Assembly: GCA_030247885.1 (NCBI GenBank)
Contig: JAPDRO010000002.1
Location: 1,240,001 to 1,304,000 of the forward strand
DNA length: 64,000 nucleotides
Source of the DNA: Taxawa tesnikishii (nom. ined.)
Lineage: Eukaryota; Ascomycota; Dothideomycetes; Dothideales
Reading direction: 5' to 3'
Made by a program: the position numbers and the translations under genes. Under the pieces are notes generated by a model that was not told the DNA's origin, searched no databases, and worked only from the letters and a program-made list of their open reading frames with translations. Of this stretch, positions 1-64,000 are shown in pieces; the first letter of the stretch is position 1; every line of letters begins with the position of its first letter.

Positions 1-1024
1 AACGCTCTGTTGTTGTGTTGTTCTTGATCTGTCGTCTTGCGTTTTCGTGGTTGGTCCGATATGAGAAAGAAGTAAGAGGATGCTTGAACTTATGTTGTAA
101 GTAGCGGCTCCTGAGCGGTGACTCTTGAGCGGTGGGTTTGTGGATGATGATGTGCGTGGTGGTTTGGTTACTCTTGTACTGAAAGGCCAAGAAAGGTTTA
201 CCTGACCGAGTGTTGCCTAAAAAATACGCTTTCTGCTGCGGCTTACGGAACCTTTGACTTACGGTGCATATATATATATATACCTGATATCTCAGGGATT
301 TTCCTAAGCGCGGTTGCTGCATTTATGCAATAGTCGTTTCTTGGAAGCCGCAAAGCCAAAAAGTGAGGACGAAACGACAGAAAGGCCGCAGACCGAACGC
401 TAAAGTATCATGTCGTGTAAGGCTTGTTTGAGGGACAAGACAACCACGGAAAAGAATGATGTAGAGTTTGCAATAAACCATTGCTCTAGAAAAGACTATG
501 CGTAGGGCAACATAACTGACCCATGGTAGTTGTTTGAGCATACGATCCTCTATTCTCCACTCACATGGTCGCGCTCATCCATGTCCCTACACTAAGGAAA
601 GTTTACAATTTCGTATTGCTGGCATCGAAGTGAAATCCTAGCGAGTTCTTGGGCGGATTGCCTGAGTACACGAGTGTGTAGCAGTAAGTTTGACGCAACG
701 TGTTCGTGTTGGCGTTCTGTAACTCGTCAAGTCTTGAAATAATGTGGAGATGAGCACAAATTGGCTTCATGTTATCTAGGTCGGTGGAAGATCTGCTCGA
801 GTTCACTGACTTGAGGCGTCGCTCCTGACCAGCCGCAGTGACAATGAGTGACATTGTAAAGGTGAGCTGGGACGTGGAAGTGGAGCGCCCAGAAGACGCG
901 ACGCATCTTTGCGGGGAAACCGCGCGCCGCAACGCGTCCCGCTCGGAACTGCCTTTCTCCCTTCTACATGTCCTCGCGAATACAACTCCCCACCCCAGTC
1001 AGTTGCGCTTCCACATATCCGGTC
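1..1024. other. Spacer without a supported gene
   Basis: No open frame here has recognisable protein character. A short (TA)n run lies at about 269-281. The last 200 bases are presumably the promoter and leader of the chromodomain gene that follows. Confidence 0.6.
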
Positions 1025-1659
1025 ATGGCTAGGGTCAGTAGCCAAAAGAAGGGTGCCCAGAAGAAGGGTATCCAGACGAACGGAGCCCAGAAGAAGCGCG
1101 GTCGAGGCAGGCCTCCAAAGACCGCTGCTCAGAAGACTAGGGAAGCTCCCAAGAAGGCAGCCGAGGAGAAGACATACGAGATTGAGTATCTCATGGGACA
1201 CCGCTTCGAGAAGGTACGCGCTCTATTGTTCAATGCAAACGCGTTCGGGAATGCTGACAAGTGCAGGAGGAGATTCTCTTTATCGTGAAATGGCGTCGTC
1301 ACGCAGTACCCACAGAAGAACCAATTGCAAGCTTGTATTTCCACCTGCCTACGCGTGAGAGGCAACAACACAGACTGACCGAAAACAGCGCCGGCACATC
1401 TGCTGAGGGTCTTCTCCGCCAATACTGTCAACATGCTGACGAAATGGCTCAAGCTGGATCTCTATTATCTTCCATCAGCTCTGTTCTGGGTACTGATGCT
1501 TCTACTACACACGTCGAGAACGGTATCGCCGACAAGGAGGTGATCGGAGAAGATACAGAACACGGAGCTGTCGAAGGAGCAATAGCCGCCAACGATGCCA
1601 CGTACGAGCATCAAGACACAGACATACCGGACGCGGACGATCCAGGTAGTCCTGTCTGA
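1025..1659 (+). CDS. AT-hook / chromodomain protein, one intron
   Basis: Two exons (1025-1213 and 1267-1659) joined across a 53-base GT-AG intron give about 193 residues. The N-terminus is Lys/Gln/Ala-rich and carries an AT-hook core (RGRGRPPK), expected to bind the minor groove of AT-rich DNA. A chromodomain follows and is cut by the intron: YEIEYLMGHRF ends exon 1, and FIVKW plus TEEP come from exon 2. Chromodomains bind methylated histone tails through an aromatic cage. The Tyr and the Trp of KW are present, but the third position (after KW) is His, so methyl-lysine binding may be weak. The rest is acidic and low in complexity. The start at 1025 is chosen because it opens directly on the basic tract; an in-frame ATG at 968 is possible. 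A chromatin-associated nuclear role is inferred. Confidence 0.72.
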
Positions 1660-2453
1660 TGTACCATCGTTAAATTCTCGGCTTTTCGACAACTATCAGA
1701 GGAAAATACGACTATACGTCTGGAAGGTCGACTTGCATGTATTGCTAAATATTTATCAAGGGCCAGGCGCCTGAGATCTAATCAGCAGGCTCGAGGTGTT
1801 TGCTGGCGTTGACGGCTTCGAAAGGACGCAGTTCAGGGAACAGGGCGGACGGGTATACCTGGGTCCATATGGTGCTAGACTTGCTGTTGCATATACTCAA
1901 GCACTCCAATGCGAAAACGCATTGGCGGATGACATAAGTGGTGGTGCCGGGGAAATTGAAGTGTAGGATACCTATATCAGTACCGCGGACTAACGAACAA
2001 CTACTGTACCGACATAACAGGATGGCATTAGAATATGCGCTCCGTTCAACGTCTGCAGGACCGCTGCTCCGTTGTATCGCTTACGCACTCAGACAACCAC
2101 AAGATCGGCCATCTTATCCCCAGTGGATACACGAAAGCCACATTGAGCAATCACATACACGGATTGGGGCCATTTGGCCGCTGATATATTAATTGCTGCA
2201 GATCCACCCCGCAGGCAAGTCTGCGTTTCACATGCCGGTATTTGGTGGGTTGGGCCGTGCCGCTGTACCTTACCTGCCAAGTTCCTCAAGATTTACCCGA
2301 ACACAATGCCCCTATTAGTCCCCATGGTTTACCCAAAGGCATGATATATCTACCGAGCCGCATCCCGGCGACTCCTCGGCGGTAGGCCGTTCATTCGTTC
2401 TACAGGAAGGTTGGCGACTCCTTTGGCTTCACCTTGCATCTGTTCGTGAGAAC
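1660..2453. other. Spacer without a supported gene
   Basis: Nothing recognisable in six frames. It presumably holds the terminator of the chromodomain gene and the old promoter of the GMC relic. Confidence 0.55.
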
Positions 2454-4101
2454 ATGCCCTGGTCGTTATTCATACCTCTGGGTTCGTTGCTGCATACAGT
2501 CACATCTTTTGTATTGATGTTTGTCACTATACCTTTGTCTCACATCTCAGCGCAACCGTTCTACAATGGCACATGCAGCGGTGGCTTAGACAACTACGAC
2601 TTTGTATGCCGAACTAAAGCACTTTGCAGACTCTTTCTCACTAAACAAACAGATCATTGTCGGAGGAGGCACCGCCGGTCTTGCGCTCGCAACCCGCCTG
2701 AGCCAGAGCTTGCCTTACGACTGCATTCTGGTTGATGAGGTTGGTCCATACGCGCCAGACGAGCCCAAGATCAACATACCCGGTCTAAAGGGCTCCACAA
2801 TCAGAACGAGCTATGACTGGAACTTCACCACAGTACCACAACCAGATGCAAACAACCGCTCTTGTTTTCAAAACCGAGGAAGAGTTCTGGGAGGAAGCTC
2901 AGCATTCAATCTCATGACCTGGGACCGTGACGGCAGGGCTGATTACGATGCGTGGGAAGAATTGGGCAATCCTGGGTGGAATTGGGACGCGATGCTGTCG
3001 AGCATGCTGAAAGCCGAAAACATTGTCCGCACAGAGGAGGCGTATGGTCAGAGCGGGGTTGGATATGGAGGCTCTGTGCAAGCACCGATCAACGAGCAGA
3101 TATCTGCGCAGCAGCTCACCTGGATCCTCACCATGGAAACATTGGGTTTACAGCGTAATCTTGAGTCTTTGGGTGGCAACCTGCTAGGAGTAGTGTACCA
3201 GCCAAGCAACATCCGCTGGTCAAATTACACGCGTTCGTATAGCACGTCCTACCTGCCTCTGGCCGGTCCGAACTTCCACATAGTGGATAACTCGGTGGTC
3301 ACGAAAGTCAATACCTGGAGTCAAAGCGCTGATGTGATTGCGACTGGCGTTACGCTTGACAATGGTAGCATCATCAACGCTACGAAAGAAGTCATTCTTT
3401 CCGCAGGCTCACTCATATCACCCAACCTTCTCGAACTTTCGGGAATCGGAAGGGGATCTGTGCTGACCGCTGCCAGAACATCAAGTGTTCTGGAGCTTCC
3501 AGGAGTTGGAGAGAACTTACAGGATCATGTCCGCATCTAGAACTCCTACCAACCCAAGCCAAATTTCACTTCGTTCGACAGACTGCGTTTCGACACAGCT
3601 TGTGCCGCGCAGCAGCTCGCAGGTCACAACGCTCACCAGCGTTCCGAATATGACTACACCGGCAGTGGCTACGCCTTCGCGACCTGGGAGCAAGTCGCCG
3701 GTAACGATTCTTCCATGATTGCTCTGGCCCACAGTGCAGCCTCCAGTGGCTCCGTCATAGACCAAAAGAAGCTTTCCTACCTGACTTCACCCCTCGCAGC
3801 CCGGGTCCCGCAGCTCGAAGTGATCTTTTCCGACGGCTACACCGGAGTGAAGGGGTACCCGGTGAACACATCCTGCTTGTACGGCGCCCAATTCTTCGCC
3901 CTTATCGCCGCAGTCCAACACCCTTCCAGCCGAGGCTCGGTGCACATCATCTGTTTGAGGGTCAGCTTCGGAGAACCCACAATCTTGCTGATCAGACGGC
4001 TGTACGATAGCGCGGTCGAAACCCCAAATCTCGGTCCTTCCGACCCGGTCGTCGCGACAGATGCCATCAATCGGAACATGAATCTGGCGATCGTCTGGTA
4101 G
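2454..4101 (+). pseudogene. GMC oxidoreductase (secreted type), broken
   Basis: Exon 1 (2454-2603) encodes a hydrophobic signal peptide and ends YDF. A 49-base intron follows, and exon 2 from 2653 opens with the FAD-binding glycine motif IIVGGGTAGLALA. The first GMC signature (GRVLGGSSAFN) and the second (GSLISPNLLELSGIG) are present. The frame then meets TAG at 3538-3540, just after LQDHVRI, and continues in the same frame with clear family sequence (QPKPNFTSFD, DYTGSGYAF, VQHPSSRGSVHI) to about 3950. Beyond that the similarity dissolves and the protein stops at 4101. The C-terminal GMC domain with the catalytic His region (about 130-150 residues) is absent. Intact relatives are secreted alcohol, aryl-alcohol or glucose-type oxidases or dehydrogenases. 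One stop could be a miscall, but the missing C-terminus argues for a real pseudogene. Confidence 0.75.
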
Positions 4102-5072
4102 GGAGCGTAGTCAGCGTAGCGACTGGTGAAACCGATATGAGTTTCCGAACGGTAATGGGCACGCTGAGGTTGCTGGTATGGGTTGAGAGCGAATTTTAAG
4201 AACCGGATGTGAGATCAGAATCAGTGTCGGGCATCGTTCAGAACGGGAGTGGAATTGAAGGATGGACAAGTGAAGCAAGTCCGAGTCTTTGACTGTCGAT
4301 CAAAAGCGGTAGAATCAGTCGTTGTCAGTTGAGATCCAAGTTAGAGAAAGCCGTATGATGGCGCGCTTGATTTCCAGAGAGAGACCGAATGGTGGTTGAA
4401 TGTAAGATTGTGAGGGCAAACTGACAAAGAATTCCTCTGCCAGAGTGTAGTTTTTCAAGACTGCTATCGTCGTTCGTGCAAGTGAACAACTCAAATTGTG
4501 TTGGCTGTAGCTCACCTTTAGAGAACCAGGAGATGGACTACGGAATTAGATGGCACCAGTACGGATTTTGGAGAGATGGTTAGGATAAGACAGGAGGTGG
4601 TCAATGGAATAGAATGGATTTTCAAAGAAAAGGTCAACATGGGATTCGGCTGTGACTATCAGTCTTCAACTATAAAGAAGTCATGACCTCAGGACTATCG
4701 TCTGCCTGTGCGGAAGTGAACAAACCCGCTGGCTTTCGTTGACCTCACCGCGGTTGGTGATGGCGAGTCAGTGTGTACTCGCATAGTGGCAATTGGGAAC
4801 GTGCCGTCGACTCAAGGGTACATCGCTGAGACCATTGCTCGCTTGTCGCTGTATCTTTAACTTCGTCTTGGAAGCCTTAAGAGGTGGCAAGCGAGCAACC
4901 AATTGCTATGCGTGTGGTGCATGCAGGTAACAGGATGCGCCCCGAGAATCCGATCCTGTGTTGTCTGCGAACAACGTGCCGAGAATGCAGATTCAACTGG
5001 TTTTCGTCGTCCAGGTTACTTTCTCGGATCCGGGTTCCAGCATAACGACCATTTTCCAGATATCCCATCCTC
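4102..5072. other. Spacer without a supported gene
   Basis: No coding signal. The eroded 3' end of the GMC gene may extend some way into this stretch, but I could not align further GMC motifs. Confidence 0.5.
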
Positions 5073-5639
5073 TCAAACCACGAATCTGAAGTTCTGACTC
5101 TGAATGAGCCAACTCCTCCCCTCGCCCACTTTACCCTTCCCCTTTGCGCCAATCTCTTCTTTGTTGGGCACCAAGACAAGCGTATCGCTGAATCCTCTCA
5201 ATGGGCCCTCTTTTCTCTCCACCAGCCTTACAGAGCCACTCACTTGCACCAGGATACTCATGTTGTTTTCCAGATCCTTCTTGTTCTTTGTCGCCGGGTC
5301 CACAGAAGCAATGCTGGGATTTATGACGTGAGCGTTCAGAGCCTGTACGTCAAAGAATGTATACGGCATCTGATTTTGGTATTTTTCTTGGAATGCCACA
5401 GGATCGGATGAAACCTCGCCGTTGTACACGATCGACGGTAGAGATTTTCCATTGGGAAGAGCAGTTTGAGGAACATAAAAGCTGGCGATGGTTTGCCGAG
5501 CGCTGTTGAGCGCGTTGTAGTATGCATCCGTCAGGTTCTCTGCAGCTGTTGGAGAGGTTAGAACGGGCATTGGGCCGAGAGCAAATCTCTTACCGCTGGT
5601 AGACACGCGCGTTAACACGTCCTCACCTAAGTCAGCCAT
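5073..5639 (-). CDS. NTF2-like protein, probably mRNA export factor Mtr2
   Basis: The reading frame is 188 codons uninterrupted, or 172 residues if a 48-base GT-AG intron (5546-5593) is removed. That intron has good ends (GTAAGA...TCTAAC...CAACAG) and its removal joins VSTS to AAENLTDAYY, which looks more natural. The body has the NTF2 fold pattern: an N-terminal helix (LTDAYYNALNSARQ), then FYVPQ, SIVYNG, and C-terminal strands (ILVQVSGSVRL, FSDTLVLVP, WLIQSQNFRFVV). Size and pattern fit Mtr2/NXT1-type NTF2-like proteins, which dimerise with Mex67 for mRNA export at the nuclear pore. Another NTF2-like family is possible. It is divergent from the methionyl-tRNA synthetase gene. Confidence 0.65.
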   Translation of the reverse strand: MADLGEDVLTRVSTSGKRFALGPMPVLTSPTAAENLTDAYYNALNSARQTIASFYVPQTALPNGKSLPSIVYNGEVSSDPVAFQEKYQNQMPYTFFDVQALNAHVINPSIASVDPATKNKKDLENNMSILVQVSGSVRLVERKEGPLRGFSDTLVLVPNKEEIGAKGKGKVGEGRSWLIQSQNFRFVV

Positions 5640-5818
5640 AGTGTTTAAGCTGTGCGCTGATTACAACACTGTTCTAGAGAAAGGTTTGTGACGATTGAAC
5701 ATTGTTTAGAGGGTGTATATATCCTGCCACCGGATAATCTTCTCCAGAGCGCGTCCGTGCACGAGCTCGCTCTTCACATGTGAAAGAGTTCCTTTAAGCT
5801 TCATTCCATTAACATGCA
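5640..5818. promoter_or_regulatory. Short divergent promoter between mtr2-like gene and MetRS
   Basis: Only 179 bases separate the two start codons, so the two housekeeping genes must share or overlap promoter elements. No specific operator could be recognised. Confidence 0.45.
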
Positions 5819-7874
5819 ATGAGTCCGTCCAGACAGTCCATCCCCGTAACTCTAACACCGTTGCAATCGCTGATTCTCCGATCATGGAGGCCGCGATGGG
5901 TATGCCCTTCATGCAAAATCCGACCTGCCACGAGGAGGAACTTTGCTACAGAGAACAGGGCCGAGGACGGTAAACCATACTATGTCACAACACCCATATT
6001 CTATGTCAATGCCGGTCAGAACTATCAACGTTCTAAATATGCAAATCAGTGATGCTGATTCTGTCAACCAGCCCCTCATGTCGGACACATGTACACGATG
6101 GTCCTTACGGATGTCCTCAAAAGATGGCAGGTACTCAAGGGAAAGAAAGCTATTCTGTGTACGGGCACGGATGAGCATGGCATGAAGGTTGGTCCACCTC
6201 AACAGACGGGGCGGGACCGAGGCTGAGACTCGTAACAGATACAGCAGGCTTCATGGAAGGCAGGCAGCGAGCCGAAACCATTCTGCGACAAGGGTGCAGA
6301 GGTGTTCAAGGTAGGTGCGCATTACGTTGGTGGTATGCCCTAATACTCATTCACGCCAGACGCTTGCATCGCGCGTGGAGCTATCGAACGACCACTTCAT
6401 ACGGACAACCGATCCTGAACATAGAGAAGCGGTAGAGTACGCATGGGTGAGGCGGAGCACATCGTTCGAAGCCTTGCAGATACTGATTGGGCAAAGCATC
6501 TCCTGGAAGAGCGAGGATACATCTACGAGTCAAAGCACGAAGGATGGTATTCTGTGAGCGACGAGACCTTCTACCCTGAATCCCAGGTACACCTGATCCT
6601 GGATCCCCCAACAGGCCGCAAGATTATGGTAGGTTGTCAACAAACGTGCATCAAAACTCAAGGCTTACCCCGGATAGGTCTCCATTGAAACGGGCAAGGA
6701 GGTAGAGTGGACGTCAGAGCGAAACTACCATTTCCGGTTGTCAGCCTTCCGCGACCGCCTTCTAGAATTCTACGAGCAGAACCCCGAATGGATCACTCCC
6801 GCTTCCCGGATGAAGGATGTTGTTGACGCCGTGTCCTCCAGTCTGGAGGACCTCTCTGTCTCGCGGCCTGTTGAACGATTAACCTGGGGAATTCGAGTTC
6901 CTACGGATGCCTCCCAGACAATATATGTCTGGCTTGACGCTTTGCTGAATTACGTTACGAAGGCCGGCTACCCATGGACACCTGGATCTGAGCATGCCGG
7001 CGGCTGGCCCGCCGATGTGCAGGTGATTGGAAAGGATATTGTGCGTTTTCACTGCATATACTGGCCTGCATTCCTGATGGCTTTGGACATTCCACTCCCA
7101 AAACGGATTCTCACGCACGCGCACTGGACGCTCGGGAAGCAGAAGATGGCGAAGAGTACCGGCAATGTCGTCAACCCCTTCTTCGCCCTTGACCGCTTTG
7201 GCGTCGATACAATGCGCTATTACATGCTTCACGATGGCGGCATTACAAATGACGCCGACTATGACAACAAGTTCATCATCGAGCGATACAAGAAAGGGCT
7301 CCAAGGTGGACTGGGCAACCTCACGAGCCGTATCATGCGTGGTAAGGGCTGGGATGTACAACGTGCTGTCAAGGGCTGGAGCAATCTGCGCGAGTCTCTA
7401 CAGGACACTTCGCACCTGAACAACCCGAACACAGTGAATCATCTCCAGCTGCTGTTGACTTTCCCGGAAAAGGTAGAACAGCACATGGCAACGCTGCGAC
7501 CCAACCTTGCGCTCAAGACAATCATGGAGACTATCTACGCGGCTAACGCATTCCTGCAAGCTGCAAGCCCCTGGGACGCGGCAAAGGCACTCAAGGAAGG
7601 AACGGTAGACGATGCAGATGTTGGGACGACGCAACGCAACATGGATCTTACCATTTTCTTGTGCGCCGAGACATTGCGTCTCTCAGGGATCGTGTTGCAG
7701 CCATTCATGCCTGGCAAGGCGGCGCTGCTGCTGGATATGCTCGGCGTCGAGGAGAATAACAGGACGTGGGCCTACGCCCGTGTCGGTATGGATACGACGT
7801 ATGGCGTGAGCAAAGTAGATTTGGGAAGGGGGCAGATGGGGGCGCTGTTCCCGCCCTTGACGAGTGACTCATAG
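5819..7874 (+). CDS. MSM1: Mitochondrial methionyl-tRNA synthetase
   Basis: Six exons (5819-6014, 6072-6187, 6239-6310, 6360-6446, 6497-6628, 6678-7874) give about 599 residues. All five introns are 49-57 bases with GT-AG ends. The N-terminus is Arg/Ser-rich, ending RRNFAT, like a mitochondrial presequence. The class I synthetase signatures are present: KPYYVTTPIFYVNAAPHVGH (HIGH box written HVGH), GTDEHG, YVWLDALLNY, the GKDIVRFH segment and a KMSKS box in the form KMAKS (residue about 355). The C-terminal helical anticodon-binding domain follows, and no EMAP or GST extension is seen, as expected for an organellar enzyme. It charges mitochondrial tRNA-Met. Exon joins were chosen by keeping the conserved blocks continuous. 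Confidence 0.92.
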
Positions 7875-9368
7875 AAGAAGTGTAGGATGCTGTCTTGATA
7901 ATGTCTGTTCTGTACGAATACTTGCATGTCGATTTGCATTGAAGCGACGGCATAGGTAGTGAGCATTGACCGTTGCGTTTCCTGCTCGTAACCTGTGGCT
8001 GCTCACCGCATGATGCGCGCATCTGCCCACCCTTTTCCAGCTCTGTCATGCGCATACGACGCAGCCTGCATCAATCGTCCGGGTGTATCTTAGGGCACTC
8101 TGGGCGAAAACTGGTCGGGGGAAAACAATGTGGTGGAAACACAAGCTCATCCTTCACGAAGTTGAGCCGTGTTTGCAATGCATCGCTTGACTCGAGCTGT
8201 GGCAGCGAAGTTAAAAGGTCAGTCGGGGTTTACGTTTCGCCGATGACCCGCGCTGGATGCGGAGATTGGGTTTTGGGTTCACGGCGAGCGGCGAGCGGAT
8301 CAGGTGAATTCCACACGGTACAGGGACCCACTTAGCCGAGCGCGGACTTCCACAACAAGCACACGCCATGCGGAAGGGTTGGAGTGGTCATGTTCTGACT
8401 CATTGCAAGGCGTGTGTTGATGCCTGGAAGGCGTGGTACGCTCTGCGGCCGCAGAGTAGAGTGCAGTTCAGTGCGGTGCAGTGCGGTGCAGTGCGGTGCA
8501 GTGCGGTGCAGTGCGGTACGGTGCAGTGCAGTACGGACTCCAAGAAGATGCTTCCCCGTGTTCGCGATGGCCGTGTCGGGTAATGATGAAGACGAGCGCT
8601 CACAGAGATCCTTCGATCAAGGGGATGACAGCCCTATTGACAGTGGAGATCGAAGGCTGCGGAAGCCATTCCACCAACTTTGGCAGCCCCACCAGCCAAT
8701 ACAGCTCAATAATGGGCCGTGGGAGGATGCAAACATGACGCGATCTTGGTCGAGCCAATCATATAGGGCAGAATCAACGTCGGTGGCTCGAGCGAAGCTC
8801 AATCCGCACATGGTGCGAGCAAGCGTTCTAGAAAGCTCCAACCGCCCAAACACCTGCCAAGAGACGTGTTTAAGTGGCAGCCTGAGTGGCAGCGCCGCAC
8901 GTGGAATTCCGCTCGCACGGATCATGATAAGATGCAAACGATGCAGTCTAGCGGCGTGTGTTGCTACCAGGATAGGCAATTCGGTGCACAACTAGGGCGG
9001 GCTCGCCGGTGGGTTTTCGTTGTAGCGACGGAGACAAGGACGCGAGCGGACGCGGATGTGAACGTTTCCGTGCCCGCGCCTGCAGCAGAACAACGGAGCA
9101 GAAGCGAAGCGAACGGTTGCTGCTTGTGCTTGTTCAAGCACGACTCTCCTGAAATCTGCGCGGTTGCGGCGTACCCAGACTCCGCTGCGCACAGCGGCCT
9201 TTTCCTTTTCCTTTCCCCTTCTCTACGTCTATATCATACCTAATTCCTCAGGTCACTCTGGTTGATTATACCACACCACTCCCATTCGACTTCGCAAGCA
9301 ATCACTTCTTTCCGCTTCAAGCAGACTAGTAACCCCACATTCCTGGGCTGTTTGCCCCCACACTCACT
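7875..9368. other. Long spacer with a 10-bp tandem repeat
   Basis: No convincing gene. Open frames across 8414-9000 are products of the tandem repeat and have no family character. The last 150 bases are pyrimidine-rich (about 9205-9235), resembling a leader or promoter for the MFS gene. Confidence 0.55.
8462..8535. repeat. 10-bp tandem repeat (GTGCGGTGCA)n
   Basis: About five head-to-tail copies of GTGCGGTGCA, with slightly diverged copies at both edges (GTGCAGTTCA, GTACGGTGCA). It lies in non-coding DNA and opens several spurious frames. Confidence 0.85.
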
Positions 9369-11269
9369 ATGAACTTCCTCAAGAACAACAAGAGCAAACA
9401 ACAGGTCGATTCGGACTCTGCCATGATGGCGTCGGACGCGTCTACTCTGACGCAAAGCAAGGCGCCTTCCCTTATGGACAACTCCGGAAAGGACAAGCAG
9501 GAATCTACCCAGTCGGCCAGACAAGTCTCGTGGAGTTCACATGCGCCTTCGGAGCAAGGTGATGCACAAAACGAAAAGAAAGATGGTGAACCGCAAGAGG
9601 CCACTGCAGAGGAGCAAGAGGAGGATGACGAGGATTACCCCAGCGGGTTCAAGCTTGCTATGATCACAATTGCGCTCTGTCTCTCCGTCTTCTGTATGGC
9701 GCTGGACAACACCATCATTGGTAAGCATCCTGCATGTTTAACTCATTCCGTGCAAGACAGCTAACAGCGTCCCAGCAACGGCAATCCCCAAAATTACGGA
9801 CCAGTTCAAGGCGATTGATGATGTCGGCTGGTACGGCTCCGCCTACCTCCTCACAACTTGCGCCTTCCAGCTCCTCTTCGGAAAGATGTACACCTTCCTG
9901 AACCTCAAATGGGTCTACCTCACCGCTCTCGCCATCTTCGAAATCGGCTCCCTGATCTGTGGTGCAGCCCCCAACTCCGTAGCACTTATCATTGGCAGAG
10001 CGGTCGCCGGAGTGGGCAGTGCCGGTATCTTCTCGGGCGCTATCCTCATTGTCGCGAACACTGTTCCCCTGCGCCAAAGACCTACCTACACTGGCATGAT
10101 CGGTGCCATGTACGGCATTGCCTCCGTTGCTGGCCCATTGATGGGTGGTGCCTTCACCGACCATGTCACCTGGAGATGGTGTTTCTATATCAACCTTCCG
10201 TTCGGAGGTGTCACGGGCGCATTCATCATCTTCTTCTTCCACCCGACGAAGAAGGCCAAGGCCTTGTCTGTTGGCTGGAAGGCTCGTCTCGAGCAATTCG
10301 ACCTTCTGGGTACCGTTTTCTTCCTCCCCATGATTGTCTGTCTCCTTCTTGCGCTACAATGGGGAGGCAGCAAGTACCCATGGAGCAACGGCCGCATCAT
10401 TGCGCTGTTCGTCGTCTTTGGCGTTCTCGCTCTTATCTTTGTGTTCGTCCAGTGGAAGAAACAGGACAATGCGACTGTGCCACCACGTGTCCTCAAGCAA
10501 CGTAGTGTCGCTGCTTCCGCTTGGTTCGGTGCTACTCTCGGTATGTCCCCAAAAGATCAACGTTCTGCGTTCTACTGCTAACATGACTGCAGGCGGTGCC
10601 TTCTTCGTCATGGTCTACTACCTCCCAATCTGGTTCCAAGCCATCAAGGGCACGACAGCAACCAAATCCGGCATCGACAACCTGCCGCTCATTCTCGGTC
10701 TCGTCGTCATCTCTATGATTGCAGGTGCTTCCATCACCAAGCTCGGCTACTACACGCCTTTCGTCATCGCTTCCTCCGTCCTCATGACCGTTGGCGCAGG
10801 CCTGCTCTCCACCTTCACTACGCACACCGGTCACGCGAAGTGGATCGGCTACCAAGCCATGTTCGGTTTTGGTGTCGGCTTCGGCATGCAACAACCCCTC
10901 ATTGCCGTCCAAACGGTGCTCCCAAAGGCAGACATCCCCATCGGTACCGCCATCATCATGTTCACGCAAACTCTCGGTGGCGCGCTCTTCATCTCCGTTG
11001 CGCAGAACGTCTTCACCAACAAGCTGCTCAGCAATTTGAAGATTGTAGTTCCGGACCTTAACCCAGCAATCGTCTTGGCGACGGGTGCGACGGAGCTCAA
11101 GAACGTCATCCCACATGAGTACCTTGCAGGTGTGCTTACGGCCTACAACAAGGCGCTCACCAACACCTTCTACGTCAGTGTCGCGCTTGCGGGATTGAGT
11201 TTGCTCGGTGCCCTGGCACTCGAGTGGAAGAGTGTCAAGGGCAAGAAGATTGAGATGGCGGCCGCGTAG
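9369..11269 (+). CDS. MFS exporter, DHA2 (14-helix) drug:H+ antiporter type
   Basis: Three exons (9369-9720, 9776-10540, 10593-11269) give 597 residues. The first 95 or so residues are a polar, acidic cytoplasmic tail. The first helix follows at once ([20 protein letters not shown]) and leads into the DHA2 motif LDNTIIATAIPKI, which is restored across intron 1. Antiporter motif C (GPLMGGAFT), the RWCFYINLP block and QWGGSKYPW are all typical of the 14-TM family, whose members export toxins, drugs or secondary metabolites from the plasma membrane. The C-terminus is a short Lys-rich tail. No biosynthetic cluster surrounds it, so the substrate is unknown. Confidence 0.9.
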
Positions 11270-12302
11270 GTCCTTCTCTTGATCCTTGCTCTTTTCTGTT
11301 GCTTTGCATATTATCCGAGGAGTTGGAACCCACTGCAGACGTTTGATTTTAAGGAACTGTTATAGATGGATACCCGGATGCAGCGAAATCTCTTCTCAGT
11401 CTCGAAAACCACGAGGGTTGCAGTTTCTAGGCACCTCAAACAGGCATAACCTCGCCTTGTGTATACGTCTCACGATTGTCTTGAGCAGATACGAAAAGGG
11501 GGAAGTAGTCACCTCCACTAATATATATATGTCCAAGAAAGATAGCGTCTCTATCAGGAAACATGCCAAAGCATGAGTGATTTTTCGCCCTATCTTCTCC
11601 TTATGCTTCACCTGACAACCGGTAGGTGTTGAGGTGCAAGCAAGGGATGCATTGGTGCATCGGTTCAAATGGCTCGGCTTGGCTCGCTTGGGCTTGGTCC
11701 TTAAGCGACGCCGACAACAATAAGAAGAAGCTCTACTACTATGCACCAACACAACAACTATGTCAGCGCCGCGCGCATCACGCCGACCCGTGGATCATGT
11801 AGACAACCGACGGTACGAGCACGCTCATCGTCAGATGGTTCGAGCAAAGGCAGGGTAGGCTTCCCAGCCACTCGCAACGCTCGGGCAGGCTATTGTCATG
11901 TGGTGCACGGATTGATGTTGCGCGACAATAGTCAACCTTAAACTCCGACAATAGGATGCCACTCACAATACCAGCGTGGCCAGGGTAAGCGCTATTGACG
12001 ATGCTGCAACGCAAGGCCGCATCGCATTGCCGTTCTCTGTGTTTGTACTGCTGTTGATGCTGTAAGGATATAACCCTCCCATCCCTCTTCTTTCCTTGTT
12101 CTCTTCCCGTGTATCAGCACATCGTACCAACGTAGCCTCCAACTGTCTCGTGTCATCAGCCTTTTGAAGCTGCTACACCGCTGCCCACCCAATCCACTTC
12201 GCCACTCAATTACTTCTCCGAGCAGCAGTCGCACTGTCATCGTCCCGACGATTCACCTCTTTCGACTACGCTCGTACTTCGGGACAGGCATACTTCCCTA
12301 AC
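11270..12302. other. Spacer without a supported gene
   Basis: Nothing recognisable. The stretch 12060-12300 is CT-rich and probably is the leader of the following gene. Confidence 0.5.
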
Positions 12303-12878
12303 ATGGATCCCACATCCATCATCCACCAACACCAAAAGCTCCAACTCGAGCGCTCCGCCGCCAGGATATCGCGTCCAGCATCCACCGTTCCGAACGTGCC
12401 ACCGCCCGCCTACACACCCACCGCAACCGGCGTCCCCGATCTCGCCACACTGCTGAGCCGCCCGCTCCCGCCCGACTTCGATCTCACCGCCGACGACGAA
12501 GACGAAGACGAAGACGAGCACGAAGAGGATCCCTCGCCCATCTCCCTCACCCTGAACACCGCGCCAAGGATCTCCGGACGGGACAACATCGTGCTACCCA
12601 ACGCATCTCCCGTCGCGGATCAAGTGCGCTTTACCACACTGCTGCTCGCTGCTCTGCAACAGCTCAACGCCAAGGCTGGCACGGAGATCGGTGGAGGACA
12701 ACAGCTGCCGGTGCTCAGTATCAATCTGACCATCAACTGCGGACTCACAATCACCGGGACCGGAAACGTTGTTTGTGCGCCTACTGTGTCGCTGGCGCAA
12801 GGGTTGGCGATGAAGAGGAAGGCCGCTGATGCCGAGATTGGAGTGGAGCAATCTGTTGCCAAGAAGCTCCGCGAGTGA
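12303..12878 (+). CDS. Hypothetical protein, acidic linker plus conserved-looking C-terminal block
   Basis: A single uninterrupted frame of 191 residues. The N-terminal 65 residues are Pro/Thr-rich (PPPAYTPT). A 12-residue Asp/Glu run sits at about 65-77. The C-terminal half contains an alternating hydrophobic pattern (LSINLTINCGLTITGTGNVV) that looks like beta strands, followed by a basic tail with a possible nuclear signal (MKRKAADAE...AKKLRE). I do not recognise the family. Codon use (strong GC3) is like the neighbouring real genes, which supports coding. A nuclear protein is plausible but unproven. Confidence 0.6.
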   Translation: MDPTSIIHQHQKLQLERSAARISRPASTVPNVPPPAYTPTATGVPDLATLLSRPLPPDFDLTADDEDEDEDEHEEDPSPISLTLNTAPRISGRDNIVLPNASPVADQVRFTTLLLAALQQLNAKAGTEIGGGQQLPVLSINLTINCGLTITGTGNVVCAPTVSLAQGLAMKRKAADAEIGVEQSVAKKLRE

Positions 12879-13491
12879 GAGTCGGTTGTGGCATGGTTTC
12901 TCGTTGTTCCCGGTTTTTTTTCCCTTCTTCCCCTAGCTCGTAGACTCTAGCACCAACAGCGGCGTCTTGGATGCAGGGATGCACGAACGGGGGTGGGGGT
13001 TTTTTTCTTCTAGAGGGCTTCGACGGGCTTGCTTTTACTTGCGCTCGGTACAGGAGGAGCATTCCTGCTTGGGAGACGTTTGGCTGGGTTTCTTGTGAGC
13101 GATGGCTGTTCTTGTTCTTGCCTTGATGGCTCAGGACGTTTCTGCATTCGTCTGCTCTAGCGGACAACATATAGCGGAATCAAGTCGAAATCAGTTGTTC
13201 TGCCTCTTTCTTCCATCGTGCTGTTTGTGCTCAGCTACTTGACAGTGCCACGTTTCCGCACGGAGTGGTTGAGTCAACGCTCCACACTATTCGGCATTGG
13301 TTAATGCCCGTATGGTCTTCTCATCGGATAAGGTCACAAGCTGTTCAATGCATACCCGGTCAGAGTAAGCAGATGCTCCGTTGGTGTCATGTCATCCATA
13401 CACATTACTGGTATCGCTATGCACAATCAATAGGCCCGTTGCAAAACGGCACCAGGCATTGTTTTCTCAACGCCTAATGTCGTCCTCTCCC
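12879..13491. other. Convergent spacer
   Basis: Between two genes that end towards each other. It has T-rich runs (about 12915-12935 and 12995-13010) and is presumably made of two 3' untranslated regions. Confidence 0.5.
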
Positions 13492-16189
13492 TCAGCCGCT
13501 TAGAGCAAGGCAAGCATCCACTGCGCTCCCGACTCTACCCTCCTTCATCCGGACCACGTCACTGATAACATCCTTGTCCAAATTCGGGAACATCCCTTGC
13601 AGCGTCCTGTGTATTTGTCAGCTTCCACGATACTCAAATTCGCACAAGAAGTAGTGTAACAGGAAGGGAGGGTTTGGGAACTCACTCAACAACGACCCGG
13701 TGCTCCTGAACCCTGATCCTCTGCGCCTCCGCCGCCTCCGCACTCGCCTGCCGCGCCGCCGCATCCTCGGCATTGGCCGTGGCAACGAAGTCGCCGGCGG
13801 TACTCTCTGCGCTCCTCGCCCTCTGCACACTTTGCCTTTCTCTGTTCCTCGCCGGGCTTCTCCCCGCTTCCTCGCTCGTCCGTCTAGGCAAGGGTGGCGG
13901 AGCGGGGCTCAGTCTCGGCGTGCTTCCCGGCTGAGGCGTGAGCGCCGGGTGCGGAGTGCTCGAGCCGTCGTCCGAGAAGATGCGTCCGATTGTCGACAGG
14001 GGTTTCTGGATCGTGCGCAGGAGCCCTGCAACGGATGCGTTCTCCTCTCCTTCGCCATCGGTGGACCGAGCGGATTTCTCTCGACCGCTCGTGGTTCGTC
14101 GCGGTGATGCTCGCTCGGCCTCCATGCTGTTCCGTGGCGTGACTTCTGGTCTGCTCAGCGTGCTCTTCTCCGATACTTGCAGATTTCTGTTTTGCGGTAC
14201 GGGGCCTGCGGGAGCGGCGGCGGAGGCGGTCGGGTGCATTTGCTGCTCGTACTCGTCCGCTTTGTGCCGCTCTGCGATTGCGGATACGGCCGCTTCGACG
14301 TTGCGTTCGAATTCCTCATCCGTGATCGTGAGATTCGTGCGGTCGAGATTCTCGACAAAGGAGACAACGCCCATGAGCGAGGAGATGTAATAGCCAGCCT
14401 CACCGCCTAGTTTGTCCTGGTTTCGGAAACGGAGGACGTACTGCACGTTCGAGACAAGATGGTCTGGGTTTGCTTTGAGGACGGTGTAAATGAGTAAAGG
14501 AACGAAAGCATCGGCGCTCTGGTCGGAATGATTGTTCTTCAGGAAACCGAAGAGGACTTTACAGCAGTTGAGCACGCAAATGACTTTGTCGCGAGGAGCG
14601 CGGTACGTGTTTATTTTGAGCAGTTCTTGTTGTGCCAAGACGAGGAACTTGCGGCCTTTGTCGCTGATGGGTGCAATGTCAAGATGCTGTTCTTTTATCC
14701 AGCCGTAGATACGGATCTTCTGCGCGATCACTGCATCCCGTTCCACATCTTCCTGGTGTTGGCCTCTGCGACCTGGTCCTTGAGGCGAGGTAGCTTGTGA
14801 CCTGCCTTTTCTGCCCTTCACAGGCGATGTTGGCTCTGGAGGAGGGATGGCTGGCGAGAAAGTTTGAGAGTATAAGCGGTTCATGACGAGCTTCTCCATT
14901 CCCTCTCGCGCGTTGTCGAATTCGACGTCGCTGACTGTACGCCATACTTCGCATTGCGCCATCTTCTTCGAAATAAACTCCAAGAAGTCGGAAATGATCT
15001 TTACCTGTTCGTGTACCATCCATTGCTTCTTCCCAAATTCCATCAGAAAAGATCGTAAGAACCGAGCAACAGGATCTGCAGTCCGGTGACGGAGCTGTTC
15101 AAGGAATCGATGGAAGTCGAAAGGGAGGGCAGGCTCCGGGTCTGGTGAAGGAGGCAGGGGTTGAAACATGGAACTGTTGGAAGGCTGAGGAGAGGCGGTG
15201 AGATCGCGTTGGCCACTATGCAAGCTGGCACCCGAGATGGATGGAGGACGGATGCTTGACGGACTGAAGGTGTAACTGTCACGAGATCCGGTTCGCTGAA
15301 GTGGAGGCCCGGGCGACGATATTGTTCCCGACCGCACTGGCTCTAAGCTGGATGCACGGGGAGGAAATGATGGTTGAGCCAACTCCGGCCGCGGAGACAT
15401 GATTGACCTCAGCTCGTTGCCAGCGCCGTCATCGAACTGTGAAATAATGCTCTGGATCTCTGATTTGTTGTCACTTGTAGCGTCATCAGTGCCAGGTTGT
15501 GGATCTGCCACAGTATCGTCCTCTGGAGGGTGCTTCTCGTCATATTCCACGCTAGACGAAGTCGACGAGGGTGCAACAGCGTTGAGTTGGGCGTTCAAAA
15601 ATTTCGGGTCCTTTGGCGGCGGTGGAGGAGGGGATGGAGACCGAATGCGCTCCTTTTCCGTAAACGGATCGGCGGCATTGGGAGGGGAAAGCGATACCTT
15701 AGCAACCTGGTCGGAGAGGCTGTTCGTTCCTGTGCTAGGCTGTGTGTCTGCTTCGTCCTCTGCGGTGTACAGATTCTCTTCTCTCATCCCTTTCAATGGT
15801 GGTAACTCCTTGTCCAAAGCCGGCTCGCTCGAGAACACTGGCCCCTTAGACGAGGTATCGGGTATAGCAGACGGATTATTTGCAGCCTCCTGCACCGCCT
15901 CACTGCCCTGTGTATCCGCTTCATCCTCCACATTGTAGACATTGTCTTTCTTCACATTCTCTTGAGCCAGATGATCTTTCCCTGAACCCGATTCTGAAAT
16001 CACTTGTTTCGATATAGATGCATGCGCGGCTTCCTCTGCGGCCTTCGTTACTTCTTCGCTCGGCTGAGTGTCTGCTTCGTCTTCGACTCTGTATATATTC
16101 TCTTCCCGCGTTGTCTCCTGAGCTGCTGTTCTCTCTAGCTCCTTCCTGTCGACATTGTCCATGGATCCCTGGCTCTCCATCTTTTCCAC
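13492..16189 (-). CDS. VPS9: Vps9, Rab5-type guanine nucleotide exchange factor with CUE domain
   Basis: Exon 1 (13686-16189) carries 834 codons; a 79-base intron (13607-13685) precedes a short exon (13492-13606) that encodes the CUE domain (LQGMFPNLDKDVISDVV, then GSAVDACLAL). The N-terminal 380 residues are acidic and disordered, with three copies of an ENxYxxEDEADTQ motif at about residues 28-46, 80-97 and 136-152. The helical-bundle and VPS9 catalytic core run from about 385 to 675 (FDFHRFLEQLRHR; CVLNCCKVLFGFL; AFVPLLIYTVLKANP; GEAGYYISSL). It activates Vps21/Rab5 on endosomes; the CUE domain binds ubiquitin. The frame stays open upstream of 16189 to about 16370 without an ATG, so a small upstream exon is possible. 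If the last intron is retained, the protein stops one codon later and loses the CUE domain. Confidence 0.9.
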
Positions 16190-16788
16190 ACCGCCTGCAT
16201 CTGTCAGCCCCGAGCCTTGTGGATTCGGCGGCTCTATCTCTCCCAGATCAATGAGCGGTGCTTCCCTCTCTGCGTTCTCTTTTGTCGCTTGGCTTTCAGA
16301 GATTATCTTGCGAGACTCGTGGTTGCCCCCAGCTCCTCTGGCCCATGCTGAGCGGACATAGGCTGGTTACACGCTGTTTGCTGTCTCGGGTGTGTTTCAC
16401 AAGCGGAGCTTCATGTCCAGACCAGTATTGAATATCGTTTGTTGCGTATGGTAAAAAGCTCCTTGGACGTAGAGCGCCAGAAAGTGTGCGCTATAGTTCG
16501 TTGCAGTAGTATGGACCGAATACTTTGATCGAGTGTTTACCGCAACTTCTCGGAGCACAGCCAACAACCAGCGCACAGCTACCACTTTGAGTATGACGGA
16601 TGAAGGGATCTTCCGAGGGCGGCCCGGTCGGCAAGCGATGTGCCGAAGAGCCTCACTTTACTTTCACTTTCATCCTGCAGAACTCTTCCTGGACATCAAC
16701 CACGATTTCCCGCTTCAATGGCCGTTCTACGTCTGCGCTGAGCGCGCAAACACCATGTACAACACGCTGGAGGCCGAACTGCGAGATC
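16190..16788. promoter_or_regulatory. Divergent promoter region between VPS9 and the asparagine-synthetase-like gene
   Basis: About 600 bases between opposite start codons. No operator is recognisable. Part may be a 5' exon of VPS9. Confidence 0.4.
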
Positions 16789-18615
16789 ATGTGCGGCATC
16801 TACTTGTCTCTCGGCAAGCATGCGTACATCGAACCAAGCCAGAAGACGCGTGAACTGCTCCGACGACGCGGTCCGGACAGTGTGCAGGAGTTGAAGTTGG
16901 AGTATGACCCAGGCTCTTCAGCGCACAGCAGAACATATATCACATGTGTTGGTACTGTTCTTTCGCTGAGAGGCGACCATACCGTTTCTCAACCTGTTCG
17001 CTCAGGTACCGATGGACCGTTTCTATGCTGGAATGGTGAGGCATGGAAAGCAGCAGGCGCGCCACTCAGCGGCAACGATTCCGAGCATATTTTTCAACTA
17101 CTCGCTGCAGTGTGTTCACCGGCTGTCGGGGACTGTGAACTGGCCATTGGTGCTGCGCTAGCTACCATCTCGGGACCGCATGCTTTCGCCTTCTTTGACC
17201 CTTTAGCCAAGCGTTTGTACTACGGTCGAGACGTTCTAGGCAGGCGTTCGTTGATGTTCAGGTTTACGGAGCCTGGCGGGTTCGAGCTCACAAGTATCTC
17301 GGGCTCGGGAGCTGATGGCTGGCTTGAGGTTGAAGCTGACGGCATTTACTGGATTGATCTGCTTAAGGAAAGTGATGCTGCGTTCCATTCAAAGAAGATG
17401 TCTTATCCGTCGACAATACCCTCAGTTTTCGATGATGGTCGTGTAGGTTTTCTCATACCCCTTCTCATCCCTATGTGCTCATGTTTGCAGGCATTCTATC
17501 CCCTAGAATTGAACAATGTTACCCCAATCGAAGGCCAGGAGATACCACATCTAAACGCACTCTCACCTGCAGTAGCTACGCTTGAGACGCTCCTTCGCAA
17601 GTCTGTATCGCTGCGAGTCTCCCATATTCCTACCTGGTGGCCCCTGTCGGAAAGCGGCCCCTCTACCTCACCAGCGAAGTTAGCAATTCTCTTTTCTGGC
17701 GGCCTGGATTGCACAGTACTTGCCCGCTTGGCTCATGACATACTAGACACCAGCGAAACAATCGATCTCCTCAATGTGGCTTTCGAAAACCCGCGCGTGC
17801 ATCGCCAGAAGACTGCAGATCCGGATTTTTCACCGTACGAATCGTGTCCGGATCGCCTGACAGGACGAGCCTCTTTCGCCGAACTACAGCTTGTATGCCC
17901 AGGACGCGAGTGGCGTTTCGTTGCCATCAACATACCTTACACAGAGACGATCGCGCATCGAGCAGAAGTCATGGGCTTAATGCATCCCCATAACACGGAG
18001 ATGGATCTTAGCATTGCATACGCTCTATACTTCGCCGCCCGAGGGTCAGGACTTCTCGTACGTACAGCTCAAGAGCCAACTACGCCGTACACGACCACTG
18101 CTCGCGTCCTCTTGTCCGGTCTTGGTGCAGACGAGCTTTTCGGCGGTTACTCTAGACACGGGATGGCATTCAACAGAAGAGGCTACGCTGGGCTCATTGA
18201 AGAGCTTGGGCTTGATATCGGGAGGCTTGGGAAGCGTAATCTTGGGCGCGACGACCGTGTGATCTCGAACTGGGGACGAGAAGCAAGATTTCCATATCTC
18301 GACGAGGATTTTGTGCACTGGGCTCTGCAAGCTCCGGTCTGGGAGAAGTGCGGTTTTGGAGAGCAGCCCGTGGAAGGGAAAGTAGATGGCGGTAAACAGG
18401 TTGACGGAAGTGAGCTATTGGAGCCGGGCAAGAAGGTGCTGAGGTGTTTGGCTTGGAAATTGGGTATGAAGAGTGTTGCTTCTGAGAAGAAGCGTGCAGT
18501 ATGTGGAATATGTACCGCTCTTCAACCAGTACTAATCCTCTTTCAGATCCAGTTCGGCGCCCGCACAGCGAAAATGGAAGTCAGCAGGATCAAGGGCACT
18601 CAGTTGCTTACCTGA
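16789..18615 (+). CDS. Asparagine synthetase domain-containing protein (ASNSD1-like)
   Basis: Three exons (16789-17442, 17491-18498, 18547-18615) give 576 residues. The start at 16789 is fixed by MCGI: class II glutamine amidotransferases need Cys at position 2. The glutaminase half (RRGPDSVQ, LCWNGEAW, GPHAFAFFD) is followed by the ATP-pyrophosphatase half with the P-loop LFSGGLDCTVLA, LLSGLGADELFGGY and REARFPYLDE. The tail IQFGARTAKME, typical of this family, is restored by removing intron 2. Both introns are exactly 48 bases, in frame and free of stops, so retention would insert 16 residues each. Family members resemble asparagine synthetase, but the reaction of ASNSD1 proteins is not settled. 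Confidence 0.9.
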   Translation: MCGIYLSLGKHAYIEPSQKTRELLRRRGPDSVQELKLEYDPGSSAHSRTYITCVGTVLSLRGDHTVSQPVRSGTDGPFLCWNGEAWKAAGAPLSGNDSEHIFQLLAAVCSPAVGDCELAIGAALATISGPHAFAFFDPLAKRLYYGRDVLGRRSLMFRFTEPGGFELTSISGSGADGWLEVEADGIYWIDLLKESDAAFHSKKMSYPSTIPSVFDDGRVGFLIPLLIPMCSCLQAFYPLELNNVTPIEGQEIPHLNALSPAVATLETLLRKSVSLRVSHIPTWWPLSESGPSTSPAKLAILFSGGLDCTVLARLAHDILDTSETIDLLNVAFENPRVHRQKTADPDFSPYESCPDRLTGRASFAELQLVCPGREWRFVAINIPYTETIAHRAEVMGLMHPHNTEMDLSIAYALYFAARGSGLLVRTAQEPTTPYTTTARVLLSGLGADELFGGYSRHGMAFNRRGYAGLIEELGLDIGRLGKRNLGRDDRVISNWGREARFPYLDEDFVHWALQAPVWEKCGFGEQPVEGKVDGGKQVDGSELLEPGKKVLRCLAWKLGMKSVASEKKRAVCGICTALQPVLILFQIQFGARTAKMEVSRIKGTQLLT

Positions 18616-19363
18616 TATATTTACTGCCCACATTGGGTAAGTTCTTGGCTTCTTTGATACCTTATTCTTCTTCATGTCTGGCGGTGATGATGGGGCATGG
18701 CCTTCGAGCCTGCTTCACAGATACTTATGAGATTGTCATTTCGTGTTAACTACTACTATAACCCAAGCCTTGTTCTGTGTTCGCGGGCTTTCTAAGCCAT
18801 GTGTAACCGCTCGAGGAGTTTGGGTTGTAAGAGTGGGCGGAACGGGATCGTTGATTTGCGAAGGCAAGTCTGAGCCATAGAACATACCACAACTTTCCTG
18901 TTTTGTGTCGCCTTTTGTGAGGCACTTGCTGACTTGTAGTAGATGATTGTTTCCGGCGACGTGGGACGCATGATGCCCTGGTAGTATAAGATCGATGTTA
19001 TATGATACCAGCATGAAAAGGTTGTAGTGTGTTAGTGCCCGCTTCTGGTACGCGGAAAGCTAGCCGGAGAAGCCAAATTTGGTTCACTTCACTTGCTTCA
19101 CCTTCAATGTTCCTTTTCATTGTACTGCTCACTTCACCTCGTTTGCGAACTTTCGTTCGGATCTGACGTAAACCATTCACATGTCAAGCGGCATGTCCCG
19201 GTCGCATCCTTACAAAACCGCCGTTCTATGTCCTCCTTCCATCTTCCTTTACCCACTACGCCTTATCACGCTCGTTTGACTCACTTGGCCTCGCGACCCA
19301 CTGTCCGTTATACAGATCAACTATATACGGCTTTTCGCATACGCTGTTCTGATCGGATTCACA
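18616..19363. other. Spacer without a supported gene
   Basis: No coding signal. The stretch 19210-19340 is pyrimidine-rich and probably is the leader of the next gene. Confidence 0.5.
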
Positions 19364-20124
19364 ATGGTTCGCTTCGCTACTGCTTCACTGACCACCGTTG
19401 CGGTGACTCTCTATGCCATGACGCTCACCGTGCTGCTCGGCACTCTGGGCGTTTTCATCAACACCAGAATTCACTCGGTAAGTTCGTCTCCACACATAAC
19501 GTGAGAACGTCGTATGCTCTGCCCTGCTCTGCCCTGCCCTGCCCTGCCCTGCCCTGCTTCGGCGGTGCACTCACATTACCCGATTAACAGCTCTCATTCC
19601 AGCCATCGCCACTCACCTGTGTCGCCTCAAAGCCAGCCGCGGTCTTCAGCCCACTCACCCGCTTCATTACCACCGGCGACGGCATCGATTCTCCCATCTG
19701 CGCCAACACCGACATCTCCATCCCTGCGACCATCGCTACGCACGCCGTTCAAAAATTTGCCAACTTCTACGAGAACGGAGTCATGCTCCACCGCAACGAG
19801 AAGAGCCTCGCCCTCCTCTACGACGACGCCGGTACGGAAACCGGAAAGTTGGAGAAGCCACTCCGCGTCACTGTATATCTTCAGAACCGCTGCGCCACCG
19901 ACCTGTCGAAGCGTTTGAGTGACCGGATGCGCGTTCTGACCTGGCAGGAGATTTACGCTCCGTTGATGGAGACTGTCAATGCCTGCGGAACTCGCACCTG
20001 GTATGGTAAAGAGACAGGATGGGTCAAGCTTGGAATGTTCGAAGACTACTGCATCAACTGGTGGATCACCACGGAGGAAGTCGAAGAGTGGCAGCCTCAG
20101 TGGGCGTTTGAGAAGCTGGGATAG
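19364..20124 (+). CDS. Small membrane-anchored or secreted hypothetical protein
   Basis: Two exons (19364-19477 and 19591-20124) give 215 residues. The first 33 residues form one long hydrophobic segment (VAVTLYAMTLTVLLGTLGVF) after MVRFATAS, so a signal anchor or signal peptide. The mature part has five Cys (LTCVAS, PICANT, NRCATD, NACGTR, DYCINWW), a GDGIDSPIC loop and a Trp-rich end (WWITTEEVEEWQPQW). I do not recognise the family. Exon 2 stays in phase all the way from the acceptor, and codon use is strongly biased, both supporting a real gene. The 113-base intron contains a CCCTG tandem repeat. Confidence 0.68.
19517..19557. repeat. CCCTG pentanucleotide microsatellite inside an intron
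   Basis: About eight units of CTGCC/CCCTG, two of them variant (CTCTG), sitting in the only intron of the small membrane-anchored protein gene. Confidence 0.85.
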
Positions 20125-20481
20125 TGAGGGAAGGTCTGAATAATGCTGGAACTTGGATTTGTTTGGGGCTTAGGAAGCACTGCCTTTGGGTCATCATGCC
20201 TGTCTGATGAGCATCACCGCAGGTCTGTCGGACAGTACAGTCGTGGGTTGATATTCTCTGCTCATTGAGGCGATGGAAATTGGAGCCTTAATATAACAAC
20301 GAGAGCATTGAGTTGTTATACTTCTCTTGGTCTCTTCTTGCTTGTCCAGCACGTCATTCTTTGCCCATCACTGCGTGTCTTTCAAGCTCAGCACGAGATA
20401 CTGCGCGTGAACAACCTCCGAGGCGTCCACTGTTCTATGACTGAGCCAAACAACCTTTTAGAAGCCACCTCAGGTGGCTAG
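20125..20481. other. Convergent spacer
   Basis: Between the ends of two converging genes; nothing recognisable. Confidence 0.5.
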
Positions 20482-21373
20482 CTAAGTCCGGGGACTATAT
20501 ACGGCCATCTCTAAACCGTTTGAGAACGGCAAGGTCAATGTAGTGAAGGGGCTGTCCGGATCCCTTAAGTAATCCAGGAGGTCTTTATAAAGATCACTCA
20601 TCGAAGCGGTGTTGTCAACGATAACGACGGCACCTGTCCTAAGCCTCGGCTGCACAACCTTGAGAGCTGGCAGAGCCATGGCTGCCCAAACTGTATATGG
20701 TATCAATCGACTTGATTCTGATAACACTCTTTGTGAAAGAACTCACTATCCAAAAGCAGAAGGTCCACTTCGGGTAAGTCTGTCTTCAGGGTGTCCCTAA
20801 GGTCTCCAAGGCGCAGCTTGATATGCTGCTTAACGTCCTCACCAGCTTCCATCCAGTGTTGCTTAGCCTTGGCTGCTTTGGCTTCCTCGATCTCAGTTCC
20901 GATGACTCTCCCGCCCTCGGGATCGTTTTGCGCAACAGCGAGGGCAAGGTATATGGTCGAGACCCCAAAACTAGTTCCCACCTCGACAATGTTTCTCGCA
21001 CGCGTTGCAAGTGCAAGCTGGTAAATGAATTCGCATTTGTCCCGGTCGAGTGCGACAAACTTGTCGATCATAAGATTGTGAAGCGCGGCATTCCCGCGGA
21101 CCGGATCACTTCTGCGAACCCCCTCAAGGCTGCCACAGCATCGCTCGAGGCACGTTCCTCATTGAGACTGAGCTCATGGAGGCGTCTCAACAAGGCGTGA
21201 ACATGTTGTGGAGCCCGGACTGTTCCCAGGGACCGCCGTGCTAGATACGAAGGTGTGAAAGGAACGCGAGCACTAGGTATGCGATTACAAACTAAATTCC
21301 TCAAAGAAGAGTCTAAGCGTCTCAAGGACATGGCGGTTTGTATGCGACAACCTCCTGGCGTTTCCGCTGTCAT
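20482..21373 (-). CDS. SAM-dependent O-methyltransferase (family 3 type), frame interrupted
   Basis: The core reads MIDKFVALDRDKCEFIYQ, then the SAM-binding motif VEVGTSFGVSTIYLALAV, and VDLLLLD. A 56-base intron (20691-20746) joins this to IWAAMALPALKVVQP and VVIVDNTASM. The C-terminus (GLEMAVYSPRT) is complete. Upstream, HVHALLRRLHELSLNEERAS belongs to the same family but lies in another frame. The switch falls in or next to a C5 run (21119-21123 on the + strand), where one missing base explains everything and joins to SDPVRGNAALHNLMIDKF. The first 45 residues have no family match, so the start is uncertain. Relatives methylate small catechols or hydroxy acids. It is either a miscalled functional gene or a recent pseudogene. 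Confidence 0.75.
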
Positions 21374-22215
21374 ATGTGCTAACAGATTGATTACATAACT
21401 GGGTGTTGCAGGTATCGTACACTACGGTTTTACCCAAAGGCCAAACGTTTTTCGGGTACGATCGGATCTCCTTGGCCTCAGGACTGCTCGAAGCTGTACC
21501 CGATTGCTTTAACTCATCAACTAATTGCTAACGAAGTTTATTGATCAGTCCACTAACTTGAGCCTCACTCTCTATAGAGGTAGAGAAGACATAGGTTATG
21601 CTCGAAAACTGACTGTCTACATAGTCTACAATATAGCTAATTGCGACTAAATGCTCTAAGTTAGGATCTACTCGAAGCCTAGGACATACTCGGTAATGAT
21701 ATGCTAAACCCCCTAATGTCTTACAGCGCATCGATGAGAGAACTTGGTCTCAAAGGGGCCCTCGTCTTCGACAAAGGTAGCGGATGGGTATGTTCACGTA
21801 AACTAGAAAGGTTTCTGGAGTCCTCTGCGTGCTCCGGGGATCAATCTGACGCCAACAATTTGGGTAGCTTCGTAACATAGAGATTGTCCACAAACGCGAA
21901 TGAGTTCTTATCGAACGGTTGCGGCAAGGCTACCTCTTGGGGTGGGATCGCATGCGAAAGGAACACGCATGTCGGAAAGCTAGTTCCAGTTACAACACTA
22001 GAAGCAATCCCTCTTATAGTTCACGTACTCAGCTTCAAGCTTTCCCTTACGCGGTCACGGATGGTTCACTGACTGATCCGACCATGTTTAGTTTCCTTAT
22101 ATTTCGTCCATGTTTCCCATACTGTTGAGAGCTTTAGAAACATGAATCCAACTCCAATAAGATCACTCTCTATCGTGGCCGGTTGTATTCTCATGACATC
22201 CATGTCTCTACAAGT
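21374..22215. other. TA-rich, decayed-looking spacer
   Basis: The stretch 21500-21740 is richer in TA and CTA/TAG words than its surroundings, as old repeat-induced-mutation remnants can be. No transposon protein motif or terminal repeat is visible, so I name no element. Confidence 0.4.
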
Positions 22216-23117
22216 TTACTGAACTACGCCGCCCTGATGCTTCACGCTCTGATTCGCCTTGATGATGCCTGCAATGACATCCTGGTTGAAGCTGATGTTG
22301 TCCATAACGATGAGTCCAAGACTCCAGAAGCCCTGCGCCGGTGCCGAGGTTGGGTTGGAGCCATGGGTAAGCACTTGGGCGATACCTCCGGAGAAATAGT
22401 CGGCTGCTTGCTTGTTGCCAGACGCAGTCTCGGTGGCGAGCCAAGTCTGAAAGAAGATTTCCCGGAGAAAGCGACGGATACCATGCCAAATGCGATGTTG
22501 GTGCGATTGATGGACAGCTGCAATGCGCTATTGACGCGGTCCCATGGGCTGTCGATGGCATCGAGGTTGCCCCATGTGGACGGATCAGGGCTGGGGAAGG
22601 TCGTGATCTGGGTGTCAAGGCTGACCGGCCAGAAAGCCTTTGGATCCACGGTGAGCGGACTGTCAAACGCATAGCCCAGGCGCATGTCGTTGTCGGCGAG
22701 AAGAACTGCACGTCCGCGGACTTGGCTGAGCGGAATCTTGTGGGCTGGCGAGTCACCAGTATATATGAATGCGGAGCGCACTTTGAAGTCTTGAAGTGCG
22801 TTTTGGAAGATGCGGAGCCAGTCGGTAGATTTGTTTGAGTTGAAGTCTGCTTTCCAGCCAAGCTCGTGCTTGATCTGGATCAGGACGAACTCGGACTTGT
22901 GATCGGCAAGGAAGGCCGCAACAGAACCGACGAAGTTTAGGAAGGAACCGTCACCGCTGAGACGAAGGTCGAAGAAGCGGATGCCGCGGTTGAGCTGTTC
23001 GAGAGGGCTGGCGTCGCCATACTGCGAGCGGTAGGTACCCACGAGGTTGATTGCGTTCAGCGGAGTCGAGTCGATGATGTTTGACATCCAGTCATTTTGT
23101 CCGTAGTTGCTGGCCAT
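22216..23117 (-). pseudogene. PLC-like phosphodiesterase (PI-PLC X domain) relic
   Basis: From ATG at 23117 the frame reads NDWMSNIIDSTPLNAINLVG, then LEQLNRGIRFFDLRLSGDG, VGSVAAFLADHKSEFVLIQI, LSQVRGRAVLLADND: the order of blocks of a PI-PLC X domain. The catalytic His of the usual PGTHDS box is Tyr (VGTYRS). The segment that should carry the second His (VYHG after the DLRL strand) is missing, with FFDLRL running almost directly into the next helix. At about 22480-22510 the frame breaks, and the C-terminus (LVMDNISFNQDVIAGIIKANQ-like, ending VVQ) continues in another frame to TAA at 22216. With both catalytic His residues gone plus a frame break, this is most likely a dead gene; an inactive but expressed homologue is less likely. 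Confidence 0.7.
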
Positions 23118-24265
23118 AGTTGCTCGTGTAGACGTTCTGCCTTCTGGTGCTTTAGTCTTTGGAGTGCTCAATGGCAAGAAGAGGTAATGGGGTGATCAGG
23201 AGGAGATGAGAGGAAAGAGAAGTTTCCTTATATACAGTTGCATACAGCTCAAGAAAAAGGTCCAATATCCAGGGCATGAAAGCCCTACCTTAGCCCTAGT
23301 TTATATTGAAGGTGACACGGCTTCCGTTGCGAAGCTGAATACGGGATCTTGGCGATGTGGGTTTGGGGTTGCGATGCGTCTCAGCCAGCCTTTGCGTGGA
23401 GTTGCATGACTGTCAGGATCTTTTGCAACAGCCACCATTGCGCGTATTCAGGAACAATGAACGTGGGTCTCCTGGAGGTTAAGATGCCTTCGCGATGGCT
23501 CCCAAGCGTTTCAATAAGAGCCGACATACTCCGAACCTGCGTCGCTAGGCGGCAACAGCAAGCAACGATCCGGATTGGCTAAATGAGTTGGACCGTATCC
23601 TCTTACGGGAAACCTCTGACGGTGGTATTTCCGCGTTTGCGAAAGACGCCTCGAATACGATACGTTGGAATATCAGCACAGCACATTGAGATTATTTTAC
23701 AGACCGCATCTGACTGCTTCCGGCGATGCAGGAACATCGGTGAAAGGTTGAAGGGAACAAAAACTTGATGGTTGTCGCGAGCTCGTATGCAGTGCCTAGT
23801 TGCACAACAGTGAAGTGCTGCTGCATGCACCTTGTACGACCAATGTACAGTTGGCGTTATTGAGGCTGGCGGTATGCAGATGTGTGCCTCTCTTGGTTGA
23901 GCGCCAACATGCCGCTCCGCGGGATCTCTGTATCCATGCCATGTCGCTTGTAACAGCTGAGATGGAGTTTGCTGAAGAAAGGAGGAGGAAGAAGTGAAGA
24001 AGGAGACTGCCTGAGTTCTTCGAACCCGCCTGAGATGCGATGTGCCAAGCCACAGTCGGATGAGAATTTCCACATCCACTCCTGCATTTTCTCTTCCACT
24101 ATAACGTACGATACTGACTCTCTCCACCGAATTCGTGCCTGAAACTTCCAACCTGCGATCCTGAGCCGATACTAAAGTTCTCAGGCGCGTGGCAGAGCCA
24201 AAAGAAATCGAGGCTGGGTTTTCTACAAGCTGAGGTCAAAGTGATTCGGTCACAGATATATCAAG
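23118..24265. other. Spacer without a supported gene
   Basis: No coding signal on either strand. It holds the old promoter of the PLC relic and the upstream region of trm11. Confidence 0.5.
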
Positions 24266-26080
24266 ATGACCATGGAATATCTTGTACGCTTCGTGCAGAA
24301 GCATGAAACCTTTCGCAGACCCGAGCTAGAGGCCTTAGCTCGGTTGGCCGGCTCCGTATGGAGGTCGTTGAGTATCAAGATGAAGTATGAACATTATTGC
24401 ATCAACAGCCTAGAGAGGATGAGCGAAAGACTGTAATGCCCTGTAAGCAATCAGGATGAAAGGTAAATTGATGCGGTCGGATTTGTTTAACATTAGATAT
24501 ATATGCATCCCTGTATATGCATCGTCTTCCATATGGCGCGCAATTGCGAATGCTGGTATGCAGGCTTTCGCTCATCCTCCCTTTTCCACTCTCCGTCGAG
24601 CCATGACTGACGACTTCCCAGTCCCTTTCTGTATCATCCGTCTCGATTCAGATACGGATGCCGCTACTCTAGTCTCACGCGCTATTCTCACGCAATCAAT
24701 CTACGAACTTTGGGCCACCGGCGACTCCTACGAGTCCCTCCACTCATCCATCACATCCCGGACACAGCACCTATGGCCGTTGTACAAGGAGACCTCCTTT
24801 TCCTTCCATATCGACTCGTTTCAGGGAAGCCGCTCCAACAGCGCAAAGAAAGCCATCATCGACTCCTTCAGCTACCTCCCCTTCGACGGTCCCATCGCCA
24901 TGAAGAATCCCGATGTCACCTTCACCGTACTGGAAGAGTATACCGTACGCGAGCCCGCCCCCACCGCATCTTCTTCGGCCGCTTGATTGCGCACAGCGGG
25001 CGCAAGGTCATCGACAGATACGACCTCAAGAAGCGCCGCTACATATCCACCACGTCCATGGACTCCGAGCTCGCGCTGTTGACCGCCAACTTCGCGCTCG
25101 CAAGCCCGGGGAAACTGTGCTACGACCCGTTCACCGGCACAGGTAGCTTCCCCGTCGCCTGTGCGCACTTCGGCGCCACGGTGTTGGGCAGCGATATCGA
25201 CGGGCGTAGCATTCGCGGCAAGCCGAACCGCAACGTTGTTAGCAATTTCGAACAGTATGGATTGGTGGCGAGGTATTTGGATGGGTTTGTAAGCGATCTG
25301 ACAAACTCGCCGTTGAGGATGGCGAGGTGGTTGGATGGTATCGTATGCGATCCGCCCTATGGGGTCAGAGAGGGGTTGAAGGTGCTGGGTAGCGCAAGGC
25401 ATGATTTGCAGCACGAGATCAGGCTGCCGGACGGGCGCTTGGCCCATTTGTTAGTTCCTCTCTTTCTTTCTTTCTTCTTCCCTTGCCTCCTTCCCTCCCT
25501 CTCTTCCGGTACCGTCGTGGAAGCTGTTGTACAAAGAGTAGCAGCAATACTGACATGCTTGCCACACAGAGCTGAGGGTTATATCCCACCAAAACGTGCC
25601 TACAGTTTCGACGCCATGCTAGATGACATCCTGGACTTTAGTTACGAGATGCTAGTGGACGACGGGCGTCTATGCATGTGGATGCCGACAGCCAACGATG
25701 AAGACATCGAGATCGCAGTCCCCAGTCATCCTGCGTTGGAGCTTGTCAGCATCTGTGTTCAACAGTTCAACAGATGTGCGTCGTTTCCAGTTGTTGACTG
25801 TCCGGCAGTACAAGAAATCTAACTAACGAATGGTGTAGGGGCACGCAGGTTGCTTACATATCGCCGCTTGCCGCAGTCGCAGGTGGACCAGAATGCTGTC
25901 AAGGCCAGGATCAGGAGCGCGAAAGCCGAAGGCACGACTGCGGACGAGTTGAACAGCTTCCGGCGGAAGGTAGAAATCGAACTCACTCTTTGGGCATTTG
26001 GGGTCTTGGCTAACGCTGTGCAGTATTTCCAAGGGTTCAAGGATGCGAGTGGAACCTCGACCTCCGCGGAACCAGCGTGA
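24266..26080 (+). CDS. TRM11: tRNA (guanine10-N2)-methyltransferase Trm11, frame interrupted
   Basis: The N-terminus (MEYLVRFVQKHETFRRPELE) lies at 24272; MEVVEYQDE follows in a shifted frame at about 24358. The next certain block is PFCIIRLDSD at about 24620, and the exact 5' exon joins are unresolved. Then come YTVREP and, one frame over, RIFFGRLIAHSGR; the switch is at a C5 run (24958-24962) lacking one C. The methyltransferase core has YDPFTGTGSF, GSDIDGR and the catalytic CDPPYGVREG. Introns 25450-25569, 25776-25838 and 25970-26023 are well defined and restore RLAHLAEGYIPPK, FNRWARRLLTYRRLP and FRRKYFQGFK. Trm11 with Trm112 methylates G10 of tRNAs. Conservation on both sides of the break argues for a sequence error rather than gene death. 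Confidence 0.85.
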
Positions 26081-26735
26081 CCGCTTTGCAATACAACAAG
26101 TCAACCGCTATGGAAATTGGCTCCATGCCCGGCAGGTGCGCTCTACTTTTGGACGCTACTTCTATGGAACGCATGTTGTTGCTTGGATTTGCCCGGACTT
26201 GTGCGTACAAGACAAAGCGCAACACTTTACGTAACAACTTGCCGACGATTGTGTGAGATACGAGAGGCTGCTCTGGTTTTTCAAAACCACAAGTCCAAAG
26301 ACGAATGGTATGACCCACATGGCGGGCTGTGTGTCCTTGTTGATAGAAACATCCCGCAACAAGCACCGTATGAACGAAGAGATCCCTATAGGGTTGCGAG
26401 CAGACTGTTCGATTAGATATGGGCTCGTTGAATAGTGATGTGTGACATACTTTTATGCTGTGTGGATCCCTCTCCTCGTCCGCCTGTTGCGGCATTGAAC
26501 TCTTCGGGGCGGCACTTCTCAGGGCTCGTATCGACATGCTGGCGGTCATCTCATCGCATCTGTCCGCTTCCCTTTCCTAGCCAGCAGAAGAAAAGTATCC
26601 AGCCTTCCCACTTTGAGGGTCCCTGTCGGCTCCACGCGCTTCATGCCCTACTATCTTCCGGTCACGCTCTTAGCGTGATCCTTGATACGGCCAAATGACC
26701 CGGTGGCCTCCAGAGTCCTTCCTGCCCTGAACCGC
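26081..26735. other. Convergent spacer
   Basis: Between the 3' ends of trm11 and lsm8; no further gene seen. Confidence 0.5.
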
Positions 26736-27134
26736 TCATGTATGTTTCGTCGTCCCGATAACCTCGCCCCTGACCTTCGTCCAGTCAATACTGGCATCCA
26801 TGCTCTCGTCCACTTCTCCGCACACGACGACGTTATCTCCCCGGATCATGTACAACCCATGCGGGGTCTCGGAGCTAGGTTCTGGGTCATCGGGGGCCGA
26901 ATGACGCGCTCGATGGTTTCTTTGAGGACGAGGTTCGTGACTTGGTCGCAGGAGATTAAGGTCCCAGTGAGTGTGCGCCCGTCCACGGTTACGATGAGGA
27001 TGCGCTCTGCGTAGTGGGTCAGTCCGAGCGTTGAGTCGAGTAGAAGTGGGATGCAGGAGTAGAGACGAATTGAGGTTGTAAGAGAGAGTGTGTGTGTGTG
27101 ACGACTTACTGTTCATGTATTGTTGGAGCGACAT
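26736..27134 (-). CDS. LSM8: U6 snRNA-associated Sm-like protein Lsm8, frame interrupted
   Basis: Exon 1 (27110-27134) encodes MSLQQYMN. A 103-base intron with a (GT)n tract follows. Exon 2 (26736-27006) gives KRILIVTVDGRTLTGTLISC, the Sm1 motif, then VLKETIERVIRPP. The frame breaks at a G5 run (26892-26896) lacking one base and resumes as DDPEPSSETPHGLYMIRGDN (the Sm2 motif with IRGDN). With the base restored the protein is 98 residues, the usual size. Lsm2-8 binds the U6 3' end in the nucleus. The gene is essential in budding yeast, so a miscalled homopolymer is far likelier than a true mutation. Confidence 0.92.
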   Translation of the reverse strand: MSLQQYMNSKSSHTHTLSYNLNSSLLLHPTSTRLNARTDPLRRAHPHRNRGRAHTHWDLNLLRPSHEPRPQRNHRARHSAPDDPEPSSETPHGLYMIRGDNVVVCGEVDESMDASIDWTKVRGEVIGTTKHT

Positions 27135-27623
27135 TGTGGTGAGGTGGATGCCAGAGCGCGTTTGCGCCCGGCGGTGCTTGCTTGGATCGGAGAGCCTTTA
27201 ACGCAGCCGAAGTGGTATCACGATTCCAGATACAGCTGTGGAGGTGATTTCAGAGGTCAGAACGCGCGTAACCCGGGCCGTTGTACGGGTTGAGGGTTTG
27301 AGATGTTAGGTTGGTCGTAGAGCTGTTTTGCATGTGAAGCTCAAAGCTCGCGTTCAGAATTCACTTCGCGGAGACGATTCGTGCACGGCCATGGCTTGGC
27401 AGGGGAGAGCTGGTTCTCAGGTCGTAAAAGAGGTCTCCCAAGAGAGCACGAAACTGGCAAGGAGCTTCACTTGGAAAGCCACAGAGATTATGCATGGTTG
27501 TGCGTTACAGATATCCGATTCGAGAAATAATGGCTCAGTAGCCTACGCCGAAGACAAGCAATGCCCCCATCCCATACGCCACCAATGCTGTACAATGTCG
27601 CTACTCTTCTGAATAAGATACTT
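27135..27623. other. Spacer without a supported gene
   Basis: Promoter side of lsm8 and 3' side of erb1. Nothing else recognisable. Confidence 0.5.
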
Positions 27624-30050
27624 CTAGCACCAGAGCCTGATGGTCCCGTCCGCACCCGCGCTCAGACACCATGGCTCCCTGGGGTGCCACTCCACGTCCA
27701 GCACACCCAACTCACCTGTGACTTTGTGCCCCTTCAGCACCTTTAGCGGCACGATCGTCGCATTCTCCAGACTATCACCCACGACCTTCCCGTGGAAGAT
27801 CTGTACACTACCATCGTCGCTGGCGTCTGCAAACAATGGGTATTGTCCCGCATTCGGATGATACCTGACGCTTCTGATAGCTTTCTGGTGGTACCTCAGC
27901 GTCTTGTACGGTGTATTCGCCAAGTCCAGATCGTGCCAGAGGAGTCTTCGGTCGTACGATCCGACGAGTAGGTTGTCGCCGCCGGGGTGCACGTCGATGG
28001 AACTGATCCAGCGCGCGCCGGGCTTGAGCTCCTTTTCTAGCCTCTGTGCTTGTAGGTCGTATAGGCGAATGGACTGACGGGTAGCGACGAAGAAGAGCGG
28101 TTTGCTGGGATGGAAGGAGCAGGTCTGTGCCAGGCCGCGCAGGCGTCGGAAGGGGTGTTGGGTCAAGTGTTTGGAGAGGGTGTGGATAGCGATGGCTTGC
28201 GATGCGCCGCTGGGGGAGACAGTGCTGAAATAGTCACCGCGGCGGTGCCAGTGGATGACCTTGATGGTCGAGCGGACGGTGCACGAAAGGAGAACACCCT
28301 TTTCGGCAAGTTTGGCGCCGGGTCGTGCCCATGTCGCTGCTGGAGGTTTGCGGACGTCTTGGGTGGATGTGGTAGTGGAGTTGGCAGCGTAACCAAAGCC
28401 AGCGTCCAGAATTGTTCGGCTGGACTCCTCGAGATCGGGTGAGCAAAAATCGAGAGGAATGATAAAGTACATTGTTTCTCCCGCAGCCGCGCCAATGATC
28501 ATGCCATCTCGGCTTGGTCGCCAGCGTACAGCATTTACCGCCTCATCAGGAGACAACCTGACACGGTAAAGCTCACGTCCTGACAGAAGGTCCCATACCC
28601 TAACGGTACCATCATCACCGCCACTCGCAACGAAAACACCGGTAGGATCGACGGAAACGCTGCGCACGCGCCCTTGGTGTCCTCGGTACAACGTCGCGCA
28701 AACAGTTGGGAACGGCCTGAGCTCATCTGGGGAAGGAAGCTTGGGAAGTAGCGATTCTGGATCGATGTTGAGCTTGCTTCGCCGTACTCGCGGTGCCAGA
28801 TACAGATCCAAGCATCTCTCGAACTTCTCCTTGATGAATCTCTCATATCCGGGAACTTTCCGCAGAGCAGTATGATCGGTTGGCAAGAAGTCCGTATCAC
28901 GATCCTCTTCGTCCGCGTCTTCCCAGGCTTTCCTTTCTTGCTGATCGGGTAGATACTCTGGCGGAGGATGATACGACTCAGCATATCCGGGCGGCGGCAG
29001 CTTCGGCGCAGGGACGTTCATGGGATGATCCGGTCTCGGGGCTTCGTCTGCCCAGATATCGTAGCGCTTGACGTCTGGGTTTTCTTGCTCTTCACGTTCC
29101 TCCGGCCGTCTGTATGGCTGTATCCTTCCCTCCTTGATCGCTCTCACGATCTTCATGACACGCTTGGCTTCGTGTTTACTGGGAACAAACCTCCTCTTGG
29201 GTTCGGGTGCCGCACTCAACGGCATAATCTCCGTCTTGCTAGTGAAATATTCGACCATGTCCGGGTACGGATCGTAACCCTCACCAGGCGCCTCATTTCT
29301 CGTTATCCGCTTCAGCACATCCAGCTCTTCTTTACTCAGCTCCAGGGGCTTGCCCGTCGCCGGATCCGTCAAGCCAGTCCAGCCTTCCGGCAGATCTATG
29401 CTGTCGAGCAGTGCGTCCAGCGCCTCGCCTTTCGCAGGGCGCATAATCTTCTTCCCGTTGACGTCGTAGCCAATGTGAGGATATGAGTCGTAGTACGTCA
29501 AAGGAATGTTGCCGATGGTGTTTGTAGTCTGAGGCGCATCTGAGTCATCTGAGTCGTAAACCGGATCAATCTCCCTGTAGATATATCTCGGGTTGCCGTT
29601 CGCGTCTTGGGTTACGGTGTAGTTTGGTCTTAATTCTTCGTCATTGTCTTCTCCCTCTGCGCCTGATGCACCATTGGTTAGGGTATTTGTAGGCGCCTTT
29701 GTAAAGTCTGCCGATCTCCCGTTTCCTGTGGCTGTTCCATTTGTCGGCGCACTGCCTGTTTTCAGGTTCCGTATCTGATCCCGTATATCTGCCTCGTCGT
29801 CTTCTGACGGAATCTCGTCACTGTCGAGCTCTTCTTCGTCATCTTCGTCGTCCTCATCCTCCTCTCCGCTGTCGTCTCCCTCCTCCATGTCGCTCTCATA
29901 GTCGCTGTTTTCCGACTCGCCTTCACTTTCCGATAGAATACCATCCAGTACTCCATTTCCAAGCTCCGCATCTAGTGTAGCAGCAGCTGCCGGCTCCTGA
30001 GCATCCCTAGTCACGGCCTTGCGCTTGCGGTTCTGGGTGGAGAGCGACAT
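27624..30050 (-). CDS. ERB1: Ribosome biogenesis protein Erb1 (BOP1)
   Basis: One intron-free frame of 808 residues, matching the family length. A basic N-terminus (NRKRKAV) and a long Asp/Glu-rich region (about 45-95) precede the BOP1-N-terminal domain (about 165-430: [48 protein letters not shown]). A seven-bladed WD40 propeller ends the protein ([45 protein letters not shown], and DGTIRLWC at the end). Erb1 forms the PeBoW complex with Nop7 and Ytm1 in the nucleolus and is needed for 27S pre-rRNA processing and 60S assembly. It is divergent from a Zn2Cys6 regulator with a 307-base shared promoter. Confidence 0.95.
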
Positions 30051-30357
30051 TGGAGAAGCGAATGTGATTGCTTTGAATATGCGCGATCGTAAAGTCGAAA
30101 GAACGGGCGGGCTTCAAAAAGTTACGGACGCGAAGTCTTGGCGGATGATTATCTTATCAAAGATCGGTGCTGAACTTCAACCGTGATGGGGCTAAGTGAC
30201 TAAGGGTGTAGGCTGCGCAGGAACGATGCTTAGTAAAGCAACCGAGTTGCGTGCATCCTTCGGACCTCGACTCATCCTCTCTAGTATCACCTATTCTAGT
30301 TGAGGAACCATCGGGGTAGTTGCCTTTAATTTAAAAAAAAAAAGAGAACAGTAATAA
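30051..30357. promoter_or_regulatory. Divergent promoter ERB1 / Zn2Cys6 gene with an A-tract
   Basis: The 307 bases between opposite ATGs contain an AT tract near 30327-30345 (TTTAATTT followed by about 13 A), a likely nucleosome-depleting element. No other site is recognised. Confidence 0.45.
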
Positions 30358-31598
30358 ATGTCGAACAGAGCGAGCACGGCGACCGAGCAGCCGCCTCGAC
30401 GGCGGGCCGCATGTGATGAATGCCGTACGCTCAGGCCAAACTCAATCTGTAAAGTGTCGAATTAACGGCGATACAGGCACGAGAAAGCTCAAGTGCACAG
30501 GCGAGCAGCCAAGCTGTTCTCGGTGTGTTCGTGAGCGACTCAACTGCATCTATTCTCTGCAAAAGCCTATGGGAAGGCCAAAAACGCAGACGAGGGTCTG
30601 AGGAACGGATTGCCGCCACGACTCTGCAGGCAGCACCGCAGATCGGTCTCGAGCTCACTCACTCGACCAGTATACCTGAGTCGTACCAAGCTCCAGGGTT
30701 GGATACGACAATGATGCAAAGCTGGATGAGTGAACAGGGCTGGGATTTGCCAGCTCAGGACTTCTATTCTGGAGCAGCTGAAGAGACTGCCATCCCTGCA
30801 GTACCTGAGCTTACGCCTGAGTGAGTATTGACTCCGCTGTCCTTCTCTTCTTCCACGCAACCTCTGATAGCTGGTCCCAGTCCAAGCAACTCTTCCTCAT
30901 CCAACAATCTCACCCTGGCAACGACACCTCTGCCTGACCTTTCTCTCACCCTGGCGAACCAATGCGCCTGTCTCTCGAGCATGTACCTGTCACTTTCCAA
31001 CCTGCAATCCATGACCACCTTCTCCTTCCCTTCCTCGTTGCACACCCTGCGCAGTGCGATCAACACTGCCTGGGAAGTGCTGCACTGCCCTATCTGCCCC
31101 TCGCGCTTCCTGACAGCCATGCACAACGTGCACCTCCTCGGGATCTTACTGATCAGCATCGTGGAGCGGTACACCAAGATGCTGGAGTCCATCGACTCTG
31201 AAACACAGTACGCCATCAGCCAGAACGAGACGCGCACTTTCTCGCTCGTCGACCTCAAGACGCCCAACTCGCATCTTCACACGACGGACAATTTGGGCTG
31301 TTACACGAACAGCTTCAGCGTCCACCTTGCGCCAGAGGAGTGGTCCAGGCTCGCCAAGAAAGTCGTCAAGGCCGAAGTCGTGGGAACGCCGGATGGTTGC
31401 TGTCCGGGATTTGTGGCGCTGGTGACCCAGATGGAACGCAGGCAGAAGGGATGGCATGCGTCTCCACTGCACATCGACTACCCGCAGATTTACAAGGACG
31501 AATGCAGCAGGCCCAGGCCAATGGACGATGGAGAATACCAATGCTTGACGCTTGTGGAGCAATCGAAGAAGATCGTGAGTAGTTTGCAGTGGGATTGA
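30358..31598 (+). CDS. Zn2Cys6 transcription factor, frame interrupted
   Basis: Exons 30358-30424, 30477-30820 and 30881-31598. The binuclear zinc cluster is split by intron 1 and reads CDECRTRKLKC, then SCSRCVRERLNC, with spacing C-x2-C-x6-C-x6-C-x2-C-x6-C. Just after it (MGRPK) the frame is lost at an A5 run (30580-30584) with one A too many; the next frame continues RRRGSEERIAATT. Intron 2 joins ELTPD to PSNSSSSNN. The C-terminal domain (CACLSSMYLSLSNLQ; ILLISIVERYTKMLESID) is typical of a large group of ascomycete C6 regulators that often sit beside secondary-metabolite or catabolic genes. After correction about 375 residues. The target is unknown; being divergent from ERB1 is probably coincidental. 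Confidence 0.85.
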
Positions 31599-31914
31599 AG
31601 ATGGGTTTTCCGGTTTTGAGACCAAAGGTACTCTTTCGCTCGATTTGTAGTAAAAGCGGGGCGTGACATCACGCATGGAGGCTCTGTTGCTATGTCAGTG
31701 CGAAAAGGCGTTGCTGAACTCAAGGCATTGGCACGACCGTCTTGTGCAAGCAGTGATTGTGGAGCCTGTAGGACAAGTTACGTTACGGGCTTTTCCATCG
31801 GGAATTCGGGCGGTTAGGACAGCTTTCAGTAGATACCTCGATGTTTCAGTAGCCACGTCAACATGCCTGCATATCGGCCTCGCCAGTGTAGCCAGTCAAG
31901 AGCGTACGCCAGCT
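31599..31914. other. Convergent spacer
   Basis: Between the 3' ends of the Zn2Cys6 gene and rad10; nothing recognised. Confidence 0.5.
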
Positions 31915-32985
31915 TCAAGTCTTCCTCAGCTTGCTCAACGCAGCCATCATACTCTCACTAAGATCTTCATCTGCAGGCCGCCGCTTCTTGGACGGAGCAG
32001 CAGGAGCTTCGTTTGCAACCGATGGGGCTTCTAGCGCTGCCATCGCCTCTTCGTCGTCCGCATCAGGCTCCCAAGTATCCGCCATCCTGGTATCAGCTCT
32101 GCGGTCCGCGTCCGGTGTCCCTGCGGTCGTATCAGGGCGACTCGGACCTAACTCAGTGACAGGAACTGCACCAATGCCCAATCGAGCGGCAACTTGAGCG
32201 TCGCGCTCATCTTCAATGCGGGTTTGTGTACGTGGTGTATCAGTATCTTCGCGTGTGATGGCTCGTCTGGCGGTACGCTTGATCCGGAATGGTTCGCGAA
32301 CGGTCTGGCACCAGCGCTGGACTTTCTTCTCACCCCAGCCGCCCACGAGCGCGATCTCCTCCGGACGAGCGTTGACGGCGGTGCGGACGCTGCCAAAATT
32401 CGAGACCAGACCGACGGCGTCGGTCTTGTTGATACCGCGCGGTACCGTGATGAATTCGACCAGCTTGTCCGAGTAAGTGGTGGATTGCTGTGCCTTGATG
32501 CTGATCGGAGCGGCGTGCTCGAGGGACTTGAACTGTTCCAAATACCGACCTGCTTCCTGAGCGCTCCAACACAGGATGACGGTTACGTTGTTGATGACGG
32601 AGGTTTTGGAGAGCTCTTTCAGCGGCTCTTCATGGTTTGGAATATCCACCATGGTGAGGACGATCCGGAGATTGTACTTCCCGGCTAGAGCGCGAATGCG
32701 AGAGTAGATGTATTCTGGATGCAGGCGATGGTACTTCAGGGATAGGAAGAGCGCGCACGTCGTTTGGCCTAGTACATAGTCGGCTGGTATGTCGGAGTAT
32801 TCCCACGGTACGATCTTGATGCAGCCTAGGATCGGGTTGCCCTTCTGGCGTGGCGAGACCAGGATAGCATTTGGGCCGCCCCGGCTGGGGAGAGCCTGGG
32901 GCTTTGGTTGTTGGACCTTCCTATGGCCAGATGAGGCGCTTGTGGCAGCTCGATTTGCCGCATCACACCCAGAATTGTCGGCCAT
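31915..32985 (-). CDS. RAD10: DNA excision repair protein Rad10 (ERCC1)
   Basis: A single 356-residue frame. The central domain has NAILVSPRQKGNPILGCIKI, then PWEYSDIPADYVLGQTTCAL and LSLKYHRLHPEYIYSRIRAL, the Rad10/ERCC1 pseudo-nuclease core with the XPA-interacting surface. The tandem helix-hairpin-helix domain follows (GINKTDAVGLVSNFGSVRTA, then GGWGEKKVQRW), which pairs with the Rad1/XPF partner. The C-terminal 110 residues are a disordered, basic-acidic tail (KKRRPADEDLSES) longer than in yeast. The Rad1-Rad10 endonuclease cuts 5' of lesions in nucleotide excision repair and single-strand annealing. Divergent from MED19. Confidence 0.93.
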   Translation of the reverse strand: MADNSGCDAANRAATSASSGHRKVQQPKPQALPSRGGPNAILVSPRQKGNPILGCIKIVPWEYSDIPADYVLGQTTCALFLSLKYHRLHPEYIYSRIRALAGKYNLRIVLTMVDIPNHEEPLKELSKTSVINNVTVILCWSAQEAGRYLEQFKSLEHAAPISIKAQQSTTYSDKLVEFITVPRGINKTDAVGLVSNFGSVRTAVNARPEEIALVGGWGEKKVQRWCQTVREPFRIKRTARRAITREDTDTPRTQTRIEDERDAQVAARLGIGAVPVTELGPSRPDTTAGTPDADRRADTRMADTWEPDADDEEAMAALEAPSVANEAPAAPSKKRRPADEDLSESMMAALSKLRKT

Positions 32986-33517
32986 TGTACAGATTCAATC
33001 CCATGTCCCGTGCAGGATCTCCTGACTGTCGTTCGCTCTCGGCGTCCTTTGCTACGGCTGGCTGTTTTCCGTCCGGGCGCCTTGGTGTAGTCAAACTGCC
33101 GTGGTTGATGGAGCAATCAGAAGCAACAAACGCGGTCATGCACGATGCGCCATGCACTCCCGGCGCCAAGACCGTTCAGCCCGGCGGGACCCTCAGCGGC
33201 CCTCAGTGCCTTTGATCACCACGTCTGTCCATGACTACGACCACGACCACGACCACAACCTCAGCCAGCTGCCACACCGCCGACTATCCCCCATATCGCC
33301 TCGCGCAAAGACTGGAACACACGAAAACAACACGTCCTCACCGAGCATTGTCCGACACCGCATGAGACAGGCTTAGAGAAGGGAACGCTGTGCGGCAGTG
33401 AGGGCCGGTCACCTCCTTCAGAGGGCACCACGCTCACTCTGCTGCGACATTCGCCTGACTCCACCGGCGCTTCAGCTGTGCCACGAGCTCGCCCGCTTTC
33501 TGTCACAGGAGGATCAC
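32986..33517. promoter_or_regulatory. Divergent promoter RAD10 / MED19
   Basis: About 530 bases between opposite starts. A short hexamer repeat (ACGACC, about three to four copies) lies at 33236-33256. No known operator is recognised. Confidence 0.4.
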
Positions 33518-34742
33518 ATGTCCGTGTCGGAACGCTCTCCGAAACGACAGCGCGGCGAAGGCTCTTTCTCGCCGGCATCACCTCCATATCATCTCACAAA
33601 GCAAGACGTCCAGACAAAGCCGTTTGTCTCACACCCTCAGACGCCCCCATCACCTTCGCATATGTCGTCGGCGACATACCATGGCTCTCCCCAGTACCAC
33701 CAGGCGTTCCCGACACCCCCTTCAACCGCAGGACTTTCAAATCACATGCCCAACTCTTCACTGAGAGGCAGTGTTGAGCCGGCCGGAAATCCACAAAACA
33801 CTTCGCAAAACACACCGGTATCAATAGTCAGGGACGGCGATATGGACGTACACATGCAACACGGGACAGACGCTAGCGCAAGAGAAGACACTGTTATGAT
33901 CGACGCGCACGACTACAGACGCAGTGACCACGAGCGGGAAGGGGAGCAAGAAGGCGGCACGGGCTCGCAAAGCAGCGCGCGTCGTTCAGAGCCACTACAG
34001 TTATTATTGCAAATGCGTAAGGCACCCAAACCCGACCTCTGCATACCGCAAAACACCCCCACCTTTTGCTGTTGTGCTTGGTTAACATAGCCCTTTTGCC
34101 CGTATAGCGCATCCTGCGTCAAGACCGCACCCGTCGCAAAACCTGCAATCTCTCTACGGACTCGACGCCATCGCATCGACAGTCGTGCGCCGCGACCTCG
34201 TGACCGGCGAGAAGATCAACAAGCTGCGAAAGTCATACGAAGGCAAGGCGAAGAACCTGGGCCTACCGGGGCGCAACAAGCCGACCACGATCCCGGGCGA
34301 GCTGACGGGCTTCCTCGAGTGGCCATCGGAGATGTGGGCCGATCAGCGCGCCGAACCGATCAAGCAAACGACCGACGACGTCCTCGCGAAACTGGACCGC
34401 GCCTTGGCCATGGCGCCCGGCCGCTTGCCGACCGAGGAGCATAATTCGTGGAAGAGCTATCTGGGGATCGAAGACGGGCCTGCTGCTGCCGCCGGAAAGG
34501 GAACGCCGAGTCTGGCGCCGACGAAGAACGCCGCGCAGATGCTCAAGAATAACGCCTCGATGCGCGCGTCTGCGCCTGCGTCGCCGCGTGCGGCCATCGC
34601 GAGACCGGACCGTGCCAACAAGAAGCGTCGATACGATGATAGCAGTTTTGAAGGGTACCGGGAAGAGGACGACGGATACTCGACCGGTGGGCTGGACGAC
34701 ATGCGGGTTTCGGGGAGCAAGAAGCGGAAGAAAGTGAGTTGA
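33518..34742 (+). CDS. MED19: Mediator complex subunit 19 (Rox3)
   Basis: Exon 1 (33518-34016) and exon 2 (34108-34742), separated by a 91-base intron with a GTTAACAT branch-like site, give 377 residues. The N-terminal 160 residues are disordered (MSVSERSPKRQRGEGSF, Pro/Ser-rich). The Rox3 domain begins at the join (HPSQNLQSLYGLDAIASTV) and continues VTGEKINKLRKSYEGKAKNL and LTGFLEWPSEMW, all diagnostic. The C-terminus is basic with two likely nuclear signals (NKKRRY, KKRKKVS). Med19 sits in the Mediator middle/head interface and transmits activator signals to RNA polymerase II. An upstream in-frame ATG at 33398 gives no family sequence and is left out. Confidence 0.92.
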
Positions 34743-35790
34743 ATCCCAGTGTAGTGTGCAATTTTCTCGCTCGGCTTCGACGGAATCGAGTGAGCAGACT
34801 GCAAGCGGGGGGGTTTTTTTGGTTTCTCGCTGCTGTTTCAAGAACCATTTTCTGACAAGTGATCTTTCTCTCCTCTCAATAGGAGTTGATAGGCAACTCT
34901 CCCAGCTCCGACTTCTCGCATCCTGGAAACGGCATCCGGGCATAAGGAGGAGCTCACAGCAGCTTTGTCGTCTCCCTGCGGTCAAACACTTCTATTTTTC
35001 CACACTTCGCCTTGCCTGTACCAAAATTGCACCCGAGCCCCCTTGGGATACCGGACCGTCATCCCGCTGTGGGATGTTTTTTTCTCGTTCCGCAGGGGAT
35101 ACCTCAAGTTTACGCGCTCTCGTCTAGGCGTCTCCATCAGCGCCGCTTTCACTGTATGATCTTTTCTCTCTTTCGAGTTTTTTTTCTGCTTTTCTTTTTC
35201 GGGGTCGCACGGGGATGTTGCGATACGGGGAGCCAAACGTAAAGGGGAGGGAGGGAGGGAGGGAGGGAGGGAGGGAGGGAGGGAAGGAACGACTCTCCAC
35301 GTCGGCGCAAACAGCACGTATACCACGGGAGGGCAAATTGTGTTTTCGAGCTGGGGTTTTTCCAGCAAACCATAGAAAGAAAAAGGGGTTGAACCCATCC
35401 GCGATTCGGGTTCCCGCGGGACGAGTTGCGTAGCTCTAGCAGTATAGAGCGCGTTCGAACGAAGAAATGAAAACAGTTCAAAAAAAAAGAGAAACACGTT
35501 CGTTGCGAGGATTTTCGTGGGTATTGTTTGCTCGCTATGGAAACAACTCTAAGCATGCCGTGGCCGGCTTTTCCCAACATTATAAGCCCATGGAGAGATG
35601 CAAACCCCCCACGTCGGCTATGAACCAACAACAACGAGAAGCAGAGAGCTGCAACGGGTTCCAGACATTATGCCCTGTTGACCAAACCCAGCCCCGTTCT
35701 TCGCAAAGCCTCCACACCCTACTGCCCCGTTTCTCACACCAGGAATGATAAACAAGGAATGGGAGAAGAAGAGAAAAAGGACAAAACCTC
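34743..35790. other. Convergent spacer with a G-quadruplex-prone repeat
   Basis: Lies between the 3' ends of MED19 and a bHLH gene. It contains T-rich tracts (about 35078-35210) and the (GGGA)n repeat listed separately; no gene. Confidence 0.55.
35244..35285. repeat. (GGGA)n tetranucleotide tract
   Basis: About ten GGG runs separated by single A on the + strand. Single-base loops make this a very strong predicted G-quadruplex former. It lies in a spacer between convergent genes. Confidence 0.9.
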
Positions 35791-37306
35791 TCAGCCAAGC
35801 AGATCCAGCGCACTCACACCCCTCTTCCTCTCCCTCTCCCTCTCCCTCCCCTCTCCCTCCCCTCTCCCTGGAGCCGGAGCGGCTAGCACCGACGGCACGA
35901 GCCGCATCGGCTCCACCATCCACACGCCGATGATCCTGGTTCAGCATCAAGAGCGCGGCCATAGCCTCGTGGTCCTTGTGCGCCTCGTCCCTGCTGGCCC
36001 TGCCGTCGACGGGTTTGAGCGCCGGGCTCGTCAGCGCGAACCGGTCGCCGTTGAGGTTGCTAGTGGCGCTGGTGGAGTGGGAGAGCGCGGGGCCGAAGAA
36101 GGGAGATGTGGTCGTTGAGTGCAGGTACGGTGAGAAGGAGGCGCCGGTGGTGGTGGTGGTGGTGGTGGAAGAGGAGGCGGAGTAGTGCCGGTGTCGCGCT
36201 GTGTAGTTGGGGTGCTGCGGCTGCGAGGAGAACGATGGCTGGTGTTGTTGCTGTTGTGTGGGTTGAGAGTGCCCGGTCAGTAGAGGGGAAGGAATGGGAG
36301 TCGTGGAAGTGAGATAGGCGATCGACGGGAGCGAGATCGTAGAGGGCCGCGGATGCAGCGTTGAGGGTGTGTTGCTGGAGGGAGTGTCGTGCGCGTCGGA
36401 CATTTCTTGGTCCGAGTCCTCTTCTACGACGTCGTCCTGCAGCTGTGCGGATGGAAGGGAGTTGGAGGGTCGATGCTGGGTTTGCGAGTGCGTTGTTGAT
36501 GGTCGCGTGCTGGATGTGGCGGGTTTACCGTTGCTGTTGTTGCTCGATTTCAAGTCCGTGATGCAACGCTCCAGGTAGCGGAGGTAGTCTATACTTGCCT
36601 GTTCGTCGTCAGCGCTGCATCTACCACCTTAGCTTTCCCTCTCCTCCTCCACCTCACCGGGCAACTCCCGTGTCCTTCACTCCCTTCACTGGCTCAGTAA
36701 CGCCGTCAGGTAGAACAAGACGTACCTGCAGTATAGCAAGCTTATGCATCTCCTGCCCCCTACACGCCGGGATCAAATCTTTCAACACACCAAACTCCTC
36801 ATTCATCTTACTCCTCCTCCGTCTCTCAATCAGGCTATGCGCCGTCTTACGCGCGATCTTGCGTCCCGCCGCCGTCGTACCCTCCTTGCTCCCTCTCTTC
36901 CCCTGCCACTCTTTCCCGTCGTGACTGCTGGTGTCGCTTCCACAGCCTGACCGGCCTGCTCCTCTGCGGGCCCCGCTTTCGGTTTCATGTGGATTATCTT
37001 GCGCGACCTGGTGGGCGGAGGAGGAAGCGTGAAGGTGTCGTCTGACTGTTTCGCGCGCGACTGTGCAGCAGACGATTTCCGAGTGCTCGTAGCAGGCGAT
37101 GTCGGCGAAACGGGCCTGTATGAGGAGTCGGAGCCATTGCTGGACGGGGTTGAGGATGCTGTCCGGTCGCTGGTGGCATCGACGTATGCGGAAGGGGGCA
37201 GGCTGAGGGCTGGCGCCAGGGAGACCAGCTTGTCCTTGCCCCGTATGTCGGTCGATGAAGCTGGCGTTGGCGGTAGGTTGCCAGGCGGCATTGTGGGCGA
37301 TGTCAC
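35791..37306 (-). CDS. bHLH transcription factor (short-loop type), frame interrupted twice
   Basis: Exon 1 (36726-37306) and exon 2 (35791-36598), with a 127-base intron, give about 462 residues. The N-terminus is Ser/Pro-rich. The basic-helix region reads ARKTAHSLIERRRRSKMNEE, helix 1 FGVLKDLIPACRG, and the intron cuts helix 2 (HKLAILQ then ASIDYLRYLERCI). Exon 2 is low in complexity, with Ser, Gln and Thr runs, and ends RGVSALDLLG. One missing base in a C4 run (36900-36903) separates the N-terminus from the bHLH, and one extra base in the GGGAGA-type purine repeat near 35830-35875 separates the body from the C-terminal GVSALDLL motif. The family regulates E-box genes; the specific target is unknown. 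Confidence 0.85.
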
Positions 37307-39310
37307 GAAATGGGAACTGTGTGGAGGGAGGCTAGGGTGGTGTTGCTCTCAGGCTCTGTCCAGTGTGTCTCAAGTGGGCAGGCGTGAGGGATCCTCTCGA
37401 TGTAGGATGCGATTGCGAGCGGCTCGCTCAGATGCGAGGTGCTACGATAGGAGTGAAAAGGACGAGAGAGAGATGTAAAGCACGATAGTAACGGAAAGGA
37501 CGAGAGAGATGTAAAGGAAAGGAAAGAAAAGGAAAGAGAAGAGAAGAGAAGAGAAGAGAGCTGCCTCTCCCTCACGAGACGAGAGTAACTTACCCAAGCA
37601 GACTCTGGCCTTGAATTCCCATCGTATCAGACCCTCAGTCACTGGCACGAGCTGGTGGGATGCGTGTCTGATCGCGTGCTCCCTACCTGTCGCTCCCGTG
37701 TGTCGTGCGCGCATGCACGGCCTTCATTGGCTGCCCACCGAGCACGGACTGGAGATGTTGGAGACCCCGACCCCTCAACATCCCACCTCGGACCCTGCAA
37801 AAGCACCCGAATCCTCAGATCCCTTGTCTGCTGTACAAGAACCCTCGCCTTGCCCCTATGCGCACGTGCAGCTCTTCGTTCGTCGCAGTCTCTCTGGCAG
37901 GATGCGCTGGGCACGTTTAACGGATGCGCGGTTTTGACCGTAGTCCTGCTGGACGTCGCCATCCCTTTTTTGCATAGCCAGTACGCGCCCTGTCTCCATT
38001 CCATGCACGTATCGGGAGCACACAGCGCAGCCCGCGTCTACCCGCCCGAGCCGCTGTTTCTTTGGGTGCCACATATCGAGGGGGCGAGCCGATCCGGGAG
38101 AGACCTGAAAGCAGAGTGCAAGGAATTGGACTTGACCTGCATCTGAGCGAGCAGATGTTATCCGCGTGAACTACACCATCGCCGTCAAACACACGTTTTC
38201 TACCAACAGCTTCCCACTAGTGTTCCATGCGCTCCGTGTCCCAAAGCGGTTCTCGCGTCGCGGCTCGCTCTTGTGTACAGTACAGTTGGAGAACATGCTT
38301 AGCAGCAACAATGTCTCCGTCTCGACCGACATGCAGCAACACCAACGTGCGATGGCGGATGAAAGGGCCCAGAGCGAGCGAAGTTGAATCCACAAACAAT
38401 TCTACCCTATGGATTGGCGAGACGCAACGCACTCGGATTTCCTTCCATCGCTGTCCAGATCTTCAGCTTATTGCGGGCGAGATTACTTCACTGGCTTGAT
38501 GGGTTTGGGCGACACATGATAGCAGCATCGAATGAGGTCCGAGTAGGAACATGAATTGGGTTATGCAGGATAGATTGTGTTGGGAAATTGGTATCGTGAC
38601 TATGCAGCTCGCCCGCCAGCCCGTGGCAGCGACATCCAAGGAAACAAAGGAAGAAAGAGACAATCCCTGATAATGAGATGTACATGCATGCTAGTTAGAA
38701 AAAGGGGTATGAGATACTTGACAACCCGATTGTAATGGCAAACACCCCAAAAACATCATCAAGATGTGCGTCGTCTCCGGTGACCTCCCGTCGTACTCGT
38801 CCATTAAGGGATGTCATCGGTACGGCCCTTCCACACGACCACGACTCCGCAAGCGCCAAAGAACTCCGCAAGTGGCATGTGGATGAAAAACCCGAACGTG
38901 ATGCCTATTGAACGCCGAGAGGAACAAACGAATGACTGTTAGGCCGATGGTATCATTGGTAAATGAGATCCGTCACTGAACGCCGAGGTAAAACCAAAGA
39001 AGCATCAGAATGGTAGTGGTGGGAGTGGAGATGTGTTCTGCCGAATGCAGGTAGATGTTCATCCATTTCGACAGTTGAACCAAGCGAGAAAGCGTACGTC
39101 TACTGCTATTCCGCTTCCGTCGACTCGAACGCAGGGCTCAGGCGCTAAATGTAAAGAGATGTGACAAGGTTATTGATGTTGCTGAAGCGGCGTCGGTGGT
39201 GGTGTGGGCGCGCGGAGGAAGCTCCGTCGGAGTGTGTGTAACCGCGTCCGACAAGCCACACCCGCGCAACACGATCAATGACGCGAACATGCCGCGGTGT
39301 GGTCTTTGGG
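37307..39310. other. Long spacer between two bHLH genes
   Basis: No supported gene. A purine tract (AAAGG/AGAAG repeats) at about 37494-37561 lies just upstream of the first bHLH gene and may be part of its promoter or leader. The last kilobase is probably the 3' region of the second bHLH gene. Confidence 0.5.
37494..37561. repeat. Purine-rich simple tract (GGAAA / AGAAG)n
   Basis: Nearly unbroken purines on the + strand, ending with about five copies of GAAGA. It is in the probable promoter of the bHLH gene transcribed leftward from 37306. Confidence 0.75.
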
Positions 39311-41233
39311 CTATTGGAGCTCAAGATCGAACTCGTCCTCTTCCTTGAAACCGCCGTTGCTGGTCTGGTGCTGCCAGAACTGCTGTTGGCCGCTGTTCAT
39401 GCCGCTGCTGCCGCTCTGAAAGCCGGGGCTAAGTCCACCGTTTCCGTAGCTACCGTTCATCGCGCCCTCTTGTTGCGAGACGGGATCTCCAGCCACGTTG
39501 GTAAAGCCTGGAACCCTCAGGCCCGTACCGTGCGCACGGCTGTAGTTTGCGATGGATCCGTTTGCTTCGTTCCTCTGCACCACTTCGAAGATCTCACTGC
39601 GCATGCGCTTTTCCTCTTCGCTGCGCTCGAAAGGCCAGACACCGCCGAGTGAGCGAACAAGCTCCTCCAGCTGGGCCTCCTGCTCTAGCTTCATCTTCAC
39701 CATCCATGTCATATCGCGGGCCCATGAAACACTGCTATTGAGGATGTCGCCCTTGTTCGGGCCTTTGTCTTCCTTGCTTTCGGTTGGAAAACCTGTTGTG
39801 ATGCTGCCTGCACCAGCAGCTCTCCGGCCATTGCCACCCGCGAGGAGAGATGTGGCATGCGGTGGTGAGATGCCGGTGGCGGCGATGGTTGGAGATAGCG
39901 GGGAATTGGTCTGTAGATGCTTGCGAACCTTCTCATCTTCAAGTCTGTGGTGTGGCACCAAGCCCGCGAGATCCTGTATCCGCTCGTTGATATTGTCACG
40001 TCTTCTCCGCTCAACCATGTTGTGTGACTCTCTGCGCCGCCTGCGCTTAGCTTCTTGTTGCTGGTAGGAGCTACCGTTGGTGCCAGGCTCCATCTTAGCT
40101 GGCAGTGAGGATGCAATTTTGCTAGGATTGGACTTCAGAACCTCTGAAATCTGAGCGTGGTGCATCTGGTTGTCGGCAGGTGAAGCAAAGGGAGAACCTC
40201 CATTCCACGAGCTCGCGCTCGGTGTGCCGTCCCAGTTGTTTGACAAGCTCGCAGAGTGTCTGTGGAGATGCTGAACACCAGGCGCGGGGAACTCCGGCTC
40301 ACCGAGCTGAAGGCCACCGATACCCGGAGTATTTGGCGTGGCGGGGCTGCGCGAGTCAGAAATCTTTCTTTCCATGTTATGCATGTGCTGCGCTCGTGAT
40401 TGCGGATTGACGAAACCGGCTTGAGTCGGCACAGAGAAGGGCTGCTGCTGTTGACCGTTCATTGGTCGAAACTGACCGTAATTGAACTCGTTAACAAACG
40501 GTGACTGAATAGGCGCTCCTTCTGGTGTGCTGGAATAGATGCTGTTTACGGTGTGACTCATGGACATGGGAATGCCGTTCATGCCATTGCTGCCGTTGAA
40601 ATAGTTGGACTGATGGTTCATGGTGTTTACGTCACCAAAGTGCTGTCCCTGACCGAAGTTGTGCTGGCCGTGGCCGTTGTCCATGTCCAGGCCGTCCAAC
40701 AGCTCATCATCCGCGATGCCGGAGTTACCCATGACAAAGCTGGACGACATGTTCTGAGAGCCAAAGCTTTGCTGGAAGCCGTTGCCGTTCATTAGATGTG
40801 AGGGGTCCACGTTGCCAAAGTGGTTCTGTTGCGGACCCATGCTGAATCCGTTCTGTTGTTGGTTTGGTGTAAACTGGCTGGGGTTGAAGTGGTAGTCGTT
40901 GGGCTCCGGCTTGATGAAAGGAGAGCCGGCGCCAACCATGTTGTTCGGAGCGAACTTCTCGTAGTGGTCTTCGAATTGGAATTCGAATGGAGAATCGTGT
41001 TTTTCGCTGAATTGGTCTTCTTGGTTATCGAAAGGCGGGAACTCAGTGAGTATGGTATCAGCTGTGAGTCGAGAGATCAGCAATGCATTCCTAGCAGCCA
41101 TTGGAATAGCAAAAAGCGCGTGAAGGTCAGGAAAGCATAGGTCGGAGGTGCTGAAAGGTGTAAAGCCGACGCTTTCCGCTGGCAGGTGTGCCACACTCAC
41201 TGCCATGGACAGAACTTGAAAAGATATACGCAC
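39311..41233 (-). CDS. bHLH transcription factor with long loop (Rtg3/MITF-like)
   Basis: A 640-residue frame. The first 380 residues are Asn/Gln/Gly/Met-rich and disordered, with an acidic patch (FPPFDNQEDQF) that could activate transcription. The bHLH starts with the basic region RRRRRESHNMVERRRRDNIN and helix 1 (ERIQDLAGLVP). The loop is very long, about 65 residues (including TNSPLSPTIAATGISPP), before helix 2 (NKGDILNSSVSWARDMTWM). A leucine-zipper-like stretch follows (KLEQEAQLEELVRSL). The organisation recalls Rtg3 and the fungal MITF/SREBP-like group binding E-boxes. The first 45 residues look like translated leader, so the true start may be internal or reached by an unseen intron. 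Confidence 0.82.
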   Translation of the reverse strand: MRISFQVLSMAVSVAHLPAESVGFTPFSTSDLCFPDLHALFAIPMAARNALLISRLTADTILTEFPPFDNQEDQFSEKHDSPFEFQFEDHYEKFAPNNMVGAGSPFIKPEPNDYHFNPSQFTPNQQQNGFSMGPQQNHFGNVDPSHLMNGNGFQQSFGSQNMSSSFVMGNSGIADDELLDGLDMDNGHGQHNFGQGQHFGDVNTMNHQSNYFNGSNGMNGIPMSMSHTVNSIYSSTPEGAPIQSPFVNEFNYGQFRPMNGQQQQPFSVPTQAGFVNPQSRAQHMHNMERKISDSRSPATPNTPGIGGLQLGEPEFPAPGVQHLHRHSASLSNNWDGTPSASSWNGGSPFASPADNQMHHAQISEVLKSNPSKIASSLPAKMEPGTNGSSYQQQEAKRRRRRESHNMVERRRRDNINERIQDLAGLVPHHRLEDEKVRKHLQTNSPLSPTIAATGISPPHATSLLAGGNGRRAAGAGSITTGFPTESKEDKGPNKGDILNSSVSWARDMTWMVKMKLEQEAQLEELVRSLGGVWPFERSEEEKRMRSEIFEVVQRNEANGSIANYSRAHGTGLRVPGFTNVAGDPVSQQEGAMNGSYGNGGLSPGFQSGSSGMNSGQQQFWQHQTSNGGFKEEDEFDLELQ

Positions 41234-43990
41234 ATTCTATAGGCATTACTTGTCGTATCCGCAAAACAAGGAATGAGGTGTCGATGCCTTCAACTCTTAA
41301 CGTTCGGGACGTGCCTCGGTTGTATGCAAAATGGTTTGCTCAATCGTTCTTGAGTCCTGGTCAAATCGCAACGGGGGTCCGCTAGCCAATCGGATGTGAT
41401 ATCCACTGGTGAGATGTACCGACAGCGTGGCACTGCAGATACGAGTAGATGTTGTAAGTGGCTGACGTGAGGTGGAACTCGAGAGGAGGACTGTAGGGGA
41501 GAAGGACTGGTGTGGATGTGTAGGGTGTTTATTTGCGGCGTCCTATTGTGCGAAAGTATTGTCAGCAAAATGGTTCAAGGTGAATAGAAGTCCCAGTCGG
41601 CTCAGCGCAATTACGGGTAGGGCAAGCCGCAGGAAGACGGATAGAGAGCCGCTAGTAGCCGCCAAATGCAGATAGACGAGAGTTCGCATGAATGTGCTCG
41701 TGGAAGTAGTAGGACAGAAGATGGAGAAGCGAAGCGGTCAAGCGGACGTTGCACGAACTCCTGTCAAAAGGAACGCGTCTGGTGGGAGGGATCCCCGAGC
41801 CCTCAGCTCGACGTGACACCAGACTACAGAGACCTCAAACGGATACTCAGGCGGGAAAATGTACCAAAGCGACCGCACATGGACAGATGACGAACATGCG
41901 AGTCACTCACCTTGCGGTTCCAGGGTTCAGTTTCAGCGTACGCCTGACTGCAAGTCCTAGCAAAGAATCCAAGCGACCGACTGGGAGGCAGTGACGGGTT
42001 GAGCGGGCGGCTGGCTGTCTTGGTGGTTGTAGGATCCCGGAGCGGGAGAAGAGTCCAAAGCAGAAGGGCGGAATGACGAGTGAGACGGGGGCGCTGTTTT
42101 AAAGCTCGAGGCAAACAGTGCAGTGACGGCACCAGCAGCTGGAGGCTGACCCTCGAAAGCGCTTAACCGCGGCGCCCAACCAAGAGAGCAGGCGTAAGGA
42201 GGGGTGCGTTGTGCGACAGTGGGATGTTGATGTTCAGAGTGCGTTATGGCGGGGGACAGGTGGATGAAGACTGGAGGATCTCGGATGTGGCCGAGAATGC
42301 GGGCGTGCCAAGCGTCGAAAGCGCAAGACAGGAGGTGTCCTGTCCGTGGGCGCTCGCGAGGCGGTGTGTGGGTCTAGATGTATGTGATTGAGAACGGCGA
42401 CCTCCTGAGGAAGGCGAAGGAGGACGGCGGTGGAGGAGGGTTTGAGTGTGTGTAGACAGGCAGCGGATGCAGCGTGCCAACGGCGTTTGAATTGAGAATT
42501 GACCTGACTCCTTCGCGAACGCTTTCTTCTCCAGATTCTTTGGCCAAGGCTGGCGGTCAAGGAGACGCTAAAAGTGGGCTGTCGACCGGCGAATGAGAGC
42601 GCAAGACGTCCTACGCGCGGTGGCGGTCCCGGAACGATGTGGATATCGGGAAAGTATCGTCTCCGGATGAATGTGTTATCACCTCGCGAGCAGCGTCGGA
42701 CTGAGCACAGGTATAGGACAGCAGAACAGGCCGAGGGTGACACGACGAGGGCGAGCCAAGACGGATCAGGTGGGTGAGGGAGTACCGTGGGTATGTCAGA
42801 TCAGGGATGACAGTGCCTGGGGCGGGTGACGGGCAGCAGCAGGAATAGAGTACGATCACGGCAGACGGCGAGAATTGTTGTTTCCCAAGACGAAGCAGAG
42901 CGCGGGAGGGCGTCTTGATTTATCCCGTTACGGACGCGTCTCCTAAACGTGGCCCTCACCGTAAAGGAGGGCAGAAGGATGACGGCTACAGTCCTGCTCG
43001 CTCTGTTCGGTCTCAGGCTAATGCCATGCTGCAAGTCGGCAACCTGACAGAGTGACTCAATGTACTGCGACCTGGTGCAGGCAGACCATTACCATTCTTG
43101 ATGCCCCGCGACCCGCTCTGTTGGAAGTGCTCATAACGGGATTGCTTGTACACTTTTAGTGTTTGCCTCAAAGGCCCTCGTTATCCACTCCGAGACAAGC
43201 GCTGCGCCACACCAAGATCGTGCGCGTCTCTGCTGGAGTGGAGGTGCGATTGTAAGACAGCAGGTCAAAGGACACCGGGAATCGCAACTTGGACGGGCTC
43301 GAGCGAGCGACACATTCCTGATGCTACCACCCTCTGACAGTAGTTTGCTCGTGCCTCTTGTCTCCGCAGCCAATTACCGCGCCGAGTCGCAGCACCTCGG
43401 TCGCTGTCCGTCTCTCAGACGTCGCAAACGTGTACGCACACCGGGTTGTAGAATGTAGCTGTCAAGCGTACCTTGAGGTACCCTTGGATCGTTCACGGCA
43501 CCCTTTGTCTCGCACTCGATCAAATCACAAGCCAGACGGGCTCACCCTGGCCGTCTGGAAACCCTGCTCGACTCTGCCCACATATCCTGTCATTGGTCGT
43601 TTCCTTGGTGAAGATCATCTGCACCCTGCATGAAATCTCCCGGTGCTTTAGAGTACCCGCGCTCGCAGCTGGGCCCGAAACTACGACTCGCTACTTCGCT
43701 CTACAGCTTGCTTGCTTGCTTTCGCCTAGCCGTCCGATTGTTCCCACCACCATCTCCATCACCAAAAAAGGAACACAAACTCGGTAGGCGCATCCTGCTC
43801 CGACGGCCAAACAAAGGACCAGACTTTGTCAATCTGATCGCTGAGGCACTCTCGGCATCTGATACCCTCCCAATCGGCAGCAGCGGCTACAGCCCCGAGC
43901 AACACCCACGCATCCTCGTGCGAATAGGCAGCACTCCAGCACAAGTGCATCCCGAATCTCTCCTCCAAGCCTCATCTTCCCGCCAGCAAC
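41234..43990. other. 2.7-kb gene-free stretch upstream of two divergent genes
   Basis: No open frame with protein character on either strand. It separates the leftward bHLH gene from rightward SFT2, so it should contain both promoters, and probably a long spliced leader for the bHLH gene. Regions around 42200-42800 are GC-rich. Confidence 0.5.
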
Positions 43991-45606
43991 ATGGCATCCT
44001 CGTCCTTCAGAGATTCGATGAACTCCCTAGGCTGGAGCCGCCGTGACCCTGCCGTGCCCGCCAGCAGAGACTCGAGCTCGAATCCCCTCCTTGGCAAGCT
44101 ACAATCGCTGAATCCGTTCGGTCAGGGTGGAGTCAGGCTGCCGTTATACGAGAACGAGGCGCCTGGGGCGCCATTGCCGGCGCGGACACGCCGAGAGGAA
44201 GAGGAAGGGTGGTTTGCGCGTACGTGTTTTCCCAGTTTGCCCATCCAGTCTACACAATGCGCATGGCCCTAGGGGAGGGAGGCCTGCGCCGGAGGAGATA
44301 CGCTAGGAGACGCGGCCAAACGCCCTTCACGCAAGACATCGCGCACGAGTGGGACTGGACAACGACTGTGATCAAGTTCTGGGACCTGCAGCCTGCTGCA
44401 CGCTGCGTGAGGCTTGCATATCCTGCTACATTCGTCCCCGCCCAGACAAAGAAGGCGCGGACCCGGGTGCCGGTTGCTCATCTGCTAACATCTCCTAGTG
44501 AGTCGCTGGGACCGTCTTCTGATGTTCGGAGCACTCAACCTCGCTGCACTCGCTTGCTTTGTTATCTGCTTCACCCTACTCCCCGTTCTAACGCTTCGGC
44601 CGAGGAAGTTTGCCATCCTGTACGTATACTTTCCTCTACCGCTCTTACACAACTCGCGTCTTTGCTTCGCAGATGAGGGTGTCCGCACCACTCATCTAAG
44701 CAGGATCAGCGCGTCATCATCGTCTAGCTCTATATCCGCTATCCCCTCACTGCCACGCGCTGCGCTGCGCTGAACGGGGCGATCCTCGCCACCCGCTCTC
44801 CGCATCCGTCGGGTCAAGGTTGTGGTCATGCGGCTGTTCCCATCCCTGCCTTAGTTTCCGGAGCTGCGGTCAACTATAGACTAGCGTCCATAAATCTTGC
44901 TTTGTCGCCACACATGCTCATTCAAGACGGCGCTATCATTCCTGTCATGTTTCGAAGCCTATCTCATCGTCCAATCGGTGCTCTCGGGGTCTCGCATAAG
45001 GACAATGACTGATGTCGATGCAATCAGATGGTCGATGGCCTCAGCCCTTTTTCTCAGCAGCTGGGCTGTGATGATGGGTCCAATGCAGTATGGTGAGTGC
45101 CATGCTCTCCTTCTCTCATACCCGTCCGATCCGTGTGGCGGATCGTCCGAAAACTTGATTGACACGCTCTGTAGCAAAACATCTGTTATCCACGGAACGA
45201 TTGCCGTTCAGTGCGACATACTTTTCATCGATTGCCCTCACTTTATACTTTGCTGTCGGGGTAAGCTTCAACCCTCTCTACCATGGGTCTCTTTGCTTCT
45301 TTGTCGCTGCGCCTCAGCCCGTTCAGATGGGCTGGCTTTGCTACTTTGCAATGCTCTGCTGCAGCGCGTTAGCATGCCATGTCTTGGGGACGATACCGCT
45401 TGGAAGATTACGTGAGTCTTCTAGCGATGGCTCTAAGCTAACCCCTGCAATAGCTCCGCAGCACCCTGCTGACCCTTCTGTCCGCCATTATACAGCTCGT
45501 CTGCTTGGTGTGGTATCTGGTCAGTTATTTCCCCATGGGCTCCACAGGCTTGCGCTTCGCCGCCAGGTTTGGCGGCAGCAGGGTCGCCGCTTGGATGAAT
45601 GGGTAG
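43991..45606 (+). CDS. SFT2: Sft2-like vesicle transport protein
   Basis: Five exons (43991-44219, 44499-44619, 45028-45092, 45175-45260, 45454-45606) give 217 residues. The cytosolic N-terminus (SFRDSMNSLGWSRRD) is followed by four membrane helices: LLMFGALNLAALACFVICF, ILWSMASALFLSSWAVMMG, YFSSIALTLYFAVG and LLTLLSAIIQLVCLVWYLV, then the family ending YFPMGSTGLRF. Sft2 acts in fusion of endosome-derived vesicles with the Golgi, alongside the SNARE Sed5. The introns are unusually long for this window (279, 408, 82 and 193 bases). All joins preserve phase and family sequence. Confidence 0.92.
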
Positions 45607-47565
45607 TGGCCTTATCGCCGTTTGCACGCACATACTCACCCGTCCGTTGTACGTTACATAGCCTAGATCGTTATTGCGAACAAACAAAGAGCGGTGAAAA
45701 TTGCGCGCGCGGCGCATGTACCATCGAAACGCTACGATTCATTTCCGATAAACCACATCAAGGCCGCGCACGCTAAAGTGCGGTAGTAGCAGCCCTCTGC
45801 AATGCACAATGACTTGCATCGGCGACCCTGTTCTTCTGCCTATGCCATGCTAAAGTCCCACTTTACTCAGCCCGTCCTTGAAGGAGACTTGCTTCGAAAG
45901 CCTATCGCGACTGGCTAGCAGAGGGAGGGGCAGATCCAGAGGGCAGTGCTCGTTCAAACGGCTCGCAACGTAGAAAGATCTGCTGAAGCACAGGAATACG
46001 GGTGGCAGATCGTAGAGGTGTCGAGATCAGCACGCGCGCTGCAGTGCAAGAGGCCCGTTCCGAAGCTTGCCGCTTAGCGTGCCCTCTACACACCCACTCG
46101 CGCGCACCCACCCTGCAGACAATGCGCCGTGATGGCTGCAGATGAGACATGCTTAGTAGATTTTGTGTATGTCCTTGGATGGAATCTAGTGGATCACGGC
46201 CGCGTGATGGCCCGAGGTTTGGTCAGCGAGGGATTGTTTTCTTTAGTTGTATTCTTCGATTTCTCGGGTTCTGTTCAGACAGAGGTGAAACGGGGGTAGA
46301 GGAGGTGTCGAAGTAAGGCTGGTCAAGGTGTGTGGGAGACGGTTTGTCATGCACTGGCCATGATTCATGAAGCACTCATGATCCGCGTGCGGAATCAGCA
46401 GACACTCTGTTGGCGAAGGTGAGGAGCAGGCTAGAGTACAACGGTTTCTTCCATTCCTGAAACGCGCAGTGTAAGTCCAAGATGGGGAGAGCACAGTGGC
46501 ATTGACATATCGCCGCGACGCCTCTTTATTGTCTTCGCCTTGGCCAAAGGCGAAAGGCGAAGAGGTCGAGTTAACGGTCACTATATGGTTCCACCCGCTT
46601 AGGAGGTGGTGTGGTGGGACGAGTGATGGAGATCCTAGACGCGACACAAAAACTCGCTACACTCTAAGCCCCGGCCGTCGCCTCCGGCTGAAGAGGCGTT
46701 CTGGTGCTTGTATACCAGTACGCTAGAGACGTACCGCCACCCTCAAAGACCGATGTCAGAGGGAGAGGCCAGATCTTCAGGCAGCCGTTTTGGGGGCTTC
46801 CCACCGTTCCCGCAAAGAAACGAGAAAGAGGAGGGTGAGAAGATCAGGGTGGGATGGATGGATAAAGGAAGGCATAGGCTGGTTTGCTGAGGAAGGTCAA
46901 CGAACCTGCAGGTGCTGCGAGAGGCTTGCGGGGTTCCGAGGGCTGTTGGAGGAGTGAACCGGCTTTGCAGGCTAAGACCCAGACGGGACATTTAGCGGAC
47001 ATTCATTAGCTGAACAGCTGAGCAGCCAAGCAATTTGGTACCGGGAATCCCCCTTCATCTCGTTGTGAGGGGTCCTCCAAAGATAGCCCGGAATGCTCGG
47101 CATGCAATGATGCGCTGCAGCTCGAGCAAGACGGTCTAAAGTTTCTCACGTCGGGCTTCCTTTGCAACAATCTTTCTAATTAGCTCGAAATGATCTCTTT
47201 CTCCCTCGCTTTCCGCATCGTCCGACTTGCTGCAAGAACAAGAACGAACGTCTTTGGGGAGGCAATGCCGTGGTGGATTACCACATCGGCAAGTGGTGGT
47301 TGGAGAACTGCCTTCCCCACAGCCAAGGACCCCACATCTTCCGCGTATCGATGTCAGTGAATTGCTTCAGGCTCCCTCAGACCCATCACGGCACTTCAAG
47401 AGCGGTCCAGCATGTCGGCCAAACCCCACCACCGGCGCGGAACGTTTGCGTTTTATATATTGATCGAGCTGCTGCTCGTGTCTGCTTTCTCCTCAGCAAA
47501 GGCAGCGTCGACGAAGACCGATATCACATAGCTTCAACAGCAGCAGTACAGATCAAGCCGCCATC
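45607..47565. other. Long spacer without a supported gene
   Basis: Open frames at 46243-46890 have no family character and biased composition. The last 300 bases are the presumed promoter of hmgA. Confidence 0.5.
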
Positions 47566-49335
47566 ATGCCTATCAAGAGCACCGAACAGCTCAAGAACCC
47601 CCAGGAGTACCAGAAGATCTTCCAGTAAGCTTCGCAAGAGTCCTCTTTGCTGCAACGACAGAATGTTGACTGGAATCGCAGCTGGGCAGAGACGCAACAG
47701 GATGGCCAAGTCCCAACCTTTGCTACCAGGAAGAACGACCCTTACCAGGTATGTTTCTATAGATTCTCTTTCTTTGAAGGGACCAGAGCTAACCCTGCGA
47801 TAGTACCAAGCGGGCTTTAACAACCAGTAAGCTACAGCGCCGACGGATGTGCCTCGTGTTCGCCATTCTAACCTTCTTGTTTCGCCAGCTTCGAGTCCGA
47901 AGCTATCCCAGGCACCATCCCGCAGGGCCAGAACAGCCCACGCAATGTTCGCTTCGGTCTCTACGCTGAGCAAATGACCGCCTCCGCCTTCGTTGCTCCC
48001 AGACACAAGAACAAGAAGGCGTGGTTGTACCGCTCCAGGCCTGCTGTTGCTCACCAAGGCTTCGTATGTCATCCTCCAGAATGCCATCTCTCGAATCAAG
48101 GGAAAATTAGCTGACAGCGGCGACGGCAGACCAACCTCCCGGACAATGAGAACACCGAGTCCAACTTCCTCCCAATGAACCCACGCGTCCATGTTTCGCC
48201 TACCCAGCTCGCATGGCTTCCATTCGACGTTCCAGAGAAGGAGCACGATTTCGTTGATGGACTCTGCACAATTGCCGGTTCCGGTGACCCAACCCTTCGT
48301 GAGGGTATCGCTACCCATCTTTTCACCGCCAACAAGTCCATGGAGAAGAGAGCCTTCGTCAACAGCGACGGTGATTTCCTCATCGTCCCACAACAGGGTG
48401 CTTTGGACATTCAGACCGAATTCGGTATGATGTACGTGCAGCCGGGTGAGATCTGCGTCATCCAGCGCGGACAGCGCTTCAAGGTCAACATCGAGGGACC
48501 CACCAGGGGTTACATTCTGGAGATTTGGGGTTCTAACTACGAGCTTCCAGAGTTGGGACCTCTGGGTGCAAACGGTCTGGCCAACGCAAGGGACTTCCTG
48601 AGCCCAGTTGCGCACTACGAGGTCACCAAGGACGACCCATGGAAGATTGTGTACAAGCTCGGTGGCAAGTTCTTCGAGAGCAAGCAGAACCACTGCCCCT
48701 TCGACGTCATTGCATGGCACGGCAACTACGTAAGTCTTCATCTGTTCTCGTTCTTCAACTATACGTCTAACAAAGGCACTTCAGGTTCCATACAAGTACG
48801 ATCTCACCAAGTTCGTCAACGTCGGTTCCATCTCCGTCGACCACATCGACCCCTCCATCTTCTGCGTTCTGACCGCTCCCTCTCGCGACCCCACCGCCCC
48901 TCTTGCTGACTTCCTCATCTTCTCCCCCGTTGGGACGTCGCCTCTCACACTTACCGCCCACCCTACTACCACCGTAACGTTGCTTCCGAGCTCATGGGTC
49001 TCATCTACGGTGAATATGCCGGCCGTTCCGATGAGTTCCAGCCTGGTGGTGTGTCCTTCGAGTGCGGCATGGTGCCTCACGGTGTTGCGTACGAGGAGTT
49101 CAAGGCAGCGAGCGCACAGCCACCACCAGAGATGCGCATCTCGGAAGGCGCAGTCGCATTCATGTTCGAATCCAGCAGGCCATTCACCATCACTGATTGG
49201 GCGATGAAGAGCGACAAGATCCACGAGCACGATCCCAAGATGTGGGACGACCTCGTGGACAACTTCTCCAACCACAAGGAGGAGGTTGATGAAATCTTGA
49301 AGAAGGCCGGCAAACTGAACATCAACGGTCACTGA
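47566..49335 (+). CDS. hmgA: Homogentisate 1,2-dioxygenase, frame interrupted
   Basis: Six exons (47566-47624, 47682-47748, 47804-47826, 47889-48063, 48130-48729, 48785-49335), including a 23-base micro-exon, encode about 491 residues. Landmarks are [60 protein letters not shown] and the iron-ligand region [18 protein letters not shown]. In the last exon the frame is lost at a C5 run (48924-48928) lacking one [10 protein letters not shown] should run straight into [14 protein letters not shown]. Everything after it is intact to the TGA. The enzyme opens homogentisate to maleylacetoacetate in Phe/Tyr degradation and controls pyomelanin formation. The fumarylacetoacetase and isomerase genes that often accompany it are not in this window. 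Confidence 0.95.
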
Positions 49336-49777
49336 GCGGATGGGATCGAGGCGCTTTGTATGAGATGATTGTTCGTTGATGATACCTAGTCTTGCAAATA
49401 AAATTCTTGTCCTCTTATGTGCCCAACAGCTACCTTGCCCCATCGAACATTCTGTCCTACACCGCACGGCGGGAGGCATGCCATGTGGTCCCGAAAGGAG
49501 CTCCATGTGCAGGAGATCCAACTCAAAAGCACTGTTCCTAACATCGTCGACCGTGGGCCCGGATCCGGTTTGATGTTTACTCTGTATTGTCCTCGATCAT
49601 GTCAATACGCGGCTGCAGCATACATACCGTTTCCAAGGCGATCCGGTTGACACAATTGTTCGCTCACATGGGTCTGCGTTCTCAACAGTTGAGCCTTGGA
49701 CCGTACAGTGCATCTCTCTAGGTATCAAGGACATGAATGCAAACAAATCCATAGATCCTCTCGAAGGACGATTGACA
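49336..49777. other. Convergent spacer
   Basis: Between hmgA and the RraA-like gene 3' ends; nothing recognised. Confidence 0.5.
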
Positions 49778-50698
49778 CTACTTCCTGAACTTCTTCATGG
49801 CAGTGCCCATCTCCATTCCCGAGTTCAGCGCCTCCATCATCTTGGCATCGATTTCCTTGCGCTCGCTACAAATCTCAACGACCCGGTCGACCAGTGACGG
49901 CGGTACCACTACCACGCCGTCTTGATCCCCCACTAGTACGTCGCCAGGGTGGATCCAGAGATCACCTTTAAATTGCAACGGTATGTTGAGCTCAGACGCC
50001 CGAGTGAAAGAGTTCGAACCTAGGATGGAGGTTTGCCGGGCGAACAACTGAGAGAGCAGTCAAAACGTCTGCTGCGCGATCCTTGATCGGGTAGAGAGAC
50101 TTACCGGTAATCCCAGCTCCTGGATTTCAAGCACGTCGCGAAACCGTCCATCGATTACAACACCCGCAGCACCTAGGTGTTTGCTCCGCGTCGCCATCAA
50201 TCCGCCAAAACATGCAGAGTACATGTCCGCCGGCTGCTGGATATACATGATCTTGCCGGCCTCGTTGGCGTCGGCGAAGTGGATGGGTGATTTGGGCGAC
50301 GTTGTGTCACGGGCGTTGACCATCTGTCATCCTGTTAACTGGGTTTGACGTGCAAACTTACAGAAGGGATAGCGCAGGTCTTATTTTCTCCCTCATATTT
50401 AGACATCTCAAGGAGTTCAGCAGAGATACAACTTGCCTTGACTGTGACCGCTTCCCCAATGACAGTCGTGTCCCCACCATGCCCTTGCCGTGTGGGGCTA
50501 AACAATGTGATACCGTCGAGGAAACCGCCGAAAGGGTGTTTGAGCTTTACCAAGGCATCTCCGATCTAATTGTATCATGGGTTCGTTATCAGTGTTCAGC
50601 TACAACCATCGTTTTGGAGAAGTAGTCGATGCGGGATGGGTGCGCAGTCTTACATCGCATGAAGCGAATGGCCGGAGTGCTTGTACAAAACGTGACAT
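49778..50698 (-). CDS. RraA-like aldolase/decarboxylase family protein
   Basis: Four exons (50654-50698, 50437-50565, 50105-50323, 49778-50047) give 220 residues beginning MSRFVQALRPFASCDIGDAL. The family fold is clear: GDTTVIGEAVTVK, then MVNARDTT, IMYIQQPAD, the active-site glycine/Asp run LGAAGVVIDGRFRDV, and WIHPGDVLVGDQDGVVVVPP. Fungal and bacterial relatives act as 4-hydroxy-4-methyl-2-oxoglutarate / 4-carboxy-4-hydroxy-2-oxoadipate aldolases or oxaloacetate decarboxylases using a divalent metal. Intron 2 (50324-50436) has a GC donor (AAG|GCAAGT), a rare but known class; using it joins TVK directly to MVNARD. It is divergent from a PrpF-like isomerase gene, which suggests that they act in one pathway. 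Confidence 0.87.
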
Positions 50699-51174
50699 TC
50701 CGACGATTTCCTGCGAGATCAATTTTGTTCTTCAGGAGCCTCGGTTTACAATTGACCTGGTCGATACAATCAAGTTCGGAAGTCGAGGAGGTTGAATACG
50801 ACCAATCCGCCAAGACTTTTGCTCCTTGGTTGTGCAAGCGGCAACGTCGGCGGGCGAATGGGAGTTCAACTTTCCTCCTGCGATCCATGATTCCGTTTTT
50901 CCACAACCTCACTCAAAAAGGTCTATCATGGTCGTCACGTTTGTGCCCTTCTAGCTTCACCAAAGAGCTTCCTCGCTTGGGGTTTTGAGTGGTATTTGTG
51001 ACACTTTGAGGAGACAATCGATGCTCGAGAAGAGGCAGTGATCAACAGTACCATGGCCTGTACGATGCTCAAGAGCAGGACCATCTGTGCCTTGCAATCT
51101 ACCGCGAGTATCCACAATAAACCGAAGCTCTGCAAGGAACAGCTTCGTCATCTTATTCGTTGAGCCGTTTTCAG
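50699..51174. promoter_or_regulatory. Shared promoter of RraA-like and PrpF-like genes
   Basis: About 475 bases between the RraA-like ATG and the first certain PrpF-like coding sequence. It should hold the divergent promoter and the unresolved first exon of the PrpF-like gene. No operator is recognised. Confidence 0.4.
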
Positions 51175-52408
51175 GACACAAGACTCTCTCCCGGCAGCCT
51201 ACTACCGCGGCGGAACCTCACGTGCCATCATATTCCGTTCCACAGATCTTCCCAAAGCAAGCAATGAGTGGCCCTCCATTCTTCGAGGCGTAGTTGGCTC
51301 ACCGGATCCCAATGGAAGGCAATTAGATGGTTTTGGTGGAGGCGTCTCCAGCCTCTCTAAAGTCTGTGTTGTAGGCCCTTCGCTAGATGCAGACGCAGAC
51401 GTGGACTACACGTTCGCCGCTGTAGGCGTCAAAGATTCCGAGGTTGACATCTCAAGCAACTGTGGCACCATGACGAGTGCGATCGGCCCTTTCGCCGTGG
51501 ATTCGGGATTGGTTGAGTGTGAGAAGAACGACCGAAACAAGACTGTGCGGATTCGCAACACCAATACGGGGAAGTTGATCGATGCCTCATTCCCAATTGA
51601 GGACGGCGAGGCGGTGGTGAGGGGAGAATTCGAGATTGATGGCGTGGCGGGCCAGTTCACAAAGATCAGACTGGCATTTCTCGATCCAGCGTATGTTACG
51701 TTCGATGTAGTTTTTGGCAATCCAAGAGGAAGCAGACAACTGACTTGTCTCTCTGTTCAGAGGCTCAAAGACTGGAAAGTTTCTCCCTACCGGGAACGTC
51801 GTGGATACCTTCGATGGCGTGGCAGCTACCTGTGTAGACGTCGGAAATCCCTGCGTCTTCCTGCAAGCTTCTGACCTCGGCGTTGAGGGTGGCATTCTTC
51901 CTGATGCTATCGATGCGAACAAGGAACTGCTCGATCGCCTCGCCCGTATACGGTACAACTGTCGCCCTCTAAACCATAGGCCTTGCTGATGAAGCACAGA
52001 CGAAAAGCCTCGGTGGCTATGGGATTCTCGAGCTCCGAGTCCTCAACACCGGGCTCTGTTCCCAAAATCGCCTTCGTTTCTAGATCCCAGCCGCACGCCT
52101 TGCTCTCCGGTCAGGTAGTAGATGAGAAAAATACAGATTTAGTGGTCCGAGCCATGTCGGTTGGACAACCCCATCGTGCTGTGCCCATTACTGTCGCTAT
52201 GGCACTGGCCGCGGCTTCGAAGGTTGAGAGATCCGTCGTTTATAGGAACACCACCAACCAGGCTGTAGATCCTGACGGTGTAACTATAGGCCATCCCAGT
52301 GGGCGGTTGCTTGTCAGTGCCAGCTTCGATAAGAAAGGCGTTGCTACGGAAGCGATCGTCTATCGAACTGCCCGGAGGCTGATGGAGGGGACGGTATTTT
52401 GGAAATGA
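51175..52408 (+). CDS. PrpF-family isomerase (methylaconitate / oxalomesaconate type), 5' end unresolved
   Basis: Visible exons are 51175-51690, 51761-51952 and 52000-52408 (about 371 residues). The first starts after an acceptor (TTTTCAG) with LPAAYYRGGTSRAIIF, the family's usual N-terminus, so only a few residues are missing; the first exon with ATG could not be fixed. Signatures include GSPDPNGRQLDGFGGGVSSL, DVDYTFAAVGV, the catalytic-Cys loop SSNCGTM and the second Cys VDVGNPCVFL, then PKIAFVSRSQPH and, near the end, IGHPSGRL. PrpF proteins carry out proton-transfer isomerisations: 2-methylaconitate cis-trans in the methylcitrate cycle, or oxalomesaconate tautomerisation (GalD) in gallate breakdown. 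The RraA-like neighbour favours the second kind of pathway. Confidence 0.87.
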
Positions 52409-52474
52409 TGAGGTGAGTGTAGTATATGCGTTTGCCTAACCAACGTCTCCGACTGCTCTTCCATGTTCTTGGTG

Positions 52475-53442
52475 TTATTCTGATCGACCCATCTCAGGCA
52501 TTTCTGCAATCCCTATTTCTTCCTCCTGGACCAGCTGCATGTGCAAGCCCGCACCGGCTACAGTTCCCATATACATGGCTTGTGTGACCAGCTTCATCAT
52601 GGTACCAATATCTCCGGCAGCGAGCACGCCTTTGACATTTGTCTCGCCGAACGGTTCGTTCCTCTTCAGAACCTCACATCCATTTTGATCCTCCAAACCC
52701 TCAACGCCTAGCTGGTCCACGACCTGTCGGCCGTTGACCTCCATCCCAACAGGTCTGTGTGCCAGGAAGCCAAACTCAGCACCTCGCCGTCCTCGGATAC
52801 GACGTCAAGCCCTTGCTCCTCTTCACCTCCAACGACTACGAGCTTCAAAATTCTGCGTTCGTCGATAGCAATGCCCTTGTATTTCATCACTTTGATCGCA
52901 TCCTCGCCCTTTTCATCTGTCACCACGAGCCCTCCACGAGCCAAGATCCTGACGTCTTGACGGCCGAGCTGCAGCATGGTGCCCACGTTGTGGAAATGAC
53001 TGGCATCGACCGGTTGCGTAACCAGTACCGCAGCGCGCTTGTGGCGTCTTTGGAACCTGTCGTTCTTCCCCAGTCCTCCTCGTACCCTTCGATCTCTGAG
53101 AACAGGTCCCAAACGCCCATAGTTAGCACTATCTTCTTGCCCCTCCAGATCTCACCTGCTTCCTCCTTTACTGCAAACCACGCTTCCCTTACTTTCGCAC
53201 TCGATCACATCCACGAGACCCTTCTCAACGAACCTCGTAAGCCCGTACTTCTCAACGTCTCGACGGCCAAGCTGCCGTATCTCAGCAGGGTGCACATCAT
53301 CCTGCGTCAAAATCGTGTGAGCGCCAGTTACACGGGACAGTGCGAGTGCGGAGCTCAGGCCTGCTGGGCCTGCGCCTAGGATGCGGGCGTTGTAGAGGTG
53401 GGCCTTGGATGCAGCGGCGAGGAGGGATTCGGGTGTTGCCAT
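52475..53442 (-). pseudogene. Thioredoxin-reductase-like flavoprotein, degraded
   Basis: Family pieces appear in order but in changing frames: LGAGPAGLSSALALSR, HTILTQDDVHPAEI, WFAVKEEAGEIWRGKKIVLT, GVWDLFSEIEGYEEDWG, then LVTQPVDASHFHNV, GFLAHRPVG, and the FAD-binding end ETNVKGVLAAGDIGTMMK. One frame change lies at a C4 run (53068-53071) and may be a miscall, but two others do not sit in obvious long homopolymers. About 22-25 residues that normally bind the FAD adenosine are missing between SRV and HTILT, and the redox CxxC stretch is replaced by FQRRHKR. Relatives without CxxC include oxidoreductases of secondary metabolism. It is convergent with the PrpF-like gene, only 66 bases away. Likely non-functional. 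Confidence 0.7.
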
Positions 53443-54065
53443 GCTGGAATTGCTGTTGGCGAGCGACATTCGTGGTTTGCTGAGCAGTAGGCTTGCGGAT
53501 CTTGTCTGTCCAAAGTTTATGGATGTTGGTCTATAGGACATTTACGATAGAGATGGGGTTCAGGATCTCTATGAGCAACTATATGTATTACACAAAGGAG
53601 ACAACGTGAGACGGAAACATAAAAATTGGCTTTAACGAGTCTAAACTGTGTACCATGGCTGTGTGAACTGTCTCCGTGCGTTGCGCGCCGTTCTTGTCTC
53701 CGGTCAAAGCCTCCGGAGAGTGTTTTCGCTGCAATGCGGCCTCTTTGGCGCCTCGGCCCAAGAAGGTTTCCCTGTATACCTCGGCAGCATTTACGGCCGC
53801 AGGAAGGCACTGTTAAAAGTATCGAAAGCAAAAGTCATTTTCAAAGAGGGTCTAGTATGTTTAGTATCGGAATTCTTCCTTGCCTAGGAAGTAGCTCTTA
53901 TCAGAGGGCAGCACAGTAAGACTGAGCTCTAGGTTTGAGGTACACATGAAGGTGCTATGATAACCTTGTTGCCGGATAACGGGATAACAGGATGATGATC
54001 CGGCTTACAGACGGTCGCTTGAGAGCGTGAGTTGCATCCCTCCAAAAGGGGTCCGACATCTCCGC
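53443..54065. other. Spacer without a supported gene
   Basis: Upstream of the flavoprotein relic and downstream of the NADAR gene; nothing recognised. Confidence 0.5.
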
Positions 54066-54608
54066 CTACATCTTCCCCTCCTTCTTCAACCTGTCCCTAA
54101 CTTTCATCAACGCTTCCCCAGCCAAATTTCTTCCCCATTGATCCTCCTTCCCCTCCGCCTCGTCACCCCTGAAACCTATTCCCCAATTCTTGTCTACGGG
54201 ACTGGCTTCAGCAATCACACGGTTCCCTGTCTCGAGCAGCACGTCCCTGCACTCCTTCACCTGACTGAACTTCAACCACGTGCCCTCGAAGGCAACCTTC
54301 TCTACCTCCGCCTTCCATTTGGCGGTGTCGAAGTTGCGTACTTGGCGTCCCAAGGCTCCCGCCTCGGTCGGCGTAGCCGCGACGAGAATCTTCTCCGCGG
54401 ACTCATTGTCGTCAAAGAGAACGGCTTTGCGCCACATGATGTAGTGCTCCATCGTCATGAAACGATTTCCGGATTCGTCTGTAAAGGAGGACGGATACCA
54501 GTTCTGCAGCCTCGAGGAAAGTGTTTGGAGCTCGTAGCCGTAGAAGAAGAGATACTTGTCCGTCTTGTACTCGGCCGGACCGTAGGATGGGTTCGTGCTT
54601 CCAGACAT
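54066..54608 (-). CDS. NADAR-family protein (DUF1768, YbiA-like)
   Basis: From ATG at 54608 the protein has 180 residues in one frame. The diagnostic blocks are LQNWYPSSFTDESGNRFMTM followed by EHYIMWRKAVLF, then ALGRQVRNFD, WLKFSQVKECRDVLLETG, and EASPVDKNWGIGFRGDEAEG with WGRNLAGEALMKVRD. NADAR proteins are N-glycosidases that hydrolyse riboflavin-biosynthesis intermediates or remove ADP-ribose from guanine, so a housekeeping or detoxifying role in the cytosol is likely. An in-frame ATG at 54698 would add 30 residues (LGFLSRHLQSQRTTV) resembling a mitochondrial presequence; either start is possible. Confidence 0.88.
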   Translation of the reverse strand: MSGSTNPSYGPAEYKTDKYLFFYGYELQTLSSRLQNWYPSSFTDESGNRFMTMEHYIMWRKAVLFDDNESAEKILVAATPTEAGALGRQVRNFDTAKWKAEVEKVAFEGTWLKFSQVKECRDVLLETGNRVIAEASPVDKNWGIGFRGDEAEGKEDQWGRNLAGEALMKVRDRLKKEGKM

Positions 54609-55577
54609 GTTGCGGAGCGGAAGTCTTGGGATCCTGGGAACGAAGTGGATGACAGTGGTTCGCTGGGACTGAAGATGCCGCGAGAGGAAACCGAGCATCC
54701 GATCACGGACGGATCCGGTAGCAGTATGGAGCAGGTCCGCAAATTGTTGTGAGTGGGGGCTTGTTGTTGTAGTCTGGGACGAGTCTCAGGTTACGCCAGG
54801 TTGCGGGCGTCTATCGAAGTGAGAAATCGCCGTGGTTCGACAACATGCAACGATACTGCTTGAGCTGTATCGAGTTGAGATGTATGATGACTCCATGAAG
54901 CGTCCAAAAATGCCGACGTCATGCATGACCCTGAACGTGGGTTGGGCAAAATACACAAACATGAGCAACAAGACGTACAGTGTAGGTGTTGTTGTATACA
55001 TTAGCAGATCTCAGCAGATCTCTATAGGTCGGCTTGCACTTCGGAAATGTCGGAAGCATGACTTGAACTGTTCCATGTATACAGGGTATAGATAAGCGAG
55101 CGCTTAGAGGGCATTCAGGCGTTCTATATAGTTCCCGCCACGTCCGGCTGTGGAGTGTCAACCTGAGTACACAAAAACCACAAGGCGTACTAAAACGCTG
55201 CCTTCGCAGTAGCGGTTGGTGCGTACAGCAAAGAGTGGGACTATTACAACGCCTCGCATCTCATCTTCCATGGGCATCGCAGGACAACTCATCGCGCAGC
55301 TAAGCAAAGAATCAATCTGACTAAGAATGTGACGTGTGTACAGACGCCGACTGCCATCTGCCACTTCTTACCTACCCCACATGCCTTTTACAGGAATCCC
55401 AGGGCGCTCTTGATTTTCCCTCCAAAATCTCATGTAATCGCAAACCCGATGCCGCATAATAGTTAAGTACAGCCTCACTTCCTACTCATCCTCCGCCTCC
55501 TCGTCCCGTAGAGTTCCTTCCGCTTCCACCACGACTCGATTACCAACAGACCACTTCCCCAAGTCAGCAAACCCATC
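54609..55577. other. Divergent spacer NADAR / cyanamide hydratase
   Basis: About 970 bases, no gene. A short direct repeat (CAGATCT) occurs at about 55004-55021. It should hold both promoters. Confidence 0.5.
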
Positions 55578-56419
55578 ATGTCCAAGACGGAAGAGGAGTA
55601 TGGCTGGACCGCTGTTCCAAGGCCTCTCGAGGAATTAGTCTCGAGTATTCCAGACAAGAAGCCGTCCAAGCCCATGTCGATCGATGATGTCCCGCTCCCG
55701 GATACTCCTCTGGTTCAGAGCGTTCGTCGATACGCCGAAGAGAACTATCCCAAGGAGACCTTCCACCACTGCATGCGAATCTACTACTATGGTCCTCCAA
55801 AACCCTCTCGCGTCACAGAAAGCCCCCTACTGACATCCTCCCAGGCCAGGCAATCGCCACCCAGCATTTCCCGTCCTGGCGCTACAGCCCAGAGGCGTAC
55901 TTCCTTGTCTGTCTTCTGCACGACATCGGCACCACACCGGCCAACATCTCATCCACCCGCATGTCATTCGAGTTCTACGGCGGCTATCTCGCGCTCGACC
56001 TGTTAAAATCCCAGCACGCGCCCATCGAAGAGGCCGAACTCGTCAGCGAGTGCATCATCCGCCATCAGGACCTGGGCGACACAGGCATGCACACGACCGT
56101 AGGCGCGCTGACGCATCTCTCGACGATCTTCGACAATGCGGGCGCGAATGCGGAGTTGGTGCACGAGGACACGATTAAGAGTGTCACGCAGAGGTGGCCC
56201 CGGTTGGGCTGGACGCAGTGTTTTGCCAACGTCGTGAGGAAAGAGAAGGAGCTCAAGCCGGTGCGTATTTCGTCCACTGACAGCTGAGGCCATTTGTGGG
56301 AAGTAGAGAGAGGGAGAAACAGAAGCTAATGCGGTGTGTGGCAGTGGTCCCATACAACAAAGATCCAAGGATTTGAGGAGATGATAGAGAGTAATAAATT
56401 GATGGAGCCTTACGATTGA
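55578..56419 (+). CDS. Cyanamide hydratase-like HD-domain protein
   Basis: Exons 55578-55791, 55845-56260 and 56345-56419 give 234 residues, close to the 244 of the Myrothecium enzyme. Key blocks: EYGWTAVPRPLEEL, LVQSVRRYAEENYP, FHHCMRIYYYG (first metal His), FLVCLLHDIGTTP (HD motif), RMSFEFYGGYLALDLL, IIRHQDLG and the family C-terminus KELKPWSHTTKIQGFEEMI, which is restored only by removing the last intron. Intron 1 has an atypical donor (GTCCTC) but restores YYYGQAIATQHFPSW. These zinc-dependent enzymes hydrate cyanamide to urea and are common in soil and plant-associated fungi as detoxifiers. The real substrate in most fungi is unknown. Confidence 0.9.
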
Positions 56420-57472
56420 TATAAAGGATGGATTTGCTGCTTTTGCTTGAGTCTTGATGGATCGCTTGGCTTCTCCTGCCGGCAGCCACAGTCAACAAAA
56501 ACGTTGTCAATCCTGGTGTCAATATCTTTGTGAATTGTGAGATTAACGTTCTCTTCCCACGTTCGGTCATAGGCGGCTGACAACTGCGCGTCCTATTCGC
56601 TCGCTCTGCTATACATGCGCAGTCGACCGGCGAGCTAGTACTATAATTGGTGATTGGCATGGGAATTCTCGTTGCTGGAACGTCTTGCCATCTTGTTTTG
56701 CTCTGCTGCCTTGCACACAGCATGAGATGTAGAGTAAACAGATTGCTGGGTCCAGTTGAAGGCTGTGTGAATCAGTCGGAAGAGGCTGGACATCTGTTTG
56801 TTCGACAGCCGCGCTTGCAAAGATCAATTCACCCGTCAAGGAAGGCGAATGCCCAGTCTTAGATGATCGTGAGCGGAAGACATTTGTGCTGCAGAAACGC
56901 GCGTGGAGGAACGTCCGCAGATTACAGGCTCCTCCACTAGCACCGGCGTATACGCACGCTCGCTTTTACGCTACTTTTCAAAGAAAGAAGTGTCGTTCCG
57001 GCGAGAGCGAAGCTGAAGCATGGAGTTGCGTCCGGAACGGAACGAAAGAAGGAGACGTGGCTGGCTGTCGTTGCTATCTCGAGGCTAGCGCATGCCAAGA
57101 AGATCACGGTTCTGCATCTCGGCCGGCAACGGACGGGCTGAGCCCCGCATTCAGCTCAGCCTGGGAACGGCTCGAGTCTGCTCTTTTTGTGAACATCCTA
57201 AGTTCTCAGACGCCATTATATATGCACCAGGGATCCGGTTGTAGCCAAGAATTACCTAATACTTTGGTGCTACACGTTCAAGCAATTGTAGTAAGCGACG
57301 ACAGATCCAAGTCAGGCCATGTTCGGAGACTGAAACATGTACGCATAGCAGCTCAGAAAGTGGAAGTGGAACTCGATTGTTGGATCCATGGAAGGGCCTG
57401 ACTCGCTTCTGTTGTGGGAGTGCCTGACCGGGATATTACAGTTGCTGTCCCTTTGCAGATTCTCAGCTGGCT
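56420..57472. other. Convergent spacer
   Basis: No supported gene between the cyanamide-hydratase-like gene and the small Zn2Cys6 gene. Confidence 0.5.
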
Positions 57473-58032
57473 TCAGTTTGCAACGAAAGCGTGGGCTGAT
57501 CTGGAACCGCCAGAAAGTGTAGTTGTACATGCGCATGGCGTCCATTTAGGCTGACACGTGCGCGCCGCGCGATGGGGTACATATGGACGGCTGTTGTCAG
57601 TATAGTCGTCTTCACGACAGCACATATTGCGGATGTCAAGGACCAAGTTGGCGATCGGGCCCGTCACATTCTCATATTCCGCATTTCTGGCTGTCAGCTC
57701 TTCGATCTCCTTTTGTCGCGTCCTCCAGCGGGTCGCGCCTTCGTCAACATCGTAGGCACATTGATGAGTCTTGTCAAGGCAGCGTCCGCATGCGGGACGA
57801 GCGGCATCACACTGCCTTTATCCTTAGCAACCCTAACATAGCTCTTGTATATAAACGGAGTGGACAGGCGGACCTTTACTCGAGCTTTACGGCAGGAAAG
57901 ACAGGCAGCGTGGACTTGTTGACGTGCTCCTTTCTTTTCGTTACGACGACAGGGTTGCCTGGGCTTCCGGCGGGCAGAAGCGGCAACGGATTGGTTCTGT
58001 ATTTTCGCTTCATCTGCTCTAGGATTAAGCAA
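57473..58032 (-). CDS. Very short Zn2Cys6 protein
   Basis: Exon 1 (57874-58032) and exon 2 (57473-57811), joined over a 62-base intron, give about 165 residues. The join completes the zinc cluster: HAACLSCRKARVK, then CDAARPACGRCLDKTHQC, with C-x2-C-x6-C-x6-C-x2-C-x6-C spacing, followed by the usual linker YDVDEGATRWRTQKEIEELT. After a further 70 residues without family character the frame ends. The 400-600 residue regulatory domain of ordinary C6 factors is missing. It may be a truncated gene, the 5' part of a gene broken by an unseen intron or indel, or a mini-regulator that competes for DNA. No downstream homologous sequence was seen between 56420 and 57472. Confidence 0.65.
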
Positions 58033-58695
58033 CAGCTACTTGTATGGAAGTAGGAGCGTACTTGGGGAACGGCAGAGCGTCGAGACTCGTCTCACCCTAA
58101 CATCCTTGGGCATGGCGGGGTGGGTGCATCCTCTCGGAGGGGGTCGATATCCCGAGCGAATCATTTGCTGAACATCGGAGAACACTCCGATGTACGAAAG
58201 ATGACCGACGTCACAAAGCATATTGCTCAAGACGGGCCAAGATCAAGAATGCACTATCTTATCAGATCCCTCGGATACCTCTGATTGACATGTACCATCA
58301 ACCGACTCGACACCGGAAGACGATGTGGCATGGAACCCCTAGGAATGATCGGAGCGCGGCGGGGTTTGTAAGGGGAATTCCATTATGCTACGATAACACC
58401 GTTAACACCCTTGAATGAGCCCACATATCATTGTGGAACCGCAAAAGAGTTCCGTCCCCGACTGCAGAGCACGCCCTTGACATCCACAAATACTCTGCAA
58501 CTGGGTGTCCATAGCGTGCTCTGGTCATTAGGTTGGGGTGCTACAAACGCCGTCAGAAACGCATCCGTCCCCCTATCTCCATCCAACGTGAAAAAGTCCG
58601 CAGTCTAGCATGCAATGGTGTACGAGCTGAGCCGGCGCTGCACTTCGGTCTGACCGCTCTCGCTGCGCCATGTCTTTCGTAAGGTGGCAACTCCT
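58033..58695. other. Spacer without a supported gene
   Basis: Promoter side of the short Zn2Cys6 gene and 3' side of ypt1; nothing recognised. Confidence 0.5.
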
Positions 58696-59673
58696 CTAGC
58701 AGCATCCACCAGCGCTTCCGCTCTGAACGCCCTGGCCGGTGCCGACCTGTACGGTGGGTTTGTTGTTGACGGTAGTGTTGCCCATGCGCTCCTTGATCTG
58801 CCGAGCCATGGTCAAGAAAGCCTGCTCAACATTGGAAGCATTCTTGGCGGAAGTCTCGAGGAACGGAATGCCCAGGCTGTCTGCGAACTCCTACAACCGC
58901 GCTGTTAGACTTCTTCAATCGTAGCTTGCATTACACCTTTTGTTGCTTGAAATTCGAGTAGGTTCGGCATACCTTGGCTACGGTGTACTCCACGACTTTC
59001 TTGTCTTCCATATCGCTCTTGTTACCAACGAGCAGCTTGTTGACGCCCTCGGTCGCGTACCGGTCAATCTCTTGCAACCACTGCTTGACATTGTTGAAGC
59101 TGTCCATGTCGGTGACGTCGTAGACGACGCAGATGCCGTGAGCGCCGCGGTAGTAGGAGGATGTGATGGTCCGGAAGCGTTCCTGGCCGGCTGTGTCCCA
59201 CTATAGTTGCCAGTCATCAGCTGTGTTTGCATGTTTCCGCGGGGAGAATATGTGCACGTACGATCTGAAGCTTTACGGTCTTGCCATCGAGCTCGATGGT
59301 TCGGATCTTCTGTAGTAATTGTCAACCGAATGGTTCTTTCCTTCGTGCAAGTCCCTCGGAAGATAACGTACGAAGTCAACGCCGATGGTCGAGATGTAGC
59401 TCTCGGTGTAGGTGTCATCGGCGAATCGCAGCAGCAGACAAGACTTTCCGACACCAGAGTCACCGATCAGGAGGAGCTTGAAGAGGTAGTCGTATCTAAA
59501 GCAAGACGTGAGCGAATAATTTCCAGGGGGCTTAAGGATACGAGCGCAAGTCGCAGCGCCGCTTCAGTCGCTGTGTGAACGGATGGACACACTCTACAGG
59601 AGCTAATGTTAGCGATTCGTGTTCGAAGTGAGGTAGTCGCTTGTTGCGATGCTACTTACTACTCTGGGTTCAT
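58696..59673 (-). CDS. YPT1: Rab1-type small GTPase Ypt1
   Basis: Five exons (59663-59673, 59372-59495, 59262-59309, 58973-59200, 58696-58890) give 201 residues. The first exon is only 11 bases (MNP plus two bases of the Glu codon). All G-box motifs are present: GDSGVGKS (P-loop), [18 protein letters not shown] (switch I/effector loop), [12 protein letters not shown] (switch II), NKSD and ETSAKN. It ends GSAGGCC for double geranylgeranylation. The effector loop and the [16 protein letters not shown] segment identify Rab1/Ypt1, which drives ER-to-Golgi transport and autophagy. Intron 1 (167 bases) is the longest and directly follows the start, as is common for this gene in moulds. Confidence 0.95.
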
Positions 59674-60372
59674 GTTGAGCGGTGGCTTTCTTGCGTGTAC
59701 TTAATTTCAGGGTGTTCGGTAGGGAGAGGGGGTTATCTGGGAACTACAACAGTAAGCAGAGTTCCAGTCCAGAGGATTTTATCGCGCGGCAGACGGTGGC
59801 AGGCAGAAGCGTACAGCAGGCAGATGATGGGTGGTGGTGGTGGTGGAGTTGGGTTTCTTTGGTTCAGTCGGCGATGTCACAGCCTCTAGCCAGCTGATGC
59901 CGTCGTGATGGCCCTCAGGGTTCGCCGCCATCACCACGGCATCTTCCGGCCTAGGGCTGGGGTAACACCTACTTTGAACGGCTGAGAGACCGTAATCAAA
60001 ACATCTATTGGTACACATAGAGAAAAAACAGATAACATCTGCAGAGACGGACGTCTCTCACGTATTCCAATGCGTTCATTCCGGTCAAAGCATCGCATAA
60101 CTGCGTTCCCACTGAACCAGAAATAGTGTGGTCTCCTGCTGGTTTCTGACTCTCTTCGACCTGTCACATGGGCGTGCGTCTCAGTGGTACTCCCACATAA
60201 CATGGCTTATGTGCAGTTTCGCTCCCGAATATTATAATAAACCATGATATGCAGGACTAGGAATGAGCCGTATCAATTTGGCTACAGTCATAACTCCCAC
60301 CCAGTGCTATGCAAACCTGCCCTACAGACCGACAAGGGAGTAGCCATTTTAGGTGCGCGGTCCACAATCTTA
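59674..60372. other. Spacer without a supported gene
   Basis: Contains the ypt1 promoter and leader (a CCACCA/GTGGTG run at about 59829-59846) and the 3' region of the WW gene. No gene recognised. Confidence 0.5.
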
Positions 60373-61655
60373 TCATCTCCACGCAGGAGGTGGAGGACCG
60401 CCATAGCCGCCGCCTCCTTGCTGCTGTCCGTATCCGCCTCCACCATATCCGCCCTGCGGAGGACCTCCGTGGTGTCCGCCAAATCCTCCTTCCGATCCTG
60501 GACCCCCATAGTGACCTTGGTTGTGCTGACCGTGCTCATGTGGTGGACCTCCGTACCCCCACCATACTGTTGTCCGCCTGGCTGACCATACCCACCTTGA
60601 TTGTGCTGACCATAGCCTCCCTGGGGACCGGGGAAACCGCCGCCGTGATGCTGGCCCTGTGGCGGGCCTTGATGATTTCCATAGCCGCCCTGTGATTGAC
60701 CGTATTGATCATGAGGCTGCCCGTACTGGCTTGGAGGTGGAGATTGGCCATAGCTCGGTGTGTGCGGTTGACTGCCGTACTGATTGTGAGGCTGAGACGG
60801 CTGTCCGTATTGGCTGTGCTGCTGAGAGCCTGACTGATAGGATGCGGGAGGTGCTTGACCCGTGTATGTGCTTCCCTGATTGTGTCCACCCGATGAGTAT
60901 CCGTAGTTGTTGCCGTGCTGCTGGTTCTGCGACAGGCGGTTATTACGAGGCGTCGTGTGAGCATAATTCGCGCCTTACAGAGTGCTTTCCACCAAGCAAG
61001 CCTCCAACTATGCCTCCTAGGCCACTACTGCTGCTGCTGCTGTGACCTTGAGAGCTACCGTGAGATCCACCTCCGAGCAGGTTCTGAGCCAATCCCATGA
61101 TTCCTGACTGGTGCTGCTGCTGTTGATTGTGGGGCTTGTTGCCGCCCATCAGAGCGTTCATTGCTACACTCTTTACTGAAGTCAGTCTGCGTTCTCGACT
61201 CGACAACCAGGAATGCGTTGCGTACACCCAGGCCACGCTCTCCTTCCTGGCCCTGCTCAGGATACGAGCCATTGTATCCTCTGTTGTCACCGTAGCCTTC
61301 GTTCTCTTGAGGCATTGCGAATGGGTTCTGTGACGGTGCTGGTGTGCTTCCAGGTGTTGGTACTGTGGGTGCAGCTGTTGTTGGAACTTCCCACGTCGAC
61401 ACTCCTGTGCTAATTTGAACAAAATAATACTTTCGTGATCTGAACAAGACTGGTTAGAGTGAATGTTGTAAAATGTAACAGCAGGTCGATACGTGCTTTG
61501 CGTCCCACTGCGCGATCCTAGGCTACGTCAGTGCCAAGGCCTTGGAAGGCTGTGCTCATGAATGACTGAGGGGACTGTTGGGAAACGTACCATCCCGTGG
61601 GCAGAGGGGGCGGCGCGCGATCAGGTCCAGCATCAGGCGTTGTTGGCTCAGCCAT
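60373..61655 (-). CDS. WW-domain protein with prion-like Gln/Gly/Tyr-rich tail, frame interrupted
   Basis: Exons 61591-61655, 61493-61517, 61226-61439, 60979-61170 and 60373-60926 give about 349 residues after two indel corrections. The WW domain is split over the first three exons: LPTGWIAQWDA, then SRKYYFVQISTGVSTWEVP, with both Trp present; such domains bind Pro-rich ligands. The middle has AMNALMGGNK and GLAQNLLGGG, and the last exon is a long Gln/Gly/Tyr/His-rich region (GQPSQPHNQYG, GGYGQHNQGGYGQ) ending YGGPPPPAWR. One frame change falls at a C5 run (60556-60560) lacking a base, another near 61498 (one A too many). Composition and plan recall yeast Wwm1. A condensate-forming adaptor is inferred. 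Confidence 0.82.
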
Positions 61656-62165
61656 GCTGAGCTGCTTTAATGGTTCGCGACCGCAACCGGGAGGATATGC
61701 TAGTGTAGTAGGGTAGGGTAGGGTACGCTAAAGATATGATCGAAGGGTTGGCAGCTGACGGAAGTGGAAAGCCTATGGGGTCACAGGACGCTTGAGTCGT
61801 AAAGTGTTAGGTGTTGAGCTTGGGATGGAAAATCGTTTAGAGCGACAACCCAAGAGAACGAAGTCGGACTTTGTTGTAACTGAGCTTGCTGTGACTTATG
61901 CATCCATGGCCGCATACTTCACTTGCCCTGATTGGGCAGTCTCGGATCGTATCATGTGAGGAAAAGAAGGTAATTCCAATTGCATCGCTAGGTAGAGAAA
62001 CCGGCAGTTTTGGGCTGCCACGCTGAACAAGACATGATCTTATGAGCATGATAATTTACGAAACCCCGAAGCCGTCCCTAAACCCAAAGGCTTCCTAAAC
62101 GCGCTTCCTGATGATGGCCGACTGCGCCTACAAACCCTTGATCATTACAGTAGTTTGCAAGACGT
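61656..62165. other. Spacer without a supported gene
   Basis: Promoter of the WW gene and 3' region of alpha-tubulin. A short GTAGG-type repeat lies at 61707-61724. Confidence 0.5.
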
Positions 62166-63832
62166 CTAGTACTCTGCCTCAGCGCCCTCCTCACCCTCCA
62201 CGGAGTCGGCGGCGACCTCCTCGTAATCACGCTCGAGGGCAGCCAGGTCCTCACGAGCCTCGGAGAACTCGCCCTCCTCCATACCTTCACCCACGTACCA
62301 GTGCACGAAGGCACGCTTGGAGTACATGAGGTCGAACTTGTGGTCGAGAGCAGACCAGGCCTCGGCGATGGCCGTGGTGTTGGACAGCATGCAGACGGCG
62401 CGGTTGACCTTTGCAAGGTCTCCGTTAGGCACCATCTGTGGTGGCTGGTAGCAAATACCGATCTTGAAACCAGTAGGGCACCAGTCAACGAACTGGATGG
62501 TGCGCTTGGTCTTGAGGGTAGCAACAGCGGCGTGGGTCTCCTTGGGCACAACATCACCACGGTAGAGCAGGCAGGTGGCCATGTACTTGCCGTTGCGGGG
62601 GTCACACTTGACCATCTGGTTATTTGGCTCGAAGCAGGACATGGAGATCTCCTGCACCGAGTTGGACTCGTGGGCGGACTTGGCAGCGGAGACAACTGGG
62701 GCGTATGCAACCAGGGGAAGTGGATACGGGGGTAGGGGACCAGGTTGGTCTGGAATTCGTTCAGATCGACGTTGAGGGAACCATCGAAACGCAGGGAGGC
62801 GGTGATGGAGGAAACAACCTGAGCGATCAGGCGGTTCAGGTTCTCGTAGCTGGGGCGCTCAATGCCGAGGTTGCGGCGGCAAATGTCGTAGATGGCCTCG
62901 TTGTCGACCATGAAGCTGCAGTCGGAGTGCTCCAGGGTGGTGTGAGTGGTCAGGATGGAGTTGTAGGGCTCAACAACGGAGGTGGCGTTCTGGGGAGCAG
63001 GGTAGACGCAGAATTCCAGCTTCGACTTCTTGCCATAGTCCACAGAGAGACGCTCCATCAGCAGAGCACCGAAACCGGAACCGGTACCACCACCGAAAGA
63101 GTGGAAGACCAGGAATCCCTGGAGACCAGCGCAGTTGTCGGCAACCCTGCGGACCTTGTCGAGAACCTGGTCGATCATCTCCTTTCCAACGGTGTAGTGA
63201 CCACGAGCATAGTTGTTAGAGGCATCCTCCTTGCCCGTGATCATGTTCTCGGGGTGGAAAAGGCTACGGTAGGTGCCGGTGCGGACCTCATCGACCACAT
63301 TGGGCTCGAGATCACAGTAGATGGTACGGGGAACGTACTTGCCGTTGCCTTGGTTGTGTTAGCTTTGGACTTCGATGAGCGGCGGGATTGTGTGTTGTAA
63401 AGATAGCGCATACCAGTCTCGGAGAAGAAGGTAGAGAAGCCGTGGTCGTCATTAGCGGCCTTGCGCTCTTCGGTAAGATATCCATCAGGCTGTTCGTATG
63501 TCAGTCCCACCCTGCATTGATGAATGCAATGGTTGTTTACATACCTGGATGCCGTGCTCGAGACAGTAGAGCTAGGCAGAAAATGTCAGTCGATTCTGTG
63601 CCCCTTGCTGCGCAGCCAGCAGCATCGTCCATGCTGGCTTTCAATTGTCGGATCCGTGGAGTGTAAGCTCACCTCCCAGCAGGAGTTGGCGATTTGGCAA
63701 CCAGCCTGGCCGACTGTACGCGTCTCATGTCAGTGTTTACTGCGTTCAGTGTGCTTCGCTTGAGGGGGCGGTCAAGGCGCGTTGAGCACAATCCGGGGCC
63801 AACGTACCGTTCAAGCTGATGATCTCACGCAT
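62166..63832 (-). CDS. tubA: Alpha-tubulin, frame interrupted
   Basis: Five exons (63808-63832, 63673-63713, 63545-63571, 63414-63489, 62166-63348) give 450 residues, exactly the family length. It begins [20 protein letters not shown] and has the GTP-binding [10 protein letters not shown] loop, the alpha-specific [11 protein letters not shown] and the acidic C-terminus [10 protein letters not shown] ending in Tyr. In the last exon the frame is lost at a G4 run (62714-62717): RIHFP should be followed by [19 protein letters not shown], and one missing C (coding strand) accounts for the break. The gene is essential, and sequence on both sides is almost perfectly conserved, so this is surely a base-calling error. 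Four early introns of 54-101 bases are typical of mould tubulins. Confidence 0.97.
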
Positions 63833-64000
63833 TTTGAACCGTTCCTAGCTGTGACGAAGCGTACGATGTATGTAAAACGAAGGTATAGGAAGTGATTGAA
63901 GGTGGACGGTTGGCGTGGCTGTCGAAACGGTGGTGGTGGCCTTGTCGAGAAGGAGAAAGCCCGCAGGTGCAGGTGCCAAAGTTATGGTGGGGACTCGCGC
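63833..64000. promoter_or_regulatory. Upstream region of alpha-tubulin
   Basis: The last 168 bases precede the tubulin start codon (leader and promoter); no specific element recognised. Confidence 0.4.

Follow-up and report, generated by a model that had tools for sequence, protein, structure and literature searches.

Frame changes at short single-letter runs in conserved genes of Taxawa tesnikishii JES_119 almost certainly reflect residual base-count errors in its nanopore-based assembly

INTRODUCTION

Nanopore base calling miscounts runs of a single letter, mostly giving counts that are too low. Two biological situations leave similar traces in a genome sequence: programmed -1 ribosomal frameshifting, in which the frame changes by -1 at a run, and pseudogenes, in which an open frame is interrupted. 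Both traits recur in the DNA described here, a window of 64,000 nucleotides (nt) spanning bases 1,240,001-1,304,000 of contig 12 of the Taxawa tesnikishii JES_119 assembly.

The closest described systems are the residual homopolymer errors of nanopore assemblies, where miscounted runs break the frames of intact genes (PMC8812927, PMC9262707, PMC12007338). The present case resembles them in this respect but differs in that the genome is fungal, the assembly is described as hybrid, the runs are of 4 to 5 letters, and at least one gene model has its break masked by a false intron. Unlike programmed -1 frameshifting, the changes affect many unrelated genes, one of them goes in the opposite direction, and relatives are continuous at the three genes that were compared. 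Unlike pseudogenes, the affected genes are conserved on both sides of the break, they include essential ones, and for the Trm11-like tRNA methyltransferase there is an intact independent copy.

RESULTS

Source of the sequence

Taxawa tesnikishii is a fungus of the Dothideales whose habitat is desert soil crust, according to the account given with its genome (PMC11195213). The sections of that paper on sequencing report, for isolate JES_119, a coverage of 194.58x by nanopore and 25.38x by Illumina reads, base calling with guppy 3.4.4, and hybrid assembly with MaSuRCA (PMC11195213). Its assembly section describes no polishing step, and the word "homopolymer" is absent from its main text. The assembly analysed here totals 29,367,862 bases in 34 contigs; the table of the paper gives 29,383,553 bases for JES_119 and 38 scaffolds, four more than here. 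Table 2 of the paper lists 97.4% complete BUSCOs for JES_119 with Illumina data versus 92.9% with nanopore data. The sister isolate JES_115, sequenced likewise, shows the opposite trend in the same source (90.2 for Illumina versus 92.6 for nanopore), and the complete BUSCOs of JES_112, which had 0.83x nanopore coverage, fall from 84.7 to 73.4 (PMC11195213).

Neither a tRNA nor a match to Rfam was found in the window. Its Erb1 gene is intact, and the closest named relative among the matches listed (best 120) is that of Zalaria obscura, at 80%. Between positions 1 and 20000, a non-exhaustive reading found genes for MetRS, an MFS protein, a VPS9 protein, and Asn synthase to be intact or interrupted by introns. 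Elsewhere in the window, a GMC-oxidoreductase-like gene carries an in-frame stop.

Nine runs at which the frame changes

An earlier reading made from the letters of the window (the sequence-only reading) had listed nine short runs, each in a different gene, at which the frame is lost by a one-base error. All nine runs are present at the positions collected in Table 1. For each one, the frame shift was judged from the openness of the frames and from coding log-odds over the 150 nt on each side, and the comparison of these flanks bore out the directions that had been claimed: -1 at the eight C/G runs and +1 at the A run of the Zn2Cys6 factor. The coding model was trained on 78 long open frames and discriminates weakly, by 0.17 nats per codon in frame. 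Being too weak to locate frame changes alone, it was used for choosing pieces and for comparing flanking frames. Just 3.5% of the letters in the window belong to runs of at least 4, and 0.37% to C/G runs of at least 5. Since the former nevertheless carry all nine assigned switches (five of the nine lie on the latter), the coincidence of switches and runs is not due to chance, with the qualification that the exact position of a switch is fixed without reference to the run only at sites spanned by profiles or homologues.

Table 1. Frame changes and related features of the window, with the evidence for each
Feature	Position	Strand	Frame change	Evidence
O-methyltransferase-like (OMT) gene, run	21119..21123	-	-1	Single open frame on each side
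Trm11-like tRNA methyltransferase region, frame broken	24447..25819	+		UPF0020 match; Dothideomycete homologues
False 59-nt intron of deposited model H2203_001360, over the run	24938..24996	+		Comparison with P0122
Trm11, run	24958..24962	+	-1	Independent protein P0121
Lsm8-like gene, run	26892..26896	-	-1	LSM profile; coding score
Zn2Cys6 factor, A run	30580..30584	+	+1	Zn_clus before; reading and coding score after
bHLH factor, run	36900..36903	-	-1	Relative P0244 aligns to both frames
Homogentisate 1,2-dioxygenase (HmgA), run	48924..48928	+	-1	HgmA_C profile
GliT-like flavoprotein, run	53068..53071	-	-1	GliT alignment; downstream coding score
Flavoprotein, second frame change (probable)	53180..53221	-	+1	Weak 4ntc alignments
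WW/Gly-rich protein, run	60556..60560	-	-1	Composition; coding score
Alpha-tubulin, run	62714..62717	-	-1	Domains in two frames; solved alpha-tubulins

The sequence-only reading had also held that conservation resumes at once in the shifted frame. The evidence for a switch at the run is strong for HmgA, alpha-tubulin, and Trm11 and fair for Lsm8, the Zn2Cys6 factor, the bHLH factor, and the flavoprotein. It is weaker for the OMT and WW genes, where it consists of frame openness, coding score, and composition; no homologue spanning the OMT run was found.

Genes with conservation on both sides of the run

The GTPase domain of alpha-tubulin and its Tubulin_C domain lie in different frames, the latter from position 62717 on, and solved alpha-tubulins align as far as the run and then onward from it. 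No second alpha-tubulin was seen in the family search of the genome, in which beta- and gamma-tubulins were separated by reading. The break in HmgA is equally sharp: positions 2-41 of the HgmA_C profile end at 48928 in one frame, and positions 41-153 begin at 48925 in another. Two relatives, P0261 and P0326, are uninterrupted across the site. The LSM profile matches the Lsm8-like gene at positions 9-44 in one frame (E = 1.9e-9) and, weakly, at positions 47-64 in the other (E = 0.075). The relative P0244 matches the bHLH factor at 73% over 112 residues in one frame and at 84% over 69 residues in the other; this second alignment begins six poorly matching residues ahead of the run, which is the sole run of at least 4 in the interval 36897-36960.

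Trm11 provides the most direct comparison. The independent protein P0121 is uninterrupted through the run: its residues 2-61 correspond to the window frame ending at 24962 and its last 287 residues to the frame beginning at 24959, and all 346 comparable residues are identical to those of the window. P0121 comes from a contig of 15,327 bases whose source is coded "lgn," probably one assembled from public read archives, and the comparison is made at the protein level for one of the nine sites. Trm11 is thus unbroken at the run in a separate sequence that is otherwise identical. The deposited protein of the region, P0122 (H2203_001360), lacks the residues around the run. Among the GT..AG spans tried, only the one at 24938-24996 reproduces the first 118 residues of P0122, and the residues that this intron deletes are retained in the Trm11 relatives compared. 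The expectation that automatic annotation would split the broken genes thus failed at the sole site for which a deposited model was seen. There, the annotation masks the error with a false intron.

Other sites in the window

The Zn_clus domain of the Zn2Cys6 factor falls in the open frame 30335-30598, and reading and coding score place the continuation in the frame 30453-30821; the upstream frame has log-odds close to zero and was picked because it is open and contains the Zn_clus match. A match to Methyltransf_3/24 lies in the OMT piece 20706-21158. Over 150 nt on each side of the OMT run, one frame is open upstream and a different one downstream; the upstream frame scores -0.8 in the coding model, yet it is the sole open frame. 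When compared with solved structures, the upstream piece gave a single chance-level match (E = 1.2), and the structure matches of the downstream piece start about 35 residues into it, so that none reach the run. In the WW protein, a composition rich in Gly, Gln, and Tyr carries on in the other frame.

The flavoprotein is more complex. The GliT alignment (E = 0.0003) ends beside the run, the frame that scores best upstream does not stay open for the 150 nt, and after the run the coding score favours a different frame; the piece beyond the run has no match among solved structures. Weak alignments to 4ntc extend to residue 90 in one frame and resume from residue 103 in another, some 40 nt apart. 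The gene therefore seems to carry a further frame change, and the list of nine to be incomplete. The interval 53141-53215 contains no run longer than 3, and given this second change, the errors are perhaps not confined to runs of at least 4.

Homologues were also sought in one combined search for five sites. Its best 120 matches concerned the bHLH factor and HmgA, with none for OMT, the Zn2Cys6 factor, or the flavoprotein. Those of the 120 that were read included no protein from T. tesnikishii.

The same signature outside the window

Whole-genome profile searches with seven families gave 83 rows, which were clustered mechanically into 48 clusters with 35 pairs of neighbouring matches (a nested tRNA-synthetase match was treated as a separate cluster). 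The window itself contains two of the clusters (tubulin and MetRS) and one of the 35 pairs. Scoring covered 11 of the 48 first-look candidates for Aldedh; the AAA family, with 20 of 92 scored, was excluded from the pair count. The profile-adjusted gap is at least 49 nt in 31 pairs, which is compatible with introns or in-frame inserts. It is exactly -1 in three: a CCT-type chaperonin gene (contig 1), an HSP70-like gene (contig 3), and an Rpb2-type RNA-polymerase gene (contig 7), where names finer than the Pfam family were given by reading, as for all genes outside the window. The remaining pair has a gap of 38 and belongs to an HSP70-like gene on contig 1, where, on inspection, the frame moves by -1 at a run of G. 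Two pairs show oddly large gaps (240 and 410).

All four changes outside the window are of -1; three are at G runs of 4 to 5 and one is at a run of four A. The bias toward C/G put forward by the sequence-only reading is found in the window, at eight of nine sites, but it is not exclusive, as the affected A run of an HSP70-like gene shows. The window may hold more breaks than the rest of the genome, although the two samples are not comparable.

Lengths of runs

Over 264 kb, 12 C/G runs of at least 6 were found versus 28.7 expected from the shorter runs (binomial P = 0.00013). For A/T runs of at least 6, the corresponding numbers are 49 versus 55.0 (P = 0.2), with 11 versus 10.2 in the window and 24 versus 36.8 (P = 0.0084) in the 19 loci left once the telomeric locus is removed. 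The C/G deficit would agree with an under-counting of C/G runs, the expected numbers being derived from the shorter runs of the same 264 kb. We also tried a shuffle of synonymous codons, which predicted 27.9 C/G runs of at least 6 where there are none. It was set aside, since runs of 4 (287 versus 392.8 predicted) and of 5 (44 versus 98.7) are also low, as are A/T runs, and since choosing long open frames biases the sample.

DISCUSSION

Our results indicate that the frame changes are almost certainly residual base-count errors in the nanopore-based assembly of JES_119 and that the genes are intact in the organism. The sequence-only reading had proposed an assembly error, and this interpretation is strengthened by the nanopore source of the data, the lower share of complete BUSCOs in JES_119 with nanopore than with Illumina data, the break in the sole alpha-tubulin seen, the presence of the signature outside the window, and the unbroken Trm11 of the independent copy. 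Nanopore base calling would have produced wrong base counts in the runs, some of which the assembly would have retained. The cause at the other eight sites is probably the same as at Trm11. The Illumina data would then have failed to correct the errors there, perhaps patchily. Deletion-type shifts prevail both in the window and outside it; the probable additional change in the flavoprotein is of +1.

Several observations count against the nanopore-error account. The drop in complete BUSCOs is not general, given the reversal in JES_115. There is no deficit of A/T runs over the 264 kb or in the window. The change in the Zn2Cys6 factor goes the opposite way, and the second change in the flavoprotein is off long runs. 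A hybrid assembly should have cleared most errors of this kind. Finally, the total length and the number of contigs differ slightly from the tabulated values of PMC11195213.

Could the breaks be short introns misread as frameshifts? A GT..AG intron is indeed laid over the Trm11 run in the deposited model, spans of 45-120 nt bounded by GT..AG can be drawn across the run at all nine sites, and the three such spans at HmgA have a frame-restoring length. Yet conserved residues run across the site at HmgA, tubulin, and Trm11, and at Lsm8 they lie close to it on both sides, so that at these four genes the removal of any such span would delete conserved residues. The gaps between matches in the seven families, which are either of at least 49 nt or of -1, with one at 38, also speak against introns, and we regard this explanation as extremely improbable. 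A true breakage of the genes in JES_119, which would make them pseudogenes, has about as little probability. The assembled letters do show breaks, and the stop in the GMC-oxidoreductase-like gene would fit such decay. Against this, the downstream parts stay conserved, with strong matches in tubulin and HmgA, and the joint loss of the sole alpha-tubulin seen, the CCT-type chaperonin, and the Rpb2-type RNA-polymerase gene is unlikely. Real gene loss is implausible because these essential genes are affected and because Trm11 is unbroken in the independent protein P0121, which matches the window in every other respect.

In the cell, the frame would be restored if transcriptional slippage took place at the C/G runs or if the ribosome made a programmed -1 shift there, and the shared direction and C/G location of eight of the nine changes are what such a mechanism would give. 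The affected genes are, however, unrelated housekeeping genes, and no shift is required to read the independent Trm11 sequence. The mechanism fails to account for the continuity, at the protein level, of the Trm11, bHLH, and HmgA proteins of relatives over the site and for the opposite direction of the change in the Zn2Cys6 factor, and it is the least probable of the explanations considered. There is scant chance, comparable to that of introns or pseudogenes, that at one or more sites besides Trm11 the run length is real in culture, with slippage or mixed run-length variants. Residual consensus errors thus remain our preferred explanation.

The frame changes are an artefact of a known kind and not a biological feature, and their importance is one of data quality only. 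In this public genome, an error in a gene model can go unseen: at least one model carries a false short intron that removes conserved residues instead of a visible split. The Illumina reads of JES_119 exist under BioProject PRJNA631111, which PMC11195213 names. Counts of gene losses, introns, missing domains, and pseudogenes drawn from this assembly should not be relied on before they are checked against these reads.

Discussion

The frame changes at short single-letter runs, which we read as nanopore assembly errors, extend beyond the window in the same assembly, where they were also found in a CCT-type chaperonin gene, two HSP70-like genes and an Rpb2-type RNA-polymerase gene (loci L028, L037, L038 and L039). 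In the GliT-like flavoprotein gene, there is probably, besides the change at the run, a second one in the opposite direction, which is not near any run of at least four bases. Between the two, about 110 nt of the gene would be left in another frame.

Positions of the features in the window
Feature	Position
GMC-oxidoreductase-like gene	2590-4098
In-frame stop in this gene	3538-3540
False intron (59 nt), deposited Trm11 model	24938-24996
Adjoining Lsm8 and Erb1	26739-30113
Probable second flavoprotein frame change	53180-53221

The GMC-oxidoreductase-like gene could possibly be a true pseudogene. Coding-like sequence continues beyond its in-frame stop, and the piece downstream has no Pfam match to the GMC C-terminal domain.

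Lsm8 adjoins Erb1. An LSM domain is present in the 905-residue Erb1 record of Aureobasidium pullulans (P0020), which is perhaps a fused model of the same gene pair.

The first 80 bases of contig 12 (L005) are an array of CCCTAA repeats, and the contig therefore extends to a telomere.

Finally, the intron in the deposited Trm11 model (H2203_001360) is false, and conserved residues are lost through it. Similarly hidden errors may exist in further gene models of the Taxawa tesnikishii genome.
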